From the NCBI RefSeq assembly GCF_020080045.1, contig NZ_CP083451.1, forward strand, positions 4,203,001 to 4,267,000: 64,000 nucleotides of DNA, read 5' to 3'. Shown here piece by piece: positions 1 to 64,000 of the stretch; the stretch's first letter is position 1; every line of letters starts with the position of its first letter. The position numbers and the translations under genes were made by a program. The notes under the pieces were generated by a model, which saw only the letters and a list, made by a program, of their open reading frames with translations, was not told the DNA's origin and made no database searches. This DNA is from Comamonas odontotermitis (GTDB lineage Bacteria; Pseudomonadota; Gammaproteobacteria; Burkholderiales; Burkholderiaceae_C).

Positions 1-968
1 CTGAAGGCTTCCTTGCCTTTCTTCTCCTGCATGCCCTGCATCAGCATGTCGGTCAGGCCGCCACCAGCGCCGCCCATGGCACCCGCGCCTTTCATGGCCG
101 GAACGGCAATGGCAGCCAGGATGCCAACAATGGCCACCACGATGATGATGCCGGCAAATGCGCCGCCAGCACGCCCACCATATGGAACGAACAGCGCAAA
201 AAGATAGCTGAACCAGTTACGGCCCGGCATCTTGGTGCCCGGGCTGATCATGCGCGCCACGCGCTTGGTGAGCCAGGGGTAGCCGCTCAGAAGCTCATGC
301 AGGTCGGGAAGGAAGCCACGGTTTTTCATGGTCTGGCGCGCATACTGCACCAGATTGATGTTCTTCCACTTTTCGGCGCCAGCAGCCAGTACCGACAGCG
401 CACGCGCCGCCGATTCGGGGTTGTCGCAGCAGGCACGGCCATGCATGTCGCAGGTGTATTCCTGCGCGCGCGAATAGGCGGCACCGATCAGCGGCAGCCA
501 GAGCACCGGCATGCGCCAGAAGTGGCCGGTCAAGTGGCCCTGCTTGATGTGGCCCAGTTCGTGGCCAAAGTAGAAGTTGATGCCATCGGGCTGGCCGCGC
601 ATCGCGTCCAGCGTGTCGGTAAGCACGATGACGAAGTTGCGGCCCAGAAAGCGCGTGGCAAATGCGTTCATGATGCCGTCGCCTTGCAGGATGTAGACCT
701 CGGGCGGTTCCGTCATGCCCAGCTTCTTGCAGCACTGCAGGTACTGCAGGTACAGCTCGGGGAACTGCTCGTCCGACAGCCGCACGCCGGTGCCGCGCAG
801 CCAGGCGATGAGGCCCGATTGCGCAAACAGGTAGAAGATGAAGCCGAACAGCAGGTAGATCAGCGCCGTGCCAAGGGTCGCGAGAATGATCACCAGCCAG
901 GCAATCAAACCCAGCACCAGGGTGATCAGGCCCAGTGATTTCTCGCGCGGGTACACCAAGTCCGCCAT
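1..968 (-). CDS. M48-family zinc metalloprotease with pilin-like C-terminal helix (3' end outside window)
   Basis: The reading frame starts at ATG 968 and is open to the left edge, so 322 residues are visible and the C-terminus is missing. Residues 11-50 form one or two membrane segments. HELGH at 136-140 is the HExxH zinc site, and E170 (in AQEYTCD) is the likely third ligand, as in M48 (Ste24/HtpX-like) membrane proteases. After the catalytic domain, residues 271-292 form a hydrophobic helix that looks like a type IV pilin N-terminus (IIIVVAIVGILAAIAVPA), followed by a Gly/Ala/Met-rich stretch. The protease call is firm. The role of the C-terminal helix is unknown. It is transcribed leftwards, 89 bp downstream of gor. 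Confidence 0.85.
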   Translation of the reverse strand, partial: MADLVYPREKSLGLITLVLGLIAWLVIILATLGTALIYLLFGFIFYLFAQSGLIAWLRGTGVRLSDEQFPELYLQYLQCCKKLGMTEPPEVYILQGDGIMNAFATRFLGRNFVIVLTDTLDAMRGQPDGINFYFGHELGHIKQGHLTGHFWRMPVLWLPLIGAAYSRAQEYTCDMHGRACCDNPESAARALSVLAAGAEKWKNINLVQYARQTMKNRGFLPDLHELLSGYPWLTKRVARMISPGTKMPGRNWFSYLFALFVPYGGRAGGAFAGIIIVVAIVGILAAIAVPAMKGAGAMGGAGGGLTDMLMQGMQEKKGKEAF

Positions 969-1057
969 ATGTGTCTCCTTTGTAAAGATGCGCCATCATG
1001 CATCAAGTTACAAAAGGTAGGATAAGGCGATGCAGCGGCGTTGCACCGCAACAACTG

Positions 1058-2467
1058 TCAGGTTCGTGAAAGCTCGCGCAAGGTCACCAGTTCCTCAGCC
1101 ATGGTGGGGTGAATGCCGATCGTCTGGTCAAACACCGCCTTGGTGGCGCCCGCCTTCATCGCCACGGCAAAGCCCTGGGCGATTTCGCCGGCATCGGCCC
1201 CCACCACATGCAGGCCGACCACGCGGTCGCTTGCATCATCGACCACCAGCTTGACCAGGCTGCGTTCGCTGCTGCCCGACAAGGTATGGCGCAGCGGCTT
1301 GAAGTCGCTGCGGTAGACACGGATCTTGCCGCAACGCTCCCGCGCCTGAGCTTCCGACAGGCCCACCGTGCCGATCTGCGGGTGGGTGAACACCGCCGTT
1401 GGAATATTGCCGTAGTCCATCACCCGCGCCTCCTGGCCTGGCACCGGGCCCAGCACATGGTCCACCCAGGCCATGGCCTCGGCCAGCGCCACGGGCGTGA
1501 GCTCCATCCGCCCCACCACATCGCCCAGGGCATGCACGCTGGGCAGGTTGGTGGTGAAGTGTTCATCAACCACAATGGCACCGTTCTTTGACTGCGCAAT
1601 GCCCAGCGCCTCCAGCCCCAGCCCAGCCACATGGGGCTTGCGGCCCGTGGCGTACAGTACCTGGTCAGCGCGCAGCATGCTGCCGTCGTTCAGATGCACC
1701 ACGCGCGCGCCTCCCGCAGCACCTGCAGCCTCTGCGGTGATGCGCGCCACATCGGTTTTCACGCGCACATCCACACCGGCCTTGCGCATTTCATCGGCCA
1801 CAAAAGCACGCACCTCGTCGTCGAAACCACGCAGAATCTGCTCTCCGCGGTACAGCAAGGTCACCTCCACGCCCAGGCCGTGAAAGATGCTTGCCATTTC
1901 GCAACCGATGTAACCACCACCCACCACCACCATGCAGCGCGGCAGCACGGGCAAGTCGAACACGTCGTCAGACACGATGGCCCATTCCTTGCCATCCACA
2001 TCCGGCAACGCAGGGGTGCCGCCGGTGGCGATCAGGATATGGGCGGCCGTGAGGCGCCGCACTTCCACACCGTTCTGGGACACCACCACGGTATGCGCAT
2101 CGGCGAGGCGGCCATGGCCACTCAACCGCTCTACCTGGGCGCCGGTCATCAGGCCTTCGTAGATGCCGTTGAGGCGGGTGATTTCCTTCGCGCGCGCGGC
2201 CTTGAGCTGCGCCCAATCCAGCCTGATGCCTTCCGGCATCTGCCAGCCGTAGCCCCGGGCTTCGGCGAAAGCATCGTGGTAGCCCGCCGCGTAGCTGTAG
2301 AGCTTTTTCGGAATGCAACCCACATTGACACAGGTTCCGCCCATGGCGCCCGATTCAACCATCGCCACCCGGGCGCCGCGCTTGGCAGCCATGCGCGCGG
2401 CACGCACGCCGCCTGAGCCGCCGCCGACGACGATCACATCAAAATTCCATTCGTGCTGGGGCAGCAT
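1058..2467 (-). CDS. gor: Glutathione-disulfide reductase
   Basis: A 469-residue FAD/NADPH disulfide reductase that regenerates glutathione from GSSG in the cytoplasm. The FAD-binding GGGSGG is at 15-20 and the redox-active cysteines are C46 and C51 in GGTCVNVGCIPKK. The NADPH-binding VVGGGYIGCE lies mid-protein. The C-terminal HPTMAEE carries the catalytic His453 and Glu458. The VNVGCIPKKLYSYA context matches glutathione reductase better than lipoamide dehydrogenase. The frame stays open upstream to about 2899, but homology begins at ATG 2467 and the upstream part looks non-coding. It lies downstream of fba on the same strand, separated from it by a terminator. Confidence 0.93.
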   Translation of the reverse strand: MLPQHEWNFDVIVVGGGSGGVRAARMAAKRGARVAMVESGAMGGTCVNVGCIPKKLYSYAAGYHDAFAEARGYGWQMPEGIRLDWAQLKAARAKEITRLNGIYEGLMTGAQVERLSGHGRLADAHTVVVSQNGVEVRRLTAAHILIATGGTPALPDVDGKEWAIVSDDVFDLPVLPRCMVVVGGGYIGCEMASIFHGLGVEVTLLYRGEQILRGFDDEVRAFVADEMRKAGVDVRVKTDVARITAEAAGAAGGARVVHLNDGSMLRADQVLYATGRKPHVAGLGLEALGIAQSKNGAIVVDEHFTTNLPSVHALGDVVGRMELTPVALAEAMAWVDHVLGPVPGQEARVMDYGNIPTAVFTHPQIGTVGLSEAQARERCGKIRVYRSDFKPLRHTLSGSSERSLVKLVVDDASDRVVGLHVVGADAGEIAQGFAVAMKAGATKAVFDQTIGIHPTMAEELVTLRELSRT

Positions 2468-2652
2468 GGGCCGTACTCCTTGCGTTTTTGTATGACCGCC
2501 CCATTCTGGCAAAAGAGCGCGCCACTCTGCCTGCAAGCCGTGCAAAGCGCCTGCCGGTGCGGGGGCATCTCCGAAACGCACACCTCTGCGCGGCGTGATG
2601 TGTTGGGGCGCCCGCCGCCGGGCCCATGGCCTCGGCGCAACTGGCAGCGGCC

Positions 2653-2680
2653 AAAAAAACCTGCAGCATGCTGCAGGTTT
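2653..2680 (-). terminator. Rho-independent terminator after fba
   Basis: Positions 2657-2680 form a perfect 24-bp palindrome (AAACCTGCAG, CATG, CTGCAGGTTT). On the minus strand it runs into seven Ts (complement of 2653-2659). It lies about 60 bp downstream of the fba stop codon. Confidence 0.85.
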
Positions 2681-2689
2681 GGTGGCTTT

Positions 2690-2740
2690 CAGGCCCCTGG
2701 CGCCCATCTCATATGCGCCAGCAGCTATGAAAAAAATAGT
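2690..2740. repeat. Dispersed 3'-end repeat, copy 1 (after fba)
   Basis: A full copy of the window's short repeat. A CTGGCGC...GCGCCAG stem (2697-2703 and 2715-2721) is followed by GCAGCTATGAAAAAAATAGT. It ends two bases from the fba stop codon. See the findings for the family. Confidence 0.6.
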
Positions 2741-2742
2741 AT

Positions 2743-3807
2743 TTACTTGACCAGCTGGGCCAGCTCGCCACCGGCGTACTTCTTGGCCATCTGTTCCAGG
2801 CTGTAGCCCTTGATCTTGGCGCCCTGGCCTTCGCAGCCAAACTCGATGTAACGGGTCTTGCACACCAGCTTGGCGGCTTCGCGGGCGGGCTTGAGCCATT
2901 CGCGAGCGTCGAACTTGTCGGGGTTCTCCGCCATGAATTTGCGCACGGCGCCGGTCATCGCCAGGCGGATGTCGGTATCGATATTGATCTTGCGCACACC
3001 GTACTTGATGGCTTCCTGGATTTCCTCGACGGGCACGCCGTAGGTTTCCTTCATCTTGCCGCCGTACTGGTTGATGATGGCCAGCAGCTCCTGCGGCACC
3101 GACGAGGAACCGTGCATCACCAGGTGGGTGTTGGGAATGCGGGCGTTGATTTCCTTGACGCGGGAAATCGCCAGGATGTCGCCCGTGGGCTTGCGCGAGA
3201 ACTTGTAGGCGCCGTGGCTGGTGCCGATGGCGATGGCCAGCGCGTCCAGCTGCGTGGCCTTCACGAACACGGCCGCTTCCTCCGGGTCGGTCAGCATCTG
3301 GCTGTGGTCCAGCTTGCCCACGGCGCCAATGCCGTCTTCCTCACCAGCGTCGCCGGTTTCCAGGTTGCCCAGGCAGCCGAGCTCGCCTTCCACGGTAGCG
3401 CCTACCTTGTGCGCCATGGCGACGACCTTCTGGGTCACGTCCACGTTGTAGTCAAAGGACGACGGCGTCTTGCCGTCGCTCATCAGCGAGCCATCCATCA
3501 TCACCGAGCCAAAGCCCAGGTTCAGCGCGCCCTGGCAGATCTCGGGCGTGGTGCCATGGTCCTGATGCATGACCAGGGGGATGTGGGGGTACATCTCGGC
3601 CGCAGCCTGGATCAGGTGCTTGATGAAGGGCTCGCCAGCGTACTTGCGGGCGCCGGCGCTGGCCTGCAGGATCACGGGCGCGCCGACTTCGTCAGCTGCC
3701 GACATCACGGCCTGGACCTGTTCGAGGTTGTTCACGTTGAAGGCGGGGATGCCATAGCCGTTTTCGGCAGCATGGTCCAGCATTTCGCGCATCGAGATCA
3801 AAGGCAT
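2743..3807 (-). CDS. fba: Fructose-bisphosphate aldolase, class II
   Basis: A 354-residue zinc-dependent aldolase that interconverts fructose-1,6-bisphosphate with dihydroxyacetone phosphate and glyceraldehyde-3-phosphate, in glycolysis, gluconeogenesis or the Calvin cycle. D83 and H84 in HQDHGTT are the proton-donor and metal-ligand motif. The [10 protein letters not shown] segment, the GTSHGAYKF phosphate loop and the NIDTDIR motif are all present. Its length and spacing match the Calvin-cycle-type subfamily of class II aldolases. The start at ATG 3807 matches the family N-terminus. A terminator follows the gene and a hairpin precedes its start codon. Confidence 0.95.
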
Positions 3808-3834
3808 GGTCGTCGGGTCCGTTCTAATACAAAG

Positions 3835-3861
3835 AAAAAGCGCTGCAGCCGCTGCTGCAGC
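3835..3861 (-). terminator. Hairpin with T-tract between the two-component operon and fba
   Basis: Two copies of the self-complementary GCTGCAGC (3842-3849 and 3854-3861) can pair across a four-base loop. On the minus strand GCTTTTT follows. It could terminate the upstream sensor-kinase transcript. It lies only 28 bp before the fba start codon, so it could also be part of an fba leader. Confidence 0.5.
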
Positions 3862-4049
3862 ACCCTCGATTTATTTACGCATTGCCAGCACCACCCCGCA
3901 AAACGCAGGATTTGCGAAAAGACAAAGGGCCGGCAGGCAAGGCTCGGCGGCGTCTCAAGGCGGTTTCAGCAACTCCAGGCGGCAACCAACAGGCCTGTAA
4001 AGGCAGAAAAAGGCCGGTAACCGCTTGGTAACTGCCTATTTTAACAAGC

Positions 4050-5417
4050 TCAGGCGGCCGGTATCGCCGGCATACCGAGGCGATAGCAAGTGGTATAGGG
4101 TGCGGGAGCCGCCGTTTGCCCGAAACTGCCATGGTGCAAGGCCATGATGCGCTGGGTGATTTCATGGCCCAGGTGCAGGCTGTCCACGGGCTCCGCAGCG
4201 GCGGTCTGCCCGGTGCGACCGCCATCGTCGCACACCTGGAGCCAGCAATGGCCGCCCTCCGCAGCGTCGTCCAGGCCGCCCTGCACCTCGATCTGCGTGC
4301 CGGGTGGCGTGTGGCGCAAGGCGTTTTCCACCAGATTGCGCAAAGCCACCTCCAGCAGCACGGCATGGCCGCTCACCCACAAGGCGTCGGGCATTTCCAC
4401 AGCCAGACTGCCGCCATGCTGCCAGGCAGCCTGCGCATATTCGGCCGCCACGGTGCGCGCCAGTTGCGCCACATCGACGGGCCGGGCCTGCTGTGTCAGC
4501 GCCACCCGGCTGCTGCGTGCCAGCGCGAGAATCTGGTTCAGCACATGGCCTGCGCGCAAGGCATCGCTGCGGATGCGCTCCACCGCCTGCGCCTGCTGCG
4601 GCTGCGGCAGCCCTCCCTGCAGGGCCTGGGCGTGCAGGCTGATCGATGCGAGCGGCGTGCGCAACTCGTGCGCCACCTCATTGGCGAGTTTGCGCTCGTG
4701 CTCCATGGCCTCGTCGTTGCGGTCGAGCAAGGTGTTGATGGAGTACGTGACCGCACGGAATTCCTGCCAGTCATGGCCGGTGGACAGGCGCTGGCCCTGC
4801 TCGGGCTGCAGCGCTTCCACATCCCTGGACAGCTGGTGCAGCGGCCTGAGACCGGCGCGTATCGTCAGCCCCAGCACCAGAGTGACCACCGGCAGCAGCC
4901 ACAGGCCGGGCAGCACCATCTGGCCCGCAATGTCGTCGGCCAGATCGTCGCGCTCCTGCAGGGCCACCATCACCGTCACCTTGCGGGTGTGCTCGGCGTT
5001 CCATTGGGTAAAGGTGCGCCACGACTGCTTTTTCTCGCCCAACTGCGCATCGAAGAAACCTTCGCGCTCATCAGCGAACTTCAGCCGGGGCGCGCTGCCC
5101 ACATTGAGCAGCATATTGCCCTGGTCGTCCCACAACTGCATGCTCATGGACTGCTGGTAATCGTGGGCGCGCAGGCCGGGCAGCGCCACTCGCGGCGTCG
5201 TCTTGCCCTGGGCAAAGGCGTCGGAGACTGGCAGGTTCAGCACCAGGGCCGCCACGCTGGCGAGATGGCCATCAGTCAACTCATCGGCCTCTTCCACGCC
5301 TGCCTGGTAGCCCCAGAATACGAAGCTGGCCCACACCACCACCAGCGCCCCCAGTATCCATACCTGCAGACGCGTCTGCAGGCGCGGCAGCCGCTGCGAT
5401 GCGGCAGATGCATTCAT
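4050..5417 (-). CDS. Sensor histidine kinase, PmrB/QseC-like, with divergent ATP-binding motifs
   Basis: A 455-residue inner-membrane kinase. It has one N-terminal membrane helix (about 18-40), a periplasmic sensor region, a second helix (about 165-190) and a linker. The dimerisation H-box is AHELRTPLASIS with His250. The N-box NLVENALRH is intact. The G-boxes are unusual: the DxGxG position reads CDDGGRTGQ, and the glycine-rich lid is reduced to LHLGHEITQRI. The gene overlaps the upstream response-regulator stop codon by four bases (ATGA), so the pair is translationally coupled. Kinase or phosphatase activity is inferred from the family, and the weak G-boxes make ATP hydrolysis uncertain. 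Confidence 0.85.
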   Translation of the reverse strand: MNASAASQRLPRLQTRLQVWILGALVVVWASFVFWGYQAGVEEADELTDGHLASVAALVLNLPVSDAFAQGKTTPRVALPGLRAHDYQQSMSMQLWDDQGNMLLNVGSAPRLKFADEREGFFDAQLGEKKQSWRTFTQWNAEHTRKVTVMVALQERDDLADDIAGQMVLPGLWLLPVVTLVLGLTIRAGLRPLHQLSRDVEALQPEQGQRLSTGHDWQEFRAVTYSINTLLDRNDEAMEHERKLANEVAHELRTPLASISLHAQALQGGLPQPQQAQAVERIRSDALRAGHVLNQILALARSSRVALTQQARPVDVAQLARTVAAEYAQAAWQHGGSLAVEMPDALWVSGHAVLLEVALRNLVENALRHTPPGTQIEVQGGLDDAAEGGHCWLQVCDDGGRTGQTAAAEPVDSLHLGHEITQRIMALHHGSFGQTAAPAPYTTCYRLGMPAIPAA

Positions 5418-6115
5418 GCCCCGGCATCCTGCGGCATGAAGTAGCCCACGCCGCGCATCGTCTGAATGTAGTCTGCGCCCAGTTTCTTGCGCAGGTGGTG
5501 GATGTGCACCTCGACCGCATTGCTCTCGATCGATGCATCAAAGCTGTAGAGCTTTTCTTCAAGTTGCTGGCGCGAAAGCACCCGGCCATGGGCCTGCAGC
5601 AAGATGAGCAAAATTGCGTAGGCGCGCGGCGACATCTCCACCAGCGCACCTTGGAGGCGCACCTGGTGCTGCGCTGGGTCCAGCACCATGTCGCGGTAAT
5701 GGATCAGCGGGTTGGCGCGTCCGGCTGCGCGGCGCACCAAGGCCCGCAGGCGGGCTTGCAGTTCCTGGGCATCGAATGGCTTGGAGAGATAATCGTCCGC
5801 CCCCAGATCCAGCCCTTCGATGCGGTCATGTACGCCATCGCGCGCCGTCAGAATGATGACGGGCGTTGCCGGATCGGGCAGGGCCTTGGCCAGGCCTGTG
5901 GGTGCCGGCGCGTTGCGCAGCCGCTGCAGCAGGCCGGTGCCATCGCCATCGGGCAGGCCCAGGTCCAGCAGCAGCGCATCAAAGCCTTCCGTGGTCAGCG
6001 CCGTCCAGGCTGCGGCAATGCTGCTGCACAAGTCCACGGCATGGCCGCGCTGCTGCAGGTTGGCCTTGAGCCCCTCGGCAATGCCGGCATCGTCTTCAAC
6101 CAGAAGTATTCGCAT
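5414..6115 (-). CDS. OmpR-family response regulator, PmrA/QseB-like
   Basis: A 233-residue two-domain regulator. The receiver has the acidic pair EDD near the N-terminus, the phospho-acceptor D51 in LLLDLGLPDGDG and a KPF lysine. The C-terminal winged helix ends in VHIHHLRKKLGADYIQTMRGVGY. I use ATG 6115 because it puts the acceptor at D51, as in PmrA and QseB; ATG 6124 is also in frame. It forms an operon with the kinase downstream. A tandem half-site resembling a PmrA box lies just upstream, which suggests autoregulation. Confidence 0.9.
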   Translation of the reverse strand: MRILLVEDDAGIAEGLKANLQQRGHAVDLCSSIAAAWTALTTEGFDALLLDLGLPDGDGTGLLQRLRNAPAPTGLAKALPDPATPVIILTARDGVHDRIEGLDLGADDYLSKPFDAQELQARLRALVRRAAGRANPLIHYRDMVLDPAQHQVRLQGALVEMSPRAYAILLILLQAHGRVLSRQQLEEKLYSFDASIESNAVEVHIHHLRKKLGADYIQTMRGVGYFMPQDAGA

Positions 6116-6150
6116 GCCAGCCATTGTGCATGAGGGCGCCCCGCTTCTAC

Positions 6151-6167
6151 ATTAAGAAATGCTTAAG
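6151..6167. promoter_or_regulatory. PmrA-box-like direct repeat in a divergent promoter region
   Basis: Read on the minus strand, this is CTTAAG-N5-CTTAAT, two half-sites at the 11-bp spacing typical of PmrA-family sites. It lies in the short gap between the response-regulator gene and the divergent PAP2 phosphatase gene, so one bound regulator could control both. Confidence 0.5.
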
Positions 6168-6178
6168 CGCAGCCGCGC

Positions 6179-6901
6179 ATGCTGCATGCCATGCAATCGT
6201 CTCCGCGTCTTCCGCTTCCCGCCAACGCCAGTTCCACCCCCACCACCCGCTGGATCGTCATCTCACTGATCGGTTTCGTGCTGGCCTCCTTCTGGGATCT
6301 GGCCGGGCAGGATGTCGCCATGGCCCGCTGGTGGGGTACGGCCCAGGGCTTTGCACTGCGTGACAACCCTTTTCTGGTGAACTACATGCACGAGGTGATG
6401 CGCATGCTCGGCTGGATCATGGTTGTCGTCCTCAGTATTGGCGTGTGGTTGCCTTTTGGCGCATTGCGCCGTTTGCCCACGGCCCGGCGTGTGCAATTGG
6501 TGGTAGGCATTCTGATCGCGCTGGCCGCGGTAGCCATCGTCAAGCGCAGCAGCGCCACCAGTTGCCCCTGGGATCTGCAGCTGTTTGGTGGTGTGGCCGA
6601 TTACGTGTCGCACTGGCGCTGGGGCGTGCGTGATGGCGGTGGCGGCCACTGCTTTCCTGCTGGCCATGCAGCCGCTGGCTTTGCCTTTTTGGGCGGCTAC
6701 TTTGCGCTGTACCGCGATGCCCCGCGTGCTGCGCGCTGGTGGCTGGCGGTGGTTCTGGTGGTGGGCTTCGCCCTTGGCATCGGCCAGCAGATGCGCGGCG
6801 CCCACTACATGAGCCACACCCTGTGGACCGCCTGGCTGTGCTGGACGGCCGGCCTCGCCGTGGATGCAATTGTGCAGCGGCACAAGGCGATGCATGCTTG
6901 A
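6179..6901 (+). CDS. PAP2-superfamily membrane phosphatase
   Basis: A 240-residue polytopic protein of the PAP2 (phosphatidic acid phosphatase type 2) family. Signature blocks are K122-R123 for motif 1, CFPAGH at 158-163 for the PSGH motif, and R206 with H213 (MRGAHYMSHTLWT) for motif 3. Members dephosphorylate lipid phosphates, including lipid A and undecaprenyl pyrophosphate, at the periplasmic face. It is divergent from the PmrAB-like system across a shared putative binding site, so lipid A or envelope phosphate modification is a reasonable inference. The substrate is not shown. ATG 6191 is an alternative start. Confidence 0.85.
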   Translation: MLHAMQSSPRLPLPANASSTPTTRWIVISLIGFVLASFWDLAGQDVAMARWWGTAQGFALRDNPFLVNYMHEVMRMLGWIMVVVLSIGVWLPFGALRRLPTARRVQLVVGILIALAAVAIVKRSSATSCPWDLQLFGGVADYVSHWRWGVRDGGGGHCFPAGHAAAGFAFLGGYFALYRDAPRAARWWLAVVLVVGFALGIGQQMRGAHYMSHTLWTAWLCWTAGLAVDAIVQRHKAMHA

Positions 6902-6909
6902 CACAGAAT

Positions 6910-6944
6910 GCTACTTTTTTGATAGCATTCGATGCTTATTCCAA
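6910..6944. repeat. Dispersed 3'-end repeat, copy 2 (after PAP2 gene)
   Basis: A partial copy: GCTAC, a T-run, GATAGC, then GCTTATTCC. It begins eight bases after the phosphatase stop codon. Confidence 0.5.
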
Positions 6945-7010
6945 GGATCCAAAACGGTATCTTCTACACTAGTTTCTGCACTCGCGGTCCGTCACCCGGT
7001 TTTCCATAAG

Positions 7011-7044
7011 AAAAAGCCTCTGGCGCCTGCATGGCAAGCGCCAG
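7011..7044 (-). terminator. Rho-independent terminator after pyk, formed by a dispersed repeat
   Basis: CTGGCGC (7020-7026) pairs with GCGCCAG (7038-7044). On the minus strand the stem is followed by AGGC and five Ts (complement of 7011-7015), about 40 bp after the pyk stop. The stem is the core of dispersed repeat copy 3. Confidence 0.75.
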
Positions 7045-7063
7045 AAGCTCATTTTTCGATGGC
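7016..7063. repeat. Dispersed 3'-end repeat, copy 3 (after pyk)
   Basis: GCCTCTGGCGC, an 11-base loop, GCGCCAGAAGCT, then a degenerate AT-rich arm. It has the same architecture as the copy after fba, and its stem doubles as the pyk terminator. Confidence 0.6.
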
Positions 7064-7083
7064 AAAAATCCCGATGCCCGGTA

Positions 7084-8529
7084 TCACACCACCCGGGAGA
7101 TCTTCATCATGTTCGTGCCACCGGGCGAGCCCATGGGTTCGCCGCAGGTGATGGCGTAGATATCGCCACTTTGCACAATGCCACGCGCCTTGAGGTGCAC
7201 CTCGGCCTGGCCCAGAGCCGTATCGCGGTCGGCGCTGGTATCCATCAGCAGCGGACGGACGTTGCGGTACAGCGCCATCTTGCGCTGCGTGGCCACCTTG
7301 GGGGTAAGCGCGTAGATCGGGATCTGCGTGCGGTGGCGGCTCATCCACAGCGCCGTGGAGCCGCTGTCGGTCATGGCCACCAGGGCCTTGGCGCCCAGGT
7401 GCGTGGCGGTGAAGAGCGCGCCCAGCGCAATGCTCTGGTCGATACGCTGGAAGGTCTTGCCGACGAAGTCGGTGTCTGCCGCCCAGTCGGCCGAAGCCTC
7501 TGCGGCAGCGCAGATGGCAACCATCTCCTGCACGGTTTCCAGCGGGAACTTGCCAGCTGCCGTCTCGGCGCTCAGCATCACTGCGTCGGTACCGTCGAGC
7601 ACGGCGTTGGCCACGTCGCTCACCTCGGCGCGCGTAGGCACGGGGTTGGTGATCATGCTCTCCATCATCTGGGTGGCGGTGATGACGACCTTGTCCATCT
7701 CGCGCGCCAGGCTGATCATCTTCTTTTGCAGCGCAGGCACGGCGGCATGGCCCACTTCCACGGCCAGATCACCACGCGCCACCATGATGCCGTCGGAGAC
7801 ACGCAGAATGTCTTCGAGGTGCGGAATGGCTTCGGCGCGCTCGATCTTGGCAATCAGGCCGGGGCGGTGGCGGTATTCGGCTGCAGCCACCATGCACAGC
7901 TGGCGCGCCATTTCCATGTCGGTTGCTGTCTTGGGGAAGCTGACGGCCACATAGTCGGCCTGGAAGCTCATCGCAGTCTTGATGTCTTCCATGTCCTTGG
8001 CCGTGAGCGCTGGCGCCGTCAGGCCTCCGCCCTTCTTGTTGATGCCCTTGTTGTTGGACAACTCGCCACCGAGCTTGACCGTGGTGTGGACAGCATCGCC
8101 GCGCACACTGTCCACCGTCAGCACGATCAGGCCGTCGTTCAACAGCAGCACATCGCCCGGTCTCACATCGCGCGGCAGTTCCTTGTAATCCAGGCCCACG
8201 CCGTTGATATCGCCAGGCTCGGTACGGCTGGCATCGAGCACGAACTTGGCGCCCGGCTCCAGCATCACCTTGCCTTCTGCAAACTTGCCGACACGGATCT
8301 TGGGGCCCTGCAGATCGGCCATGATGGCCACTTCACGGCCGGCACGCTGCGCCGCATCGCGCACCATGCGGGCACGGTCCACATGGTCCTGCGCCTTGCC
8401 GTGGCTGAAATTGAGGCGCACCACATTCACGCCCGAACGGATCATCTCTTCCAGCAGCGCCGGATCGCTGGAGGCTGGGCCTAAGGTGGCAACAATCTTG
8501 GTGGCGCGGCGAATCTTGGGGGAAGCCAT
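7084..8529 (-). CDS. pyk: Pyruvate kinase
   Basis: A 481-residue glycolytic enzyme transferring phosphate from phosphoenolpyruvate to ADP. The N-terminal substrate site reads VVRLNFSHG, and the active-site signature is IAKIERAEAIPHLEDIL. MVARGDLAVEVG is the metal-binding loop, and the C-terminal domain is full length. ATG 8529 matches the family start (KIRRATKIVATLGPAS). It is a single gene on the minus strand with its own terminator. A 10-bp palindrome (CTGTATACAG, 8589-8598) lies 60 bp upstream. Confidence 0.96.
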   Translation of the reverse strand: MASPKIRRATKIVATLGPASSDPALLEEMIRSGVNVVRLNFSHGKAQDHVDRARMVRDAAQRAGREVAIMADLQGPKIRVGKFAEGKVMLEPGAKFVLDASRTEPGDINGVGLDYKELPRDVRPGDVLLLNDGLIVLTVDSVRGDAVHTTVKLGGELSNNKGINKKGGGLTAPALTAKDMEDIKTAMSFQADYVAVSFPKTATDMEMARQLCMVAAAEYRHRPGLIAKIERAEAIPHLEDILRVSDGIMVARGDLAVEVGHAAVPALQKKMISLAREMDKVVITATQMMESMITNPVPTRAEVSDVANAVLDGTDAVMLSAETAAGKFPLETVQEMVAICAAAEASADWAADTDFVGKTFQRIDQSIALGALFTATHLGAKALVAMTDSGSTALWMSRHRTQIPIYALTPKVATQRKMALYRNVRPLLMDTSADRDTALGQAEVHLKARGIVQSGDIYAITCGEPMGSPGGTNMMKISRVV

Positions 8530-8710
8530 GGATGTTTTCCTGAGCGTTGTGTTTGTCTCAAACGGGAAGCGGCAACTGTTTCATGTAACTGTATACAGCT
8601 TCATTCTGTAATCGAGTTTCCATTCTGACACCAAAGTCACGGTTTGCGGTTACCAACGGGTTTCATTCGATGTGCACCTGCACAATTGATGTACTTTGGC
8701 CACGTTGCAA

Positions 8711-8736
8711 GAAAAAACGCCTGCTGATGCAGGCGT
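8711..8736 (-). terminator. Rho-independent terminator after pepP
   Basis: ACGCCTGC-TGAT-GCAGGCGT (8717-8736) forms an 8-bp stem with a four-base loop. On the minus strand it runs into TTTTTTC (complement of 8711-8717). Confidence 0.85.
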
Positions 8737-8748
8737 GGCATACGCAGA

Positions 8749-8797
8749 AAGCTACATTTTCAATAGCATTTTGCGTGTGCTTCATATATTTACAGGT
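8749..8797. repeat. Dispersed 3'-end repeat, copy 4 (overlaps the end of pepP)
   Basis: AGCTAC...CAATAGC followed by a degenerate GCGTGTGCTTCATATATTTACAGG arm in two parts. It abuts and includes the pepP stop codon at 8790-8792. Confidence 0.5.
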
Positions 8798-10226
8798 CTG
8801 CCGGGGCTGGCGCGCCATCGCGCATCAAGGCCTCGATCTCATCGGCTGCCACCGGCACGCCGCGCGTCAGAAGCTCGCAACCCGTTTCGGTGATCAGCGC
8901 GTCATCTTCGATGCGGATGCCGATGTTGTGGAACTGCTCGGGCACACCCTCGGCCGGGCGTACATAGATACCAGGCTCGATGGTGGAGACCATGCCCGCG
9001 CGCAGGATGCGGCTGGGGCGGTTGATGATCAGCTCGCCCGAGAGCGGATCGCGCCGCTCGCTGATGTGCCCCACCTCGCTCGGCTCCACATAGTTGCCGC
9101 AGTCATGCACATCCATGCCCATCCAGTGGCCGGTACGGTGCATGTAGAACTGGAAGTAATTGCGGTTCTCGATCACGTCCTGCACACTGCCGACCTTGTT
9201 GCCGTCCAGCAGGCCCAGGTCCAGCATGCCCTGCGCCAGCACCGCCACCGTGGCGTCATGCATGTCATTGAAGCGCTTGCCAGGCACGGCAAGTGCAATG
9301 GCGGCATCCTGGCTGGCCAGTACCAGGTCGTACAGCGCGCGCTGCGGGCCGCTGAATCTGCCATTGGCCGGAAAGGTGCGGGTGATGTCGCTGGCGTAGC
9401 CGTCGAGCTCACAGCCGGCATCGATCAGCACCAGATCACCGCTTCTGACGGGCGCGGCATCCGCACGGTAGTGCAGCACGCAGGCATTGGCCCCTGCCGC
9501 CACGATGGAGCCGTACGCCGGGTACTGCGAACCGTGCTCGCGAAAGGCCTGCAGCAGCTCGGCATCCAGGTGGTACTCACGCACATCCTTGCCTGCGCGC
9601 AGCATGCGTGCAGAGCGCTGCATGGCCAGCACATGGGCGCGCGCACTGATGGCACCTGCGCGGCGCAGGATGGCGATTTCGTGCGCATCCTTGATGAGGC
9701 GCATCTCGTCCAGGATCGCACACAGGTCACGCTGCTGCTCGGGCACCAAGGCGCCATAGCGGGTACGGGCGCGCACGGCATTGAGCCACTTGGCAACCAC
9801 GCCTTCGAGCCCCGGGTGGATGGCAAACGGATACCACACCACCGTGCGGTTTTCCAGCATCTTGGCCATGCGTGCATCCTGCTCCGTGATGGCAAAGGCT
9901 TCGCTCACACCCAGCGCTGGCACGGCGGCATCGGGCCCCAGGCGGTAGCCATCCCAGATTTCGCGCGCCAGATCCTTGGGCGCACAGAACAGGGTGCTTT
10001 TTCCATCAGCCGTGATCACCAGCGTTGCGTGCGGCTCGGTAAAACCCGTCAGGTAGTAGAAATAGCTGTCGTGGCGATACAGGTAGTCGCTGTCGCGGTT
10101 GCGCGGGTGTTCCGGCGCCGTAGGAATGATGGCAATGCCACCCTCGCCCAACTGGCGGGCGACCTGGGCGCGGCGCTCGGCATAGATGGCTTGGGCGGGG
10201 ATGGCGGGGACGTTGTTGTTCTGCAT
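8790..10226 (-). CDS. pepP: Xaa-Pro aminopeptidase (aminopeptidase P)
   Basis: A 478-residue M24 metallopeptidase that removes N-terminal residues preceding proline. The N-terminal aminopeptidase-P domain is followed by the pita-bread domain. Dinuclear metal ligands are visible: two Asp in LIDAGCELDGYASDITRTF, His in HRTGHWMGMDVHD, Glu in STIEPGIY and Glu in IRIEDDALIT. The length matches E. coli PepP (about 440) with a modest extension. It is divergent from the Nudix gene and followed by a clear terminator. Confidence 0.93.
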   Translation of the reverse strand: MQNNNVPAIPAQAIYAERRAQVARQLGEGGIAIIPTAPEHPRNRDSDYLYRHDSYFYYLTGFTEPHATLVITADGKSTLFCAPKDLAREIWDGYRLGPDAAVPALGVSEAFAITEQDARMAKMLENRTVVWYPFAIHPGLEGVVAKWLNAVRARTRYGALVPEQQRDLCAILDEMRLIKDAHEIAILRRAGAISARAHVLAMQRSARMLRAGKDVREYHLDAELLQAFREHGSQYPAYGSIVAAGANACVLHYRADAAPVRSGDLVLIDAGCELDGYASDITRTFPANGRFSGPQRALYDLVLASQDAAIALAVPGKRFNDMHDATVAVLAQGMLDLGLLDGNKVGSVQDVIENRNYFQFYMHRTGHWMGMDVHDCGNYVEPSEVGHISERRDPLSGELIINRPSRILRAGMVSTIEPGIYVRPAEGVPEQFHNIGIRIEDDALITETGCELLTRGVPVAADEIEALMRDGAPAPADL

Positions 10227-10308
10227 GGTTCTATCCTAGCGCTGCTCCCAAAGCCCTGCAGCCATAACGCTGCCTCGCCTGCGGAAATTGGGGTAAACAC
10301 CATCACTC

Positions 10309-10371
10309 ATAATTTGATAGCTATCCGCACCCCATACACAAGCGCCAGCTTTGGTATTGACCCTAAAAACC
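10309..10371. repeat. Dispersed repeat, copy 5 (pepP-Nudix divergent region)
   Basis: AATTTGATAGCTAT, a degenerate middle, CAAGCGCCAG, then TTGACCCTAAAAACC. It is in inverse orientation to copies 1 and 3, and it is the only copy I found between divergent genes. Confidence 0.55.
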
Positions 10372-10416
10372 GCACACTGGCAGCGTGCCCCATTCGACTT
10401 CACCCATAATGCGCGC

Positions 10417-10917
10417 ATGCCCCACCGCTGGAAACCCAATGTCACCGTGGCCGCCATTATCGAGCGTGATGGCCGCTTTTTACTGGTAGAAGAAGACACT
10501 TCGGACGGTGTTCGCCTGAACAACCCTGCCGGGCATCTGGACCCTGGTGAGTCGCCCATCCAGGCCTGCGCGCGCGAGGTGCTGGAAGAGACCGCATTCG
10601 ATTTCAAGCCCACGGCGCTGCTGGGCGTCTATATGAATCGCTTTGTCCGCACCAAGACCGGCACGGACACGACCTATATGCGCTTTTCCTTCACCGGCAC
10701 CCTGGGCGCCTTCCACGAAGGCCAGCCGCTGGACGATGGTATTCGCCGCACGGTGTGGATGACCCAGGACGAGATACAGGCCGCCCATGATGCAGGTCAA
10801 TTACGCAGCCCGCTGGTGCTGCAGTCATTGAACGATTACCTGGCCGGGCAGCGCTTTCCGCTGGGGCTGATCTACACCGATGCGTCGGTACTGGTAGAGC
10901 CGGAGACGGGCGCTTAA
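10417..10917 (+). CDS. Nudix hydrolase (NudJ-like)
   Basis: A 166-residue hydrolase. The Nudix box GHLDPGESPIQACAREVLEE (from residue 39) fits GX5EX7REUXEEXGU apart from the final Gly. The start NVTVAAIIERDGRFLLVEE and overall size resemble NudJ, which hydrolyses thiamine pyrophosphate and nucleoside di- and triphosphates. The substrate cannot be settled from sequence. The start is ATG 10417 (MPHRWKPN), where family similarity begins; the frame is open further upstream into the dispersed repeat. Confidence 0.88.
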   Translation: MPHRWKPNVTVAAIIERDGRFLLVEEDTSDGVRLNNPAGHLDPGESPIQACAREVLEETAFDFKPTALLGVYMNRFVRTKTGTDTTYMRFSFTGTLGAFHEGQPLDDGIRRTVWMTQDEIQAAHDAGQLRSPLVLQSLNDYLAGQRFPLGLIYTDASVLVEPETGA

Positions 10918-11004
10918 AACGTGTTGACGATCTCCTGACGCCAGCACTGCCGCGCAGGCGATAGCGCGGCATGCCGCCTCGTGGCAATGTGGACGCCTCA
11001 CAAC

Positions 11005-11010
11005 GAGGAG
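11005..11010 (+). promoter_or_regulatory. Ribosome binding site fixing a GTG start for the acylase
   Basis: GAGGAG lies eight bases before GTG 11019. It supports this start over the in-frame ATG at 10971, which has no comparable site. Confidence 0.75.
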
Positions 11011-11018
11011 ACGACACC

Positions 11019-13505
11019 GTGCCACGCCAACACCCTGCCTTCCCTTCCTCCATACCGCGCCGCGCGCGGCTTCTGGCACTGCCACTTGCTGCCGCGCTTG
11101 TGGCTACAGGTTGCAGCTCGCTGGGAACCGCTCCCACCTCGCAGAGCCAGGCCAAGATCGCCGGGCTGGAAAAACCGGCTGAAGTGCTGATCGACCAATG
11201 GGGCGTGCCGCACATCTATGCCGGCACCACCTACGACGCCTTTGTGGTGCAGGGCTACATGGCCGCCCGCGACCGGCTGTGGCAGATGGATCTGTGGCGC
11301 AAGCGCGGCCTGGGCGAAATGGCCCGGGACTTTGGCCCGGCCTGGGTCGAGAGCGACAAGGCGGCGCGGGCCGTGCTCTTTCGCGGAGACATGTACCGCG
11401 AATGGCTGGCCTATGGCTCGGACTCCAAGCGAGTGGCCGAAGCCTTTGTCGCAGGGGTGAATGCCTTTGTGGCGCAGACCCAGGCAGACCCCAGCCTGCT
11501 GCCGGAGGAGTTCAAACTGCTGGGCTACCAGCCCGCCAAATGGGCCGCAGAAGACACGGTGCGCATCCGCCACCACGGTCTCACGCTGAACTTCACCGGT
11601 GAGGTGGATCGCGCCCAGGCCTTTTGCGATGGCAAGCAGAACGGCGCCCGCGTGGACTGGCTGCGCCGCGAACTGGTGCCTGATGTGAAACCGCAGATCC
11701 CAGAGGGGCTGGAAGTGTGCGGCCTGCCCGGCAAGGAGCTCAAGCGCGCCTATGCCCTCGCCACTGCCAGCCCGCGCTTTACCAAGGAAAACGTCAAGGT
11801 TTCCGCACAGGATATGGCCCCCGAACAGCTGCTGGCCCTGTCCGAATCCACTCTGAACCAGCCCGATGCCAACACCCTGGCCAGCTATGGCAGCAACAAC
11901 TGGACCATTGCGCCCGGCATGACCACGACCGGCCGCCCCATTCTGGCCAACGACCCGCACCGCGCGCACGGCGCGCCCAGCCTGCGCTACATCTCGCACA
12001 TCTCGGCCCCCGGCATGGATGTGATCGGCGCGGGCGAGCCGTTTCTGCCCGGTATCTCCATCGGCCACAACGGCCGCATTGCCTTTGGCCTGACGCGCTT
12101 CTACATGGACCAGGAAGACCTGTACGTGTACGAGACCAACCCGCAAAACAGCAAGGAATACAAGTACCAGGGCCGTTGGGAGCCCATGACCCGCGTCACG
12201 GAAACCATTCCTGTCAAAGGTGCGGCCAAGCCCGTGATCGTGGAGAACTGGTACACCCGCCACGGCCCGGTGCTGGCCGCCGAAAACAACAAAGCCTACG
12301 CGCTGCGCGCAGCCTGGCTGGACTTGGGCATGGCGCCCTACTTCGGCTCGATGGATTACATGCGGGCGCAGAACTTCGACCAGTTCCGCGCGGCGATGAA
12401 CCGCTGGGGCGCACCGGGCGAGAACCAGGTCTACGCCGATAGCAGTGGCAACATTGGCTGGATTCCCGGCGGCCTGACACCGATCCGCCTCAATTGGGAC
12501 GGGCTGACACCCGTACCCGGTGACGGCCGCTTTGAATGGACAGGCTACCGCAATGGCGACGAGTTACCCTGGGAGTTCAACCCCCAGCGCGGCTATGTGG
12601 TGACCGCCAACGAAAACAATGTGCCGCCCGGCCATCCTCTCTACCAGAAGGGCATTGGCTACGAATGGTCCGATTCGGCCCGTGCGCAGCGTCTGCATGG
12701 GCTGTTTGAAAAGGCAGCCAAGGAAGGCAGAAAGCTCAGCGTTGCCGACTCCGAAGCCTGGCAGACCGACATCGTGGCCGTACCGGCGCAGCGCCTGCTC
12801 AAGCTGCTGGCGCCGCTCAAGAGCAGCGATGCACAGACCGCGCAGGGCCTGGCCATGCTGCAGGGCTGGGACGGCACCATGTCCAAGGACAGCGCCGCCG
12901 CAGCGCTGTACGAGGTCTGGAGCAACGCCACCTTGAAGAAAGCACTGACCGACCGGGTGCTAGCGGCAGGCGAGCGCAGCTTTGCCAAGGACACCAGCGC
13001 CACCCGCATGATCACGGTGCTGGAGACCCCCCAGGGATGGATGAGTCCTGCCGAGCGCGACCAGGTGCTGCTGTCCTCCATTGCACCTGCCATGCAGTGG
13101 CTGCAGGGCAAGCTGGGGGCCGATGCGAAGAGCTGGACCTGGGGTGACCTGCACCAGGCGATCTTCGTACACCCCTTGGCCGGTGTGGTGGACAGCGCCA
13201 CCAGGCAGAAGCTCAATGTTGGGGCTGGCGGCATCGGCGGATCATGGGCCACGCCCATGGCCACCAGCTACAACGCAGACACCTACCAGCTGACATCGGG
13301 CGCGTCTTTCCGCATGGTGGTGGATGTGGGCAACTGGGATGCTTCGCGCGTGGTCAACACGCCCGGCCAATCAGGCAACCCGGCCAGCCCGCATTACCGT
13401 GACCTCGCCAACACCTGGGCGGCAGGCCAGTACTTTCCGCTCGCCTATTCACGCAGCGCAGTAGAGAAAGCCACGCGCGAACGCATTGCGCTGACACCGC
13501 AATAA
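11019..13505 (+). CDS. Penicillin acylase-family N-terminal-nucleophile hydrolase, predicted lipoprotein
   Basis: An 828-residue amidase of the penicillin G / AHL acylase family. After export these proteins self-cleave into two subunits. The predicted nucleophile is Ser292 at the SYG|SNNW junction, followed by the usual ILANDPHR block. An arginine-rich N-terminus and hydrophobic stretch end in VATGC with Cys32, a lipobox, so the enzyme is probably anchored in the envelope. It could hydrolyse beta-lactam or N-acyl-homoserine-lactone side chains; the substrate is not determined. The GTG start is chosen for its Shine-Dalgarno sequence. A bidirectional terminator follows. Confidence 0.88.
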   Translation: MPRQHPAFPSSIPRRARLLALPLAAALVATGCSSLGTAPTSQSQAKIAGLEKPAEVLIDQWGVPHIYAGTTYDAFVVQGYMAARDRLWQMDLWRKRGLGEMARDFGPAWVESDKAARAVLFRGDMYREWLAYGSDSKRVAEAFVAGVNAFVAQTQADPSLLPEEFKLLGYQPAKWAAEDTVRIRHHGLTLNFTGEVDRAQAFCDGKQNGARVDWLRRELVPDVKPQIPEGLEVCGLPGKELKRAYALATASPRFTKENVKVSAQDMAPEQLLALSESTLNQPDANTLASYGSNNWTIAPGMTTTGRPILANDPHRAHGAPSLRYISHISAPGMDVIGAGEPFLPGISIGHNGRIAFGLTRFYMDQEDLYVYETNPQNSKEYKYQGRWEPMTRVTETIPVKGAAKPVIVENWYTRHGPVLAAENNKAYALRAAWLDLGMAPYFGSMDYMRAQNFDQFRAAMNRWGAPGENQVYADSSGNIGWIPGGLTPIRLNWDGLTPVPGDGRFEWTGYRNGDELPWEFNPQRGYVVTANENNVPPGHPLYQKGIGYEWSDSARAQRLHGLFEKAAKEGRKLSVADSEAWQTDIVAVPAQRLLKLLAPLKSSDAQTAQGLAMLQGWDGTMSKDSAAAALYEVWSNATLKKALTDRVLAAGERSFAKDTSATRMITVLETPQGWMSPAERDQVLLSSIAPAMQWLQGKLGADAKSWTWGDLHQAIFVHPLAGVVDSATRQKLNVGAGGIGGSWATPMATSYNADTYQLTSGASFRMVVDVGNWDASRVVNTPGQSGNPASPHYRDLANTWAAGQYFPLAYSRSAVEKATRERIALTPQ

Positions 13506-13539
13506 ACCCGTCTTTCAAACCCGGCCTTCGGGTGGCAGC

Positions 13540-13568
13540 AAAAAAGGCGATCCGGGGATCGCCTTTTT
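13540..13568. terminator. Bidirectional rho-independent terminator
   Basis: GGCGATC (13546-13552) and GATCGCC (13557-13563) form a stem flanked by six As and five Ts. It can therefore terminate the acylase transcript (plus) and the leftward transcripts from the small ORF and hydrolase (minus). Confidence 0.88.
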
Positions 13569-13583
13569 CCATCTGCTGGCTCG

Positions 13584-13626
13584 ATATCTGCAATATCTAT
13601 ATCTGCAATATCTATCTGCAATGTCT
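13584..13626. repeat. 15-bp tandem repeat, about 2.9 copies
   Basis: Two perfect copies of ATATCTGCAATATCT (13584-13598, 13599-13613) and a third imperfect copy lacking two bases and with one substitution. It lies between the terminator and the small minus-strand gene. The low copy number suggests recent slippage. Confidence 0.8.
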
Positions 13627-13658
13627 GCGGCCACGTTGAGCAGGTTCTTGGAACGTGC

Positions 13659-13907
13659 TTACAGCAGTGCCAGCCGCAAGCCTTCTGCCGAGAGTCCATA
13701 GGCCTGCATGAACACCTCATAGGCCACATGCGTGCTGGTGTCTTCCAGCGTCTCCAGCCCCACGCTGTGCAGGTTGCCTTGCAGCAGCTGGCCTTCGCGC
13801 AGCGGCTGGTTGCCCAGTTGCTCCGCCAGGGCGTAGCTGCCATCGGGCAGTTGCAGGCCGATGAAACCCGTCTGCGCCTGGTAGGCGATGACATGCGCTT
13901 GCTCCAT
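13659..13907 (-). CDS. Small hypothetical protein (82 aa)
   Basis: MEQAHVIAYQAQTGFIGLQL is a plausible beta-rich start, and the protein has no membrane segment or Cys/His metal motif. It reads like a short, compact cytoplasmic domain. It lies 33 bp downstream of the YcaC-type hydrolase on the same strand, so the two are probably cotranscribed. I do not recognise the family. It is kept as a gene because it fills the interval before a good terminator and no better frame exists there. Confidence 0.55.
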   Translation of the reverse strand: MEQAHVIAYQAQTGFIGLQLPDGSYALAEQLGNQPLREGQLLQGNLHSVGLETLEDTSTHVAYEVFMQAYGLSAEGLRLALL

Positions 13908-13935
13908 GGTGGCTTCTTGCAGTTTTGGCTTTGTC

Positions 13936-13972
13936 GCTACCTATTTAATAGCTATTGGCGCTTTATTTGCTT
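13936..13972. repeat. Dispersed 3'-end repeat, copy 6 (encodes the end of the hydrolase)
   Basis: AATAGCTATT and GGCGCTTTATTTGCTTG in tandem overlap the 3' end of the YcaC-type gene. They supply its last codons (K-A-P-I-A-I-K) and its TAG stop. Confidence 0.55.
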
Positions 13973-14591
13973 GCACTGCACGCGAATAGCTGTTCATCAG
14001 ATTGCGGTAGTCAGGGATGTGGTTGCTGAACAAGGTGCCCAGCCCTTCCACATCGTTGCGCCAGTCGCGGTGCAGCTCACAGGCCACGCCAAACCAGGTC
14101 ATCAGCTGAACACCCGCTGCCTCCATGCGGCGCCAGGCCGAATCGCGGGTGATTTCATTGAACGTGCCCGATGCATCGGTCACCACGAACACCTCAAAGC
14201 CTTCTTCGATGGCCGCCAGCGCTGGAAAGGCCACGCACACCTCGGTCACCACGCCGGCAATGATCAGTTGCTTCTTGCCGGTGGCCTTGATGGCCTTGAC
14301 GAAGTCTTCGTTGTCCCAGGCATTGATCTGGCCGGGGCGTGGAATGAACGGCGCCTTGGGGTGTGCCTGCACCAGTTCAGGCACCAGCGGGCCGTTGGGG
14401 CCGTCTTCAAAGCTGGTGGTCAGGATGGTGGGCAGCTTGAAATAGTTGGCCAGGTCGCTCAGCGCGAGCACATTGTTCTTGAACTTGTCGGGATCGATAT
14501 CGCGCACCAGCGAGAGCAATCCCGTCTGGTGGTCCACCAGCAGCACGGCGGCATTGTCTTTGTCGAGGCGAACATAGGGCTTGTGGGACAT
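13941..14591 (-). CDS. Isochorismatase-like cysteine hydrolase, YcaC family
   Basis: A 216-residue cysteine hydrolase. AAVLLVDHQ holds the catalytic Asp near residue 20, and VVTEVCVAFPA holds the nucleophilic Cys, with the cis-peptide motif just before it. YcaC proteins are octameric and of unknown physiological substrate. ATG 14591 is preferred over ATG 14597 because AAGGA then lies six bases upstream. The extreme C-terminus (KAPIAIK) is encoded by a dispersed repeat. A 22-bp palindrome resembling a regulator site lies 130 bp upstream. Confidence 0.85.
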   Translation of the reverse strand: MSHKPYVRLDKDNAAVLLVDHQTGLLSLVRDIDPDKFKNNVLALSDLANYFKLPTILTTSFEDGPNGPLVPELVQAHPKAPFIPRPGQINAWDNEDFVKAIKATGKKQLIIAGVVTEVCVAFPALAAIEEGFEVFVVTDASGTFNEITRDSAWRRMEAAGVQLMTWFGVACELHRDWRNDVEGLGTLFSNHIPDYRNLMNSYSRAVQANKAPIAIK

Positions 14592-14720
14592 GGTCATTCC
14601 TTTTCAGATCATTGGGCAGGCCTACCTGCCTGGAGCGTCTGCAACGAAGATTCGTGCCTAACGCCTGGAATGAATATTAATGATGGAACGATCAAAGATA
14701 AATCACTGAAATTTGCATTC

Positions 14721-14742
14721 ATCGTTCAAAAATATGAACGAT
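14721..14742. promoter_or_regulatory. Palindromic operator-like site between ycaC-type gene and mnmA
   Basis: ATCGTTCA-N6-TGAACGAT is a perfect 8-bp inverted repeat in an AT-rich stretch. A further half-site (GGAACGATCAAAG) lies about 30 bp towards the hydrolase. The pattern fits a LysR-type or similar dimeric regulator acting on the hydrolase gene; no regulator gene lies beside it. Confidence 0.5.
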
Positions 14743-14807
14743 AGACCGTGTACGCAGCATAGCCCTAGCGCAGCAAGCGCCCGCTGCCGAGGCGGATAAT
14801 TGCGCCC

Positions 14808-15965
14808 ATGGTTAAACAGCGCATCGTAGTGGGGTTGAGTGGCGGCGTGGATTCGGCCGTCACCGCGTATTTGCTCAAGAAGCAGGGACACGAGGTCGTC
14901 GGTATCTTCATGAAGAACTGGGAAGATGACGATGACAGCGAGTACTGTTCGTCGAACATCGACTTTGTCGACGCCGCCGCCGTGGCTGACGTGATCGGCA
15001 TCGAGATCGAACACGTCAACTTTGCGGCCGACTACAAGGACCGCGTGTTTGCCGAGTTCCTGCGCGAATACCAGGCGGGCCGCACGCCCAACCCCGACGT
15101 GCTGTGCAATGCCGAGATCAAGTTCAAGGCGTTTTTGGATCACGCTATGCGCCTGGGCGCAGAAAAGATTGCCACCGGCCACTACGCGCGCGTGCGCCAG
15201 AACCCCGAAACCCGGCTGTTCGAGCTGCTCAAGGGGCTCGACCCCGCCAAGGACCAGAGCTATTTTCTGCACCGCCTGAACCAGGCGCAGCTGTCCAAGG
15301 CCATGTTCCCCGTGGGCGAACTGCAGAAAACCGAGGTGCGCCGCATCGCCGAGGAAATTGGCCTGCCCAACGCCAAGAAAAAGGATTCCACCGGTATCTG
15401 CTTCATCGGCGAGCGCCCATTCCGCGATTTCCTCAACCGTTACATCAGCAAGGAGCCCGGCTTGATCCTGGATGACCGCAACCGCAAGCTGGGCAAGCAT
15501 GTGGGGCTGTCGTTCTATACGCTGGGCCAGCGCTCGGGCCTGGGCATTGGCGGCGTCAAGGAAAAGGGTGCCGCGCGCGGCGCGGGCGACCATGCGCCGT
15601 GGTTTGTGGCACGCAAGGATCTGGAAAAAAACATCCTGCGCGTAGTGCAGGGGCACGACCACCCCTGGCTGCTGTCGCATGCCCTCGATGCCGACAACAC
15701 CAGCTGGATCGCAGGCCACCCGCCAGCTGCGGGCACCTATGGCTCCAAAACCCGCTACCGCCAGCCCGATTCGCCAGCCATCATCGGCGCCGATGCAACG
15801 AACAGCCTCTTCCACCTGGATTTTCCAGAGGCGCAATGGGCGGTCACCCCCGGCCAGTCAGCGGTGTTGTATGACGGCGAGGTCTGCCTGGGCGGCGGCA
15901 TCATCGCCCAGGTGGGGACGGAGGCAGGGGTGGCGCATGCCGCACCTGCCAGAGCTGCTCTCTAG
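14808..15965 (+). CDS. mnmA: tRNA-specific 2-thiouridylase
   Basis: A 385-residue enzyme that thiolates U34 of tRNAs for Lys, Glu and Gln. The PP-loop GLSGGVDS is at 9-16. The catalytic cysteine pair is C100 ([12 protein letters not shown]) and C198 ([12 protein letters not shown]). The GHYARV motif is present. The length matches the family. It stands alone on the plus strand with no obvious Shine-Dalgarno sequence. The three genes after it run the opposite way. Confidence 0.96.
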
Positions 15966-15970
15966 AGCGC

Positions 15971-17320
15971 CTACACTGGCGCAACGGGTGCTGTTGGCTT
16001 GGTGGAATCCTGCGGCAATTCGTCGCGCAGAATCCATGCCGCCTCCTGCGTGCTGGGGTGCTCGGGGTGGCGCATCTTCATGCGCATGAAAACGCGCACC
16101 GCCTGATCGGGCTTGCCCAGTCCCTGTTTGAGCACGCGCACGATCAACTCCTGCGCCTGCGGGATCACCGGGCTGCCGGGATAGTTCTTCTCGAAATTCT
16201 GCAGCACCGCCAGCGCGTGCGATACCTGCTGGCGCTTCCAGGCGGTGCTGGCCAATGCCAGGGTCGCCTCGGCGGACTCCAGCTTGAAGCCCGGCATGCG
16301 CTTGTAGCAGCTGCCCCATACCTCCAAGGCTTCGCTGGCCTGCTGCTTGCGCAATAACAAGTCGATGAACTGCTGGCCATGGCGCGCAAGTTCGGCCGTC
16401 TTGTCGGTGAGCTTGAGCACGCGGTGGTAGCGCCGCTGGTCGGCGACATTGTCGTAGTTGAGGCGCTGCCATTCGCGCGCCTCATCCTGCGCGGCCTGCA
16501 TGTCGCCGTTCTGCACCAGCTGGGCAACAGCGGCATCGCGCCGTTTGGCCTCTGCGGCCTGCGGGTCGATCTGCACCGTGCTGCCGCCTTCGGCCTCGGG
16601 CGCCTTGTCGGGCTCGATGCCGAACTCCGCATGGTTCTGGTACATCACATAGCCGATCATGGCCGCAATCACCCACAGAAAGTAGATGATGACAAAGGCC
16701 ATCAGCGGCGCCAGCATGGCCTTGGGCACCAGCACCAGCAAAAACCCCATGGCCATGGGCGCGCCCTGCATCAGCAGAAACAAGAACAGGCACAACAGAA
16801 AGTACGGCAGCCCGATACCGGCAATCGTGCCCAGCAGAATGAACGGATTGATGGCCGACGACAGACTGCCCGTGCTGATCAATACCATCAAAGTGACGGG
16901 AATCAGGAATGACGACCCCAGATTGCCCAGCACGCCGAGCTTGAGGCTGGCCTGGGCGAGCATGCCGATGACAAAACCATGCACCAGGAGCACGCCAAAG
17001 AACTTCCAGGGCAGCACCTTCAGATCGGCGTCCAGCGGATAGTGGTCATAGTCGCTGCTGTCCAGCACGCCGCGCGATGCATAGGCTGCGGCCTTGAAGG
17101 CATAGCGGCTGACGGCCAGCATCAGGCCAACAAACACCGCAATCCCGATGAGCAACCCCATGAACATGGCATACGCACACATCGACAGTACCACCGCATA
17201 CATGAACGGTGTGCGCTGAAAGGGAAACAGGAAAAAACTGTTGAGCTTGTGCCAGAAAGGAGGAATGTTCCAGTTGGCGCTGTCGTTGTCGACTTCCGGT
17301 TGTGAACGCGATAGGCCCAT
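15971..17320 (-). CDS. Multi-pass membrane protein with soluble helical-repeat tail, unknown function
   Basis: A 449-residue protein. The first 230 residues hold about six membrane helices, with GLLIGIAVFVGLML and FVIGMLAQASLKLGVLG among the clear segments. From about 245 the protein is soluble and alpha-helical with TPR-like repeats (for example LLLRKQQASEALEVWGS and WKRQQVSHALAVLQNF), ending in a Pro-rich tail. I do not recognise a named family beyond a loose DUF4013-like membrane part. It lies 128 bp downstream of a rhomboid gene on the same strand whose product has a similar two-part design, so a shared process is plausible. Confidence 0.75.
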   Translation of the reverse strand: MGLSRSQPEVDNDSANWNIPPFWHKLNSFFLFPFQRTPFMYAVVLSMCAYAMFMGLLIGIAVFVGLMLAVSRYAFKAAAYASRGVLDSSDYDHYPLDADLKVLPWKFFGVLLVHGFVIGMLAQASLKLGVLGNLGSSFLIPVTLMVLISTGSLSSAINPFILLGTIAGIGLPYFLLCLFLFLLMQGAPMAMGFLLVLVPKAMLAPLMAFVIIYFLWVIAAMIGYVMYQNHAEFGIEPDKAPEAEGGSTVQIDPQAAEAKRRDAAVAQLVQNGDMQAAQDEAREWQRLNYDNVADQRRYHRVLKLTDKTAELARHGQQFIDLLLRKQQASEALEVWGSCYKRMPGFKLESAEATLALASTAWKRQQVSHALAVLQNFEKNYPGSPVIPQAQELIVRVLKQGLGKPDQAVRVFMRMKMRHPEHPSTQEAAWILRDELPQDSTKPTAPVAPV

Positions 17321-17448
17321 GGCCGCCCCTGTTGTCTATAGACGATTGCGAAACTTGCAAGCCGCAACTTTATGTATTGTCAGAAACGATCATAAGCCAT
17401 AACTTCACAATCTCTTTACAAAACACAGACGGGGCAGAGGCCCATGGT

Positions 17449-18963
17449 TCACCGCACAGCCCCACCCAGCCAACGCGTCACCGGCTCGTGCGGTGCCGCC
17501 TGCTGCAATGCGGGCAGCCAGCGGCGTGCATCGTCCATGCGACCAGCTTTGGCCAGGCCATTGGCCAGCAATGCCAGGGTGCTTGGCCACTGCGGGTGGT
17601 CCGCAGCCTTTTCCAGTTGCTGGCACAGCTTCTGGGCGTCGTCCCATTCGCCCAGGCGTACAAAGCCCGGCATCAGCGCATGGAGCGTGTTGCTGCTGAT
17701 GCGCGGCACCGGCTGGGCGCGCTCGCAGTACACACGCCAGCTGCGGTGCTGCAACTGGCGCTCGGCATCGGTCCTGGCGGGCAGCTTGAAGATGGCGCGC
17801 GCGGCCAGGTGGAAATCATCGCTGGCAGGGGCATGGCGGGCACTCTCGAACCAGGCCCGCAGAATCTTGGGATCGGTGGGCGCGAGCTTGGCGGCCTCGC
17901 GCCACGCACGGGCCGCACGGTCAAATGCCAGCGCATCGGTATGCTGCTGGGCCCGCTGCACGGCTGCCTGCAAGGCATCTGCCTGCGCCTTGGCCGCCTG
18001 CTTGTCGCGCGCAGCCTCTTCCACCACCGATTCCTTGCGCCGCAACTGCAGGTACAGCGCCATCAGGATACCCCCTGCCACCAGGCCGCCAAAGTGCGCC
18101 ATGTAGGCCACGCCGCGTCCGCCTATCCAGTGTTGCGCCAACTCGAACCCCATCCACACCGGCAGCAGTACCAGCGCGGGCCAGGTGGCGTAGTTGAAGT
18201 AGAACGCCAGCATGTAGAAGAACCGGATGCGCCGCATGCGGTAGAGCACCACGTACATGGCCATCAGCCCTGCAATCGCACCCGATGCACCCAGTCCGTA
18301 GCTGCCCATGCCGGCATAGAACAGGCCTGCGAACAGCGATGCACTGATGCCGGCGATGGCATAAAAACACAGGTACAGCCCTGCACCCAGCGCCATCTCC
18401 AGCGTGAAGCCGAACAGGAACAGAAACACCATATTGCCCACCAGGTGGCCGGTGCTGCCATGCAGGAAGGTGGAGGTGAAGGCCTGCACAGGCTGCAAGC
18501 CGGCGCCGGGCTCGTAGCTCATGGCCCAGCGCGATGTGAAGGGCTTGGGCTCCTGCGGTGCAAAGCGGGTGCGTGCAGCCTGCCATTCGGCATGGAGCGG
18601 ATCGCCAGGCCGGATCACCTCGCCCGCCAGCAACTGGCGCCGAAAGCGGCCCTCTTGCCACATCAGCGTGTACAACTGCTCGTAATCCTGGGATTTTTGC
18701 AGGCCCTGGGCCATGCGCACCAGTTGCTTGCTGATGCGGCTGTCCTTGTTCTGGCTCTGCGCATCCAGGTATTTGACGAACTCCGGCACCTCCATCGCAG
18801 GAAGCGCCGTGTGCGCGTAGGTCTTGGCAGCGCGCTCTGCCCCCCGCTCCTCACCTTCCTGCCAGACCCAGAACACCAGACAGTTGATGACGATCAACAG
18901 CACGGTCATCCATGGTGGAGACTGCCAGGAGGGTTTGTTTTCAAGCGGGATGGCGATGAACAT
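17449..18963 (-). CDS. Rhomboid-family intramembrane serine protease with TPR-like tail
   Basis: A 504-residue protein. The catalytic pair is Ser227 in GLGASGAIAG and His290 in AHFGG, in different membrane helices. The FLHGSTGHLVGNMVFLFLFG block is the conserved rhomboid HxxxN region. A long N-terminal soluble segment (about 45-165) and a C-terminal 190-residue alpha-helical region with TPR-like repeats flank the membrane core. Rhomboids cut substrates within the membrane; the target here is unknown. I start at ATG 18963 (MFIAIPLENK), since the 20 residues before it look like shadow coding. Confidence 0.88.
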   Translation of the reverse strand: MFIAIPLENKPSWQSPPWMTVLLIVINCLVFWVWQEGEERGAERAAKTYAHTALPAMEVPEFVKYLDAQSQNKDSRISKQLVRMAQGLQKSQDYEQLYTLMWQEGRFRRQLLAGEVIRPGDPLHAEWQAARTRFAPQEPKPFTSRWAMSYEPGAGLQPVQAFTSTFLHGSTGHLVGNMVFLFLFGFTLEMALGAGLYLCFYAIAGISASLFAGLFYAGMGSYGLGASGAIAGLMAMYVVLYRMRRIRFFYMLAFYFNYATWPALVLLPVWMGFELAQHWIGGRGVAYMAHFGGLVAGGILMALYLQLRRKESVVEEAARDKQAAKAQADALQAAVQRAQQHTDALAFDRAARAWREAAKLAPTDPKILRAWFESARHAPASDDFHLAARAIFKLPARTDAERQLQHRSWRVYCERAQPVPRISSNTLHALMPGFVRLGEWDDAQKLCQQLEKAADHPQWPSTLALLANGLAKAGRMDDARRWLPALQQAAPHEPVTRWLGGAVR

Positions 18964-19147
18964 GGCGCATATTGTGCTGTGGCACAGCAGCCACGCTGCA
19001 AACCGCGCCGGCCGAGCGGCCACAGTGTTGGATTTTTGCGTCTCGTTCAGCGACCAGACGAGGGGGAATACTGCCTTTTACCCTGACACTTGCTATCAAA
19101 AACAAAGTCACTGCGCCCACTGATTGGGCATCAGCCGCGTTTTTCGC

Positions 19148-19633
19148 TTACACCGCATCCGCGCAGATCGCATGCTGCGCCGGCTGGGCAACGCGTACAT
19201 AGTCCTCGCTGTTCAGCACCATCGAGCGGTCCAGCCTGCCGGCATTGAAGGCGATTTCGCCAAAACGCGCCACCAGGCCTGGATCCACCACCAGCGTGAT
19301 CTGCGGCGCCAGGCTGAACGGAGGGATGGCACCGATCACGCAGCCGGTCTGCTGCGTGGCTTCTTCAGCGCTCGCCAGCGTCATCTTGGGCAACCCGAGG
19401 GCAGCCGCGAGCTTGCGAAAATCCAGCTTCTGGTCGCCCGGCAGCACCGCCAGCACCCAGTTCTCTCCAGCCGCCCCACTCTTGGTTCTGCACAGCATGG
19501 CCTTGGCGCCCTGGCCCGGCGCTGTACCGCGAATGCGCGCCACCTCTTCCGATTTACCCTCTGCCGGGTGCTCCAGCACGCGGTAGCGCGCGCCATGGCC
19601 GTCGAGCAGTTGCACCAGTCGATCAAACACCAT
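19148..19633 (-). CDS. YbaK/ProX-type aminoacyl-tRNA deacylase
   Basis: A 161-residue single-domain protein of the YbaK/EbsC family, which hydrolyses mischarged tRNAs such as Cys-tRNA(Pro) or Ala-tRNA(Pro). GKSEEVARIRGTAPGQGAKA and the conserved Lys near KLDFRKLAAALG fit the family, as does the IGAIPPFSL motif. Its start codons (GTG 19636, ATG 19633) immediately follow the stop codon of the upstream binding-protein-like gene, so the two are coupled. I use ATG 19633. The exact tRNA specificity cannot be read from sequence. Confidence 0.85.
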   Translation of the reverse strand: MVFDRLVQLLDGHGARYRVLEHPAEGKSEEVARIRGTAPGQGAKAMLCRTKSGAAGENWVLAVLPGDQKLDFRKLAAALGLPKMTLASAEEATQQTGCVIGAIPPFSLAPQITLVVDPGLVARFGEIAFNAGRLDRSMVLNSEDYVRVAQPAQHAICADAV

Positions 19634-19636
19634 CAC

Positions 19637-20371
19637 TCAATCCTTGCGCGGCGCAACGATGGCGCCCTGTATCTGGTGGCGGGCCAGCGCCTCGGCCACA
19701 AAGCCGCTCGCCTTGGCCTCTTCCACAAAATCGGACAGCCATTGGGCCACGGCCGTACCCCGTGCTTTTGGCACGCCCATGGCCTGCTGAATCACCATGA
19801 AGCGCCCGGGCAGCATGCGCAAGCCGCTGCGTTGCGCCACACTGGCCTCCAACTGGGTCTTGACGCCTGCGGCCACATCGCCTGACGGCGCCAGAAACAC
19901 ATCCACCACCGCAGGCGATGTCGGTGCACGCACGATGCTGGCGTGCTTGAGCTCGCGCGACAGGTACAGGTCGTACGCGCTGCCCTGGCCTACCACCACG
20001 GTATGGCCCGGCACATCGACCTGGGCGTTGCCGGTGAGCGGCGAATCGCTGCGCACCATATAAGCCCCTTCAATCAGCACATAGGGCGCGGAAAACGCAA
20101 TGCCTGCACCGCGCACCGGATCGACGGCAAAGAACCCGAAATCCGCCACACCGTTTGTCACCGCATCGACCGACTTGGCCGCCGCCTCAAACACCTGCAG
20201 CTCCAGCGGCACTCCCAGCTGTACCGCCAGGCGCTGCGCCAGGTCCACCGAAACACCGGCAGGCGTGCCATCGGTCTGCAGCCGCGCCAGGATGGGATTG
20301 CCCACGTTGATGGCAGCGCGCACGCGGCCCGTGGGAGCGAAGGCAGAAACGATGTCGGCACCAGCAGTCAT
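19637..20371 (-). CDS. Solute-binding-protein-like (SBP_bac_3) domain protein without signal peptide
   Basis: A 244-residue protein with the type-3 periplasmic binding fold: an RAAINVGNPILAR strand, the GVSVDLAQRLAVQLGV motif, and DFGFFAVDPVRGAGIAFSAPYV. Homologues bind amino acids and are normally exported, but no signal sequence is seen at either possible start (20371 or 20407). ATG 20407 lies inside a terminator stem, so 20371 is preferred. It directly precedes a tRNA deacylase gene. It may be a cytoplasmic enzyme-like or sensor derivative of the fold. I am sure of the fold and unsure of the function. Confidence 0.75.
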   Translation of the reverse strand: MTAGADIVSAFAPTGRVRAAINVGNPILARLQTDGTPAGVSVDLAQRLAVQLGVPLELQVFEAAAKSVDAVTNGVADFGFFAVDPVRGAGIAFSAPYVLIEGAYMVRSDSPLTGNAQVDVPGHTVVVGQGSAYDLYLSRELKHASIVRAPTSPAVVDVFLAPSGDVAAGVKTQLEASVAQRSGLRMLPGRFMVIQQAMGVPKARGTAVAQWLSDFVEEAKASGFVAEALARHQIQGAIVAPRKD

Positions 20372-20385
20372 GGCAAGGCTTTCGT

Positions 20386-20424
20386 CAAAAACAAAGGCCT
20401 GCACCAAAGTGGGATGCAGGCCTT
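20386..20424 (-). terminator. Rho-independent terminator after ssb
   Basis: AAGGCCTGC (20394-20402) pairs with GCAGGCCTT (20416-20424), a 9-bp stem with a 13-base loop. The minus strand continues TTTGTTTTTGAC. It lies 36 bp after the ssb stop and argues that the next gene starts at 20371. Confidence 0.78.
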
Positions 20425-20459
20425 GAATCGTTCATGGGTGAGCGCGCAGCAGGCGCGGA

Positions 20460-21041
20460 TCAGAACGGAATATCGTCGTCCATGTCGTCAAAGCCCGACG
20501 CTGCGCGCGGAGCCGGTGCGGGCATGGGTGCGGGCGCCGGACGCGGTGCAGGTGCCTGCTGTTGGCGAGGAGCCATGGCAGGCGCTGGCGCGCGGCGCTG
20601 CTGGTAGCCGCCTTGGCCACCACCCTGGCCGCCACCGCCTTGGTCGCCGTAGCCGCTGTCGCCATAGCCGTAGTCGTCGCCCTGGCCCTGACCGCCCTGG
20701 CCCTGGCGGCTGCCCAGCATCTGCATGGTGTCAGCGCGGATTTCGGTGGCGTAACGCTCCTGGCCGGTGGCCTGGTCGGTCCACTTGCGGGTGCGCAGGC
20801 TGCCTTCCACATACACCTGGCTGCCCTTGCGCAGGTACTGCCCCACGATTTCTGCCAGGCGGCCATTGAAAACCACACGGTGCCATTCGGTGGCCTCCTT
20901 GTTCTCGCCGGTGTTCTTGTCACGCCAGCGGTCGGTGGTGGCAATGGTGACGTTGGCGACCTGGTCGCCCGACGGGAAGGTGCGGATTTCGGGATCGCGG
21001 CCGAGATTGCCGACGATGATGACTTTGTTGACGGATGCCAT
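20460..21041 (-). CDS. ssb: Single-stranded DNA-binding protein
   Basis: A 193-residue SSB. The N-terminal OB-fold (about 1-115) starts [20 protein letters not shown]. It is followed by a Gly/Gln-rich then Pro/Ala-rich linker, and the acidic tip DDMDDDIPF recruits replication and repair proteins. It works with uvrA, two genes upstream in the same neighbourhood. The start is ATG 21041. No strong Shine-Dalgarno sequence is visible at normal spacing. Confidence 0.96.
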
Positions 21042-21206
21042 GGTGGAAATGAGTCCTTGAAAAATGAGCGCCTACTATGCGTTGGCAGCCTTGCTGGCCC
21101 TGCGGCCTTCAAACGCCCATCACTTGTGAAAAACAGGTTCGTATCCTACCCCAAAGCGCAGCACGGGTGCGCGGCAGAGTCGACAGAAAAACAGGGCTTG
21201 GCCCAC

Positions 21207-22430
21207 TCAGCGAGCAGAACCGTTGCCAGCGCTCACTCTCCCCGCCTCGCCACTGTGGTCTGCACGCGCCACAGGCCGTAATGGCCAGGTCAACACCAGC
21301 CACAGCAGCGTGAGCACCGCAGTGACGGCAAACAGGCCCGCCGGCCCGGCCCACTTGGCGAGGACTCCCCCCAGCGCACCGCCTGCGAACAGGCCCAGCG
21401 ACTGCAAGGTGTTGTAACAGCCCAGCGCTGCACCACGCAGTGGTGCTGGCGCCATGCGAGAAACCAGGCTGGGCTGCGTGGCCTCCAGCGCATTGAAACC
21501 GCAGAAAAACACAAACATCAACAGCGCCATGCACCAGATGGTGGGAATGCTGCCGCCAGCCGCCAGCATGCCCAGCCCCACCTGCACCACCAGCACCAGG
21601 GCAATGGCGCCCAGCAGCGCGGCACGCAGCCTGCCCTTGCGCTCCATCGAAAACAGCGCACCCATGGCCACAAATGACAGCACCACCGCCGGCAGGTAGA
21701 CATGCCAGTGCTCTGCCTTGGGCAGGCCAGCCTGCACCAGCATGGCAGGCACCGCCACCCACATGGCCATCTGCACGGTGTGCAGCACAAACACGCCACC
21801 ATTCAAGCGCAGCAGATCGGCGTGCCGGAGCACATCGCGCAGGCTGCCGCGTGGGCCGCCATGGTGCACCATCGGCTCGGGCGGCACCACCCACAGCACC
21901 ACGGCAATCCCTGCCAGCGCCAGGCCACAGGTCAGCAGAAACAGGCCCGAAAGGCCGATATGCACCACCAGCAGCGGGCTGATCACCAGGGCCAGCGCAA
22001 ACATCAGGCCAATGCTGGCCCCTACGAGTGCCATGGCCTTGGTACGTACGGCATCGCGCGTCTGGTCGGCCAGGAGCGCCGTCACCGCAGCTGAAACGGC
22101 GCCTGCACCCTGCAGCGCACGGCCGATCAGCAGCGTGTGCAGATTGCCCGCAAGCCCGGCGAGCAGACTGCCTGCCGCAAATACCAGCAGGCCCAGCACG
22201 ATCACTTTCTTGCGACCCAGCCGGTCGGAGGCCATGCCCAGCGGCAATTGGCACACCGCCTGTGTGAGCCCATAGATGCCCATGGCCAGCCCCACCAGCG
22301 CCGGATCATCTCCGCCAGGGTACTTGCGTGCCTCCAGCGCAAAGACGGGCAGCACCAGGAACAGTCCGAGCATGCGCAGCGCGAAGATCAACGCCAGGCT
22401 CACGCTGGCACGCCGCTCGGCAGGCAGCAT
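21207..22430 (-). CDS. MFS transporter
   Basis: A 407-residue, twelve-helix major facilitator transporter. The MFS signature loop GMASDRLGRKKVIVLG lies between helices 2 and 3, preceded by YGLTQAVCQLPLG. It resembles drug/H+ antiporter-type efflux carriers of the YajR kind, but the substrate is unknown. I start at ATG 22430 (MLPAERRASVSL). The frame continues upstream to 22532 through a Pro/Ser-rich stretch that does not look like part of the protein. It sits between ssb and the divergent uvrA. Confidence 0.85.
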   Translation of the reverse strand: MLPAERRASVSLALIFALRMLGLFLVLPVFALEARKYPGGDDPALVGLAMGIYGLTQAVCQLPLGMASDRLGRKKVIVLGLLVFAAGSLLAGLAGNLHTLLIGRALQGAGAVSAAVTALLADQTRDAVRTKAMALVGASIGLMFALALVISPLLVVHIGLSGLFLLTCGLALAGIAVVLWVVPPEPMVHHGGPRGSLRDVLRHADLLRLNGGVFVLHTVQMAMWVAVPAMLVQAGLPKAEHWHVYLPAVVLSFVAMGALFSMERKGRLRAALLGAIALVLVVQVGLGMLAAGGSIPTIWCMALLMFVFFCGFNALEATQPSLVSRMAPAPLRGAALGCYNTLQSLGLFAGGALGGVLAKWAGPAGLFAVTAVLTLLWLVLTWPLRPVARADHSGEAGRVSAGNGSAR

Positions 22431-22796
22431 GGCGGATGAAGAAGAGGATGGACGGGAGGAGCGCGGCAAGGGAGAAATCAGAAGATGGGCCAAAAAAAGC
22501 AAGGGGCTGACATTCAGCCCGCAGCGCGACAAGGATTATCGCCAGCGGCAAGTGTAGGGCGGCGCCACAATCCTTACAGACAACAGGAAACAACACGCTT
22601 CCAAATCAATAGCTGCATGCACTGATTTGGCGTATGTATATTCCATTTTCTATCGCTGTACTTGCGCGACATCAACATCTTTTGCGCCCTGTGGCATGGC
22701 TATTTGCCCTGTACAACCTTGGCGCCAAAGTGCGTCGGTCACACACAAAACCCGCTGGCTGGCTATCATGGGGAGTTTTGGTTCTTCGCGCCACCC
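22431..22796. other. Divergent intergenic region, MFS gene and uvrA
   Basis: About 366 bp between the chosen start codons. It holds an inverted repeat at 22601-22630 and in-frame extensions of both flanking genes that I judge non-coding. I see no clear LexA site (CTGT-N8-ACAG) for uvrA. No RNA gene is evident. Confidence 0.6.
22601..22630. repeat. Inverted repeat containing a dispersed-repeat fragment
   Basis: CCAAATCA (22601-22608) and TGATTTGG (22623-22630) flank AATAGCTGCATGCA-type sequence. The 8-bp stem is perfect. It resembles the AT-rich arm of the dispersed repeat. Confidence 0.45.
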
Positions 22797-25700
22797 ATGC
22801 CACCACGCACTCCGACCATTCCCAATGCCGCCCTCGATCTGCACGCCGAACTGGGTGAACCCCCGGCGCAGGACGATGGCCGCTACCTGGGTGCGCGCCT
22901 GGCGCACAGCCGCATCTCCATCCGTGGCGCACGCACCCACAACCTCAAGAACATCGATCTCGACATCCCGCGCCACCAGCTGGTGGTGATCACCGGGCTG
23001 TCGGGCTCGGGCAAATCGAGTCTGGCGTTTGACACCCTGTATGCCGAGGGGCAGCGCCGCTATGTCGAGAGCCTGTCGGCCTATGCGCGCCAGTTCCTGG
23101 GTCGGCTCGACAAACCCGATGTCGACCTCATCGAAGGCCTGTCGCCAGCCATCTCCATCGAGCAGAAGGCAACCAGCCACAACCCGCGCTCCACCGTGGG
23201 CACGGTGACCGAAATCCACGACTACCTGCGCCTGCTGTATGCCCGCGCCGGCACGCCGTTCTGCCCGGACCACAACCTGCCGCTCGCGGCGCAGACCGTG
23301 AGCCAGATGGTGGATGCGATCCTGGCGCTGCCGCAGGACACCAAGCTGATGATCCTCGCCCCCGTGGCGCGCGGCAAGAAGGGCGAGTTCGTCGAGCTGT
23401 TCGCCCAGATGCAGGCGCTGGGCTATGTGCGCTTTCGGGTCGATGGACAGATGTACGAGCACGAAGCGCTGCCGCCTCTGGCAAAGAACGAGAAACACGA
23501 TATCGACGTGGTGATCGACCGCGTCAAGATCCGCCCCGATGTGCAGCAGCGCCTGGCCGAGAGCATTGAGGCGGCGCTGCGCGTAGGCGGCAACGAAGGT
23601 AATGGCCGTGTGCTGGCCATGGAGATGGACACCGGCAAGGAACATCTGTTCAGCAGCAAGTTCTCGTGCCCGATCTGCAGCTACGCGCTGGCGGAGCTGG
23701 AGCCGCGGCTGTTCTCGTTCAACTCGCCCCACGGTGCCTGCCCTTCCTGCGACGGCCTGGGCGTGCATGAGGTGTTCGACGTTGACCGCGTCGTGGCATT
23801 CCCCTCGCTGAGTCTCGCCAGCGGCGCGATCAAGGGCTGGGACCGCCGCAATGGCTATTACTTTGCCATGCTGGAGAGCCTGGGCCGCCACTACAAGTTC
23901 GACATTGAGCAGCCTTTCGAGAGCCTGCCGGACAACGTGCGGCAGGTGGTGCTGTACGGATCGGGCAGCGAAGACATCGCCTTCAAGTACGAACTGGCCA
24001 GCGGCGAAAACGCAGGCAAGCTGATCACCAAGAAACACCCCTTTGAAGGCATCCTGCCCAATATGGCAAGGCGCTATCGGGAAACCGATTCCAGCATCGT
24101 GCGCGATGAGCTCTCGCGCTACCAGAGCGTGCAGCCCTGCCCCGATTGCCACGGCGCGCGCCTGCGCCGCGAGGCACGCTTTGTGCGCGTGGGCGAAGGG
24201 GACGAGGCCCGTGCCATTCAGGACGTGAGCCATGTCACCCTGGCCGAAGCCTATGACTGGTTCAGCCATCTGCACCTCTCCGGCGCCAAGGCCGATATCG
24301 CCGCGCGCGTGATCCACGAAATCCGCACGCGCCTGCAGTTCCTCAACGACGTGGGCCTGACCTACCTCAGCCTGGACCGCAGCGCCGAAACGCTCTCGGG
24401 CGGCGAGGCGCAGCGCATCCGGCTGGCTTCGCAGATCGGCAGCGGCCTGACGGGGGTGATGTACGTGCTCGACGAGCCCTCCATCGGCCTGCACCAGCGC
24501 GACAACGACCGCCTGATCGCCACCCTGATGCACCTGCGCGACATCGGCAACAGTGTGATCGTGGTCGAACACGACGAAGACATGATGCGCGCGGCCGACC
24601 AGATCATCGACATGGGACCAGGCGCCGGCGTGCACGGTGGCCGGGTGATGGCACAGGGCAGCTATGCCGACATCTGCGCCAATGCGCAGTCGCTGACTGG
24701 CCAGTACCTGAGCGGGAAAAAGACCATTGCCGTACCCCCGCGCCGCACCCCCTGGCTGCCGGTGCTGGAGGGCACAGTGGGAGCACCTGCGGGCAAGCCC
24801 GAGGGAGCCAAGGCGGAGTCGCATTTTCCGACCGTGGAAGCCTCTCTCGCCAAGAAGACTCCCAAAAAGGGAGCAGTCAGCGCTCGCCAGTCAAGCGCAA
24901 GCAATACATCCGGCATCAAAAACATCGATCCGCACGCCGTGCAGACCCTGCGGGTGGCGGGCGCCAGCGGCCACAATCTGCACCATGCCACGGTGGATTT
25001 TCCGGTAGGCCTGTTCACCTGTGTGACCGGTGTCTCGGGCTCGGGCAAATCCACGCTCGTCAACGACACCTTGTACGCTGCGGCGGCGCAAAAGATCAAC
25101 CGCGCGCAGGGCGATGTGGCGCCGTATGACGAGATCGAGGGGCTCGACTACTTCGACAAGGTCATCAACGTGGACCAGTCCCCCATTGGCCGCACGCCGC
25201 GCAGCAACCCGGCCACCTACACTGGTCTGTTCACGCCCATCCGCGAGCTGATGGCCGAGACCAACACCGCCAAGGAACGCGGCTACGGCCCAGGACGCTT
25301 TTCCTTCAACGTGGCCGGTGGCCGTTGCGAAGCCTGCCAGGGCGATGGCATGGTGAAGGTGGAGATGCATTTTCTGCCTGACGTGTACGTGCCCTGCGAT
25401 GTGTGCCACGGTCAGCGCTACAACCGCGAAACCCTGCAGGTGCAGTGGAAGGGCCAGAACATTGCGCAGATACTGGACATGACGGTGGAGGATGCGCACA
25501 CCTTCTTCAAGGATGTGCCGACCATCGCGCGCAAGCTGCAGACCTTGTTGGATGTGGGCCTGTCGTACATTCGCCTGGGTCAGAGCGCGACCACCCTGTC
25601 GGGTGGCGAGGCGCAGCGTGTCAAGCTCGCGCAGGAGCTCTCCAAGCGCGACACCGGCCGCACGCTCTACATTCTGGACGAGCCCACCACCGGCCTGCAT

Positions 25701-25937
25701 TTTGCCGATATCGACCTGCTGCTGAAGGTGTTGCACCAGTTGCGCGACGCGGGCAACACCATCGTCGTGATCGAGCACAACCTGGACGTGATAAAAACCG
25801 CCGACTGGGTCATCGACATGGGCCCAGAGGGCGGTGCAGGCGGCGGCCAGGTGGTAGCACAGGGCACCCCCGAAGAAGTGGCAGCCAACCCGGCAAGCCA
25901 TACCGGGCGGTATCTGGCGCCTTACCTTCAGGCCTGA
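22797..25937 (+). CDS. uvrA: Excinuclease ABC subunit A
   Basis: A 1046-residue damage-recognition ATPase of nucleotide excision repair. It carries two ABC modules, each with a Walker A ([10 protein letters not shown] and [10 protein letters not shown]) and an LSGGEAQR signature, plus zinc-finger Cys pairs (CPICSY...CPSC, and CEAC...CDVC). An extra linker of about 70 residues lies between the modules (from about PPRRTPW to the NIDPHAV stretch). ATG 22797 is chosen. ATG 22662 would add 45 residues with no uvrA character. It is transcribed away from the MFS gene. Confidence 0.95.
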
Positions 25938-25969
25938 GCCCATCACTTTCAGACGCAGCCTGCCATCCG

Positions 25970-26464
25970 ATGACCAATACCCAGGAACGCCACACTGCGC
26001 CTATGTCCGCGAGCCTGATTTTTCGCACCGCACACATTGCCGACCTGCCCGCCATCATTGCCTTGCTGGCGGACGATGCCCTGGGCCGCGAACGTGAGGT
26101 GCTGGCCAACCCGCCAGACTCGCGCTATATCGCGGCATTTGAAGCCATCTGCGCTGATTCGAGCCAGCGCCTCGTGGTGGCCGAGCTGCAGGGCCAGGTC
26201 GTGGGAACACTGCAGCTGTCCTTTGTGCCCGGCCTGTCGCACACCGGGTCCTGGCGCGGCCAGATCGAGTCGGTACGCATCGCTGCTGCATTGCGCGGCA
26301 TTGGCGCAGGCCAGCAGATGTTGGAGTGGGCGGTGGCGCAGTGCCGTGAGCGGGGCTGCTCGGTCGTGCAACTGACCACCGACAAAAGCCGCACCGATGC
26401 GCACCGCTTCTACCAGAAGCTTGGCTTCGAGCCCAGCCATCTGGGCTTCAAACGCAAGCTGTAA
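25970..26464 (+). CDS. GNAT-family N-acetyltransferase
   Basis: A 164-residue Gcn5-related acetyltransferase. The acetyl-CoA-binding loop reads RGIGAGQQMLEWA, and the C-terminal FYQKLGFEPSH is typical. The central VGTLQLSFVPGLSHTGSWRGQIESVRI strand pair matches small GNATs that act on metabolites or antibiotics, but the acceptor is not predictable. ATG 26003 (MSASLIFRTAHI) is an alternative start. It follows uvrA by 32 bp and may be cotranscribed. Confidence 0.85.
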   Translation: MTNTQERHTAPMSASLIFRTAHIADLPAIIALLADDALGREREVLANPPDSRYIAAFEAICADSSQRLVVAELQGQVVGTLQLSFVPGLSHTGSWRGQIESVRIAAALRGIGAGQQMLEWAVAQCRERGCSVVQLTTDKSRTDAHRFYQKLGFEPSHLGFKRKL

Positions 26465-26482
26465 GCCGCCTTTGAGCAGTTC

Positions 26483-27637
26483 TTACGGCACCAGGCGAAT
26501 CAGCTTGCCGTCGGGCCCATCCGTCAGCAGATAGACCAAGCCATCCACTCCCTGGCGCACATCGCGGATGCGCTCGCCCAGCGACTCGTACAAGCGCTGC
26601 TCGCCGGTGATGCGTCCATCCTGTACCTGCAGCTTGGCGAGACTGCGTGATTTCAGCCCACCCACCAGCAAACTGCCCTTCCAGCCCGGCCCGTAACGAT
26701 CGCTGGTGATAAAAGCCATGCCCGATGGCGCGATGCTGGGCACCCAGTAATGCAAGGGCTGCTCCATGCCAGCTTTCTGCGCGCCCTCACCAATCTTGCC
26801 GCCGCCATATTCTTCGCCGTAGGTGATGACGGGCCAGCCGTAGTTTTTGCCAGGCTGCGGGCGGTTCACCTCGTCGCCGCCCTGGGGACCATGCTCGTGC
26901 TGCCAAAGCTGGCCATCAGGCCCCATCGTCAGGCCCTGGCTGTTGCGATGGCCGTAGCTGTAGATTTCAGGCAGCACATCCGGCTTGCCGACAAAGGGGT
27001 TGTCCCTGGGCACGCTCCCATTTGCGGCAATGCGCACCAGTTTGCCGTGGTGGTTGTCCAGTTTCTGCGCATCGTTGCGGTAGGAATAGCGATCGCCCAG
27101 GCTCAGGACCAGCGTGCCGTCGCGCGCCTGTGCAATGCGACAACCAAAATGCGCGCTGCTTTTGACCTTGGGGCGTTGGCTGAAGATCCGCTTGACCTCT
27201 TCAAGCTGGCGCTCATCCGCAGCAATACGTGCGCTGGCGAGCGCCGTGCTGTTGGTCTCCTTGTCTTGCCCGGGTTCGCTGTAGCAAAAGTAGATGCGGC
27301 GGTTGCTGGCAAACTGGCTGTCGGCCACCACATCCAGCAAACCGCCCTGCCCGCCGAATGCCACGGCGGGCACGCCTTTCAGCTCCGCCTGCTTTGCGCC
27401 CTGCGCGTTCAGCAGCCACAGCTTGCCCGCACGCTCGCTCACAAGCCAGCGTTGGTCGGGCAGGGGCGCAAGCGCCCATGGGTTGGCCAGGCCACTTGCC
27501 AGCACCTCAGGCTTGGGCAATGCGGGTTGCGCCAGCGCCACGCCTGCAGCCATGCACACGCCAGCAAAGACCGACAGCGGGCGCAGCGCGCTCCAGCGCA
27601 GTGGCATAGGCGACAGTGGCAGGAAATTCGGTGCCAT
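26483..27637 (-). CDS. PQQ-dependent soluble aldose dehydrogenase (YliI-like), exported
   Basis: A 384-residue beta-propeller sugar dehydrogenase of the soluble glucose dehydrogenase (GDH-B/YliI) family. Family blocks include VSERAGKLWLL, GGQGGLLDVV, LSLGDRYSYRNDAQ, GHRNSQGL and HEHGPQGGDEVN. A signal peptide precedes AQPALPKP. ATG 27637 is preceded by AGAGGAGG four bases upstream, which is better than the longer frame starting at 27691. Only 33 bp separate this start from the earliest divergent FAD-oxidoreductase start. No PQQ biosynthesis gene is in the window. Confidence 0.88.
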   Translation of the reverse strand: MAPNFLPLSPMPLRWSALRPLSVFAGVCMAAGVALAQPALPKPEVLASGLANPWALAPLPDQRWLVSERAGKLWLLNAQGAKQAELKGVPAVAFGGQGGLLDVVADSQFASNRRIYFCYSEPGQDKETNSTALASARIAADERQLEEVKRIFSQRPKVKSSAHFGCRIAQARDGTLVLSLGDRYSYRNDAQKLDNHHGKLVRIAANGSVPRDNPFVGKPDVLPEIYSYGHRNSQGLTMGPDGQLWQHEHGPQGGDEVNRPQPGKNYGWPVITYGEEYGGGKIGEGAQKAGMEQPLHYWVPSIAPSGMAFITSDRYGPGWKGSLLVGGLKSRSLAKLQVQDGRITGEQRLYESLGERIRDVRQGVDGLVYLLTDGPDGKLIRLVP

Positions 27638-27679
27638 GGGGCCTCCTCTTGGTCGACGCCAGACAGTACCATGGTGATC

Positions 27680-28867
27680 ATGGACCAACACCTCAGTTCC
27701 CCTTCTGCCGCATCCAATTCCCTATCCGATTCCATCTGGGATTTCATCGTCATCGGTGCCGGCATGGCTGGCAGTTCCACTGCCTGGCAATTGGCAGAGC
27801 GCGCATCCGTGCTGGTGCTGGAGCGTGAATCGCAGCCCGGCTACCACACCACGGGCCGTTCTGCCGCGCTGTTTGAAGAGCATTACGGCCCCGCCCAGGT
27901 GCAGGCGCTGACACGCGCCAGCCGCATGTTTTACGAGCAGCCGCCAGCAGATTTTGCCGAGCAGCCCTTGGTGAGCCCGCGCGGCGTACTGTATGTGGCG
28001 AGCAACGACCAACTGCCGCAGCTGCGCAAGGAGTTTCAGAACGCACAGCTGCATTCCCCCCACGCCCGCTGGCTGGATACCACGGCCCTCAAGGCCCTGC
28101 TGCCTGCGCTGAACACCGAAGTACTGGTGGCCGGCTTTACCGACGATGGCGCCCGCGACCTCGATGTTCATGGCCTGCACCAAGGCTTCTTGCGCGGTCT
28201 GCGCCAGCGCGGCGGCCAGCTGTGGACCGATGCCGACGTGCAGGCACTGCAATGGAATGCCCAGGCACAGCGCTGGACCGTACAACTGGCCGATGGCCGC
28301 AGCGCACAGGCGCGCCACATCGTCAACGCCGCCGGCGCCTGGGCCGATGAGATGGGCCGTCTGGCAGGCGCCGCACCCATTGGCCTCACACCCAAGCGGC
28401 GCAGCGCATTCACCTTTGCCATGCCCGATGGCATGGACGGCCATGCCTGGCCGGCGGTGATCGATATCGATGAGCAGTGGTACTTCAAACCCGATGCAGG
28501 CCAGTTGCTCGGCTCTCCCGCGAATGCGGATGCGACTACGCCGCACGATGTGCAGCCCGAAGCGCTGGACATTGCCATTGGCATTGACCGCATCATGCAG
28601 GCCACGCAGTTCGACATACGCCGCCCCAGGCACACCTGGGCGGGCTTGCGCAGCTTTGTGGCAGACGGAGAAATGGTGATCGGCTGGGACACCCAGGCGC
28701 CACAGTTCCTGTGGGTGGCCGCACAGGGCGGCTACGGTATCCAGAGTGCGTATGGCTATTCGCTGTTGGCACGCAATCTGGCACTGAACGAGCCACTTGC
28801 CCCCGTGCTGCAGCAGCAAGGTGTGCAGCCCGATGCGCTGTCGCCACAGCGCCTGCAGACGCCGTAA
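27680..28867 (+). CDS. FAD-dependent oxidoreductase (DAO family)
   Basis: A 395-residue flavoprotein of the D-amino-acid-oxidase superfamily. The dinucleotide-binding FIVIGAGMAGSSTAW is near residues 20-35, and ERESQPGYHTTGRSAALF is the second FAD-contact block. RHIVNAAGAWADEMG and the C-terminal GLRSFVADGEMVIG...GGYGIQSAY stretch match glycine/sarcosine-oxidase-like enzymes. The substrate is unknown. ATG 27671 is also in frame. It is divergent from the sugar dehydrogenase. Confidence 0.88.
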   Translation: MDQHLSSPSAASNSLSDSIWDFIVIGAGMAGSSTAWQLAERASVLVLERESQPGYHTTGRSAALFEEHYGPAQVQALTRASRMFYEQPPADFAEQPLVSPRGVLYVASNDQLPQLRKEFQNAQLHSPHARWLDTTALKALLPALNTEVLVAGFTDDGARDLDVHGLHQGFLRGLRQRGGQLWTDADVQALQWNAQAQRWTVQLADGRSAQARHIVNAAGAWADEMGRLAGAAPIGLTPKRRSAFTFAMPDGMDGHAWPAVIDIDEQWYFKPDAGQLLGSPANADATTPHDVQPEALDIAIGIDRIMQATQFDIRRPRHTWAGLRSFVADGEMVIGWDTQAPQFLWVAAQGGYGIQSAYGYSLLARNLALNEPLAPVLQQQGVQPDALSPQRLQTP

Positions 28868-29029
28868 AGGCTGGAGATCAGCAGGCCCGGCAGGGCCGGT
28901 TACCCCAGTCGACAGCGGGAGCATGCTGAGGATTGGGACGCCACTTTGGGTAGCAATACCGCAGTGCCAGCAAGGTGCCGCCCCCATCTCTACACTGGGC
29001 CAAAACAGCACAACAACAGCTCTGCCGCC

Positions 29030-29983
29030 ATGTCTTCCTCTTCTTCGTCGTCGCCCCCGTTCAGCCCCCGGGATTTGATGCTCGCCATGGCCGTCGTTGT
29101 GATCTGGGGGGTGAATTTCGTGGTGATGAAATGGGGTCTGCGCAGCCTCACGCCCTTTGAGCTGGGCGCCATGCGCTATATCTGCGCGGCGTTTCCGCTG
29201 GTGCTGTTCATCAAGCCGCCCAAGGTGCACTGGCGCTGGGTGGTGCTGTTTGGCCTGCTGCAGGGCGTAGGGCAGTTCGGCTTTCTGTTCACGGCCCTCA
29301 AAGTCGGCATGACGGCGTCGCTGGCCAGCGTGATTCTGCAGACCCAGGTGTTTCTGACAGCCGTATGGACCTGGGTGCTGTTGCGCGGCAAGCCCGCACG
29401 CCCTTTGGTGGCGGGCATGTGCATTGCCGCACTGGGCCTGGGCTGCCTGCTAGTCAATGAGCTGCGCAGCAACGGCACGGGCGGCACCACGCTGGCAGGC
29501 CTGCTGCTGGTGCTGTGTGCGGCCACCTCGTGGTCCTGCTCGAACGTGGTGGTGCGCCTCGCGCAAAAGGAAAACGCCAGCTACGACCCGATCGCCTTCA
29601 TCACCTGGGGCAGCCTGATGCCCATCATTCCGTTCATCGCGCTCTCGGCCTGGCTGGACGACGGCGATATTGGCAGATGGACACAGTTGCAGACCTGGCA
29701 GCAGATTCCGCTGCTGGCGTGGGCGTCCATTGCCTACCTGGGCTGGATTGCAACCACCATCGGCTACGGGCTGTGGACACAGCTGATCCAGCGCTACTCC
29801 GCCAATCGCGTGGCGCCCTTCAGCCTGTGTGTACCGGTGATTGGCCTGTCCACCGGCATGCTGATGCTGGATGAAAAGGTGACACCCTGGCAGTGGGCTG
29901 GCGCCGTGCTGGTAGTGCTGGCACTGGTGGTAGTGATCTGGGGTGGACAGCTGGTGGAGGCTGCGCGCAGGGAGCGTCTATAA
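29030..29983 (+). CDS. eamA: EamA-type exporter (cysteine/O-acetylserine exporter-like)
   Basis: A 317-residue, ten-helix DMT-superfamily transporter. VVVIWGVNFVVMKWGL opens the first EamA repeat. The second repeat includes WSCSNVVVRLAQKE and ends at helices around VIGLSTGMLMLDEKVTPWQW. The pattern closely follows E. coli EamA, which exports O-acetylserine and cysteine; that substrate is an inference. The N-terminus after ATG 29030 is a run of serines. A dispersed repeat begins directly after the stop codon. Confidence 0.82.
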   Translation: MSSSSSSSPPFSPRDLMLAMAVVVIWGVNFVVMKWGLRSLTPFELGAMRYICAAFPLVLFIKPPKVHWRWVVLFGLLQGVGQFGFLFTALKVGMTASLASVILQTQVFLTAVWTWVLLRGKPARPLVAGMCIAALGLGCLLVNELRSNGTGGTTLAGLLLVLCAATSWSCSNVVVRLAQKENASYDPIAFITWGSLMPIIPFIALSAWLDDGDIGRWTQLQTWQQIPLLAWASIAYLGWIATTIGYGLWTQLIQRYSANRVAPFSLCVPVIGLSTGMLMLDEKVTPWQWAGAVLVVLALVVVIWGGQLVEAARRERL

Positions 29984-29985
29984 AA

Positions 29986-30037
29986 CAGCCTCCTGCGCTG
30001 GATCATAAAAGCGCAATTTGCTATTTATTTTATAGCG
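29986..30037. repeat. Dispersed 3'-end repeat, copy 7 (after eamA)
   Basis: GCCTCCTGCGCTGG, ATCATAAAAGCGCAATTTGC and TATTTATTTTATAGC succeed one another in the same order as copies 1 and 3. It starts two bases after the eamA stop. Confidence 0.6.
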
Positions 30038-30069
30038 AAATGGTGCGTTATCAGCCCCACACCTTTCCG

Positions 30070-31056
30070 TCACTCTTCAATGTTGGCGGCGTCGACAATC
30101 TTCTTGTATTTGGCGACTTCCGTCTTCAGGAAGACTGTCATATCGACCTTGGGCGATGCCAGCACGTTGCCGGTTGCCTCCATCTTGGCGCGGAAGGCAG
30201 GCGACTGCAAGGTGTCGTTCAGTGCAGTCTTGAGTTTGGCAGCCACCGCTGCAGGCAGCTTGGCGGGTCCCATCAGCGCAAACCAGCTGTTGATATCCAC
30301 ATGCTTGAACTGCGGATTCTCGGCCAGGGCGGGGATATCCGGCGTTACGCTGGAGCGCTTCGCCTCGGTGGTGCCCAGCGCCACCACCTTGCCCGCCTTG
30401 ATGTGCGGCAGGCCCGATGAGAGCACGAATACGCCGAATTCGAGGTTGTTGCCCACCAGATCATTCGTCAGCGGCGCCACTCCCTTGTAGGGCACATGGA
30501 TCATGTCCAGGCCACCGCTTTGCTTGACCATTTCGCCCGCCAGATGCAAGGCGGTGCCGACGCCCGAGCTGCCATAGCTGTACTTGCCCGGATTTGCAGC
30601 CACCAGCTGAATGAAATCATTCGCGTTCTTGACGCCAGTGGAATGGGATGCCACCAGGACCATGGGCTGGGTGGCCACCAGGCCAATCGGCGCAAAATCC
30701 TTGAACACATCGTATTTGACGGCTTTGTTGATGAACGGCGCAATCGCCATCTCGTTATTGGCCGACACCAGCAGGGTGTAGCCATCTGCCGTGGCCTTGG
30801 CCACCTTCTGCGCCCCAATTGCGCCACCAGCCCCGCCCAGGTTCTCGATCACGACCGGTTGTTTCAATCGCTCGGACAGCTCGGTCGCCACAAGACGCCC
30901 CACCAGATCGGTACTGCCGCCAGGCGGGTAGCCCACCACGATGGTGATGGGTTTGCTGGGATAGTTGTCTGCTGCCAGCGCCGGGATCGCCAGCGTGCCG
31001 AGCGCCACAGCGCAGAAAACCGGCATCATGTGCCGGCGCTTCAAAAAGTTATGCAT
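30070..31056 (-). CDS. Bug-family tripartite tricarboxylate transporter substrate-binding protein
   Basis: A 328-residue periplasmic binding protein of the Bug (TctC-like) family, very abundant in Betaproteobacteria. A signal peptide ends near PALAADNYPSKP. Family blocks are ITIVVGYPPGGSTD, GGAGGAIGAQKVAKA, YSYGSSGVGTALHLAGE and VPYKGVAPLTNDL. Ligands are usually carboxylates or aromatic acids. No TctAB membrane genes are adjacent, which is common for orphan Bug proteins. ATG 31056 has AAGGA seven bases upstream. Confidence 0.9.
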   Translation of the reverse strand: MHNFLKRRHMMPVFCAVALGTLAIPALAADNYPSKPITIVVGYPPGGSTDLVGRLVATELSERLKQPVVIENLGGAGGAIGAQKVAKATADGYTLLVSANNEMAIAPFINKAVKYDVFKDFAPIGLVATQPMVLVASHSTGVKNANDFIQLVAANPGKYSYGSSGVGTALHLAGEMVKQSGGLDMIHVPYKGVAPLTNDLVGNNLEFGVFVLSSGLPHIKAGKVVALGTTEAKRSSVTPDIPALAENPQFKHVDINSWFALMGPAKLPAAVAAKLKTALNDTLQSPAFRAKMEATGNVLASPKVDMTVFLKTEVAKYKKIVDAANIEE

Positions 31057-31166
31057 GGTTTCATCCTTGTGCGGCGCAGACACCGGAAAGTGCCGCACCA
31101 GCCATGCCCCATTGTGCCCACAAAGGAGAAGCAGACCAATCCAAAAGATTGATCACACGCCACACA

Positions 31167-31709
31167 CTATAGCGGCCGGTTCAATCGCTTTTCCACCTGG
31201 CGGCGTTCCCAATCCGAGCCGAGAAACGGCACCCACTGGAACAGCCTGTTGGCTTGCAACAGCAACGCCAGGCCCCAGCCGAATGCGGGCCACACCACCC
31301 ACCAGTAATGGCGCTGTGTGAATGCGTTGACCAGGGCCAGTACGGCGATGACAACGACATATAGCATCAGTTGCCGGTAAAAGCGGCCCAGTTTACGCAC
31401 ATGGCGCATCGCCAGCCATTCTTCCTGCGCGCGCTGCTGGTCGCTTGCAGTGGTCATTGGCGCGGGGGCTGGCGGTAAAGCGTTGTCCGCGTCTGGGCTG
31501 CCCGTTGTCTGTTCGGATGCATGCATGGCCGGAACTCCTCGTAATTGCTGAAAGTCCACCTCAAAGACGGACGCCAGCGATTTCCAGGTTTCGACCGTGG
31601 CACCACTGCCTTGCTCGATACGTTGAATGGTTCGCACGCTCAGGCCACTCAGTTCGGCCAGTTGTTGTTGGGACCACCCTCGTTGCAAACGCAGTTTTTG
31701 AACCAGCAT
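31167..31709 (-). CDS. XRE-family regulator with C-terminal two-TM domain
   Basis: A 180-residue protein. Residues 1-62 are a Cro/CI-type helix-turn-helix (QQQLAELSGLSVRTIQRIEQG). After a Pro/Ala linker, residues about 112-160 hold two membrane helices (LMLYVVVIAVLALVNAF and WWVVWPAFGWGLALLL), the 2TM domain often found on such regulators. It may act as a membrane-tethered transcription factor. ATG 31709 has AGGAG seven bases upstream. Targets are unknown. It is followed by the Bug-type gene and preceded by pyrF. Confidence 0.85.
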   Translation of the reverse strand: MLVQKLRLQRGWSQQQLAELSGLSVRTIQRIEQGSGATVETWKSLASVFEVDFQQLRGVPAMHASEQTTGSPDADNALPPAPAPMTTASDQQRAQEEWLAMRHVRKLGRFYRQLMLYVVVIAVLALVNAFTQRHYWWVVWPAFGWGLALLLQANRLFQWVPFLGSDWERRQVEKRLNRPL

Positions 31710-31822
31710 GTCATTTCTCCTGAAACATCGCCACTGCAATGTGCCAAGTTTCCGTGTGCTGCACCACGCCAGCAGGCCGCCATCCGCACGACAGAGAGCC
31801 GACAGGCGCTGGACAGTGCCCC

Positions 31823-32644
31823 TCAGTCCACTGCGTTCAGCATGTCCCGCGTTTGCTGCGCAGCCAGACGCGCCGCCTGCGCGAAGTCGTCGCCCTGAGA
31901 TGCGTACAGAACCGCACGCGAGGAATTGATGACGATGGGCCCCCCCCCGATGCGCGCTGCCTTGACCGTGGCCACGGCATCGCCGCCCTGCGCGCCCACG
32001 CCAGGAATCAGCAAGGGCAGCGACGGCGCAAGCGCACGCACGCGCTCGATTTCCTGCGGGCGCGTGGCGCCCACCACCAGGCCGAGCTGGCCATTGGTGT
32101 TCCACGGGCCCTGGGCCAGTTGGGCTACATGCTCGAACATCCGGGGATTGCCGGGCACATCAGCCAGCACCTGGGCCTGCAGGTCATCCCCCCCCGGGTT
32201 GGAGGTGCGGCACAACAGGAAGGCGCCCTTGCCTTCGTACTTCAGATAGGGTGTGATGGAGTCAAAACCCATGAAAGGCGATAAGGTCACCGCATCGGCG
32301 CCATAGCGCTCAAAGGCTTCCTTGGCGTATTGCTCGGCGGTCGATCCGATGTCGCCGCGCTTGGCGTCAAGAATCACCGGCACATGCGGTGCAACCGCAC
32401 GCATGTGCGCCATCAGCTTTTCCAGCTGGTCCTCGGCGCGATGGGCCGCAAAGTACGCAATCTGCGGTTTGAAGCTGTTGACCAGGCCGTGGGTGGCATC
32501 CACGATGGCGGCACAGAAATCATAGATTCTGGACGCATCGCCCTTCATGGCCCCGGGAAAGCGGCTGGGTTCAGGATCCAGGCCCACGCACAGCATGGAG
32601 TTGTTTTGGGTGGCTGCGGCGCGCAGCTGGTCGATGAATGGCAT
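31823..32644 (-). CDS. pyrF: Orotidine-5'-phosphate decarboxylase (type 2)
   Basis: A 273-residue enzyme of UMP synthesis. [15 protein letters not shown] holds the catalytic Asp/Lys (K95) motif of the type 2 family. [11 protein letters not shown] and PGVGAQGGD follow. ATG 32644 matches the family N-terminus ([10 protein letters not shown]); the frame is open further upstream. Two G homopolymers lie in the coding strand, a run of 9 (31940-31948) and a run of 8 (32188-32195), both in Gly codons. The reading frame is intact. Confidence 0.94.
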
Positions 32645-32727
32645 GACCCGTATTGTAAAAGGCCGCCCTTGATGGGTTTTGCGCAGCTGACTGTGCCATG
32701 CGGGGATTGCAGTTACCATCGCTGCCC

Positions 32728-33618
32728 ATGCCTACCCTGTCGCGAAAACAACTGATTACATTGACGCTGTTGACCCTGGTCTGGGGCCTGAACTGGCCGG
32801 TGATGAAGCTGGGCGTGCAGCATTTCCCTCCGCTGGCTTTCCGCGCCAGCTCCATGCTCATTGGTCTGCCCCTGCTGGCGGCCTTGCTGGTGGTGCTGAA
32901 GACGCCCTTCAAGGTGGAGCGCCGCTACTGGGTGCGCCTATTGGTGCTCGGCCTTTTCAACATGGTGCTGTGGCACACCTTGATCATCATTGCCATCCCC
33001 TTGCTGCCCAGCGGGCGGGCCGCCATTCTGGGCTATACCATGCCCATTTTTTCAGCAGCCATTGGCGCTCTGTTCTTCAGTGATCGCCTGCCAGCGCGCG
33101 CCTGGGCTGGCGTCGCAGCCGCAGCAGGTGGCGTGTTGCTGCTTCTGTGGAACGAGATGGACAAGCTGGGAGGCAAACCCACGGGTGTGGCGCTGATGCT
33201 GGTGGCTGCCGGCAGCTGGGCGCTGGGCACGCAGTTGCTGCGGCGCACCACGATCCCGGCACCGACACTGACGCTGGCTTTCTGGATGACTGTGGAAACC
33301 ACCCTCTGCCTGTGCGTGCTGACCACGGTGCTGGAACGCCCGCAGTGGCATGCCCCCGATGCAATGGCCTGGGGCGCCATTCTTTTCAATGCCATCCTGG
33401 TGATCGGCTTTGCGCAGGTGGCCTGGTTCTTTCTGGTGCGCACCCTGCCACCATTGGCCTCCACATTGAGCGTGATGATGATCCCGGTACTGGGGGTCTT
33501 CAGCGGCGCGTGGTGGCTGGAGGAAGTTCTGCACTGGCAGGACTGGACGGCTGTGGCCCTGATGGTGGTGGCCATTGCCTCGGTGCTGTGGCCAAGCAAA
33601 GCCAGCACCCGAGCCTAG
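32728..33618 (+). CDS. EamA/DMT-family transporter
   Basis: A 296-residue, ten-helix drug/metabolite transporter. It shows two EamA repeats, the first opening [21 protein letters not shown], with the characteristic GWT/PG loops degenerate. The substrate is not recognisable. It is a second EamA gene in the window, only about 30% similar by eye to the one at 29 kb. It is divergent from pyrF. Confidence 0.85.
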
Positions 33619-33714
33619 CCCAGCGTGTTGGTAGGCGATCACTGATGACGCCGGGCTGTTCCTCAGCGCTGTCCCGGCGCCAAAGCCACGTTCTCTGCAC
33701 CCATCATCTGCAAT

Positions 33715-33745
33715 AAAAAACGCACTATCAAAACGATAGTGCGTT
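33715..33745 (-). terminator. Rho-independent terminator after the lipoprotein pair
   Basis: AACGCACTATC (33719-33729) pairs with GATAGTGCGTT (33735-33745), an 11-bp perfect stem. The minus strand continues into TTTTTTATT. Confidence 0.88.
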
Positions 33746-33779
33746 GCGCTCACCAGATGGGCGCTAGCCCATGCTTGGC

Positions 33780-34358
33780 TTAACGTGGTGCGTTCACCAG
33801 ACGGGTCACGTCGCGGTCATTGGGCAGTGCGTAGTCGTAGCCCGCGAGGATGCGGCTGTCTTCGGTGCGCACGAGCTTGAGGCTGACGTAGGTGAAGTTG
33901 GCCGCAGGCGAGTAGGTGCCCACCACCACCATCGAGGCGTTCTGGCTGCGGGCAATGTCACGCATTTCGCGCGACAGCATCAGCTCGCCGGTGCCTTCAC
34001 GCACATACAGATCGGTGCGCAGCTTGACTTCCTTGACGTGGAAGCCGCGTGCAGCCATCTGGTTGGCGTAGATCTCGGACAGCGTGCGACCCAATGGGGC
34101 CGACGCACTGGTGTTGTTCACGTTCACCACGGTGGCCACCAGCACAGGGCCCGTGCCCACGGCTTGAGGCACCACGGTGGCCGTCAGCTTGTTGATGGCA
34201 TCCTGGCTGCTGGCCAGGAAATTGTTGGCATCTGCAGCCTGGTAGGTAGGCTCGGTGCGAACCGTGCTCACCGGCTGGGCGGGAACGCCCCAGCTGGTGC
34301 AGCCTGCCAATACGGCGGCAGATGCGAGAGCTGCAATGGAAGTCAGTCGCATCATCAT
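33780..34358 (-). CDS. FlgO-family outer-membrane lipoprotein
   Basis: A roughly 190-residue lipoprotein with a signal sequence and lipobox VLAGC (Cys20 from ATG 34358). The mature part matches the FlgO family, with VLVATVVNVNNTSASAPLGRTLSEIYANQM, LYVREGTGELMLSREMRDIARSQ and VVGTYSPAANFTYVSLKLV. In vibrios FlgO helps the outer-membrane part of the flagellum; here no flagellar genes are present, so the role is open. Three in-frame ATGs overlap the stop codon of the upstream lipoprotein gene. It ends at a strong terminator. Confidence 0.85.
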   Translation of the reverse strand: MMMRLTSIAALASAAVLAGCTSWGVPAQPVSTVRTEPTYQAADANNFLASSQDAINKLTATVVPQAVGTGPVLVATVVNVNNTSASAPLGRTLSEIYANQMAARGFHVKEVKLRTDLYVREGTGELMLSREMRDIARSQNASMVVVGTYSPAANFTYVSLKLVRTEDSRILAGYDYALPNDRDVTRLVNAPR

Positions 34359-35005
34359 TTGTTCACCACCTTCATGTTCACGGCACGATAGGCTTCGGTC
34401 TTGGCGAACTGGCCGACGGAGGCGTTGTCCACATAGTACACATTGGACTTGCGCGCCACGTACTGGCCTTGGCGCAGCACGGTCGAGGTCAGCAGCACTT
34501 CCGAGTAAGCTGGTGCGCCAGCGGCGGTGACGGGCTGGTAATCGGCGTCGCCAATGGTGGCACCAAAGCCGTAGTAACCATTGCGGTTGTAGCCATCCGG
34601 CGCTTCGGGGCTGTAGCCGCCGACATGCTGCAGATTGTGGTGCACGATCTTGGCATCGTAGTTCAGCTCAAGCTGCTGGCCAGGGGTGTTGTAGACCGAG
34701 GCGCCATGCTGCACCAGCTTGGTCACCACCAGATCGTGGAACACCGCATCAAACGCGCTGGCGTTCTGCGGCAGGGCCACATACAGCGGCGTCTTGGCAT
34801 TGAGGCCATTGCGCTCCAGAGTCGCCATGGTTTCTGCCACCACGTCGCTGGCCATCAGGTCCCAGTGGCCCGCAGCACGCACCTTCATCTGGGTTGGTTG
34901 CGCATAGTTTGCGCCGTATGGAACGGGAGCTTCTACCGCGCAGCCCGTCAATGCGAGCACAGCGCCAGCCAGCGCTGCAGCTCCAATGGTCTTTTTCAAT
35001 GCCAT
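34355..35005 (-). CDS. Outer-membrane lipoprotein of unknown function, paired with FlgO-like gene
   Basis: A 216-residue lipoprotein with signal peptide and lipobox ALTGC (Cys22). The Shine-Dalgarno sequence GAGGAGGG lies five bases before ATG 35005. The mature part has a SDVVAETMATLERNG stretch and a YNRNGYYGFGATIGDADY region with many aromatics. I do not recognise a named family, though a FlgP-like role next to FlgO is conceivable. The gene overlaps the FlgO-like gene by 4 bp, so the two products are made together and may form one envelope complex. Confidence 0.75.
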   Translation of the reverse strand: MALKKTIGAAALAGAVLALTGCAVEAPVPYGANYAQPTQMKVRAAGHWDLMASDVVAETMATLERNGLNAKTPLYVALPQNASAFDAVFHDLVVTKLVQHGASVYNTPGQQLELNYDAKIVHHNLQHVGGYSPEAPDGYNRNGYYGFGATIGDADYQPVTAAGAPAYSEVLLTSTVLRQGQYVARKSNVYYVDNASVGQFAKTEAYRAVNMKVVNK

Positions 35006-35213
35006 GTTTTCCCTCCTCGGAATTGGAATGTGGGCGAGCCGATGCCCGTCCATGCTTGGTTCCATTGTTGTAGATGTGATGGCGCAAAGACAAGGAAAAC
35101 GATCCAAAGTGCGAGCACAACGAAGCATTTTGTTGTTTTTGCTCACACTTTAGTGTTTACTCCTTGCAAGCGCTCCGGCCAGGGCGCGCCGTGAGCCACC
35201 ACGCGGGTCGCCT

Positions 35214-36407
35214 TCAGCCGTTGGCGCGCTTTTCCAGGATCTCGAACGCTGGCAGTGTCTTGCCCTCCAGCACTTCAAGGAAAGCACCGCCGCCGGTCGA
35301 GATGTAGCCGATCTTGTCTTCAATGCCGTATTTGGCAATTGCGGCCAACGTGTCGCCGCCACCGGCAATGCTGAAAGCAGGCGACTCGGCAATGGCCGCT
35401 GCAATGGTTTTGGTGCCGCCGGCAAACTGGTCGAACTCGAATACGCCGACCGGGCCGTTCCAGACGATGGTGCCCGCCTGCTTGAGCTGCTCAGCCAACC
35501 CGGCCGCCGTCTCGGGGCCAATGTCCAGGATCATGTCGTCGTCGGCCACATCGGTCGCCTTCTTGACCGTGGCTGGCGCATCGGCGGCAAAGGTCTTGGC
35601 CACCACTACATCGGTCGGGATGGGCACATTGGCGCCGCGCGCTGCCATGACATCGATTACCGCCTTGGCTTCACCCACCAGATCAGCTTCGGCCAGCGAC
35701 TTGCCGATCTTCAGGCCAGCGGCCAGCATGAAGGTGTTGGCGATACCGCCACCCACGATGAGTTGGTCCACATTGTTGGACAGCGATTGCAGAATGGTCA
35801 GCTTGGTCGATACCTTGGAGCCCGCAACAATGGCCGCCAACGGGCGTTTGGGGTTGGCCAGCGCCTTGCTGATGGCATCGATCTCGGCAGACAGCAGCGG
35901 GCCTGCACAGGCAACCGGTGCGTACTCGGCAATACCGTAGGTGGTGCCTTCGGCGCGGTGGGCGGTGCCAAAGGCATCATTCACATAGATATCGCAGAGC
36001 TTGGCCATCTTCTGCGCCAGCTCGGGAACATTCTTTTTCTCGCCCTTGTTGACGCGGCAGTTTTCCAGCAGCACGACCTGGCCGGGCTGCACCTCAACGC
36101 CGTCGACCCAGTTGGCAACCAGCGGCACATCACGGCCCAGGAGTTCGGCCATGCGCCTGGCCACGGGAGCGAGCGAGTCTTCGGGTTTGAATTCGCCTTC
36201 GGTCGGACGGCCCAGGTGGCTGGTCACCATCACGGCAGCGCCGGCTTTCAAGGCCATCTCGATGGCGGGAACCGACGCACGCACGCGTGTGTCTTCGGTG
36301 ATGTCGCCGGCATCGTTCAACGGCACATTCAGGTCGGAGCGGATGAATACACGCTTGCCTTGCACCTTGCCCTGGGCACACAGATCGGAGAAACGGAGGA
36401 TGTTCAT
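35214..36407 (-). CDS. pgk: Phosphoglycerate kinase
   Basis: A 397-residue glycolytic enzyme transferring phosphate between 1,3-bisphosphoglycerate and [14 protein letters not shown] is the N-terminal signature. [10 protein letters not shown] is the substrate-binding block, and the C-terminal nucleotide loop reads [16 protein letters not shown] 36407 matches the family start. It lies on the same strand as fba and pyk but about 28 and 32 kb away. Confidence 0.97.
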
Positions 36408-36585
36408 GGAATGGTCGTCACAGAGTCAAAAAACCGATGGACAGCATGGCCGCTGCCGGAATTGCCGCCATTGTAGAGGCGCCATCCGGGCAGATGCAGA
36501 TGCCAGGAGAGGTCGGCGCCTCGCCAGTGATAAAGATCAAGAGGAAATCGGCCGCCAGCGCCCGACTGGAAAGCGCATTCACATC

Positions 36586-36605
36586 AAAATCAATAGCAGA
36601 TCACC
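36586..36605. repeat. Dispersed 3'-end repeat fragment at the end of azlD
   Basis: ATCAAAATCAATAGCAGATC overlaps the azlD stop codon. It corresponds to the AT-rich arm only. Confidence 0.35.
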
Positions 36606-36945
36606 AGCCCAGACCAATGTGCAGAGGCAGGTACACCGCCATACCGACCACGATGGTGCCCAGAATGCCGCGCTTCTTGAAGTAATAGAGGGTGGCGCAG
36701 ACGAGCGCTGGAATGCGCGCATCCAGCACCGTGGTGATGAGGTGACCCTGGGTCATCAGCACCTCTGGCGCGATGACGGCGGTGAGCGCCGCAAGCGGTG
36801 CGTATTTGAGGCCGCGCTTGAGCCAGTCGGGCAGCGGCAGCTCGTTTTTCGGGATCATGAAGAACGCACGGGTAATGACGGTGATCACCGTGAGGCCGAC
36901 GATGGCCGTCAGTTGGTAGAGCAGCTCCCAGTCTTCGGCGCTCAT
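36601..36945 (-). CDS. azlD: AzlD-family branched-chain amino acid exporter subunit
   Basis: A 114-residue membrane protein with about four helices. It belongs to the AzlD family, the small partner of AzlC in branched-chain amino acid export. Its start overlaps the azlC stop codon by four bases (ATGA). A dispersed-repeat fragment (TGCTATTGATTTTGA on the minus strand) begins right after its stop. Confidence 0.9.
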   Translation of the reverse strand: MSAEDWELLYQLTAIVGLTVITVITRAFFMIPKNELPLPDWLKRGLKYAPLAALTAVIAPEVLMTQGHLITTVLDARIPALVCATLYYFKKRGILGTIVVGMAVYLPLHIGLGW

Positions 36946-37766
36946 CGCACATGCTCCTCGTGTACGGGCACGGCACTGGTTCCATCGTCGGGCTGCTCCG
37001 GGCCGGGCGACGGCAGTGGCTTGCTTTTGGCCACGACAACGATTTTGGGTTTGCGCCCGCGCTGATCCACCGCTTCCACCAGGAGGCCAATCGTCACGGC
37101 GCAGGCAATTGCCACCAGGATATTGAGCTTGAGCGGAATACCGTAGGCCGCAATGGCTGCAGTGGCGGCAATCACAGCAGAAACCTTGGTCGCGCGATCA
37201 ATCAGCATGGAATACAGTACGCCCAACAGCGCCAGCACGCCAGCAAAGCCCAGGCCCCACTCAAGCGGCACCACATTGGCCAGCAGGATGCCGGCAATCG
37301 AGAAGCCTTGCCAGGCGACAAAGTTGACCGACGACGCCCCCCAGAAGTAGTACACCTGCTGGGGCTTGGGCACAGGCGCGGTATAGCGGCGCATGAAGGC
37401 CACAAAAATCACATCACCGCTGAAATAGCCGATGCACAGCCGGTGCCATAGGGGCAGGTGCGCAAAATAGGTGCGCCACATGCTCGAGAGGATGACGAAG
37501 CGCAGGTTGACGCATGCCGCCGTGAACCACACCACCCACAGCGGCGCACCGGCCGCCAGCAGCGGCAACACGGCCAGCTGGGCACTGCCGGCATAGACGA
37601 CCAGCGACATGAAAATGGCCATCGGCGCCGAAATGCCGGCCTTGACCATGGCCACGCCTGTCACCAGCGCCCAGGCGGCAATGCCGACTGCGGTGCCGGA
37701 CATATCGATCACCCCGGCACGAAAGCTCGGGTGTTCGGTTGCGCGGCGCAGCTGCTGCAGGGTCAT
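36942..37766 (-). CDS. azlC: AzlC-family branched-chain amino acid exporter subunit
   Basis: A 274-residue membrane protein with about seven helices. The AzlC signature ([38 protein letters not shown] in pieces) is clear. With AzlD it exports branched-chain amino acids. It overlaps fmt upstream and azlD downstream by four bases each, so the run fmt-azlC-azlD is one operon. The C-terminus carries a charged, proline-rich tail beyond the family core. Confidence 0.92.
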
Positions 37767-38749
37767 GCAGCCGCCGGTGCAGATGGATCGTCGCCCAGGA
37801 TCTGGCCTGCCTGCAGTGCATGGCCACGCAAAAAGTCTGCGGCCTTCAAGCGCTTGCCGCCGGGACGCTGCAACTCGGTGATGCGCAAGGCTCCGTTGCC
37901 ACAGGCCACGACCACGCCTTCATCAGATACAGACAGAATCTGCCCGGGTTGCGCTTGTGGATTGCGCTCTTTGCTATCAATTTCTGCAGACCACAGCTTG
38001 ACAACTTCGTCGCCGATGCGGGTGGAAGCAGCCGGGAACGGGTTGAACGCACGGATGCGGCGGTCGATCTGCTCGGCGCTATCGTCCCAGTGGATGGTGC
38101 TCTCTGCCTTCTCGATCTTGTGCGCGTAGGTGATGCCTTGCGCAGGTTGCGGTGTGCGAGCCAAGCCGCCACAGGCGCTCATCTCCAGCGCTTCCACGAT
38201 CATGCGCCCGCCCAGATCGGCCAGCTTGTCGTGCAGGCTGGCGGTGGTGTCGGTATCGGTAATCTTCAGGCGCTCGATCAGGCACATGTCTCCGGTATCG
38301 AGGCCAATATCCATCTGCATGATGGTGACGCCGGTCTCAGCGTCGCCCGCCTCGATGGCGCGGTGGATGGGAGCCGCCCCGCGCCAGCGCGGCAGAAGGC
38401 TGGCATGGATATTGAGGCAGCCCTTGGCAGGCAGATCCAGCACCCACTGCGGCAGGATCAGTCCGTAGGCGGCCACCACCATCACATCGGGCTGCGCCGC
38501 CAGCAGGGCATCGCGGGCGGCTGCTGCCTCATCGGGGTATTTGCCATCCAGGCGCAGGCTGTGCGGCTGGCTGACGGGAATGTGGTGGTCCAGTGCGCAC
38601 TGCTTGACGGGCGATGCCTGCAATTTCATGCCACGGCCTGCCGGGCGGTCAGGCTGGGTCAGCACCAGAGGCACATCAAACCCGGCTGCCAGCAACTGCG
38701 TGAGCGCCACACGGGCGAATTCCGGCGTGCCGGCAAATACTACTTTCAT
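37763..38749 (-). CDS. fmt: Methionyl-tRNA formyltransferase
   Basis: A 328-residue enzyme that formylates initiator Met-t[19 protein letters not shown] opens the formyl-transfer domain. The catalytic block is [17 protein letters not shown], followed by the DTGDM loop; the C-terminal OB-like domain is complete. ATG 38749 is chosen, and 19 further residues are in frame upstream. It is in a leftward operon with def and a lipoprotein gene upstream and azlCD downstream. Confidence 0.96.
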
Positions 38750-38814
38750 GTCGTTTGGTGGTGGCGCAAGGCCCCTGTCATCGGCAGGCTTGCACAATGG
38801 CTGCAAGCCGCCTG

Positions 38815-39363
38815 TTAATCACGCTGGCGCGGCTCGGGCGTGGGCTCGTCCATGAACATCAGCTTTTGCACGACGCCCTGCGGATCGATATGCACATGCG
38901 CAAACCGCTTGATGTTATTGTCCCAGAAGCGGTAGGTAAAGACGCGGCCCTTGAAACTGTAAACCTGGGTGACTTCCATTGGTGGCCCGAAGTCCTGCAG
39001 CAGTTGCTGCTCGGTGTACTGGCCATTGCGGATGGCGCCAAATTTCTCGGCCGTCAACACCTGTGTCGTGGACTTCAACTGGCCATCGGCCCCAAAGCGC
39101 AGTTGGAAGGCCTCGCGTCCCATGGGCTGGGTGGAGTAGAGCCAGCGCTCACCTCCATCATCGGTTTTGACCACCGAATACGGCGCACCCAGCTTGGCCT
39201 GCACCGCCTGCACGCTGTCGCCCGGCTTGAACTGGGTGGGATAGGCACAGCCTGCAAGCAGCAACCCCGCCGCCAATACCGCCCACAGCCTGTGCAACAG
39301 GCTTGCAGGACGACAGCCCGCCCTCTGCAAGGATACGGTGCCGTGGCGCAGGAGCGTGTGCAT
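38815..39363 (-). CDS. BamE/SmpA-OmlA-type outer-membrane lipoprotein
   Basis: A 182-residue lipoprotein with lipobox LLAGC (Cys39) after a long N-terminal region. The mature part has the BamE-like fold pattern: [24 protein letters not shown], then a second similar motif [20 protein letters not shown]. It probably aids outer-membrane assembly, but the true BamE may be elsewhere. It starts one base after the def stop codon, and fmt starts 65 bp after its stop. Confidence 0.85.
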
Positions 39364-39364
39364 A

Positions 39365-39886
39365 TCAGGCTTTCGCGTCTGCCAGATCGCGCTTTTGCTG
39401 CTTGACCAGCTTGGTCTTGATGCGGTTGCGCTTGAGCGGCGAGAGGTACTCGACAAACACCTTGCCCATCAGGTGGTCCATTTCGTGCTGAATGCAGATG
39501 GCCAGCAGGCCCTCGGCGTCAATCTCGCGGCTTTCGCCTTTTTCATTCAGCGCCTTGATCTTGACGGCAACCGAGCGCTCGACGCCGTCATAAATGCCGG
39601 GCACCGACAGGCAACCCTCATCGCCCATCTGCTTTTCATCGCTGGCCCAGAGAATTTCCGGGTTGATGATGACCATGGGCTGGTCGCGCTCTTCGGACAC
39701 GTCGATGACGATGACACGCTCGTGCACATCAATCTGCGTGGCCGCCAGGCCAATGCCGCTGGCGTCATACATGGTGGCCAGCATGTCCTGGGTGAGCGTG
39801 CGGATACGGTCGTCCACCACTGCAACAGGTTTGGCCACCTTGTGCAGACGGGGGTCGGGATAGCAAAGAATCGGCAGAATTGTCAT
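39365..39886 (-). CDS. def: Peptide deformylase
   Basis: A 173-residue metallo-enzyme that removes the N-formyl group from new proteins. All three motifs are present: GIGLAATQ (44-51), EGCLS (90-94, metal ligand C92) and HEMDH (134-138). It works on the product of fmt, two genes downstream in the same operon. It is divergent from the LysM gene; a 12-bp palindrome (TTGATCGATCAA, 39958-39969) lies in the shared region. Confidence 0.97.
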
Positions 39887-40058
39887 GGATTTGGTCTGTG
39901 AATGTCGTTATTTTCGCCACTTTTGCTCGCCAATGCCCGCCCGGCTTGCAATAATCATTGATCGATCAAGGGCTTGGCCCGAGAATCAGAGCGAATTACA
40001 AACGATTGAACGCTGGTCGGCTGCAGCCCGCCAGCGCATGTGAGGGAGTCACCCGGCA

Positions 40059-41285
40059 ATGCCAGCATCCACGCCAACCCAGCCACTGTTCCGCCATCTG
40101 CGCGTCACCGCTGTTGCGACAGCCATCGCATCGGTCTGTCTCACCAGCCTTGCGGCAACCCCGGCATCGCAATTGCCGGTTACCGCCCAGCAACGCAGTA
40201 CTGCGCAAAAAGTGGCATCGCAAGGTATTCCAGAGAGCGATCTCGCAGCCAAGGCTCCTGATACCTATGTGGTCAAGCGCGGCGACACGCTGTGGGATAT
40301 CTCTCGCATGTACCTGAAGCAGCCATGGCGCTGGCCCGAGCTGTGGGGCATGAACCTCAAGACCATTGCCAATCCACATCTTATTTACCCGGGTCAAACC
40401 CTATATCTGGAGCGCAAGGATGGCTTTGCGCGCCTGGTCACTTCGCGCAGCGGCGAGGACGAAGTCATCCGCATCTCTCCGCGCGTGCGCAGCGAAAGCC
40501 TGTCTGGCAACGCATTGCCCGCTGTGAACCAGCGCCTGATCGAAGCCTTCCTGGTAGAGCCCGAGGTACTGGGCGAGGGTGAAAGCGAAAAAGCGCCACG
40601 CCTGGTGGGCGCCACCCAGGAACGCGCCCTGCTCTCCCCCGGCGACCGGGTCTATGGGCGCTCGGCCGACAACTCGCTGGAAATGGGCCAGGAGCGCCAG
40701 TTCTACCGGGTGTTCCGCAACGCGACGCCTATGAAGGATCCGGAAACCGGCGCCATCCTGGGCTACGAAGCGCAATACCTGGGCAAAGTCCAGTTGGTGG
40801 CAGGCGAACGCCAGGAAACCACGCTGGATGTGAAGGGCCGCCAGCACACCGACCCCGTACCGGCCTCGCTCGACGTGACTTCGGTCAAGGAAGAAATCCG
40901 CATCGGCGACAAACTGCTGCCCATGCCGCGCCTGCAGGTGACAAGCTATGTCCCCCACGCGCCCGATGAGCACCTGCAAGGCAGCGTGGTCTCCATCTAC
41001 GGCAGCAATTCAGTGGCGTACGCCGCCCGCAACAACGTGATTGCCATCAATCGTGGCCAGGCAGACGGTGTGGAATTGGGCCATGTATTCCGCCTGATGA
41101 CGCGCGGCGCCCGCATCAAGGACAAGACGGATGCCGACCAGACCGTGATCAAGCTGCCGAACGAAGCCAATGGTCTGGCCATGGTGTTCCGCACCTTTGA
41201 CAAGGTTTCCTACGCCTTGATTCTGGAGGCCAAGGAAGGCGTGAAGGTCGGCGATGCCCTCATCTCGCCCGACTATCGCCCCTGA
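40059..41285 (+). CDS. LysM-domain protein, exported
   Basis: A 408-residue protein with an N-terminal signal segment (about 15-35) and a LysM domain at about 70-118 (YVVKRGDTLWDISRMYL, then YPGQTLYLERKDG). The remaining 280 residues are beta-rich with no catalytic motif I can name. LysM domains bind peptidoglycan, so a periplasmic or cell-wall-associated role is likely. It precedes dprA by 36 bp on the same strand, a common betaproteobacterial pairing. Confidence 0.9.
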   Translation: MPASTPTQPLFRHLRVTAVATAIASVCLTSLAATPASQLPVTAQQRSTAQKVASQGIPESDLAAKAPDTYVVKRGDTLWDISRMYLKQPWRWPELWGMNLKTIANPHLIYPGQTLYLERKDGFARLVTSRSGEDEVIRISPRVRSESLSGNALPAVNQRLIEAFLVEPEVLGEGESEKAPRLVGATQERALLSPGDRVYGRSADNSLEMGQERQFYRVFRNATPMKDPETGAILGYEAQYLGKVQLVAGERQETTLDVKGRQHTDPVPASLDVTSVKEEIRIGDKLLPMPRLQVTSYVPHAPDEHLQGSVVSIYGSNSVAYAARNNVIAINRGQADGVELGHVFRLMTRGARIKDKTDADQTVIKLPNEANGLAMVFRTFDKVSYALILEAKEGVKVGDALISPDYRP

Positions 41286-41321
41286 CAGGTATCTACCCCC
41301 ACCCCGCGCAGTCCTTAAACC

Positions 41322-42497
41322 ATGCATGAACAGGCACTGCGCGACTGGATTCAACTGACAGCCACGCCAGGCCTGGGCAATACGTCGGTTCGCCGCCTGC
41401 TTGCCCAGTTTGGTCTGCCCGCGCAGATTCTGGCGCAGCCCGCATCGGCGCTGCAATCCTGCATCTCGGCGAACCAGACAAAAGCCCTGCTCCAGCCATC
41501 GGATACCGTCCGTAGCCTGCAAACAGCAAGCTGCGCATGGCTGCTGGCGGCACCATCATCGTCGCTAAGGCGCCACATCATCACCTTGAGCGACCCAGAC
41601 TATCCGGGCCGCCTGCTGGAAACCGCCGACCCTCCTGTTCTGCTGTACGTGTTGGGACATGAGCAATGGTTTGGCGCAGACGGTTTGCTCAAGGCTTGGC
41701 CAGATAAATCCCTGGCAGTTGTTGGCAGCCGCAATCCCACAGCGCAAGGCAGTGCCAATGCCCATGCTTTTTCTCAGGCACTTGCTAGCCAAGGCGTGAG
41801 CATCGTGTCCGGCTTGGCGCTGGGTATTGATACTGCCGCGCACCAGGGCGCTTTGGCAGCACCGCCTCTTGAAACCCCGGCGACGATTGCCGTGATCGGC
41901 ACCGGCATTGACCGCGTCTACCCCAAGCACAACCATGCACTGGCCCAGCTGATTGCAGAACACGGTCTGATCGTGAGCGAATACCACCTGGGAACACCGC
42001 CACTGGCGCAGAATTTCCCCAAGCGCAATCGCATCATCTCGGGACTGGCACTGGGTACGCTGGTGGTGGAGGCCACTCCGGAATCCGGCTCGCTGGTGAC
42101 CGCCCGCCTTGCCAATGAACAGGGGCGCGAGGTATTCGCCATCCCGGGCTCCATCCATTCCCCCCAGAGCAAGGGTTGCCATGCACTGATCCGGCAAGGC
42201 GCCAAACTGGTCGAAACAGTCGCAGACATTCTGGACGAGCTGCCACTGCTTTCCAACACCAAGTTTGGCAATCTGCCGCCTGCAGCGGCAGACGGGGTTG
42301 CAGGTGCACCCAGCTCCCAGCCCCCTGCCAACCCATTGCTTGCAGCACTGGGCTATGACCCGACAGATCTGGACACGCTGTCTGCGAGAACCGGCTGGGA
42401 TGCAGCGACCTTGCAGATCCAGTTGCTTGAACTGGAATTGCAAGGCCAGGTAGCGCGCCTGCCTGGCGGTCTGTACCAGCGCCAAATCAGCGGCTGA
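41322..42497 (+). CDS. dprA: DNA-processing protein DprA
   Basis: A 391-residue protein that protects incoming single strands and loads RecA during natural transformation. The Rossmann-like core shows LAVVGSRNPTAQGSANA, VSGLALGIDTAAHQGAL, AVIGTGIDRVYPKHN and PKRNRIISGLALGTLVVEA. An N-terminal SAM-like part (1-100) and a C-terminal winged helix (from about 340) flank it. The 36-bp gap suggests cotranscription with the LysM gene. Confidence 0.95.
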   Translation: MHEQALRDWIQLTATPGLGNTSVRRLLAQFGLPAQILAQPASALQSCISANQTKALLQPSDTVRSLQTASCAWLLAAPSSSLRRHIITLSDPDYPGRLLETADPPVLLYVLGHEQWFGADGLLKAWPDKSLAVVGSRNPTAQGSANAHAFSQALASQGVSIVSGLALGIDTAAHQGALAAPPLETPATIAVIGTGIDRVYPKHNHALAQLIAEHGLIVSEYHLGTPPLAQNFPKRNRIISGLALGTLVVEATPESGSLVTARLANEQGREVFAIPGSIHSPQSKGCHALIRQGAKLVETVADILDELPLLSNTKFGNLPPAAADGVAGAPSSQPPANPLLAALGYDPTDLDTLSARTGWDAATLQIQLLELELQGQVARLPGGLYQRQISG

Positions 42498-42544
42498 TCA
42501 GTACAGTAGTTCAGCAGTCGACCCGTGGCTGATTGCCGGCAGGC

Positions 42545-44905
42545 CTACTGCAACAGGCGCTCGGGATTGGCTTCGATCTTTGCCAGGGCATCGCGCGCTG
42601 CGCGGGCCGTGATACCTTCCGCATCGCGCGGCACCAGCAAGCCCGATTGCAGGTAATTGCCCATACGGCGCAACTGGAACAGAAAATACACGCCGCTGAG
42701 CGCCGCAAACAATTGCAGCTGCCGGTGCTCGCTGTGCCACGCATATTGCACCTGCATGGGGCTGCCATTGTGGTCCAGCATGAACCAATGGCCCACCGCC
42801 AGGTGTTTGGCCCACTCCAGCACTTCAGGCGAGACTTGCGTGCCATTGTCCGCAATCACATGGATGGCCGTGGTATCAATGCCGAGCATGAGCTCGATGC
42901 TCTCGGCGCTGAGCGGATAGTCTTCGGTCACGACGTCATCGAGCGCATCTTCGAGGTGCGCCAGGCGTTGTGCCATCGCCTCGATACGCTCGCGGGGAAT
43001 TTCATGGGTCTTTGCCAGAAACGCACCGGCAACGATGTCCATCAAGGATTTGACGATTTCATCCTGTCTTTCATTCAGGACACCTGCCAGCGTCAAACCT
43101 TGGCGCAAGACCGTTTGCAGCACAGGCAACTGGCGGATGACCTTGGCACGCTCTTCCTTGCTGGGTTTGGCGGACGCGGACCACACCAGATCCAATGCAG
43201 CCTGCTTGAATTTCTTGGTGTTCTCGTGCTCGGCCCCGAACCGGATGGTTGACATGGCCAGAACATCCGACCATTGCTTGAACAGGAATTCGCGCACCTC
43301 ACCATCGACTGGCATGTCCAGCAGCATATCGCGCAGCTGGATTGTGTACTGGATGGCGAGCGTTTCCTTCTGCTCCACCTGTTGCGCCAGGCTCACCAGC
43401 TCCTGGGCCTTGGGCGTCTGCTCGGTCAGGTTGGTTTCCAGGAACTTCTGGAATTCCTTGAGCACCAGCTGAAACACGCGGCTGCCCGTTTCGGGGTATT
43501 GCTCAATCACCTGCACCACACGCTTGACTTCGGCCTCCAGTGCCGTCCCACTGAGCGCTGAGGCCTCGAAGCCCAGAACGCATGCCCCCATGCGGTCGAT
43601 CAGCTGACGGGCCGGGTGTTCCATGTCATTGAAGAATGCGGGCTCCGCCAAGGCCACGCGCAGCACCGGCACCTGCAGACGCGCAAACCAGATTCGGATA
43701 CCGGCAGGTATGCGGTCCTCGTTCAGAATGCTCTGGAACATCAAGGCGATGATTTCAATGATCGCCTTTTCTTCGTCAGATGTTGCAACGCTTTTGAGCG
43801 ACGACGATTGCTGCCTGGCAGCCATGGCCACGGGAGCAATAATGTGCGCAGCGCCGTATTGGGTCGGGCCAGGGACGGTGTCGAACCAGGCCGACTCCAT
43901 CATCGAGGGTTGTGCGATCAGCGCCTGCTGCAGTGCGTGGGAAATCAGTACACCACCTCCACCGCCTTGCCCTGTTCGCGCAGTTGCACCGCCGCCACCA
44001 ACCATGCCCCCACCGCCAGCAGACCCTGCAAGTCCGCCCAGAAAGCCGCGCAATTGCGCAAGCACGCCCGTCGCCTTCTGCTTGGCGGCCGCAATCGCAC
44101 CCATTCCCTGCACTGCGGCAAAACTGGGCGTTACGTCGGCGATTCCTGTGGCCAGTCCTGTCCTGGCAGACATGTTGGCGGAGAAGGCTCCTGGCACCGC
44201 CTGCCCGGAGCTTGCTGCTGCAGCACCGCTGGCAGCCTCCCCTTCCGTCCGCTTGATGCGACTGCCTTTCAGATCCTCTTCTGTGGCAGCATTTTGCTCG
44301 CTATAGAACTGCTGCACACTTTCATAGTTTCTTGCACCCACATCAGTGATCTGCGCGAGCAACTCCGTGCGGAGCATCTCCAGCGTGGCACGGTCCAACC
44401 CTGCACTCTCCCAGGCCTCCATCAGCTTCTGGCACCAGATTTCGGGACGCAGAATATCGCTCGCCCCCAATTCTTCATCTTCCAGAAACTGGGTGACTCT
44501 GCGGACATGGTCAAATGCAGGAGCTACGGCCTCCAGAACCTGGGCCGCCATGCGCGATGCAAAAATCTTGCCATTCATCGCCTCATCGGTGACCAGCTCC
44601 AGCATCAGGCTGGAGGACGACGTGTCTTCCTGGGCATCTCCGCTCAACAGGCTTTGACGAAAGAGCTTGGTGGCGGCATCAATCCAGGCCTTCTGGTGCT
44701 GCTCCAGCTTCTTCGATGCGTCCCTCAAAGCCACATGACTCCGCCCTACATCCACGATGGGCTTAGCCAGGATTGCTGCCAGTTGCTGATTCAGTTGCAG
44801 AATCACCACGGGAAGCCCGGCACACAGACCGCCGACAAACCGCAATCGCGCCTGCCGAGCCAGTTTCTTTTGCCAGATGCGTTGGTGCGATGGAGCGACA
44901 GCCAC
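42545..44905 (-). CDS. DUF1631-family protein
   Basis: A 786-residue protein of the DUF1631 family, found in Burkholderiales and some other Proteobacteria and sometimes misnamed as a thymidine phosphorylase. It is mainly alpha-helical with no transmembrane segment. A low-complexity Gly/Ala linker (about 265-330, for example AGSAGGGGMVGGGGA) separates two halves. Helical ends near IRFGAEHENTKKFKQAALDLVWS are conserved in the family. The start is GTG 44905. Convergent with dprA, it stands alone. Confidence 0.85.
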   Translation of the reverse strand: MAVAPSHQRIWQKKLARQARLRFVGGLCAGLPVVILQLNQQLAAILAKPIVDVGRSHVALRDASKKLEQHQKAWIDAATKLFRQSLLSGDAQEDTSSSSLMLELVTDEAMNGKIFASRMAAQVLEAVAPAFDHVRRVTQFLEDEELGASDILRPEIWCQKLMEAWESAGLDRATLEMLRTELLAQITDVGARNYESVQQFYSEQNAATEEDLKGSRIKRTEGEAASGAAAASSGQAVPGAFSANMSARTGLATGIADVTPSFAAVQGMGAIAAAKQKATGVLAQLRGFLGGLAGSAGGGGMVGGGGATARTGQGGGGGVLISHALQQALIAQPSMMESAWFDTVPGPTQYGAAHIIAPVAMAARQQSSSLKSVATSDEEKAIIEIIALMFQSILNEDRIPAGIRIWFARLQVPVLRVALAEPAFFNDMEHPARQLIDRMGACVLGFEASALSGTALEAEVKRVVQVIEQYPETGSRVFQLVLKEFQKFLETNLTEQTPKAQELVSLAQQVEQKETLAIQYTIQLRDMLLDMPVDGEVREFLFKQWSDVLAMSTIRFGAEHENTKKFKQAALDLVWSASAKPSKEERAKVIRQLPVLQTVLRQGLTLAGVLNERQDEIVKSLMDIVAGAFLAKTHEIPRERIEAMAQRLAHLEDALDDVVTEDYPLSAESIELMLGIDTTAIHVIADNGTQVSPEVLEWAKHLAVGHWFMLDHNGSPMQVQYAWHSEHRQLQLFAALSGVYFLFQLRRMGNYLQSGLLVPRDAEGITARAARDALAKIEANPERLLQ

Positions 44906-44953
44906 AGAATTCCCGATGCGTTAATGTTATTGTGGCCCTCGCAAACCAGGCCC

Positions 44954-44990
44954 GGACAAAACGCCTGTCTCATCGAGTTGCGTTTTGTCC
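44954..44990. promoter_or_regulatory. Perfect 11-bp stem-loop between secF and DUF1631 gene
   Basis: GGACAAAACGC (44954-44964) and GCGTTTTGTCC (44980-44990) are exact complements around a 15-base loop. No long T-run follows on either strand. It may mark the 3' end of the secDF message or serve as a processing or binding site. Confidence 0.5.
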
Positions 44991-45020
44991 AGCGGCATGG
45001 TCTGCACAAGCCCTAAGTTG

Positions 45021-45971
45021 TCACACCGTGGCACCCGCATTGGGGTCGTTGGGGTCATGATCCTTCTTGGTCTGCTTGACCAAGTCCTCCCGCTTGACAC
45101 CCAACCACATCGCGATCGCAGCTGCCACGAAAACCGATGAGTAAATACCAAAGAGGATACCGATAGTCAGCGCCAATGCAAAGTAATGCAGGCTCGGTCC
45201 ACCAAAAAAGAACATCGAAAGCACCATCGCTTCGGTCGAAGCGTGGGTAATGATGGTGCGGCTCATGGTGGAGGTGATGGCGTGGTCAATCACCTCATGC
45301 GTGTTGAGTTTGCGGAACTTGCGGAAAGCTTCGCGGATCCGGTCAAAAATCACCACCGACTCATTGACCGAGTAGCCCAGCACCGCCAGCACACCTGCCA
45401 GTACCGATAGCGAAAACTCCCACTGGAAGAACGCAAAGAAGCCCAGGATGATCACCACGTCGTGCAAGTTGGCGATGACAGCCGCAACACCAAACTTCCA
45501 CTCGAACCGAATGGCCAGATAGATAACGATACCCAGAACCACCATGCCCAGCGCCATCAGGCCCCCGTGCACCAGCTCTTCTCCTACCGAGGGGCCAACG
45601 AATTCGCTGCGCTGCAAGGTCACGCTGGAATCGGCCTGCTTAAGCGCCGCCATGACCTTCTCGCCCTGTTGTGCAGATGTCACGCCCTTTTCAATAGGCA
45701 AGCGAATCATCACGCGGTCTGCGCTGCCGACGTTCTGCACCAGCACGTCCTGGTAACCCAGGGCACCGACCTGCTCACGGATCTTGCCGACATCCGCAGG
45801 CTGCTGGTAAGCCACCTGCATGACCGTACCGCCAGTGAACTCCACCGACAGGTGCAGGCCACGGGTGGTCAGGAAGAACACCGCAAGAACGAAGGTGATG
45901 ACCGAAATCGCGTTGAGCACCAACGCGTATTTCATGAACGGGATGTCTTTTTTAATACGGAAGAATTCCAT
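45021..45971 (-). CDS. secF: Protein translocase subunit SecF
   Basis: A 316-residue inner-membrane protein with six helices. With SecD it uses proton motive force to finish Sec-dependent export. The N-terminal helix is followed by a periplasmic domain with GGTVMQVAYQQ; the later helices carry GYSVNESVVIFDRIRE and the TSMSRTIITHAST-type loop. AAGGAGG precedes the start. It lies 11 bp after secD, in an operon with yajC. Confidence 0.97.
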   Translation of the reverse strand: MEFFRIKKDIPFMKYALVLNAISVITFVLAVFFLTTRGLHLSVEFTGGTVMQVAYQQPADVGKIREQVGALGYQDVLVQNVGSADRVMIRLPIEKGVTSAQQGEKVMAALKQADSSVTLQRSEFVGPSVGEELVHGGLMALGMVVLGIVIYLAIRFEWKFGVAAVIANLHDVVIILGFFAFFQWEFSLSVLAGVLAVLGYSVNESVVIFDRIREAFRKFRKLNTHEVIDHAITSTMSRTIITHASTEAMVLSMFFFGGPSLHYFALALTIGILFGIYSSVFVAAAIAMWLGVKREDLVKQTKKDHDPNDPNAGATV

Positions 45972-45982
45972 TTTCTTCCTCC

Positions 45983-47875
45983 TTATCGCTTCATCGAGGC
46001 CACGGAACGGAGGTCCTCACCTTCGGGCTTCCACACCTGGCCGATAGCCACACTCTTGAGCTTCTTGCGAGAGCCGTACCAGAGATTGACAAGGCCGCGC
46101 GAGAAGAATACTGCAGAGAACATGCTGGTCAGGATACCGATGCAGTGCACCACGGCAAAGCCGCGCACCGGACCAGAGCCGAACGCCAAGAGCGCCAGGC
46201 CCACGATCAAGGTCGTCACGTTCGAGTCCAAAATGGTGTGCCATGCGTGCTCGTAGCCGGCATGGATGGCCGATTGCGGCGACGCACCTGCGCGCAACTC
46301 TTCTCGAACGCGCTCATTGATCAGCACGTTCGAGTCAATCGCCACGCCAATGGCCAGGGCCATGGCGGCGATACCTGGCAGGGTGAGCGTTGCCTGCAGC
46401 ATCGACAGGATCGCCATCAGCAGCAGCAGGTTCACTACCAACGCGATGCTGGAGATCACGCCGAACACCATGTAGTACAGGCACATGAAGATGGCGATGG
46501 CCACAAAACCACCCACCACGCTCTTGATACCTGCTTCGACGTTTTCCTTGCCCATGCTCGGGCCGATGGTGTATTCCTCAATGATTTCCATCGGTGCTGC
46601 CAGCGAGCCAGCGCGCAGCAGCAGCGAAGTGTCGCTGGCTTCCTTGGTCGTCATCCGGCCCGAGATCTGCACGCGGCCGCCACTGATTTCAGAGCGGATC
46701 ACCGGAGCAGTCACCACCTGGCCCTTGCCCTTCTCAAACAGCAGGATGGCCATGCGCTTGCCGATGTTCTCGTGGGTCACGTCCTTGAAAATCGTTGCGC
46801 CCTTGCCGTCCAACGTCAGATTCACCGTGGCTTCATGCGTCTGGCTGTCAAAGCCTGGCTGGGCATCGTTCAGGTTTTCACCGGTCAGGATGACCTGCTT
46901 CTTCACCACGATCGGCTGGCCGTTGGGGTCGTTGTATTTTTCGGAGCCAAAAGGCACGGGGCCTGAGCCCATTTCGGCCGAGCGCGCTTCCGAGCTCTCA
47001 TCCACCATGCGCACTTCCAAGGTCGCCGTACGGCCCAGAATGTCCTTGGCCTGTGCAGGGTCCTGCACGCCGGGCAATTGCACGACGATGCGGTCCGATC
47101 CTTGCTGCTGGATCACCGGCTCGGCAACACCGAGTTCATTGATACGGTTGTGCAGGGTTGTGATGTTCTGCTTGAGCGCCTGCTCCTGAACGCTGCGCAG
47201 CGATTCGGGCTTGATGCTGGCGCGCACCGTATATGTGCCGCCAGCATTGTTCACGCTGGCCTGCAGATCAGGCATGGTGTCGGCAATCAGGTTGCGCACG
47301 GTGGTCGCAGTCGCCTCGTCCTGCAGGCGCACTTCCAGCGACTGGCCTTCGCGGTTCACGCCGCCATGGCGAATCTTCTTGTCGCGCAGTGCCAGACGAA
47401 CATCGCTGGTCAAAGTCTCGATGCGCTTGGTCACAGCTGCCTGCATGTCCACCTGCAAGGTGAAGTGCACGCCGCCACGCAAATCCAGGCCCAGGTACAT
47501 GGGCTTGGCATGCAGCGCCGTCAGCCATGCGGGCGAGCGCGAAATCAGGTTCAGCGCCACCACATAGGCAGGATCGGAAGCATCGGGAATCAGAGCCTTC
47601 TCCAGCACACCCTTGGCCTTGAGTTGCTCGTCTTCCTTGTCAAAGCGGGCGCGGATCGATCCGCCATCCAGCACGATCGACAGCGGCTTCACCTCTGCAT
47701 CGGCCAGCAGCGACTCCACCCGCTTTTCGAGCGCCGCATCCACGGGCACCGTGGCCTTGACCGAGGCGACCTGCACGGCAGGCGCCTCACCAAAAAAATT
47801 CGGCAGGGTATAAATAATCCCCACCAGAAGCGCGATCACAATGATCGCGTACTTCCAGACCGGATAACGGTTCAT
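45983..47875 (-). CDS. secD: Protein translocase subunit SecD
   Basis: A 630-residue inner-membrane partner of SecF. The N-terminal helix is followed by a large periplasmic domain with GLDLRGGVHFTLQVD, and five C-terminal helices hold AIGVAIDSNVLINERVREEL. Its length is typical. It lies in the yajC-secD-secF operon, 68 bp downstream of yajC. Confidence 0.97.
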   Translation of the reverse strand: MNRYPVWKYAIIVIALLVGIIYTLPNFFGEAPAVQVASVKATVPVDAALEKRVESLLADAEVKPLSIVLDGGSIRARFDKEDEQLKAKGVLEKALIPDASDPAYVVALNLISRSPAWLTALHAKPMYLGLDLRGGVHFTLQVDMQAAVTKRIETLTSDVRLALRDKKIRHGGVNREGQSLEVRLQDEATATTVRNLIADTMPDLQASVNNAGGTYTVRASIKPESLRSVQEQALKQNITTLHNRINELGVAEPVIQQQGSDRIVVQLPGVQDPAQAKDILGRTATLEVRMVDESSEARSAEMGSGPVPFGSEKYNDPNGQPIVVKKQVILTGENLNDAQPGFDSQTHEATVNLTLDGKGATIFKDVTHENIGKRMAILLFEKGKGQVVTAPVIRSEISGGRVQISGRMTTKEASDTSLLLRAGSLAAPMEIIEEYTIGPSMGKENVEAGIKSVVGGFVAIAIFMCLYYMVFGVISSIALVVNLLLLMAILSMLQATLTLPGIAAMALAIGVAIDSNVLINERVREELRAGASPQSAIHAGYEHAWHTILDSNVTTLIVGLALLAFGSGPVRGFAVVHCIGILTSMFSAVFFSRGLVNLWYGSRKKLKSVAIGQVWKPEGEDLRSVASMKR

Positions 47876-47943
47876 GATCGCGCTTTAACCTTACACAAAA
47901 TACAAGGCGCAGCCATGCTGCGCCACATCTGTTCTCTCGAAGA

Positions 47944-48276
47944 TTACTTCAGGGTCCCTTTGGGGAGCACCTGAACAACCGCGCTGCGCTGCAATTGCAC
48001 CACCACGCCTTCGGCCAGTTCCAGCTGCACAAACTGCTCGTTCAGGCCCGCCACACGGCCTACGAGGCCACCGGAGCTGACGATCTCGTCGCCCTTGGCC
48101 AGTGCTTCGATCATGGCGCGGTGCTCTTTCTGGCGCTTCATCTGAGGACGGATCATCAGGAAATAGAGCACCACGAACATCAGCACCAAAGGCAGCATGC
48201 TGGTCAGGGTGGAGGTCATGCCACCCGAAGCAGCGGCAGCCGGGGCAGTCTGGGCAAAAGCGGAAGAGATAAACAA
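47944..48276 (-). CDS. yajC: Preprotein translocase subunit YajC
   Basis: A 110-residue single-helix inner-membrane protein of the SecDF-YajC complex. MFISSAFAQTAP starts at an unusual TTG (48276). A GGAG sits six bases upstream, and the length equals E. coli YajC. The membrane helix is LLVLMFVVLYFLMIRPQ, followed by the conserved QMKRQKEHRAM. The longer frame to 48321 has no ribosome site. It is the first gene of the operon; queA and tgt, which often precede yajC, are absent. Confidence 0.93.
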   Translation of the reverse strand: MFISSAFAQTAPAAAASGGMTSTLTSMLPLVLMFVVLYFLMIRPQMKRQKEHRAMIEALAKGDEIVSSGGLVGRVAGLNEQFVQLELAEGVVVQLQRSAVVQVLPKGTLK

Positions 48277-48282
48277 ATGAAG

Positions 48283-48286
48283 CTCC
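48283..48286 (-). promoter_or_regulatory. Ribosome binding site for the yajC TTG start
   Basis: GGAG on the minus strand, six bases before TTG 48276. It is the deciding evidence for the yajC start. Confidence 0.65.
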
Positions 48287-48543
48287 AAACGTAGATGCAG
48301 GCGCCTGTCTCGGCAGCCCAAAGATAGGCATTGTATGCGTGCGCTTTCCTCACGGTGGTGGCAATACCTGCATCTGGGGCGGTTTTTCCCCTGTTTTTCA
48401 TGGAATTAAGCAGGTTTTGTGCCACCCGGCTATCCAAGGGAGGCGAATGCCTGTAGGGCGTTTATCGTCTCCATTCCCTGCATGCCATGCGCAGCCATTC
48501 ATCGAGATTGACAAATTTGTCATTCATCGGAAGCCCCTCGACG

Positions 48544-48568
48544 AAAAAGGCTGCCCGAGGCAGCCTTT
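48544..48568 (-). terminator. Rho-independent terminator after the oxidoreductase gene
   Basis: AAAGGCTGCC (48546-48555) pairs with GGCAGCCTTT (48559-48568) with a three-base loop. On the minus strand it ends in TTTTTCG. Confidence 0.88.
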
Positions 48569-48588
48569 CATTACCAACACTTGCGGCA

Positions 48589-51500
48589 TCAGACTTGGGC
48601 CGGTTGCCGGGCATCGCTGCCAGCCGTCTGGGCTGCTGCCGCCGGATTGCGCCAGCGCTGCAGCAGTTGCTGCCACTTGGCACGGGCGGCCACCAGATGG
48701 CGCTCCTTCACATGGCCGTAACCGCGAATGTCTTCGGGGATGCTGGCGATCTCTACTGCCAGTGCCAGGTTCTGGGCATTGAGGCCACGCAGCATCTCTT
48801 CCACACAGTCGCGGTACTCCTGAATCAGGGCCCGCTCCATGTGGCGCTCCTCGGTACGGCCAAAAATATCCAGCGCGCCGCCACGCAGGCCCTTGAGGCC
48901 GGCCAGCACGCCAAAGGCCTTGCGCATCCAGGGGCCGTAAGCCTTTTTGACCAGTTCGCCCTTGTCGTTCTTCGCCGCCGTCAGCGGCGGCGCCAGATGG
49001 TGCACGATCTTGTAATCGCCTTCAAACATGCTGGCAATCTTGTCGGTGAACTCCTGGCTGGTGTGCAGGCGTGCCACCTCGTACTCATCCTTGTAAGCCA
49101 TCAGCTTGAACAGGTACCGCGTGACGGCCTGCGACAGGCGCGTGCCGGTGCCCACTTGCGCTTCGGCGGCATGCACCTTGTTGACGAACGCCTGGTAATC
49201 GGCAGCGTAGGCCGCGTCCTGGTAGTCGGTCAGGAAGGCCACGCGCTTGGTCACCAGCTCTTCCAGCGATGGCTTCTTGACCAGCTGGATCACCTGTTGC
49301 GCGGCAAACATGGACTGCACCTGCGACAGATTGGCGGCACACTGGCGCCCCCATTCGAATGCCGCCTTGTTGTTGTCCACCTGCACGCCGTTCAGCTCCA
49401 TGGCGCGCATCAGCGCAGCGTGCGACAAGGGCACGCGGCCCTTTTGCCAGGCGTAGCCCAGGATCAGCGGGTTGGTGTAAATACTGTCGCCCAGCGCCTG
49501 GGTGGCGATGTGCTCGGCATCGAACATGCCCACGCCGTCCTGCCCCACGGCTGCAAGAATGGCAGCCTCGCAGCTCGCCTCGGGGAACTGCCAGTTCGGG
49601 TTGTGCACAAATGCCGCCGTCGGCGTGTTGTGGGTGTTGAGCGCCACAAAGGTGCGGTTCTGCTGCATGGCAGCCAGGGTGGTCTTGGTGGCAGCCACGA
49701 TCGGGTCGCAGCCAATGATCAGGTCGGCCTTGGCCGTGTCCACCTTGGTGGTGTAGATGGCGTCCGGCGAATTGGCGATCTGGATGTGGCTCCAGGTGGA
49801 GCCGCCCTTCTGGGCCAGGCCTGCCGCATCCTGTGTGACCACGCCCTTGCCTTCCAGGTGCGCAGCCATGCCCAGGAGCGATCCGATTGTGATCACCCCC
49901 GTGCCACCGACACCCGCCACCACAATGCCCCAGGCCTGCGTGGCGTTGGGCAGCAGCGGCTCGGCCAGGGGTGGGAGCTTGCTCAGGTCACCCTTCTGCT
50001 CTTTCTTGGCTTTTTTCAGCTTGCCGCCTTCGATGGTGACAAAGCTGGGGCAGAAGCCGTTGACGCAGGAGAAATCCTTGTTGCAGGTGCTCTGGTTGAT
50101 CTTGCGCTTGCGGCCAAAGTCGGTCTCGACTGGCTCCACCGACAGGCAATTCGACTTGGTCGAGCAGTCGCCGCAGCCTTCGCACACCGCTTCGTTGATG
50201 ACGACGGTCTTGTCCGGCGTGGCCATGGTGCCGCGTTTGCGGCGACGGCGCTTTTCGGTGGCGCAGGTCTGGTCGTAGATGATGGCCGTAGTGCCCGCAA
50301 TCTCGCGGAACTCACGCTGAATGCGGTCCAGCTCATCCCTGTGGTGCACCGTCACGCCTTCGCCCAGCTTGACGCCGTCGTACTTCTGCGGCTCGTCGGT
50401 CACGATCACGAGCTTTTTCACACCCTCGGACAACAGGCTGTTCATGATCTGCAGCACCGAATGGCCTTCGGGGCGCTCGCCCACGCGCTGGCCGCCGGTC
50501 ATCGCCACGGCGTCGTTGTACAGCACCTTGTACGTGATGTTCACGCCAGAGGCAATGCTCTGGCGGATGGCAAGCAGCCCGCTGTGGAAGTAGGTGCCGT
50601 CACCCAGGTTCGAGAAAATGTGCTTGTCGGTGGTGAATGGCGCCTGACCGACCCAGGTAACGCCTTCTCCGCCCATTTGCGTGAAGGTGCTGGTGTTGCG
50701 GTCAGGCATCCAGTTGACCATGTAGTGGCAGCCAATGCCAGCCACGGCGCGGCTGCCTTCAGGCACCCGGGTGCTGGTGTTGTGCGGGCAACCGCTGCAG
50801 AACCACGGCAGGCGATCGCCGCTGTCCTGCTTGAGCTCGATCAAGCCTTTTTCGCGCGCGGCAATGATTTCCAGGCGCGCATCCATGCGGCGCACGATGT
50901 CATCGGGCACGCCCAGCTTCTTGAGGCGCTTAGCGATGGCCTGCGCGATGATGGCGGGCGTCAGGTCGGCCTTGGGGCGCAGCAGCCAGTGGGCGCTCGG
51001 GTTGGGCACCGACCATTCGCCGCCGGAATTGTCACCGTCGGTCTCGTCGAACTTGCCCAACACGTTCGGGCGCACGTCGGAGCGCCAGTTGTACAGCTCT
51101 TCCTTCAACTGGTACTCGATGACCTGGCGCTTTTCCTCCACCACCAGGATTTCCTGCAGACCCATGGCGAAGTCGCGCGTGATTGAAGCCTCCAGCGGCC
51201 ATACCACGTTCACCTTGTGCAGGCGGATGCCCAGTTGGCGGCAGGTGTCGTCATCGAGCCCCAGGTCGACCAGCGCCTGGCGCGTGTCGTTGAACGCCTT
51301 GCCGCTGGCAATGATGCCAAAGCGGTCCTGCCTGGTCTCGATCACGTTGTAGTTGAGCTTGTTGGCGCGGATATACGCCAGTGCGGCATACCACTTGTAG
51401 TCCATCAGGCGCGCTTCCTGCTCCAGCGGCGCATCGGGCCAGCGGATGTGCAGGCCGCCGGGCGGCATCACAAAATCATCGGGCGTGATGATGTTCACGC

Positions 51501-52185
51501 GGTCCGGATCGACCGAAATGCTGGACGAGGACTCGACGATCTCCTGGATCGTCTTCATGCCCGACCACACGCCTGCAAAACGGCTGAGCGCAAATGCGTG
51601 CAGCCCCATGTCCAGAATGTCCTGCACGCTGGAAGGAAAGAACACCGGCGAGCCCACGGCCTTGAAGATGTGGTCGCTCTGGTGCGCTGCGGTGGATGAC
51701 TTGCTGATGTGGTCGTCTCCAGCCAGCGCAATCACGCCGCCGTGCTTGGCCGTGCCTGCCATGTTGGCATGCTTGAACACGTCCACACTGCGGTCCACGC
51801 CTGGGCCCTTGCCATACCAGATGCCAAACACGCCATCGAATTTCTTGCTCTGCGGGTACAGATCCAGCTGCTGCGTGCCCCAGACAGCCGTGGCGCCCAG
51901 CTCTTCATTCACACCGGGTTGAAACTCGATGTGGTTCTCTTTCAAATACTTCTTGGCAGCCCACAGTGCCTGGTCGTAACCACCCAGCGGAGAGCCACGG
52001 TAGCCGCTGATGAAACCGGCCGTGTTCAGGCCCTGCAGCGCATCGCGCTGGCGCTGCAGCATGGGCAGGCGCACCAGGGCCTGCACACCGCTCATGAAGG
52101 CGCGGCCATGGTCGAGCGCGTATTTGTCGTCGAGCGTGACGGTTTCCAGCGCCTTGCGAATGTGTTCTGGTAGTGAGGCGTTCAT
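48589..52185 (-). CDS. Indolepyruvate/2-oxoacid:ferredoxin oxidoreductase, fused alpha-beta type
   Basis: A 1198-residue fusion of the IorA-like TPP part (N-terminal two thirds) and the IorB-like gamma domain. It oxidatively decarboxylates aryl-pyruvates or other 2-oxoacids with CoA and passes electrons to ferredoxin. CEGCGDCSTKSNC is a cluster-binding stretch, and FSCVNGFCPSF follows. VVAGVGGTGVITIGSLLGMAA marks the gamma domain. AGGAGA lies seven bases before ATG 52185. A divergent Lrp/AsnC gene and a strong terminator bracket it. The actual keto acid is not known. Confidence 0.93.
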   Translation of the reverse strand: MNASLPEHIRKALETVTLDDKYALDHGRAFMSGVQALVRLPMLQRQRDALQGLNTAGFISGYRGSPLGGYDQALWAAKKYLKENHIEFQPGVNEELGATAVWGTQQLDLYPQSKKFDGVFGIWYGKGPGVDRSVDVFKHANMAGTAKHGGVIALAGDDHISKSSTAAHQSDHIFKAVGSPVFFPSSVQDILDMGLHAFALSRFAGVWSGMKTIQEIVESSSSISVDPDRVNIITPDDFVMPPGGLHIRWPDAPLEQEARLMDYKWYAALAYIRANKLNYNVIETRQDRFGIIASGKAFNDTRQALVDLGLDDDTCRQLGIRLHKVNVVWPLEASITRDFAMGLQEILVVEEKRQVIEYQLKEELYNWRSDVRPNVLGKFDETDGDNSGGEWSVPNPSAHWLLRPKADLTPAIIAQAIAKRLKKLGVPDDIVRRMDARLEIIAAREKGLIELKQDSGDRLPWFCSGCPHNTSTRVPEGSRAVAGIGCHYMVNWMPDRNTSTFTQMGGEGVTWVGQAPFTTDKHIFSNLGDGTYFHSGLLAIRQSIASGVNITYKVLYNDAVAMTGGQRVGERPEGHSVLQIMNSLLSEGVKKLVIVTDEPQKYDGVKLGEGVTVHHRDELDRIQREFREIAGTTAIIYDQTCATEKRRRRKRGTMATPDKTVVINEAVCEGCGDCSTKSNCLSVEPVETDFGRKRKINQSTCNKDFSCVNGFCPSFVTIEGGKLKKAKKEQKGDLSKLPPLAEPLLPNATQAWGIVVAGVGGTGVITIGSLLGMAAHLEGKGVVTQDAAGLAQKGGSTWSHIQIANSPDAIYTTKVDTAKADLIIGCDPIVAATKTTLAAMQQNRTFVALNTHNTPTAAFVHNPNWQFPEASCEAAILAAVGQDGVGMFDAEHIATQALGDSIYTNPLILGYAWQKGRVPLSHAALMRAMELNGVQVDNNKAAFEWGRQCAANLSQVQSMFAAQQVIQLVKKPSLEELVTKRVAFLTDYQDAAYAADYQAFVNKVHAAEAQVGTGTRLSQAVTRYLFKLMAYKDEYEVARLHTSQEFTDKIASMFEGDYKIVHHLAPPLTAAKNDKGELVKKAYGPWMRKAFGVLAGLKGLRGGALDIFGRTEERHMERALIQEYRDCVEEMLRGLNAQNLALAVEIASIPEDIRGYGHVKERHLVAARAKWQQLLQRWRNPAAAAQTAGSDARQPAQV

Positions 52186-52337
52186 CGTCTTGTCTCCTGG
52201 GGAGATCTCCTGATATCGGCTTGTGGCTCTTCAGGTTTTTGTGGGGTGTGGATGGGGCCGGCACCAAGGCCGGCGGGTGCGGCAAAACACCGCACCTTTC
52301 TCCGCTGCAGTGTACGGGCAAGCGCGCGGATAAAGTA

Positions 52338-52377
52338 TTCTTTTTCTTGCCGGGCCTTCCCTAGTTTTTGAAAGAAT
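52338..52377. promoter_or_regulatory. Inverted-repeat site upstream of the Lrp/AsnC gene
   Basis: ATTCTTT (52338-52344) and AAAGAAT (52371-52377) are 33 bp apart centre to centre, about three helical turns, in an AT-rich stretch. It could be a binding site for the adjacent Lrp-family regulator, but it is short and may be chance. Confidence 0.3.
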
Positions 52378-52398
52378 CTTGCTCTAAACTAGCCATAA

Positions 52399-52908
52399 AT
52401 GAATCAACTCGACAAATTTGACTGGGCGATCTTGCAAGAATTGCAAAATGACGCCCGCCTCACCAACGCCGAGCTGGCCCAGCGCGTGGGTCTGTCAGCT
52501 GCGCCCTGCTGGCGCCGCGTGCGGGCGCTGGAAGAAGCTGGCTACATCACCGGCTACCACGCCACGCTCGATCGCCACAAGCTGGGCCTGGGTGTGCTGG
52601 CGTTTGTGCGAGTGGATGCGGCGCAGAACACAGCCGACATCACCCAGCGCATGGAAGAGTCGATCCGCCTGCTGCCCGAGGTGACGACCTGCCACTACAT
52701 CAGCGGCGCGGGCACGTTCGAGCTGCAGGTGGTGGCCAGGGATCTGGAGAGTTTTTCCGGTTTCGTGCGCAACGTGCTGCTGCGGCTGCCGAACGTCAAG
52801 GACGTGCACACCACCTTCTCCTTAGGGGAAGTGAAGGCCAGCAGTGCGCTACCATTGCCGGTTACACCTACTAACAAAATGCTGCCTCCCCACAAGCCGG
52901 TGCGATGA
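52399..52908 (+). CDS. Lrp/AsnC-family transcriptional regulator
   Basis: A 169-residue regulator. The N-terminal helix-turn-helix (about 5-60: LTNAELAQRVGLSAAPCWRRVRALE) is followed by the RAM ligand-sensing domain (VLAFVRVDA, YISGAGTFELQVVARDLESF). These proteins sense amino acids. Its position head-to-head with the 2-oxoacid oxidoreductase suggests it controls that gene and itself in response to amino acid supply. The C-terminal about 20 residues are Pro-rich and not conserved. Confidence 0.93.
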   Translation: MNQLDKFDWAILQELQNDARLTNAELAQRVGLSAAPCWRRVRALEEAGYITGYHATLDRHKLGLGVLAFVRVDAAQNTADITQRMEESIRLLPEVTTCHYISGAGTFELQVVARDLESFSGFVRNVLLRLPNVKDVHTTFSLGEVKASSALPLPVTPTNKMLPPHKPVR

Positions 52909-52956
52909 CACGGTGATGCATGGGCGCGGGGCACGGCCTGCCTCTGAGACTTCACT

Positions 52957-53412
52957 ATGCAAGAAAAATCCGGGTTCCGCGCTGCTATCCAGTGCCATTC
53001 GCTATCTTTTTTGATGACTCTTGCTGGCGGCTCCGCGCTCGCCAGCGCGCACGCGGGCGCCATCTATCAATACAAGCAATCCGATGGCAAGGTGGCCTTC
53101 CAGGAAACGCCTTGCGCCACCAGCGCCACCCAGACCCAGATCAACCAGCACCAGCGGCCCGATGCGGCAACCAAGGCAACCAGGCCCGGCACCCCGCCCC
53201 AACCGGCTGCCGCCTCTAGGGCGGAGCCCGCTGCCAACCTGTGCGTACAGGCGGGCCGTGCAGTCCATGCGCGACTGCAGCAAACGCATCCGCAGGCCGC
53301 GTTCAACGCCTGCAGAAAAGAGCTGGCCGAACTCGCCACTAACATGGAATGCGTGCAGGCCTGCATGGACACCTGGGTGGCAGTGTACAAAGAGCGCCAG
53401 GCTTCGCAATAA
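52957..53412 (+). CDS. DUF4124-domain protein, probably exported
   Basis: A 151-residue protein. An N-terminal hydrophobic stretch (about 18-33) ends near ASAHAG, a probable signal peptidase site. Then comes a DUF4124 signature (AIYQYKQSDGKVAFQETPC). The rest is Ala/Pro-rich with a short Cys-containing tail (CRKELAELATNMECVQACMD). DUF4124 proteins are common small envelope proteins of Proteobacteria of unknown role. It follows the Lrp gene by 48 bp on the same strand. Confidence 0.8.
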   Translation: MQEKSGFRAAIQCHSLSFLMTLAGGSALASAHAGAIYQYKQSDGKVAFQETPCATSATQTQINQHQRPDAATKATRPGTPPQPAAASRAEPAANLCVQAGRAVHARLQQTHPQAAFNACRKELAELATNMECVQACMDTWVAVYKERQASQ

Positions 53413-53505
53413 AGCCCTCTACGCTGGCCCCATTGCCTTGACGTCCATCAGACAGGTATCAATTTCGTACCAAAACAACCTGTAACACGCAATGGATGCT
53501 TGCCA

Positions 53506-53541
53506 CACGCTATTCATTCAATAGCAATTCAGCGCTTGGCC
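53506..53541. repeat. Dispersed 3'-end repeat, copy 8 (encodes the end of mltA)
   Basis: GCTATTCATTCAATAGC followed by AGCGCTTGGC. On the minus strand the repeat's CAAGCGC encodes the last residues and is followed by TGA, the mltA stop. Confidence 0.55.
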
Positions 53542-54695
53542 ACTTGGCGAGGCCACAGCACCCACAGGCGCAGCGGCTGCTTGACGCGGCCGGCGAAATC
53601 ACCCGCCTCGTGGCCCCAGCCCGCAAAGTAGTCCGCGCGCACCGCCCCCAGAATGGCGCTGCCCGTGTCCTGCGCCATCACCAGGCGGTTGAGTTGCACA
53701 GTCGGCCCCGTGGACGACAGCCACACCGGCGTGCCATAGGGAATGCTGGCGCGGTCCACCGCAATGGAGCGGCCCGGGGTCAGCGGCACGCCCTGCGCGC
53801 CATTGGGGCCGAATTCGGCGTCCAGTGCAGACAGCGGCTCTTCCTTGAAGAACACATAGCGCGGATTGCTCCACAGCAGCTCATTGATGCGCGCGGGGTT
53901 GGCGGCGATCCAGGCCTTGATGCCCGGCCAGGTGGCGTCGCGCACCAGGCCCTGGTCCAGCAGCCATTTGCCAATGCTCTTGTAGGGATGGTCATTGGTG
54001 GCCGCATAGGCCACGCGGATCATGCGCACCGAGCCGTCAGCCTCCTGCACCCGCACCCGACCCGAGCCCTGGATGTGCAGCATCATCGCGTCCACCGGGT
54101 CGTTTACCCAGGCGATCACCTTGTCCTGCAGCTCGGCCTGGGCCTGCGGCAGAGTATCGATCTGCTGGCGACTGAACCAGGGCTTGCGCGCACCAAGGCT
54201 GGCGGGCGCCTTGTACAGCGGGATGGAGTAGCCATTGCCCGGCTGGCGCGCGCCATCGAGCATGGGCTCGAAATAGCTGGTCAGCATGCCGTCCGGATTG
54301 CCGTCGAGCGACTCAACCCGGTAGGGCTGAAAGCGCGCCACCATCCATTCGCGCTGCTCCTGCGTGGTGGCCATGCTCATACGCCGCACTTCCGAGCAGA
54401 ACTGCGCAAACGGTGCGGGCGGGCGGCCGCAGCTCTTGATCCAGGCGTTCCAGGCGTCAGCCAGGTTGTCCTGCTCCAGCCCCGGTACCGACGACCAGTG
54501 CACCGGCACCCAGCGGCTTTTGCCTTGCTGAATGGGTGCAGGCAAAGGCTCGTTCGCATCGGGCGGCGGCACCTCGATACTGCCCGAAATGGATGGCCGC
54601 GAGGTCGGCTCCTCCAGAGGGACTTTGGTGGAGCAGGCAGACAGAATTCCTACAATGGCAACCATCCACAGCGTGCGTAAGGAACGGGAACCCAT
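53529..54695 (-). CDS. mltA: Membrane-bound lytic murein transglycosylase A
   Basis: A 388-residue lipoprotein that cleaves glycan strands of peptidoglycan. A basic N-terminus, hydrophobic stretch and ILSAC lipobox (Cys21) precede the mature enzyme. TSYFEPMLDG, MMLHIQGSGRV, YVFFKEEPLSALDAEFGPNGAQGVPLT in parts, and AQDTGSAILGAVRADYFAG with the catalytic Asp all fit MltA. The start at ATG 54695 shares bases with the divergent small membrane ORF (CATG). The frame is open upstream, but that part is antisense to the ompA gene. Its last codons lie in a dispersed repeat. Confidence 0.93.
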   Translation of the reverse strand: MGSRSLRTLWMVAIVGILSACSTKVPLEEPTSRPSISGSIEVPPPDANEPLPAPIQQGKSRWVPVHWSSVPGLEQDNLADAWNAWIKSCGRPPAPFAQFCSEVRRMSMATTQEQREWMVARFQPYRVESLDGNPDGMLTSYFEPMLDGARQPGNGYSIPLYKAPASLGARKPWFSRQQIDTLPQAQAELQDKVIAWVNDPVDAMMLHIQGSGRVRVQEADGSVRMIRVAYAATNDHPYKSIGKWLLDQGLVRDATWPGIKAWIAANPARINELLWSNPRYVFFKEEPLSALDAEFGPNGAQGVPLTPGRSIAVDRASIPYGTPVWLSSTGPTVQLNRLVMAQDTGSAILGAVRADYFAGWGHEAGDFAGRVKQPLRLWVLWPRQVAKR

Positions 54696-54822
54696 GGGAT
54701 TGATATTGCTGGAGGCGCTATTGGCGTTGGTCATACTGGTGGCGATCGTCTGGTGGACGATGTTTGCCGGTCGCAAAAAAGGGGAAATCGTACGCAAAGA
54801 TGAGCAGCCTCCGCATGAGTAG
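54694..54822 (+). CDS. Small single-pass membrane protein (42 aa)
   Basis: MGLILLEALLALVILVAIVW is an N-terminal hydrophobic helix, followed by a charged cytoplasmic-type tail (GRKKGEIVRKDEQPPHE). The start codon at 54694 overlaps the mltA start on the other strand by two bases (CATG). AAGGA lies ten bases upstream. The composition is that of a real small membrane protein and not of random GC-rich sequence. I know of no function. The longer frame from 54532 lies inside mltA and is rejected. Confidence 0.55.
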   Translation: MGLILLEALLALVILVAIVWWTMFAGRKKGEIVRKDEQPPHE

Positions 54823-54986
54823 GCTTTGGGCAGATACCCGCAAGCCGTAGGACAGTGCCGCTCGTTACCGTCGTTTTTACCATTCTTAAGCTTTGTAGCT
54901 GGCATTTGCGTGTAGGTGCGCTCACAATTTGGCTCCAAGGTGCAGGCCCGCTGGAGGCCGCGCCCAACTTGATAAGGAGTTCCACA

Positions 54987-55631
54987 ATGAGCAAAAAAAT
55001 CCTGGTCCCTGTCATTGCCAGCCTGGCGATTCTGAGCGGCTGCGCCAATATGTCGGACACCCAGCGCACCACCGCAACCGGTGCCGGCGTGGGCGCCCTG
55101 GGCGGCGCAGCCATTGGTGCCATTGCCGGCGGCCATGCAGGCAAGGGCGCCGTGATCGGCGCGGGTGTGGGTGCCTTGGGCAGCTACATCTGGTCGCAGC
55201 ACATGGAAAAGCAAAAACGCGAGATGGAGCAGGCCACCCAGGGCACTGGCGTGACCGTGACGCAGACGCAGGACAACCAGCTCAAGCTCGATATCCCGAG
55301 CGATATTTCGTTCCAGACCAACCGCTCGGACATCCAGAGCAACTTCGCCCCCATCCTGGACCGCTTTGCCGAAGGCCTGCGCAACAACCAGAACGCCCAG
55401 GTACGCATCATCGGCCACACCGACAGCACTGGCAACGATGGCATCAACGACCCGCTGTCGCTCGCCCGCGCCGAGAGCACGCGCAACTACCTGACCTCGC
55501 GCGGCGTCAATGGCGGCCGCATCCAGGTGCAGGGAATGGGCTCGCGCCAGCCGATTGCGACCAACGACACCGCCGACGGCCGTGCGCGCAACCGCCGCGT
55601 CGAGATCTTTGTGGGCGAAGTGCAGCAATAA
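54987..55631 (+). CDS. OmpA-family lipoprotein with glycine zipper (YiaD-like)
   Basis: A 214-residue lipoprotein. The signal peptide ends in ILSGC with Cys19. A glycine-zipper segment (about 33-66) precedes the OmpA-like peptidoglycan-binding domain (about 95-210), with IIGHTDSTGNDGINDPLSLARAES and the NRRVEI tail. It should link the outer membrane to peptidoglycan. AAGGAG sits eight bases before ATG 54987. A perfect terminator follows, so the gene is monocistronic. Confidence 0.92.
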   Translation: MSKKILVPVIASLAILSGCANMSDTQRTTATGAGVGALGGAAIGAIAGGHAGKGAVIGAGVGALGSYIWSQHMEKQKREMEQATQGTGVTVTQTQDNQLKLDIPSDISFQTNRSDIQSNFAPILDRFAEGLRNNQNAQVRIIGHTDSTGNDGINDPLSLARAESTRNYLTSRGVNGGRIQVQGMGSRQPIATNDTADGRARNRRVEIFVGEVQQ

Positions 55632-55682
55632 ACGCTTGCTGCCGCTGTTGCTGCCCCGCAGCACTTGCGGGCCTGCCACCCA

Positions 55683-55707
55683 GGAGCGCCAAAGGCGCTC
55701 CTTTTTT
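55683..55707 (+). terminator. Rho-independent terminator after the OmpA-family gene
   Basis: GGAGCGCC-AAA-GGCGCTCC (55683-55701), then six Ts. It is the cleanest terminator in the window on the plus strand. Confidence 0.92.
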
Positions 55708-55738
55708 GATGGGTGCGCCTGCCAGAGGCGCCCCGCGT

Positions 55739-56368
55739 TCAGGTCAGCTCGCGCAGCAGGTTGGCCAACTCCACCGCCGACTTGACCATCATCTTGTCGA
55801 ACACGCGGGCGCGGTGCACCTCGACCGTGCGCACGCTGATGGCCAGTTCGTCGGCGATCAGCTTGTTGGGCAGGCCGTCGATCACCAGGCGCATCACGGC
55901 CTGCTCACGGTCCGTGAGGTCGGCCACACGTCCGCGCACCTGCTGCTGCCCGCGCAATGCCTCCAGGTGCGCGGCAGATGCGTGCAGGGCATGCTCCACA
56001 CGGTCCACCAAGGCATTGTCGGAAAACGGTTTTTCGCAAAAATCAAAGGCGCCGCGCTTGACGGTGGCCACCGCCGTGGGCACATCGGCGTGGCCGGTTA
56101 GAAAGATCACCGGCATCGCGGCAACCACGCCCTGCTCCAGCAGGCGGTCGAACAGGGCCAGGCCGCTCATGCCGGGCATGCGCACATCCAGCAGCACACA
56201 GGCAGGATCCTTCTGAACCGGGCGTGCCTGCAGCATGGCTTCAAACGCCTCGGCTGACGCAAAGCCTTCGCTGAGCAGGCGGCGCGAGCGCAGCAGCCAG
56301 GCGAGCGCTTCGCGCACTTCGGCGTCGTCATCAACGATATATACGGTGGCATTCACAAGCGGTTGCAT
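55739..56368 (-). CDS. FixJ/NarL-type response regulator
   Basis: A 209-residue regulator. The receiver domain has the acidic pair DDD near the N-terminus, the phospho-acceptor D61 in VLLDVRMPGMSG and a KPF lysine. The C-terminal LuxR-type helix-turn-helix reads LTDREQAVMRLVIDGLPNKLIADELAISVRTVEVHRARV in parts. The DVRMPG context and overall form resemble FixJ and TtrR. It lies six bases after the cognate kinase gene. Confidence 0.92.
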   Translation of the reverse strand: MQPLVNATVYIVDDDAEVREALAWLLRSRRLLSEGFASAEAFEAMLQARPVQKDPACVLLDVRMPGMSGLALFDRLLEQGVVAAMPVIFLTGHADVPTAVATVKRGAFDFCEKPFSDNALVDRVEHALHASAAHLEALRGQQQVRGRVADLTDREQAVMRLVIDGLPNKLIADELAISVRTVEVHRARVFDKMMVKSAVELANLLRELT

Positions 56369-56374
56369 CGTCTC

Positions 56375-58423
56375 TCAATCATTGCGCCAGGTCGGCAAGG
56401 TAAAGCTGAATATCGTGCCCTGCGGGCTGTTGTCATGGTGCACCAGATGGCTGCCGTGCTGCTCCACCACGGTACGGCACAGGGAAAGGCCCAGGCCCAT
56501 GCCCTCGTCCTTGGTGGTGAAGAACGGCGTGTACAGCTGCTGCGCCACCTCGCCGGAGATTCCCACACCCCAGTCCGTCACGGCAAACTCCACCCATGCT
56601 CGGCCAGCAGCGGCGTCGCCCTGCGCATTGGCCAGACGTACATCCATGCGCAAAAGCCGCGGCTCGCAGCCCGGCGAGTCCATGGCCTGCATGCCATTGC
56701 GGCTGAGATTGAGCAGCACCTGCTCGACCATGGTGCGGTCGCAGTACACGGCGGGGACATCCGGCGCCAGCACGGCCACCACTTCCACCTGCAGTTTACG
56801 CCCCTGCAACCGCACCAGCGGCAGCACGGCATCGAGCAGCTCCTGCGGAGGCACCAGCTCGCGCGCCTGCCCGCGGCGGCGTACAAAGTCGTGCACGCTC
56901 TTGATCACGCGGCCCGCGCGCTCGGCTTGAAAAGCCATGCGCTGCACGGCCATGCGCACATCGGGCAGATACGCCTGCAGCTCGTCTGCAGGTGCGTTCT
57001 CGGGCAGCAGATTGAGTGTGCCGGTGGCATAGCTGGATATGGCTGCCAGCGGCTGGTTCAGTTCGTGGCTCAGAAGCGACGCCATCTCTCCCACCGTGGC
57101 CAGGCGTGCCGTGGCCTGCAGCCGCTCCTGCGAAGCCCGCGAAAGCTCTTCCACCCGGCGCTGCTCGCTCATGTCGACAAAGGCGCTCATCCAGCCGGTA
57201 TGCAGGCCTGCGGCATTGATCAGCGGCGCCTCGAAGATCAATACGGGAAAGCGCACGCCATCCTTGCGCATGAAGGTCGATTCATAGCCCTCGCGCGCAG
57301 GCGGCAACTGCCCCGAGAGGCGGATGCGCTGGCGCCGCGCATACTCCGGCGCCAGCTCGGGCGGCCAGTAGGGCGTGGAGCGGCTGGGGTCCAGAATCTC
57401 TTCAGCGGTAAAGCCCACCATCTCGCAAAAAGCCGGGTTCACATAGGTGGTCTTGCCCTGCAGATCGCGGGCCCGCAGCCCGGTGACGAGCGAATCTTCC
57501 ATCGCCTTGCGAAAGGCGAGTGCGTCGCCCAGGTCCCGCTCGGCCTTGAGGCGTTTGCGGTTGTCGCGCACCAGCACTACCAGCACGGTCACGAGCGCGA
57601 TCGACATGCCCGTCACCAGCGCCGTCAGCACATTCGGGAAGACGTTGGGCGCCGCATGCCAGCTGTCGATGCGCAGCATCAGCGTGGCCCCCGGCAGATC
57701 CAGCAGCTGGGTGGCCGTGAACACGCGCGTGCCGCGCCGAGGCGTACTCACGATCGCCAGGCGCGTGCCATCGGGCTCGGTGAACGACAGTTCGTGGTTG
57801 CGGCGAAAGTTCTCGTTCACCAGATCCGTCAGCACGTTCTGCAGGATGTACGTCACCACCACGAATCCGTGCAGGCGCTCGCCGCTCTGCACAGGCGTGC
57901 ACAACTCCAGCAGCTCCAGCCCGGTGCCGTTGCCCTGCGAGAGAAAATAGCTGCCCGCATACGAAGCGCTGCCCGAACGCTGGGCGCGCATGCAGGCGGT
58001 GTTGCTCTCCGTATTGACGCCGGTGCGGTCGATGCTGGACCACTGCAGGTTCAGGTAGGGAGATTCCTCGCTCGCTTCGATCTGCATCTGCGGGTTGCGC
58101 CATTCGATATGCGCCAGATCGCGGTGGTTGCGCAGCATGTCGGCAGCCGTCAGTTGCCAGGCCATCACATCGCTGTCATAGCGCGGCATGGTACGCAGGC
58201 GGTTGACATTGCTGTTGAACGTGGTGCGAATGTCGGCCACGGCATCGGCCGCTTCGCGATCCAGCCGCTGCTGCACTTCAGAGACCTCATAGCGTCCGGC
58301 CAGCCATACCTGCATTACCAGCATGCCCGCCACCAGCAGCATCAGCAACAGCCATAGCGACCAGCGCCGCCAGCTGTAGTGCCAGCGCCGGGCCGTCCAG
58401 CGCGCCCATGCGGTCATCAGCAT
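56375..58423 (-). CDS. PAS-domain sensor histidine kinase, membrane-bound (DctB/FixL-like)
   Basis: A 682-residue kinase. Two membrane helices (about residues 20-45 and 270-295) enclose a large periplasmic domain with a VSTPRRGTRVFTATQLLDLPG part. A PAS domain follows (ALAFRKAMEDSLVTGLRARDLQGKTTYVNPAF in parts). The H-box is LLSHELNQPLAAISSYATG with His453. The G-boxes WGVGISGE and GMGLGLSLCRTVVEQHG are intact. The signal is unknown. The ATG candidates (58459, 58423, 58417) overlap the nitrilase-family stop codon (TGATG at 58417), indicating coupled translation; I use 58423. Confidence 0.9.
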   Translation of the reverse strand: MLMTAWARWTARRWHYSWRRWSLWLLLMLLVAGMLVMQVWLAGRYEVSEVQQRLDREAADAVADIRTTFNSNVNRLRTMPRYDSDVMAWQLTAADMLRNHRDLAHIEWRNPQMQIEASEESPYLNLQWSSIDRTGVNTESNTACMRAQRSGSASYAGSYFLSQGNGTGLELLELCTPVQSGERLHGFVVVTYILQNVLTDLVNENFRRNHELSFTEPDGTRLAIVSTPRRGTRVFTATQLLDLPGATLMLRIDSWHAAPNVFPNVLTALVTGMSIALVTVLVVLVRDNRKRLKAERDLGDALAFRKAMEDSLVTGLRARDLQGKTTYVNPAFCEMVGFTAEEILDPSRSTPYWPPELAPEYARRQRIRLSGQLPPAREGYESTFMRKDGVRFPVLIFEAPLINAAGLHTGWMSAFVDMSEQRRVEELSRASQERLQATARLATVGEMASLLSHELNQPLAAISSYATGTLNLLPENAPADELQAYLPDVRMAVQRMAFQAERAGRVIKSVHDFVRRRGQARELVPPQELLDAVLPLVRLQGRKLQVEVVAVLAPDVPAVYCDRTMVEQVLLNLSRNGMQAMDSPGCEPRLLRMDVRLANAQGDAAAGRAWVEFAVTDWGVGISGEVAQQLYTPFFTTKDEGMGLGLSLCRTVVEQHGSHLVHHDNSPQGTIFSFTLPTWRND

Positions 58424-59232
58424 ACGCGGTGCTGCAATGCTGGCAGTTGCGCGCGCCACTGCTGCTGCGCTGCCCAGTCGAGATCGGCCAGCACCACGCC
58501 AGCCTCACTCGCCTGCATGGCCATCACTTCGCCCCACGGATTGACGGCCATGCTGTGGCCCCAGGTGCGGCGGCCGTTGTCGTGGGCGCCACCCTGCGCG
58601 GCCGCCAGCACATAACTCAGGTTCTCAACCGCCCGGGCGCGCAGCAGCAACTCCCAGTGCGCCTGGCCTGTGGTGTAGGTGAAGGCGCTGGGTACCAGCA
58701 GCAACTGCGCGCCTGCCTGGGCATGCAGGCGGTACAGCTCCGGAAATCGCAGGTCGTAGCACACCGACAGGCCAATGCGCCAGATATGGCCATCCTGGCT
58801 TGCCAGATCAAAGAACACCGGCTCTCGCCCCGGAGCAATGACGCGGTGCTCGTCATACGCTTCGGTGGCATTGGCGTAGCAGAACAGATGCATCTTGTCG
58901 TAGCGCGCCGCGCGCTCGCCCTGCGGGCTGAACACCAGGCTGCTGTTGAACACATGCTGCGCATCCGGCCCCTGCAATGGGAGGGTACCTCCCACAATCC
59001 ACACCCCCAGTTCGCGCGCGCTGTCCGCCAGGAACTGCTGCATGGGGCCGTGCCCCAGGGGTTCGGCCAGCGCCAGCTTGTCCGTGTCCTTGTGGCCCAT
59101 CAGGCAGAAATACTCTGGCAGAACAGCCAACTCCGCCCCGGCGTGCGCTGCCTGCTGCAGCAGCGCCCAGGCCTGGTCGCGGTTGGCATCCCAGCGTGTG
59201 CTGGTCACCATCTGAAGGGCGGCAACTTTCAT
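58417..59232 (-). CDS. Carbon-nitrogen hydrolase (nitrilase superfamily, Nit/omega-amidase type)
   Basis: A 271-residue amidase with the catalytic triad visible as E40 (VLPEYFCL), K113 (YDKMHLF) and C158 (GLSVCYDLRFPELY). It resembles the Nit group, which hydrolyses deaminated glutathione or 2-oxo-acid amides. ATG 59232 (MKVAALQMVT) is chosen. Its stop codon overlaps the start region of the sensor kinase, so it leads the operon nit-kinase-regulator. The gene also lies next to yhdP and glnE, a common betaproteobacterial neighbourhood. Confidence 0.9.
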   Translation of the reverse strand: MKVAALQMVTSTRWDANRDQAWALLQQAAHAGAELAVLPEYFCLMGHKDTDKLALAEPLGHGPMQQFLADSARELGVWIVGGTLPLQGPDAQHVFNSSLVFSPQGERAARYDKMHLFCYANATEAYDEHRVIAPGREPVFFDLASQDGHIWRIGLSVCYDLRFPELYRLHAQAGAQLLLVPSAFTYTTGQAHWELLLRARAVENLSYVLAAAQGGAHDNGRRTWGHSMAVNPWGEVMAMQASEAGVVLADLDWAAQQQWRAQLPALQHRVC

Positions 59233-59344
59233 GGCGGCGGAGTGTCCAGGCAAAGGTTCAAAGAAATCTGCGAAATGCCTTGATTATCCGCGCGAGTGCT
59301 CAGAACGTGTTTACGTTCTCAGGAACTGGAAGTGAGGCAGCCTC

Positions 59345-62300
59345 TCAGTGCGACGGCTCTGCCTGCTTGTCCGCCGCAGCGGCACGCTGAATGCGCCGCA
59401 CCTCCGGGTCCGCCCAGGAACCCGAGACTTCGAACTGCTGCGTCACCGCCTGCGTGATCTGCCCCTTGAACAGCGCCTGCGCCAGAAAGCTGCCGATACC
59501 GATGACAGGGTTGATGGCCGTCGTCACCAGCGACAAGGTGGTGGTGTTGAGCTCGGGGATGACCACCACATGCAGGTTCTGGGTTTCATCGCGCAGATTG
59601 ACCTTGCCCTCCAGCAGCACAGCGGCGGTCACACCTTTCATCTGCAGGTTGGTGGTGGAGGCCAGGCCATCGTGGATGTCCACATCGCCACGCACAAAAT
59701 CAAAACCGAACCCGGCGCTGAAGATGTCCTTGAAATCCAGGGTCAGCCGACGCGGCAGCGCCTGCAGGTTGAGCACGCCCAGCAGCTTGGCAATGCCCGG
59801 CTCCACTTTGAGGAACTGGCCCTGCCCCACGTCCACATGCAGCTTGCCGTCCATGCTGGTGTAGTCGGGGCTGAGCGGGCTGCCCGTCCATGCAATGCGC
59901 CCTTGCAGAACACCCTTGCCCCTGCTCACCACACCGGCCATACCCAGGCGACGCAGCAGATCGCCCGTGTCCTTCAAATCGAGCCGCATGTCGAGCTGCG
60001 TGCGGCGCGCGCCCTGCGCAGCAGGCCCGACGGCTGCCGCTTGGACGGCCCCCGCTTGGACGGCCCCCCAATCTCCACTCGCCTGCAGGCTGGCGGCGTC
60101 GTTGCTCAGCACCATCTGCTGCAGGTGCCACCACGACTGCGCGCCCTGGCTGCGGTTGCTGGCCTGCAAATCCAGCCGACCGACAGAGTGGCCGTGCCAG
60201 CGCAGGTCATCCACGACAATGTCGAGCGCAGGGAGGCGCCGCGGCTGCTCATTGCTGTCGTCCTCTGCAGCTGGCGCCTTGCTCTCGTCGCTGCTTTTCT
60301 TGTCCACCCGCAATTGCGACAGGCGCGCGCGCACCGTGCCGGGGCCGCCCTTCTCCTGCACATAGTCGAGCTGACCGTCCAGCAGGCTGGAGCGCACCTC
60401 GCTGCTCCAGCGATCACCCTTGCGCGACCCGCGCATCTGCAATTGCTGTACTTCCATGCCCCGCACCTGCAACGCGCCCACACGCACATCCCAGTGGTCA
60501 GGCAGGTAATCGGCCACGAGATCGCTGCTGCCGATGGTGCTGCCGGCACTGCGCGCTGCGGTCTGCCCGGAAGGCGGAGCCGCAGCCGGGCCTGCCGCAG
60601 GCTCCAGCCGCTGCAGCGCGGTTTGCCAGGCCTGCACGTCCAGCCGTGGGAACTCGATCTCCGCTGCCACGCCCTTGGCTGGCAGGGCCAGCGCACCGCT
60701 GCCCAGGCGGATGGCACCACTCACCACCTTGGCCGGTGTCGCCGCATCGGCATCCCATTCGCGCACGTAGCGCACCTGCGCCCTGCCCGCAAGATCAAAG
60801 TCAATGGTTTCTCGCACGGGGCTCTGCCCAGCAGAGGCCGCACTTTCCGGTACCGTGGATGCAAAGTGCATGGGCCAGCTCTCGGCCTGGGCCTTTTGCA
60901 GCGGCGGCGGCAAGTTCAGCGCCATACCCTGCAGATCGCTGCGCACGTCCACCAGGGGCACCCCACGCGCCATGCTGATGCGCAATTGGTAGGCCGCCTG
61001 CCCTTGCGCGAGCCGGGCCAGTTGCACGGCGGGCCCCAGCTCCTGCGCCTGCAGCAGGCCTTGTACGGTGGCGATGCCGCTGGCGCGGACATCCACGGCC
61101 GGGCCGTGGTCTGCACCGGGAGGGAGTTTGCTCACGTCCATGCCGCCCGCAAACTGCACCGCTCCCCCCAGGGCCTCACCCTTCAAATCCTGCAATGCAA
61201 AACCATGTTCGGAAAACTGCACGGCCCCCGTGACCTGCTGCACCTCGGGCGCATCGCTGTGGAACTGGATGCGGTTGCCGGCCAGCAACACCTTGCCATC
61301 GACCTTGGCCTTTTCCATATGGTGCACCGGCAGATCGAGCTTGAGCTGCAACTGCGCTTCGCCATCGGCCTGCGTCTGCGCCAAAGCGCCGTCGGTGAGT
61401 GCATCAATGTGCGATTTGCGCACCGTGTTCAACATATCGACCAGTGGCCCGCGCGCGCGCGCATTGACGGCGACCGTGGTGTCGTGAAAATCTGCAATCC
61501 TGGCCGTGGCCTGTTCCACGCGGATGCGCTCGTTGCCGTCCAGGATGCCTTTGGCCTGGTTAACCTGCATGCCTGGGCCGTCAAACACCAGCTCTCCCGA
61601 GAGGCGGTTGAGCTCCGGCCAGGGCTTTTCGCCCGGCAACAGGTGCGAAGCGGGCACGTAGGCATAACGCACATCGCGCACGGGAGCCGTGATCCGAAAA
61701 ACGCCCTGCCCCCGATCGCGGAAAGGCACATCCCACAGATCGCCTTTGATCTCGAACTGCACATTGCTCGCCTGGCCCGCCAGAATGGCATCGCGCACAT
61801 AGTGGCGCGCATCGGGAGGGATGTGCAGCGGCAGATAGCGGTGAACCATGGTGCCATCGGCGCGCTCCAGCGCCCCTTTGAGCTGCAGAATGCCGGGAAA
61901 GCGAGACTTAGCTCCCGATTTTTCCGGATCAGCCGTGTGCCAGGACCAGCGCGCATGGCCCGCAGCGTGCGGATTGGCAAATTCCAGCTTCTCCGACTGC
62001 ATCTGGATCTGGTCGCCCGCCACGGTCCAGCTCAGCTGGGTGTGCGCTGCGGTAATCGGCAACAGTGGCTCCTCAAACACGGTAGGCAGATAAAGCGCCC
62101 CATCGGCAAAGCGCACGGTCGCCTCGCCCCCTGCGGCGCTGGCGTTCAGCTGCAAGTCGAGGCCGCGCAGGCCCCAATGCGCATCCCGCGCGCCGAGCAC
62201 CAGTCCGCCATGTTCGTCGCGCGCTGCGTTGGCGCGCACGGGAGCAGCAGGCATGCCAAAGTCCAGGTGCCCCACATCGGCCTTGACGCGCCAGTCCTCG

Positions 62301-63688
62301 ATCTTGTCGGCATCCCCGCCGCGCCAGTGCGCCGAGGCTTCACGGATCAGGCCCGCAGGCCGGTTGCTCACCAACCACTGGCGTACATCGGCAGGAATGG
62401 GCAACAGCCGCGCCAGCTCGGCCAGAGATGCGATATCGAGCGATTGCGCGCTGGCTTCCGTCTCACTGGGCTGCTTGCCCTGGGCATACACGTGGTTGAT
62501 GCGCACACTGCCACCGGGCCACTGCTGGCCCTGGGCCGATTCCACGGCCAGCTTGTCGGTAAAGAGGCGAAAGCCGGTTGCATCGGCCTTGCCTCCCAGC
62601 CGTCCGTGTACCGAGCGCAGCAGCAAAATCGGAGTTTCGTCCGCCGGCTTGCTATTTTTTTGAGAGCTACCAGCGCTTACTGGTCGTTCACCAGCCGCAG
62701 CTTTTTCTTCGAAAAGCGCAAAATTGCGCCGCATGCCGACATCGCGCAATGCCACATCGGCAGTTCCATTCTTGATCTGGCCGCGTTCCACATCGATCCA
62801 CAGGCGTGCAGAACCCAGCCCTTGCTGCAACCCGACCGAAGGCGGCAGGTAGGGTGCCATGGCAGCGGCATTGAGCTGCTTGGCCTCGGCGTAAAGCTGG
62901 CCGCTCCAGTGTTTCCAGTTGCCATCGTGCAACGCCCAGATTGGCTGGCGCATGCGGCCGCGCAGCTCCAGCACATCGCCCCAGTCGGCAGGCGGGCGGG
63001 CGCTGATCTGCCATTCATGGCGCAGGCCGGGGTTGCGCAGCAGAATATTCACATCGCGCAGGGTGACCAGCGGCAGGCCGCGCAACTGGTCGTCCCACAC
63101 CACGCTGCCGCCTTGCAGCACCACTTCGCGCTGGCGGAACAGCCAGTCCGCCGCGCCGCTGGAGTCACTCTGCCCCGATGTCGCCACAGGAATCCCCGCC
63201 ACGTGCAGAGCGCCATCGACCGTGCGCTGCACCACCAGTTGCGGCGCAACAATGGCAATCTGCTCGGCCCGCAGTCGCAGCAGCGACGGTACCGACAGGG
63301 CAACTTTCACTTCCGGCAGTGCCAGACCGGCTGCGCCATCGGGCTGCAACAGCTGAACCCCCCGCGCCGCAATGGCGGGCACCAGGCCGTTGTCGCCATC
63401 GGCCTGCAGCGACTCGATGCGCACGGGTACGCCCAGCAGCTGCGACAGGCGAGATTCCACTTGCGGGCGAAAGTCATTGATACGCGGCACAATCCACCAG
63501 TGCAACGCCGCCACGGCCACTGCCAGGAGCAATGCCGCAACCAGCAAAAGCCTCAAAGCCCATTGCACCAGTGTGGCAAGAGGCCGGAGCAGTCGGGACG
63601 CGCGCACAGTCAATGAAGTCCAATCAGTAGGGGAAAGAAGAATTATGGCCCGCGGCAGCCTCGCAGCTTGCATTTCAGATGTGAACAT
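59345..63688 (-). CDS. YhdP-family AsmA-like envelope protein (TIGR02099)
   Basis: A 1447-residue protein with one N-terminal membrane helix (about 40-65) and a very long periplasmic beta-rich body. Members of this AsmA-like group (YhdP, TamB, YdbH) are thought to carry phospholipids between membranes. VPRINDFRPQVESRLSQLLGVPV and the C-terminal GKVNLRDETQNLHVVVIPELNT are characteristic. An in-frame piece near residue 343 (VSAGSSQKNS) is encoded by a copy of the dispersed repeat. ATG 63688 or 63673 could be the start. It is divergent from glnE. Confidence 0.88.
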   Translation of the reverse strand: MFTSEMQAARLPRAIILLSPTDWTSLTVRASRLLRPLATLVQWALRLLLVAALLLAVAVAALHWWIVPRINDFRPQVESRLSQLLGVPVRIESLQADGDNGLVPAIAARGVQLLQPDGAAGLALPEVKVALSVPSLLRLRAEQIAIVAPQLVVQRTVDGALHVAGIPVATSGQSDSSGAADWLFRQREVVLQGGSVVWDDQLRGLPLVTLRDVNILLRNPGLRHEWQISARPPADWGDVLELRGRMRQPIWALHDGNWKHWSGQLYAEAKQLNAAAMAPYLPPSVGLQQGLGSARLWIDVERGQIKNGTADVALRDVGMRRNFALFEEKAAAGERPVSAGSSQKNSKPADETPILLLRSVHGRLGGKADATGFRLFTDKLAVESAQGQQWPGGSVRINHVYAQGKQPSETEASAQSLDIASLAELARLLPIPADVRQWLVSNRPAGLIREASAHWRGGDADKIEDWRVKADVGHLDFGMPAAPVRANAARDEHGGLVLGARDAHWGLRGLDLQLNASAAGGEATVRFADGALYLPTVFEEPLLPITAAHTQLSWTVAGDQIQMQSEKLEFANPHAAGHARWSWHTADPEKSGAKSRFPGILQLKGALERADGTMVHRYLPLHIPPDARHYVRDAILAGQASNVQFEIKGDLWDVPFRDRGQGVFRITAPVRDVRYAYVPASHLLPGEKPWPELNRLSGELVFDGPGMQVNQAKGILDGNERIRVEQATARIADFHDTTVAVNARARGPLVDMLNTVRKSHIDALTDGALAQTQADGEAQLQLKLDLPVHHMEKAKVDGKVLLAGNRIQFHSDAPEVQQVTGAVQFSEHGFALQDLKGEALGGAVQFAGGMDVSKLPPGADHGPAVDVRASGIATVQGLLQAQELGPAVQLARLAQGQAAYQLRISMARGVPLVDVRSDLQGMALNLPPPLQKAQAESWPMHFASTVPESAASAGQSPVRETIDFDLAGRAQVRYVREWDADAATPAKVVSGAIRLGSGALALPAKGVAAEIEFPRLDVQAWQTALQRLEPAAGPAAAPPSGQTAARSAGSTIGSSDLVADYLPDHWDVRVGALQVRGMEVQQLQMRGSRKGDRWSSEVRSSLLDGQLDYVQEKGGPGTVRARLSQLRVDKKSSDESKAPAAEDDSNEQPRRLPALDIVVDDLRWHGHSVGRLDLQASNRSQGAQSWWHLQQMVLSNDAASLQASGDWGAVQAGAVQAAAVGPAAQGARRTQLDMRLDLKDTGDLLRRLGMAGVVSRGKGVLQGRIAWTGSPLSPDYTSMDGKLHVDVGQGQFLKVEPGIAKLLGVLNLQALPRRLTLDFKDIFSAGFGFDFVRGDVDIHDGLASTTNLQMKGVTAAVLLEGKVNLRDETQNLHVVVIPELNTTTLSLVTTAINPVIGIGSFLAQALFKGQITQAVTQQFEVSGSWADPEVRRIQRAAAADKQAEPSH
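62650..62683. repeat. Dispersed repeat, copy 9, inside the YhdP-type coding sequence
   Basis: TTGCTATTTTTTTGAGAGCT then ACCAGCGCTTACTGG. The repeat is read in frame on the minus strand and adds residues VSAGSSQKNS to the protein. Confidence 0.55.
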
Positions 63689-63726
63689 TTGAACAGGCGC
63701 CGCCGATCCATTCTTTGAATAGCGCT

Positions 63727-64000
63727 ATGGCACAAACGGATATCACCACCCAGCCGGCTCCCATGCAATTGCCCTCGCCGCTGGCAGCACACTCCCGCTT
63801 TTTCCAGCGCCTGCATCGCCGCTATGCCGACATGCTGGACATGCTGCCCGCCGGCGCTCCTGTGCATGCCACCATGCGCTCCACCCTGGAAGCACTGCAG
63901 GCCAAGGGCTACGACCTGGGTGCCTCGCTGCGCATCCTGCGCCAGCTGGTGATGGAGCGCCTGATCTATCTGGACTGCGATGACCACGCAACCCTCGCGG
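63727..64000 (+). CDS. glnE: Glutamate-ammonia-ligase adenylyltransferase, N-terminus (runs out of window)
   Basis: The frame from ATG 63727 is open to the right edge (91 residues). HSRFFQRLHRRYADMLDML and LRILRQLVMERLIYLDCDD match the extreme N-terminus of GlnE. GlnE adenylylates and deadenylylates glutamine synthetase in response to nitrogen. A gene divergent from a YhdP gene is the usual betaproteobacterial place for it. The start is 38 bp from the YhdP start. Confidence 0.8.
   Translation, partial: MAQTDITTQPAPMQLPSPLAAHSRFFQRLHRRYADMLDMLPAGAPVHATMRSTLEALQAKGYDLGASLRILRQLVMERLIYLDCDDHATLA

Follow-up and report, generated by a model that had tools for sequence, protein, structure and literature searches.

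A dispersed, REP-like palindrome family at gene 3' ends in Comamonas odontotermitis and other Comamonadaceae

REP sequences sit at the 3' ends of genes and stabilise mRNA, and in E. coli their stem-loops define and protect mRNA 3' ends. According to PMC8266576, the REP palindrome is directly preceded on its 5' side by a tetranucleotide that is most often GTAG. The Beta-proteobacterial repeat element (BRE), as characterised by Hot et al. 2011 (PMC3110155), is about 90 bp long, has a mean GC content of 69% in Bordetella, sometimes stands in tandem and, under the criteria of that study, does not exceed 29 copies in a genome. Outside BRE, a literature search that covered few subscription journals found nothing on the repeat described here, and strings of its sequence were unmatched. 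The first-pass annotation of this DNA mentions similar repeats in Comamonadaceae, for which we know of no source.

The repeat was found in Comamonas odontotermitis (genome 4.83 Mb), in a window that is the whole stretch of 64,000 nt analysed, from 4,203,001 to 4,267,000 of NZ_CP083451.1. Its copies and the genes next to them are given below in window positions; spans of copies include margins around the profile match, and the strand of an element is that of its REP-like orientation, with the ATAG arm 5' of the stem.

2653-2677, minus strand: separate predicted intrinsic terminator beyond the fba element, CCTGCAG..CTGCAGG followed by T7, terminator score d=26
2678-2745, minus strand: fba element, 30.8 bits, E 1.8e-7
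2743-3792, minus strand: fba, class II fructose-bisphosphate aldolase gene (NCBIfam)
6910-6926, no strand assigned: lone AT arm, GCTAC-N7-ATAGC, 8 nt beyond the stop codon of a plus-strand gene ending at 6901, without profile match
7001-7068, minus strand: pyk element, 32.3 bits, about 25 nt past the pyk stop, predicted intrinsic terminator
7084-8529, minus strand: pyk, pyruvate kinase gene (NCBIfam)
8751-8767, no strand assigned: lone AT arm, located 22 nt beyond the stop codon of a Xaa-Pro aminopeptidase-type gene (8790-10226, minus strand), without profile match
10300-10367, plus strand: weak, decayed element in a divergent gap, 13.8 bits, E 0.04
13931-13998, plus strand: half element (AT arm and one stem side), 17.4 bits, E 0.003
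24853-24920, plus strand: element within uvrA (22797-25937, plus strand, NCBIfam), 21.9 bits, E 1e-4; G252 counterpart 17.2 bits
29973-30041, minus strand: element over the TAA stop of an EamA-type transporter gene (29078-29983, plus strand, Pfam), 27.5 bits
53509-53525, no strand assigned: lone AT arm, located 3 nt beyond the stop codon (53529) of an MltA-type gene, without profile match
62646-62713, plus strand: element within a yhdP-type gene (59345-63547, minus strand, NCBIfam/Pfam) whose frame stays open, 22.5 bits, E 7e-5

The first-pass annotation had listed nine similar elements, each combining an AT-rich arm with a GC stem. Six match the family profile (four at E<0.001, one at 0.003 and one at 0.04), and the combination holds for these six at best, the copies at 6910, 8749 and 53506 carrying the AT arm alone. 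Six had been said to touch or overlap a gene 3' end; seven of the nine lie within 25 nt of a stop codon or over it, four of them within about 3 nt (2690, 13936, 29986 and 53506), and those away from gene ends are the copy at 10309, in a divergent gap, and that at 62650, inside the yhdP-type gene. The profile match of the fba element, directly 3' of its gene, falls 3 nt short of the stop codon. Two copies had been credited with supplying stop codons, which is correct for the sixth, where the TAG (13941-13943) of a YcaC-type gene (13941-14597, minus strand, NCBIfam) sits in the AT arm of 13931-13998; for the eighth, the stop at 53529 falls 3 nt outside the arm. The element in uvrA and two weak profile matches, at 33719 and 36536, are additional to those listed earlier.

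Of ten window spans folded, only two are much more stable than their shuffles: 7001-7068 (z -4.8) and the span around 8749 (z -5.8), a long hairpin whose tip is formed by the AT arm. Most window copies stay within |z| of 2, and neither 10300-10367 (z -0.2) nor the plus strand of 62646-62713 (z +0.2) forms a stable fold. The nearest relative, G252, has counterparts of 16.2 bits for 10300-10367, 22.4 bits for 29973-30041 and 14.6 bits for 62646-62713. No Rfam 15 family matches the window at gathering score, and a scan of four element-bearing stretches returned FMN and tRNA only.

Exact CTGGCGC-N-GCGCCAG-type sites with an 11-nt loop (GCGC-N11-GCGC) have common flanking sequence. A nucleotide profile seeded on such sites was grown in three rounds from training copies in the same 820 kb that were later searched, made up of a contiguous stretch of 420 kb and 400 kb in 20 further stretches. 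The latter were mostly chosen around exact matches and are therefore biased, so that density and placement counts come from the 420 kb only; the terminator, edge, tetranucleotide and target-site duplication counts and the alignment of dispersed copies use both sets. The 820 kb contain 130 strand-resolved loci at E<=0.1 and 100 at E<0.001, and the contiguous stretch 66 and 45, respectively, whereas Markov-resampled and reversed DNA gave no profile match at E<=0.1. A strict palindrome pattern has 15 sites genome-wide against none for its reversed control, which found nothing in all ten genomes searched. With a covariance model the genome yields at least 150 matches, some palindromes being counted on both strands, and extrapolation from the 45 strict loci in 420 kb suggests a genome total of about 500, probably in any case hundreds, which excludes the possibility that a genome scan would find few copies. 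The AT arm is itself enriched: in the 420 kb, GCTAY-N7-RTAGC with its loop of 7 occurs 13 times, whereas no other loop length between 0 and 24 occurs more than once.

The element is about 66 bp long and its edges are sharp, information falling to background outside about positions -7 to +61. Read in REP orientation it consists of GCTAT-N7-ATAG, a GC stem with arms of about CTGCTGGCGC and GCGCCAGCAG around the 11-nt loop, and a T-rich end, the whole forming a near-palindrome with a mean GC content of 45% against 62% for the 420 kb. The tetranucleotide directly 5' of the stem is ATAG in 67 of 100 copies, AGAG in 12, GTAG in 4 and GGAG in 3. Copies stand singly, without BIME clusters: the 55 at E<=0.01 in the 420 kb have a median gap of 4.8 kb, and the only two gaps below 300 nt are both overlapping halves of a longer variant in which two half-elements flank an inner hairpin (contig C1, about 4037580-4037680, 4131754-4131850 and 4395174-4395270). 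Over 66 dispersed copies, the stem shows 86 double-change cells against 47 +- 5.7 in shuffled alignments and at most 46 in slid controls; counted by pairs, double changes (9) are no more numerous than in the shuffled alignments (mean 9.0), and the RNAalifold covariation term is just -0.05.

Placement relative to genes is far from random. With genes called by a custom codon-score caller (for the 420 kb and for G160; starts are uncertain), 16 of the 45 strict copies lie in convergent gaps, 18 in tandem gaps, 1 in a divergent gap and 10 inside genes, whereas random intergenic positions are 12% convergent, 61% tandem and 27% divergent. Convergent gaps are thus favoured (16 of 35 intergenic copies, p=1e-6) and divergent ones avoided (1 of 35, p=4e-4). 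The distance to the stop codon is at most 40 nt in 27 of 34 cases, nine of them negative because the copy overlaps the stop, against a median of 71 at random. The same is found in G160, which belongs to another genus (g137) of the family: its 52 copies in 400 kb comprise 9 convergent, 23 tandem and 2 divergent, 3 over a gene 3' end and 15 inside genes, and the stop lies within 40 nt in 29 of 32 cases, compared with 30% of random intergenic positions. Random positions relative to stop codons are thereby excluded in two genera, and the first-pass view of a dispersed non-coding family at gene 3' ends is borne out by copy number and stop distances. A 3'-end role does not obviously apply to the 10 of 45 copies inside genes. 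Orientation relative to genes has no clear bias among strict copies in either data set (same versus opposite orientation: in the 420 kb, 11 and 7 for tandem gaps and 7 and 9 for convergent gaps; in the scattered stretches, 18 and 12 for tandem and 6 and 10 for convergent gaps). Codon bias, taken as a proxy of expression, differs only marginally between genes with a copy and others (p=0.053) and was set aside.

The family extends well beyond "this lineage", the range first proposed. Counts in relatives are lower bounds for matches, some entries being the two strands of one palindrome. In a first set of relatives the covariance model matched 23 of 41 genomes (the query and 22 of 24 congeners), and at the same stringency none of 16 genomes from 16 other families of the order. 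At E<=1e-4, matches occur in at least 60 of 200 genomes and at least 47 of 141 sampled genera of the bacterial family, and in 43 of 53 genomes of the genus, where matches per genome range from 0 to at least 96. Eight of 80 named contigs around pyk carry profile matches at E<=0.01, including Comamonas, Rhodoferax and Polaromonas. The pyruvate kinase itself has as its closest named record, among the matches listed, that of Comamonas sp. B21-038 (96%). The clade of G013 is nearly copy-free, with 1 copy in 400 kb of G013 and 4-8 matches per genome, so the element is dispensable. Copy count falls with GC content among 23 congeners (Spearman -0.73, with GC taken from about 20 kb each and counts of up to at least 96). 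GC alone was rejected as the cause of low copy number, as G160, at 65.5% GC, still has its many copies.

Two gene ends were followed across the genus. At fba, 14 of 21 Comamonas genomes have the element by profile at the same position, 3-10 nt beyond the stop codon, and a hairpin below the profile threshold is visible by eye in G001, G003 and G004, which brings the number to 17; among these three variants, one has the GCGC core changed to GTCC/GGAC and one is GC-rich. The alignment of these 17 sites, from which G013 (decayed) and G006, G022 and G009 (no element) are excluded, has 22 double-change cells against 7.0 +- 2.5 in shuffled and at most 9 in slid controls, and 8 of 14 pairs with a double change against 4.3 +- 1.2; this was the only orthologous site so analysed, and its shuffles leave relatedness in. 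Judged from this covariation, the fba hairpin is kept by compensatory change across the genus. A separate terminator-like hairpin, scored as a terminator in the query genome only, follows the element. Of 23 genomes compared at pyk, 15 carry a copy no more than 200 nt from the stop codon. The distance past the stop is 25-35 nt in the query and G252 but 56-124 nt in the others, so these copies probably do not share one origin; in G013 and G254 another GC-rich hairpin with a T-run takes the place of the copy.

The comparison with G252 (91% identical over 381 kb aligned, with 44 copies in 400 kb at E<=0.1) indicates how positions are inherited. Seven of the 66 query copies lack a flank there; 35 of the 59 comparable sites are occupied, and of the 24 without a G252 profile match, 21 are of similar or greater length and 3 are shorter with part of the element kept (14 of the 24 were viewed as alignments, the other 10 judged by length alone). 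In the reverse direction, 36 of the 44 G252 copies are occupied in the query, 1 has no flank and 7 are without a match, none of these 7 being shorter in the query. The alignments viewed point to decay and substitution, not clean insertion, and no clean empty site was found against G252 in either direction. Against G013 (81% identical over 209 kb aligned), 14 of the 66 sites are shorter and 36 have no usable flank, boundaries being unsafe at that identity. For three copies that lie in a gene or at its edge (C1:4277227, 4389178 and 4409526), G013 has an element-free counterpart of equal or nearly equal length, so that insertion is not visible at these sites. At E<=0.01, G252 shares copies at 22 of 52 gene ends and G013 at 1 of 26. 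In G015, a copy is found at 6 of 18 orthologous gene ends with a query copy and at 4 of 78 without (p=0.003; 96 orthologues), where two of the six and two of the four represent one element common to two facing genes. From these comparisons, which address presence and absence in relatives as the first-pass annotation had proposed, the positions are old and mostly inherited in place, yet turning over. Divergence between the query and G252 over 28 sites is 8% for the GCGC sides plus AGCTAT of intergenic copies and 15% for the flanks; elsewhere in these copies it reaches 27% in the loop, 24-36% in the inner arms and 18-19% in the A-tract and distal ATAG, which change as fast as or faster than the flanks, so that only the core is conserved. 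In copies inside genes the core is not conserved (17.5% changed).

Superimposed on these old positions are local stem dialects. Among perfectly paired sites, the arms CTGG:CCAG:CTAG number 7:3:0 in the query (10 of 15 sites), 1:8:0 in G253 (9 of 14), 1:6:4 in G247 (11 of 20) and 0:5:14 in G015 (19 of 26), a difference among the four genomes equalled by 0 of 20000 permutations. G252 (0:4:0, with 4 of 7 sites perfectly paired) is outside this test, as are G160, G125, G055 and G002. Old positions combined with local dialects imply either bursts of spread in each lineage or homogenisation in place.

We consider it probable, with moderate confidence, that the repeats form an old, dispersed, REP-like 3'-end palindrome family of Comamonadaceae whose hairpin acts at transcript ends. 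A hairpin in the mRNA just past the stop would fix the transcript 3' end and protect it against 3'-to-5' exonucleases, and in the minority of copies with a U-run after the stem the hairpin itself would serve as an intrinsic terminator, sometimes in both directions; past spread by a REP-transposase-like enzyme is possible. That the copies are above all bidirectional intrinsic terminators we think unlikely, although the pyk copy, first annotated as the terminator of its gene, is supported in that role by a terminator score of d=46, with the tail TTTTTCTT. A score of the d'Aubenton Carafa form accepts 19 of 100 copies on at least one strand, 10 of them on both, but none of 100 letter-shuffled copies and none of 150 random pieces; the preference for convergent gaps and the alternative T-run hairpins at pyk in G013 and G254 point the same way. 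However, neither strand passes in 81 of 100 copies, gene ends that carry a copy have no higher pass rate than the others (17 of 63 against 41 of 165), and the fba copy fails (d=-53) and is then followed by its own terminator. The earlier description of the repeats as transcript-ending is thus supported, in the sense of intrinsic termination, for a minority only. Few copies pass and the fba copy does not, which would favour a hairpin that defines or protects 3' ends, with termination as a subset of its roles. Chance palindromes of a GC-rich genome have practically no claim at all: simple GC hairpins that lack the remainder of the element do exist (23 of 45 sites have a loop other than 11 nt), but the idea is refuted by the absence of profile matches from shuffled and reversed DNA, the empty reversed strict pattern in ten genomes and positions common to several species.

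The word "mobile", also used at first, lacks support for the present. A non-autonomous mobile element (a MITE, or a REP moved by TnpA-REP) that is still spreading and prefers gene ends would fit the discrete edges and near-palindromic form, the lineage-specific dialects and the wide range of matches within the genus, and the genome does have one REP-associated tyrosine transposase homologue. This homologue, however, reaches only 57.7 of the 80 bits set as NCBIfam cut-off, no copy of the element lies closer to it than 7 kb, G252 reveals no clean gain in either direction, and no target-site duplication (k=2-9) rises above the permuted control in 76 copies; we judge active spread improbable. Y1_Tnp presence is also unrelated to element abundance, with 29 of 33 element-rich against 10 of 12 element-poor congeners (p=0.65; 45 of the 53 genus genomes, leaving out 8 with 4-8 matches) and 13 of 15 rich against 11 of 15 poor among 30 chosen genomes of other genera (p=0.65), and dependence on Y1_Tnp/RAYT was rejected on this lack of correlation and of a copy near the gene. 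The repeat may instead be a motif that conversion, or a recogniser of its sequence, makes uniform at existing sites with no transposition involved, in the way proposed for the evolution of uptake sequences. Dialects that differ among congeners, even from G252, while some positions are old would agree with this, as would the three G013 counterparts that are element-free at nearly the same length. We regard it as very unlikely: at 81% identity, an older insertion that has since decayed accounts equally well for equal length, the dialects are drawn from few sites (49 across the four genomes and 4 in G252), and known uptake sequences fall far short of the 66 nt of this motif. It is conceivable, if doubtful, that a trans-acting factor (RNA- or DNA-binding, or copy conversion) recognises the ATAG-stem unit and coordinates its evolution, so that the family would amount to a code for transcript 3' ends, open to wholesale loss such as that in the G013 clade.

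Should the preferred reading hold, that of an old REP-like family acting at transcript ends, then in roughly one third of the sampled genera of the bacterial family gene 3' ends are marked by a large set of repeats that our literature search did not find in print. It would aid transcript-end annotation and explain part of the intergenic DNA, and would offer a natural series of orthologous hairpins in which to study the upkeep and loss of 3'-end stem-loops and their replacement by terminators.

Among described systems, intrinsic terminators share with the element a stem and T-run in a minority of copies, including that of pyk, and differ in that most copies fail the score and fba has a separate terminator. 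The target-site duplication of MITEs is absent. A survey of stem-loop families is reportedly the work of Petrillo et al. 2008. It treats systematic families of dispersed stem-loops, as here; the beta-proteobacteria it covers include Bordetella and Neisseria, and its main text names neither Comamonas nor Delftia (PMC2267715). BRE likewise occurs in Betaproteobacteria including Comamonadaceae, usually between genes and sometimes within them (PMC3110155); our element, at about 66 bp and 45% GC, single and more numerous, is set apart by these descriptions, not by sequence. The closest likeness is to the REP of enterobacteria and pseudomonads, likewise a hairpin-forming palindrome of 20-50 nt with many, mostly intergenic copies. 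Each has a conserved tetranucleotide directly 5' of its stem, but a different one, most often GTAG in REP and mostly ATAG here, with GTAG rare. The element differs from REP in its added AT arm, in its single copies without BIME clusters and in an abundance that does not track RAYT, the genome's lone Y1_Tnp gene having no copy nearby. It is therefore REP-like but not filed as REP, because both the RAYT association and the clustering fail, and the fact that it does not depend on a REP transposase is relevant to the spread and persistence of REP-like repeats in general.

The hairpin element, a REP-like repeat of about 66 bp dispersed near gene 3' ends, also occurs in the query genome as a long variant in which two half-elements enclose an inner AT-rich hairpin, at three sites (contig coordinates):

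4037580-4037680, long variant
4131754-4131850, long variant
4395174-4395270, long variant

Paired half-elements are also present at the pyk (pyruvate kinase) loci of two other Comamonas genomes, G015 and G016, where they enclose a longer insert. In the window, the AT arm GCTAY-N7-RTAGC, its arms separated by 7 nt, is also found alone, close to stop codons:

6910-6926, AT arm alone
8751-8767, AT arm alone
53509-53525, AT arm alone

The arm near 8749 forms the tip of a longer hairpin (z -5.8 against shuffled sequence). These lone arms may be relics or may be a separate motif.

One strong copy (35 bits, contig 4277227-4277295) appears, when read by eye, to code for a protein's signal peptide; the counterpart stretch in the congener G013 is of equal length and lacks the element. 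Throughout the clade of G013 (G007, G013, G017, G019, G251, and G254) the repeat is nearly absent, with 4-8 hits per genome compared with at least 96 in the query genome, and the pyk end of G007, G013, G017, and G254 carries GC-rich hairpins with a T-run.

The query genome holds a single homologue of the REP-associated tyrosine transposase (Y1_Tnp), scoring under the NCBIfam cut-off, and most congeners likewise have one match per genome:

3779842-3780543 (L043:9842-10543), Y1_Tnp homologue, 233 aa

The element-rich genome G055, from another genus (g32), has 20 Y1_Tnp matches. Several have identical scores and some are broken across two frames, a pattern suggestive of recent activity by an IS200/IS605-type element there.

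Between the pyk stop codon and the hairpin element, many Comamonas (stretches L194-L213; e.g., G253, G016, and G018) carry a GC-rich repeat of ~90 nt, CCCCCTGAG..GC..CTTCCCCC.., which could correspond to the published Beta-proteobacterial repeat element, BRE (Hot et al. 2011, PMC3110155).
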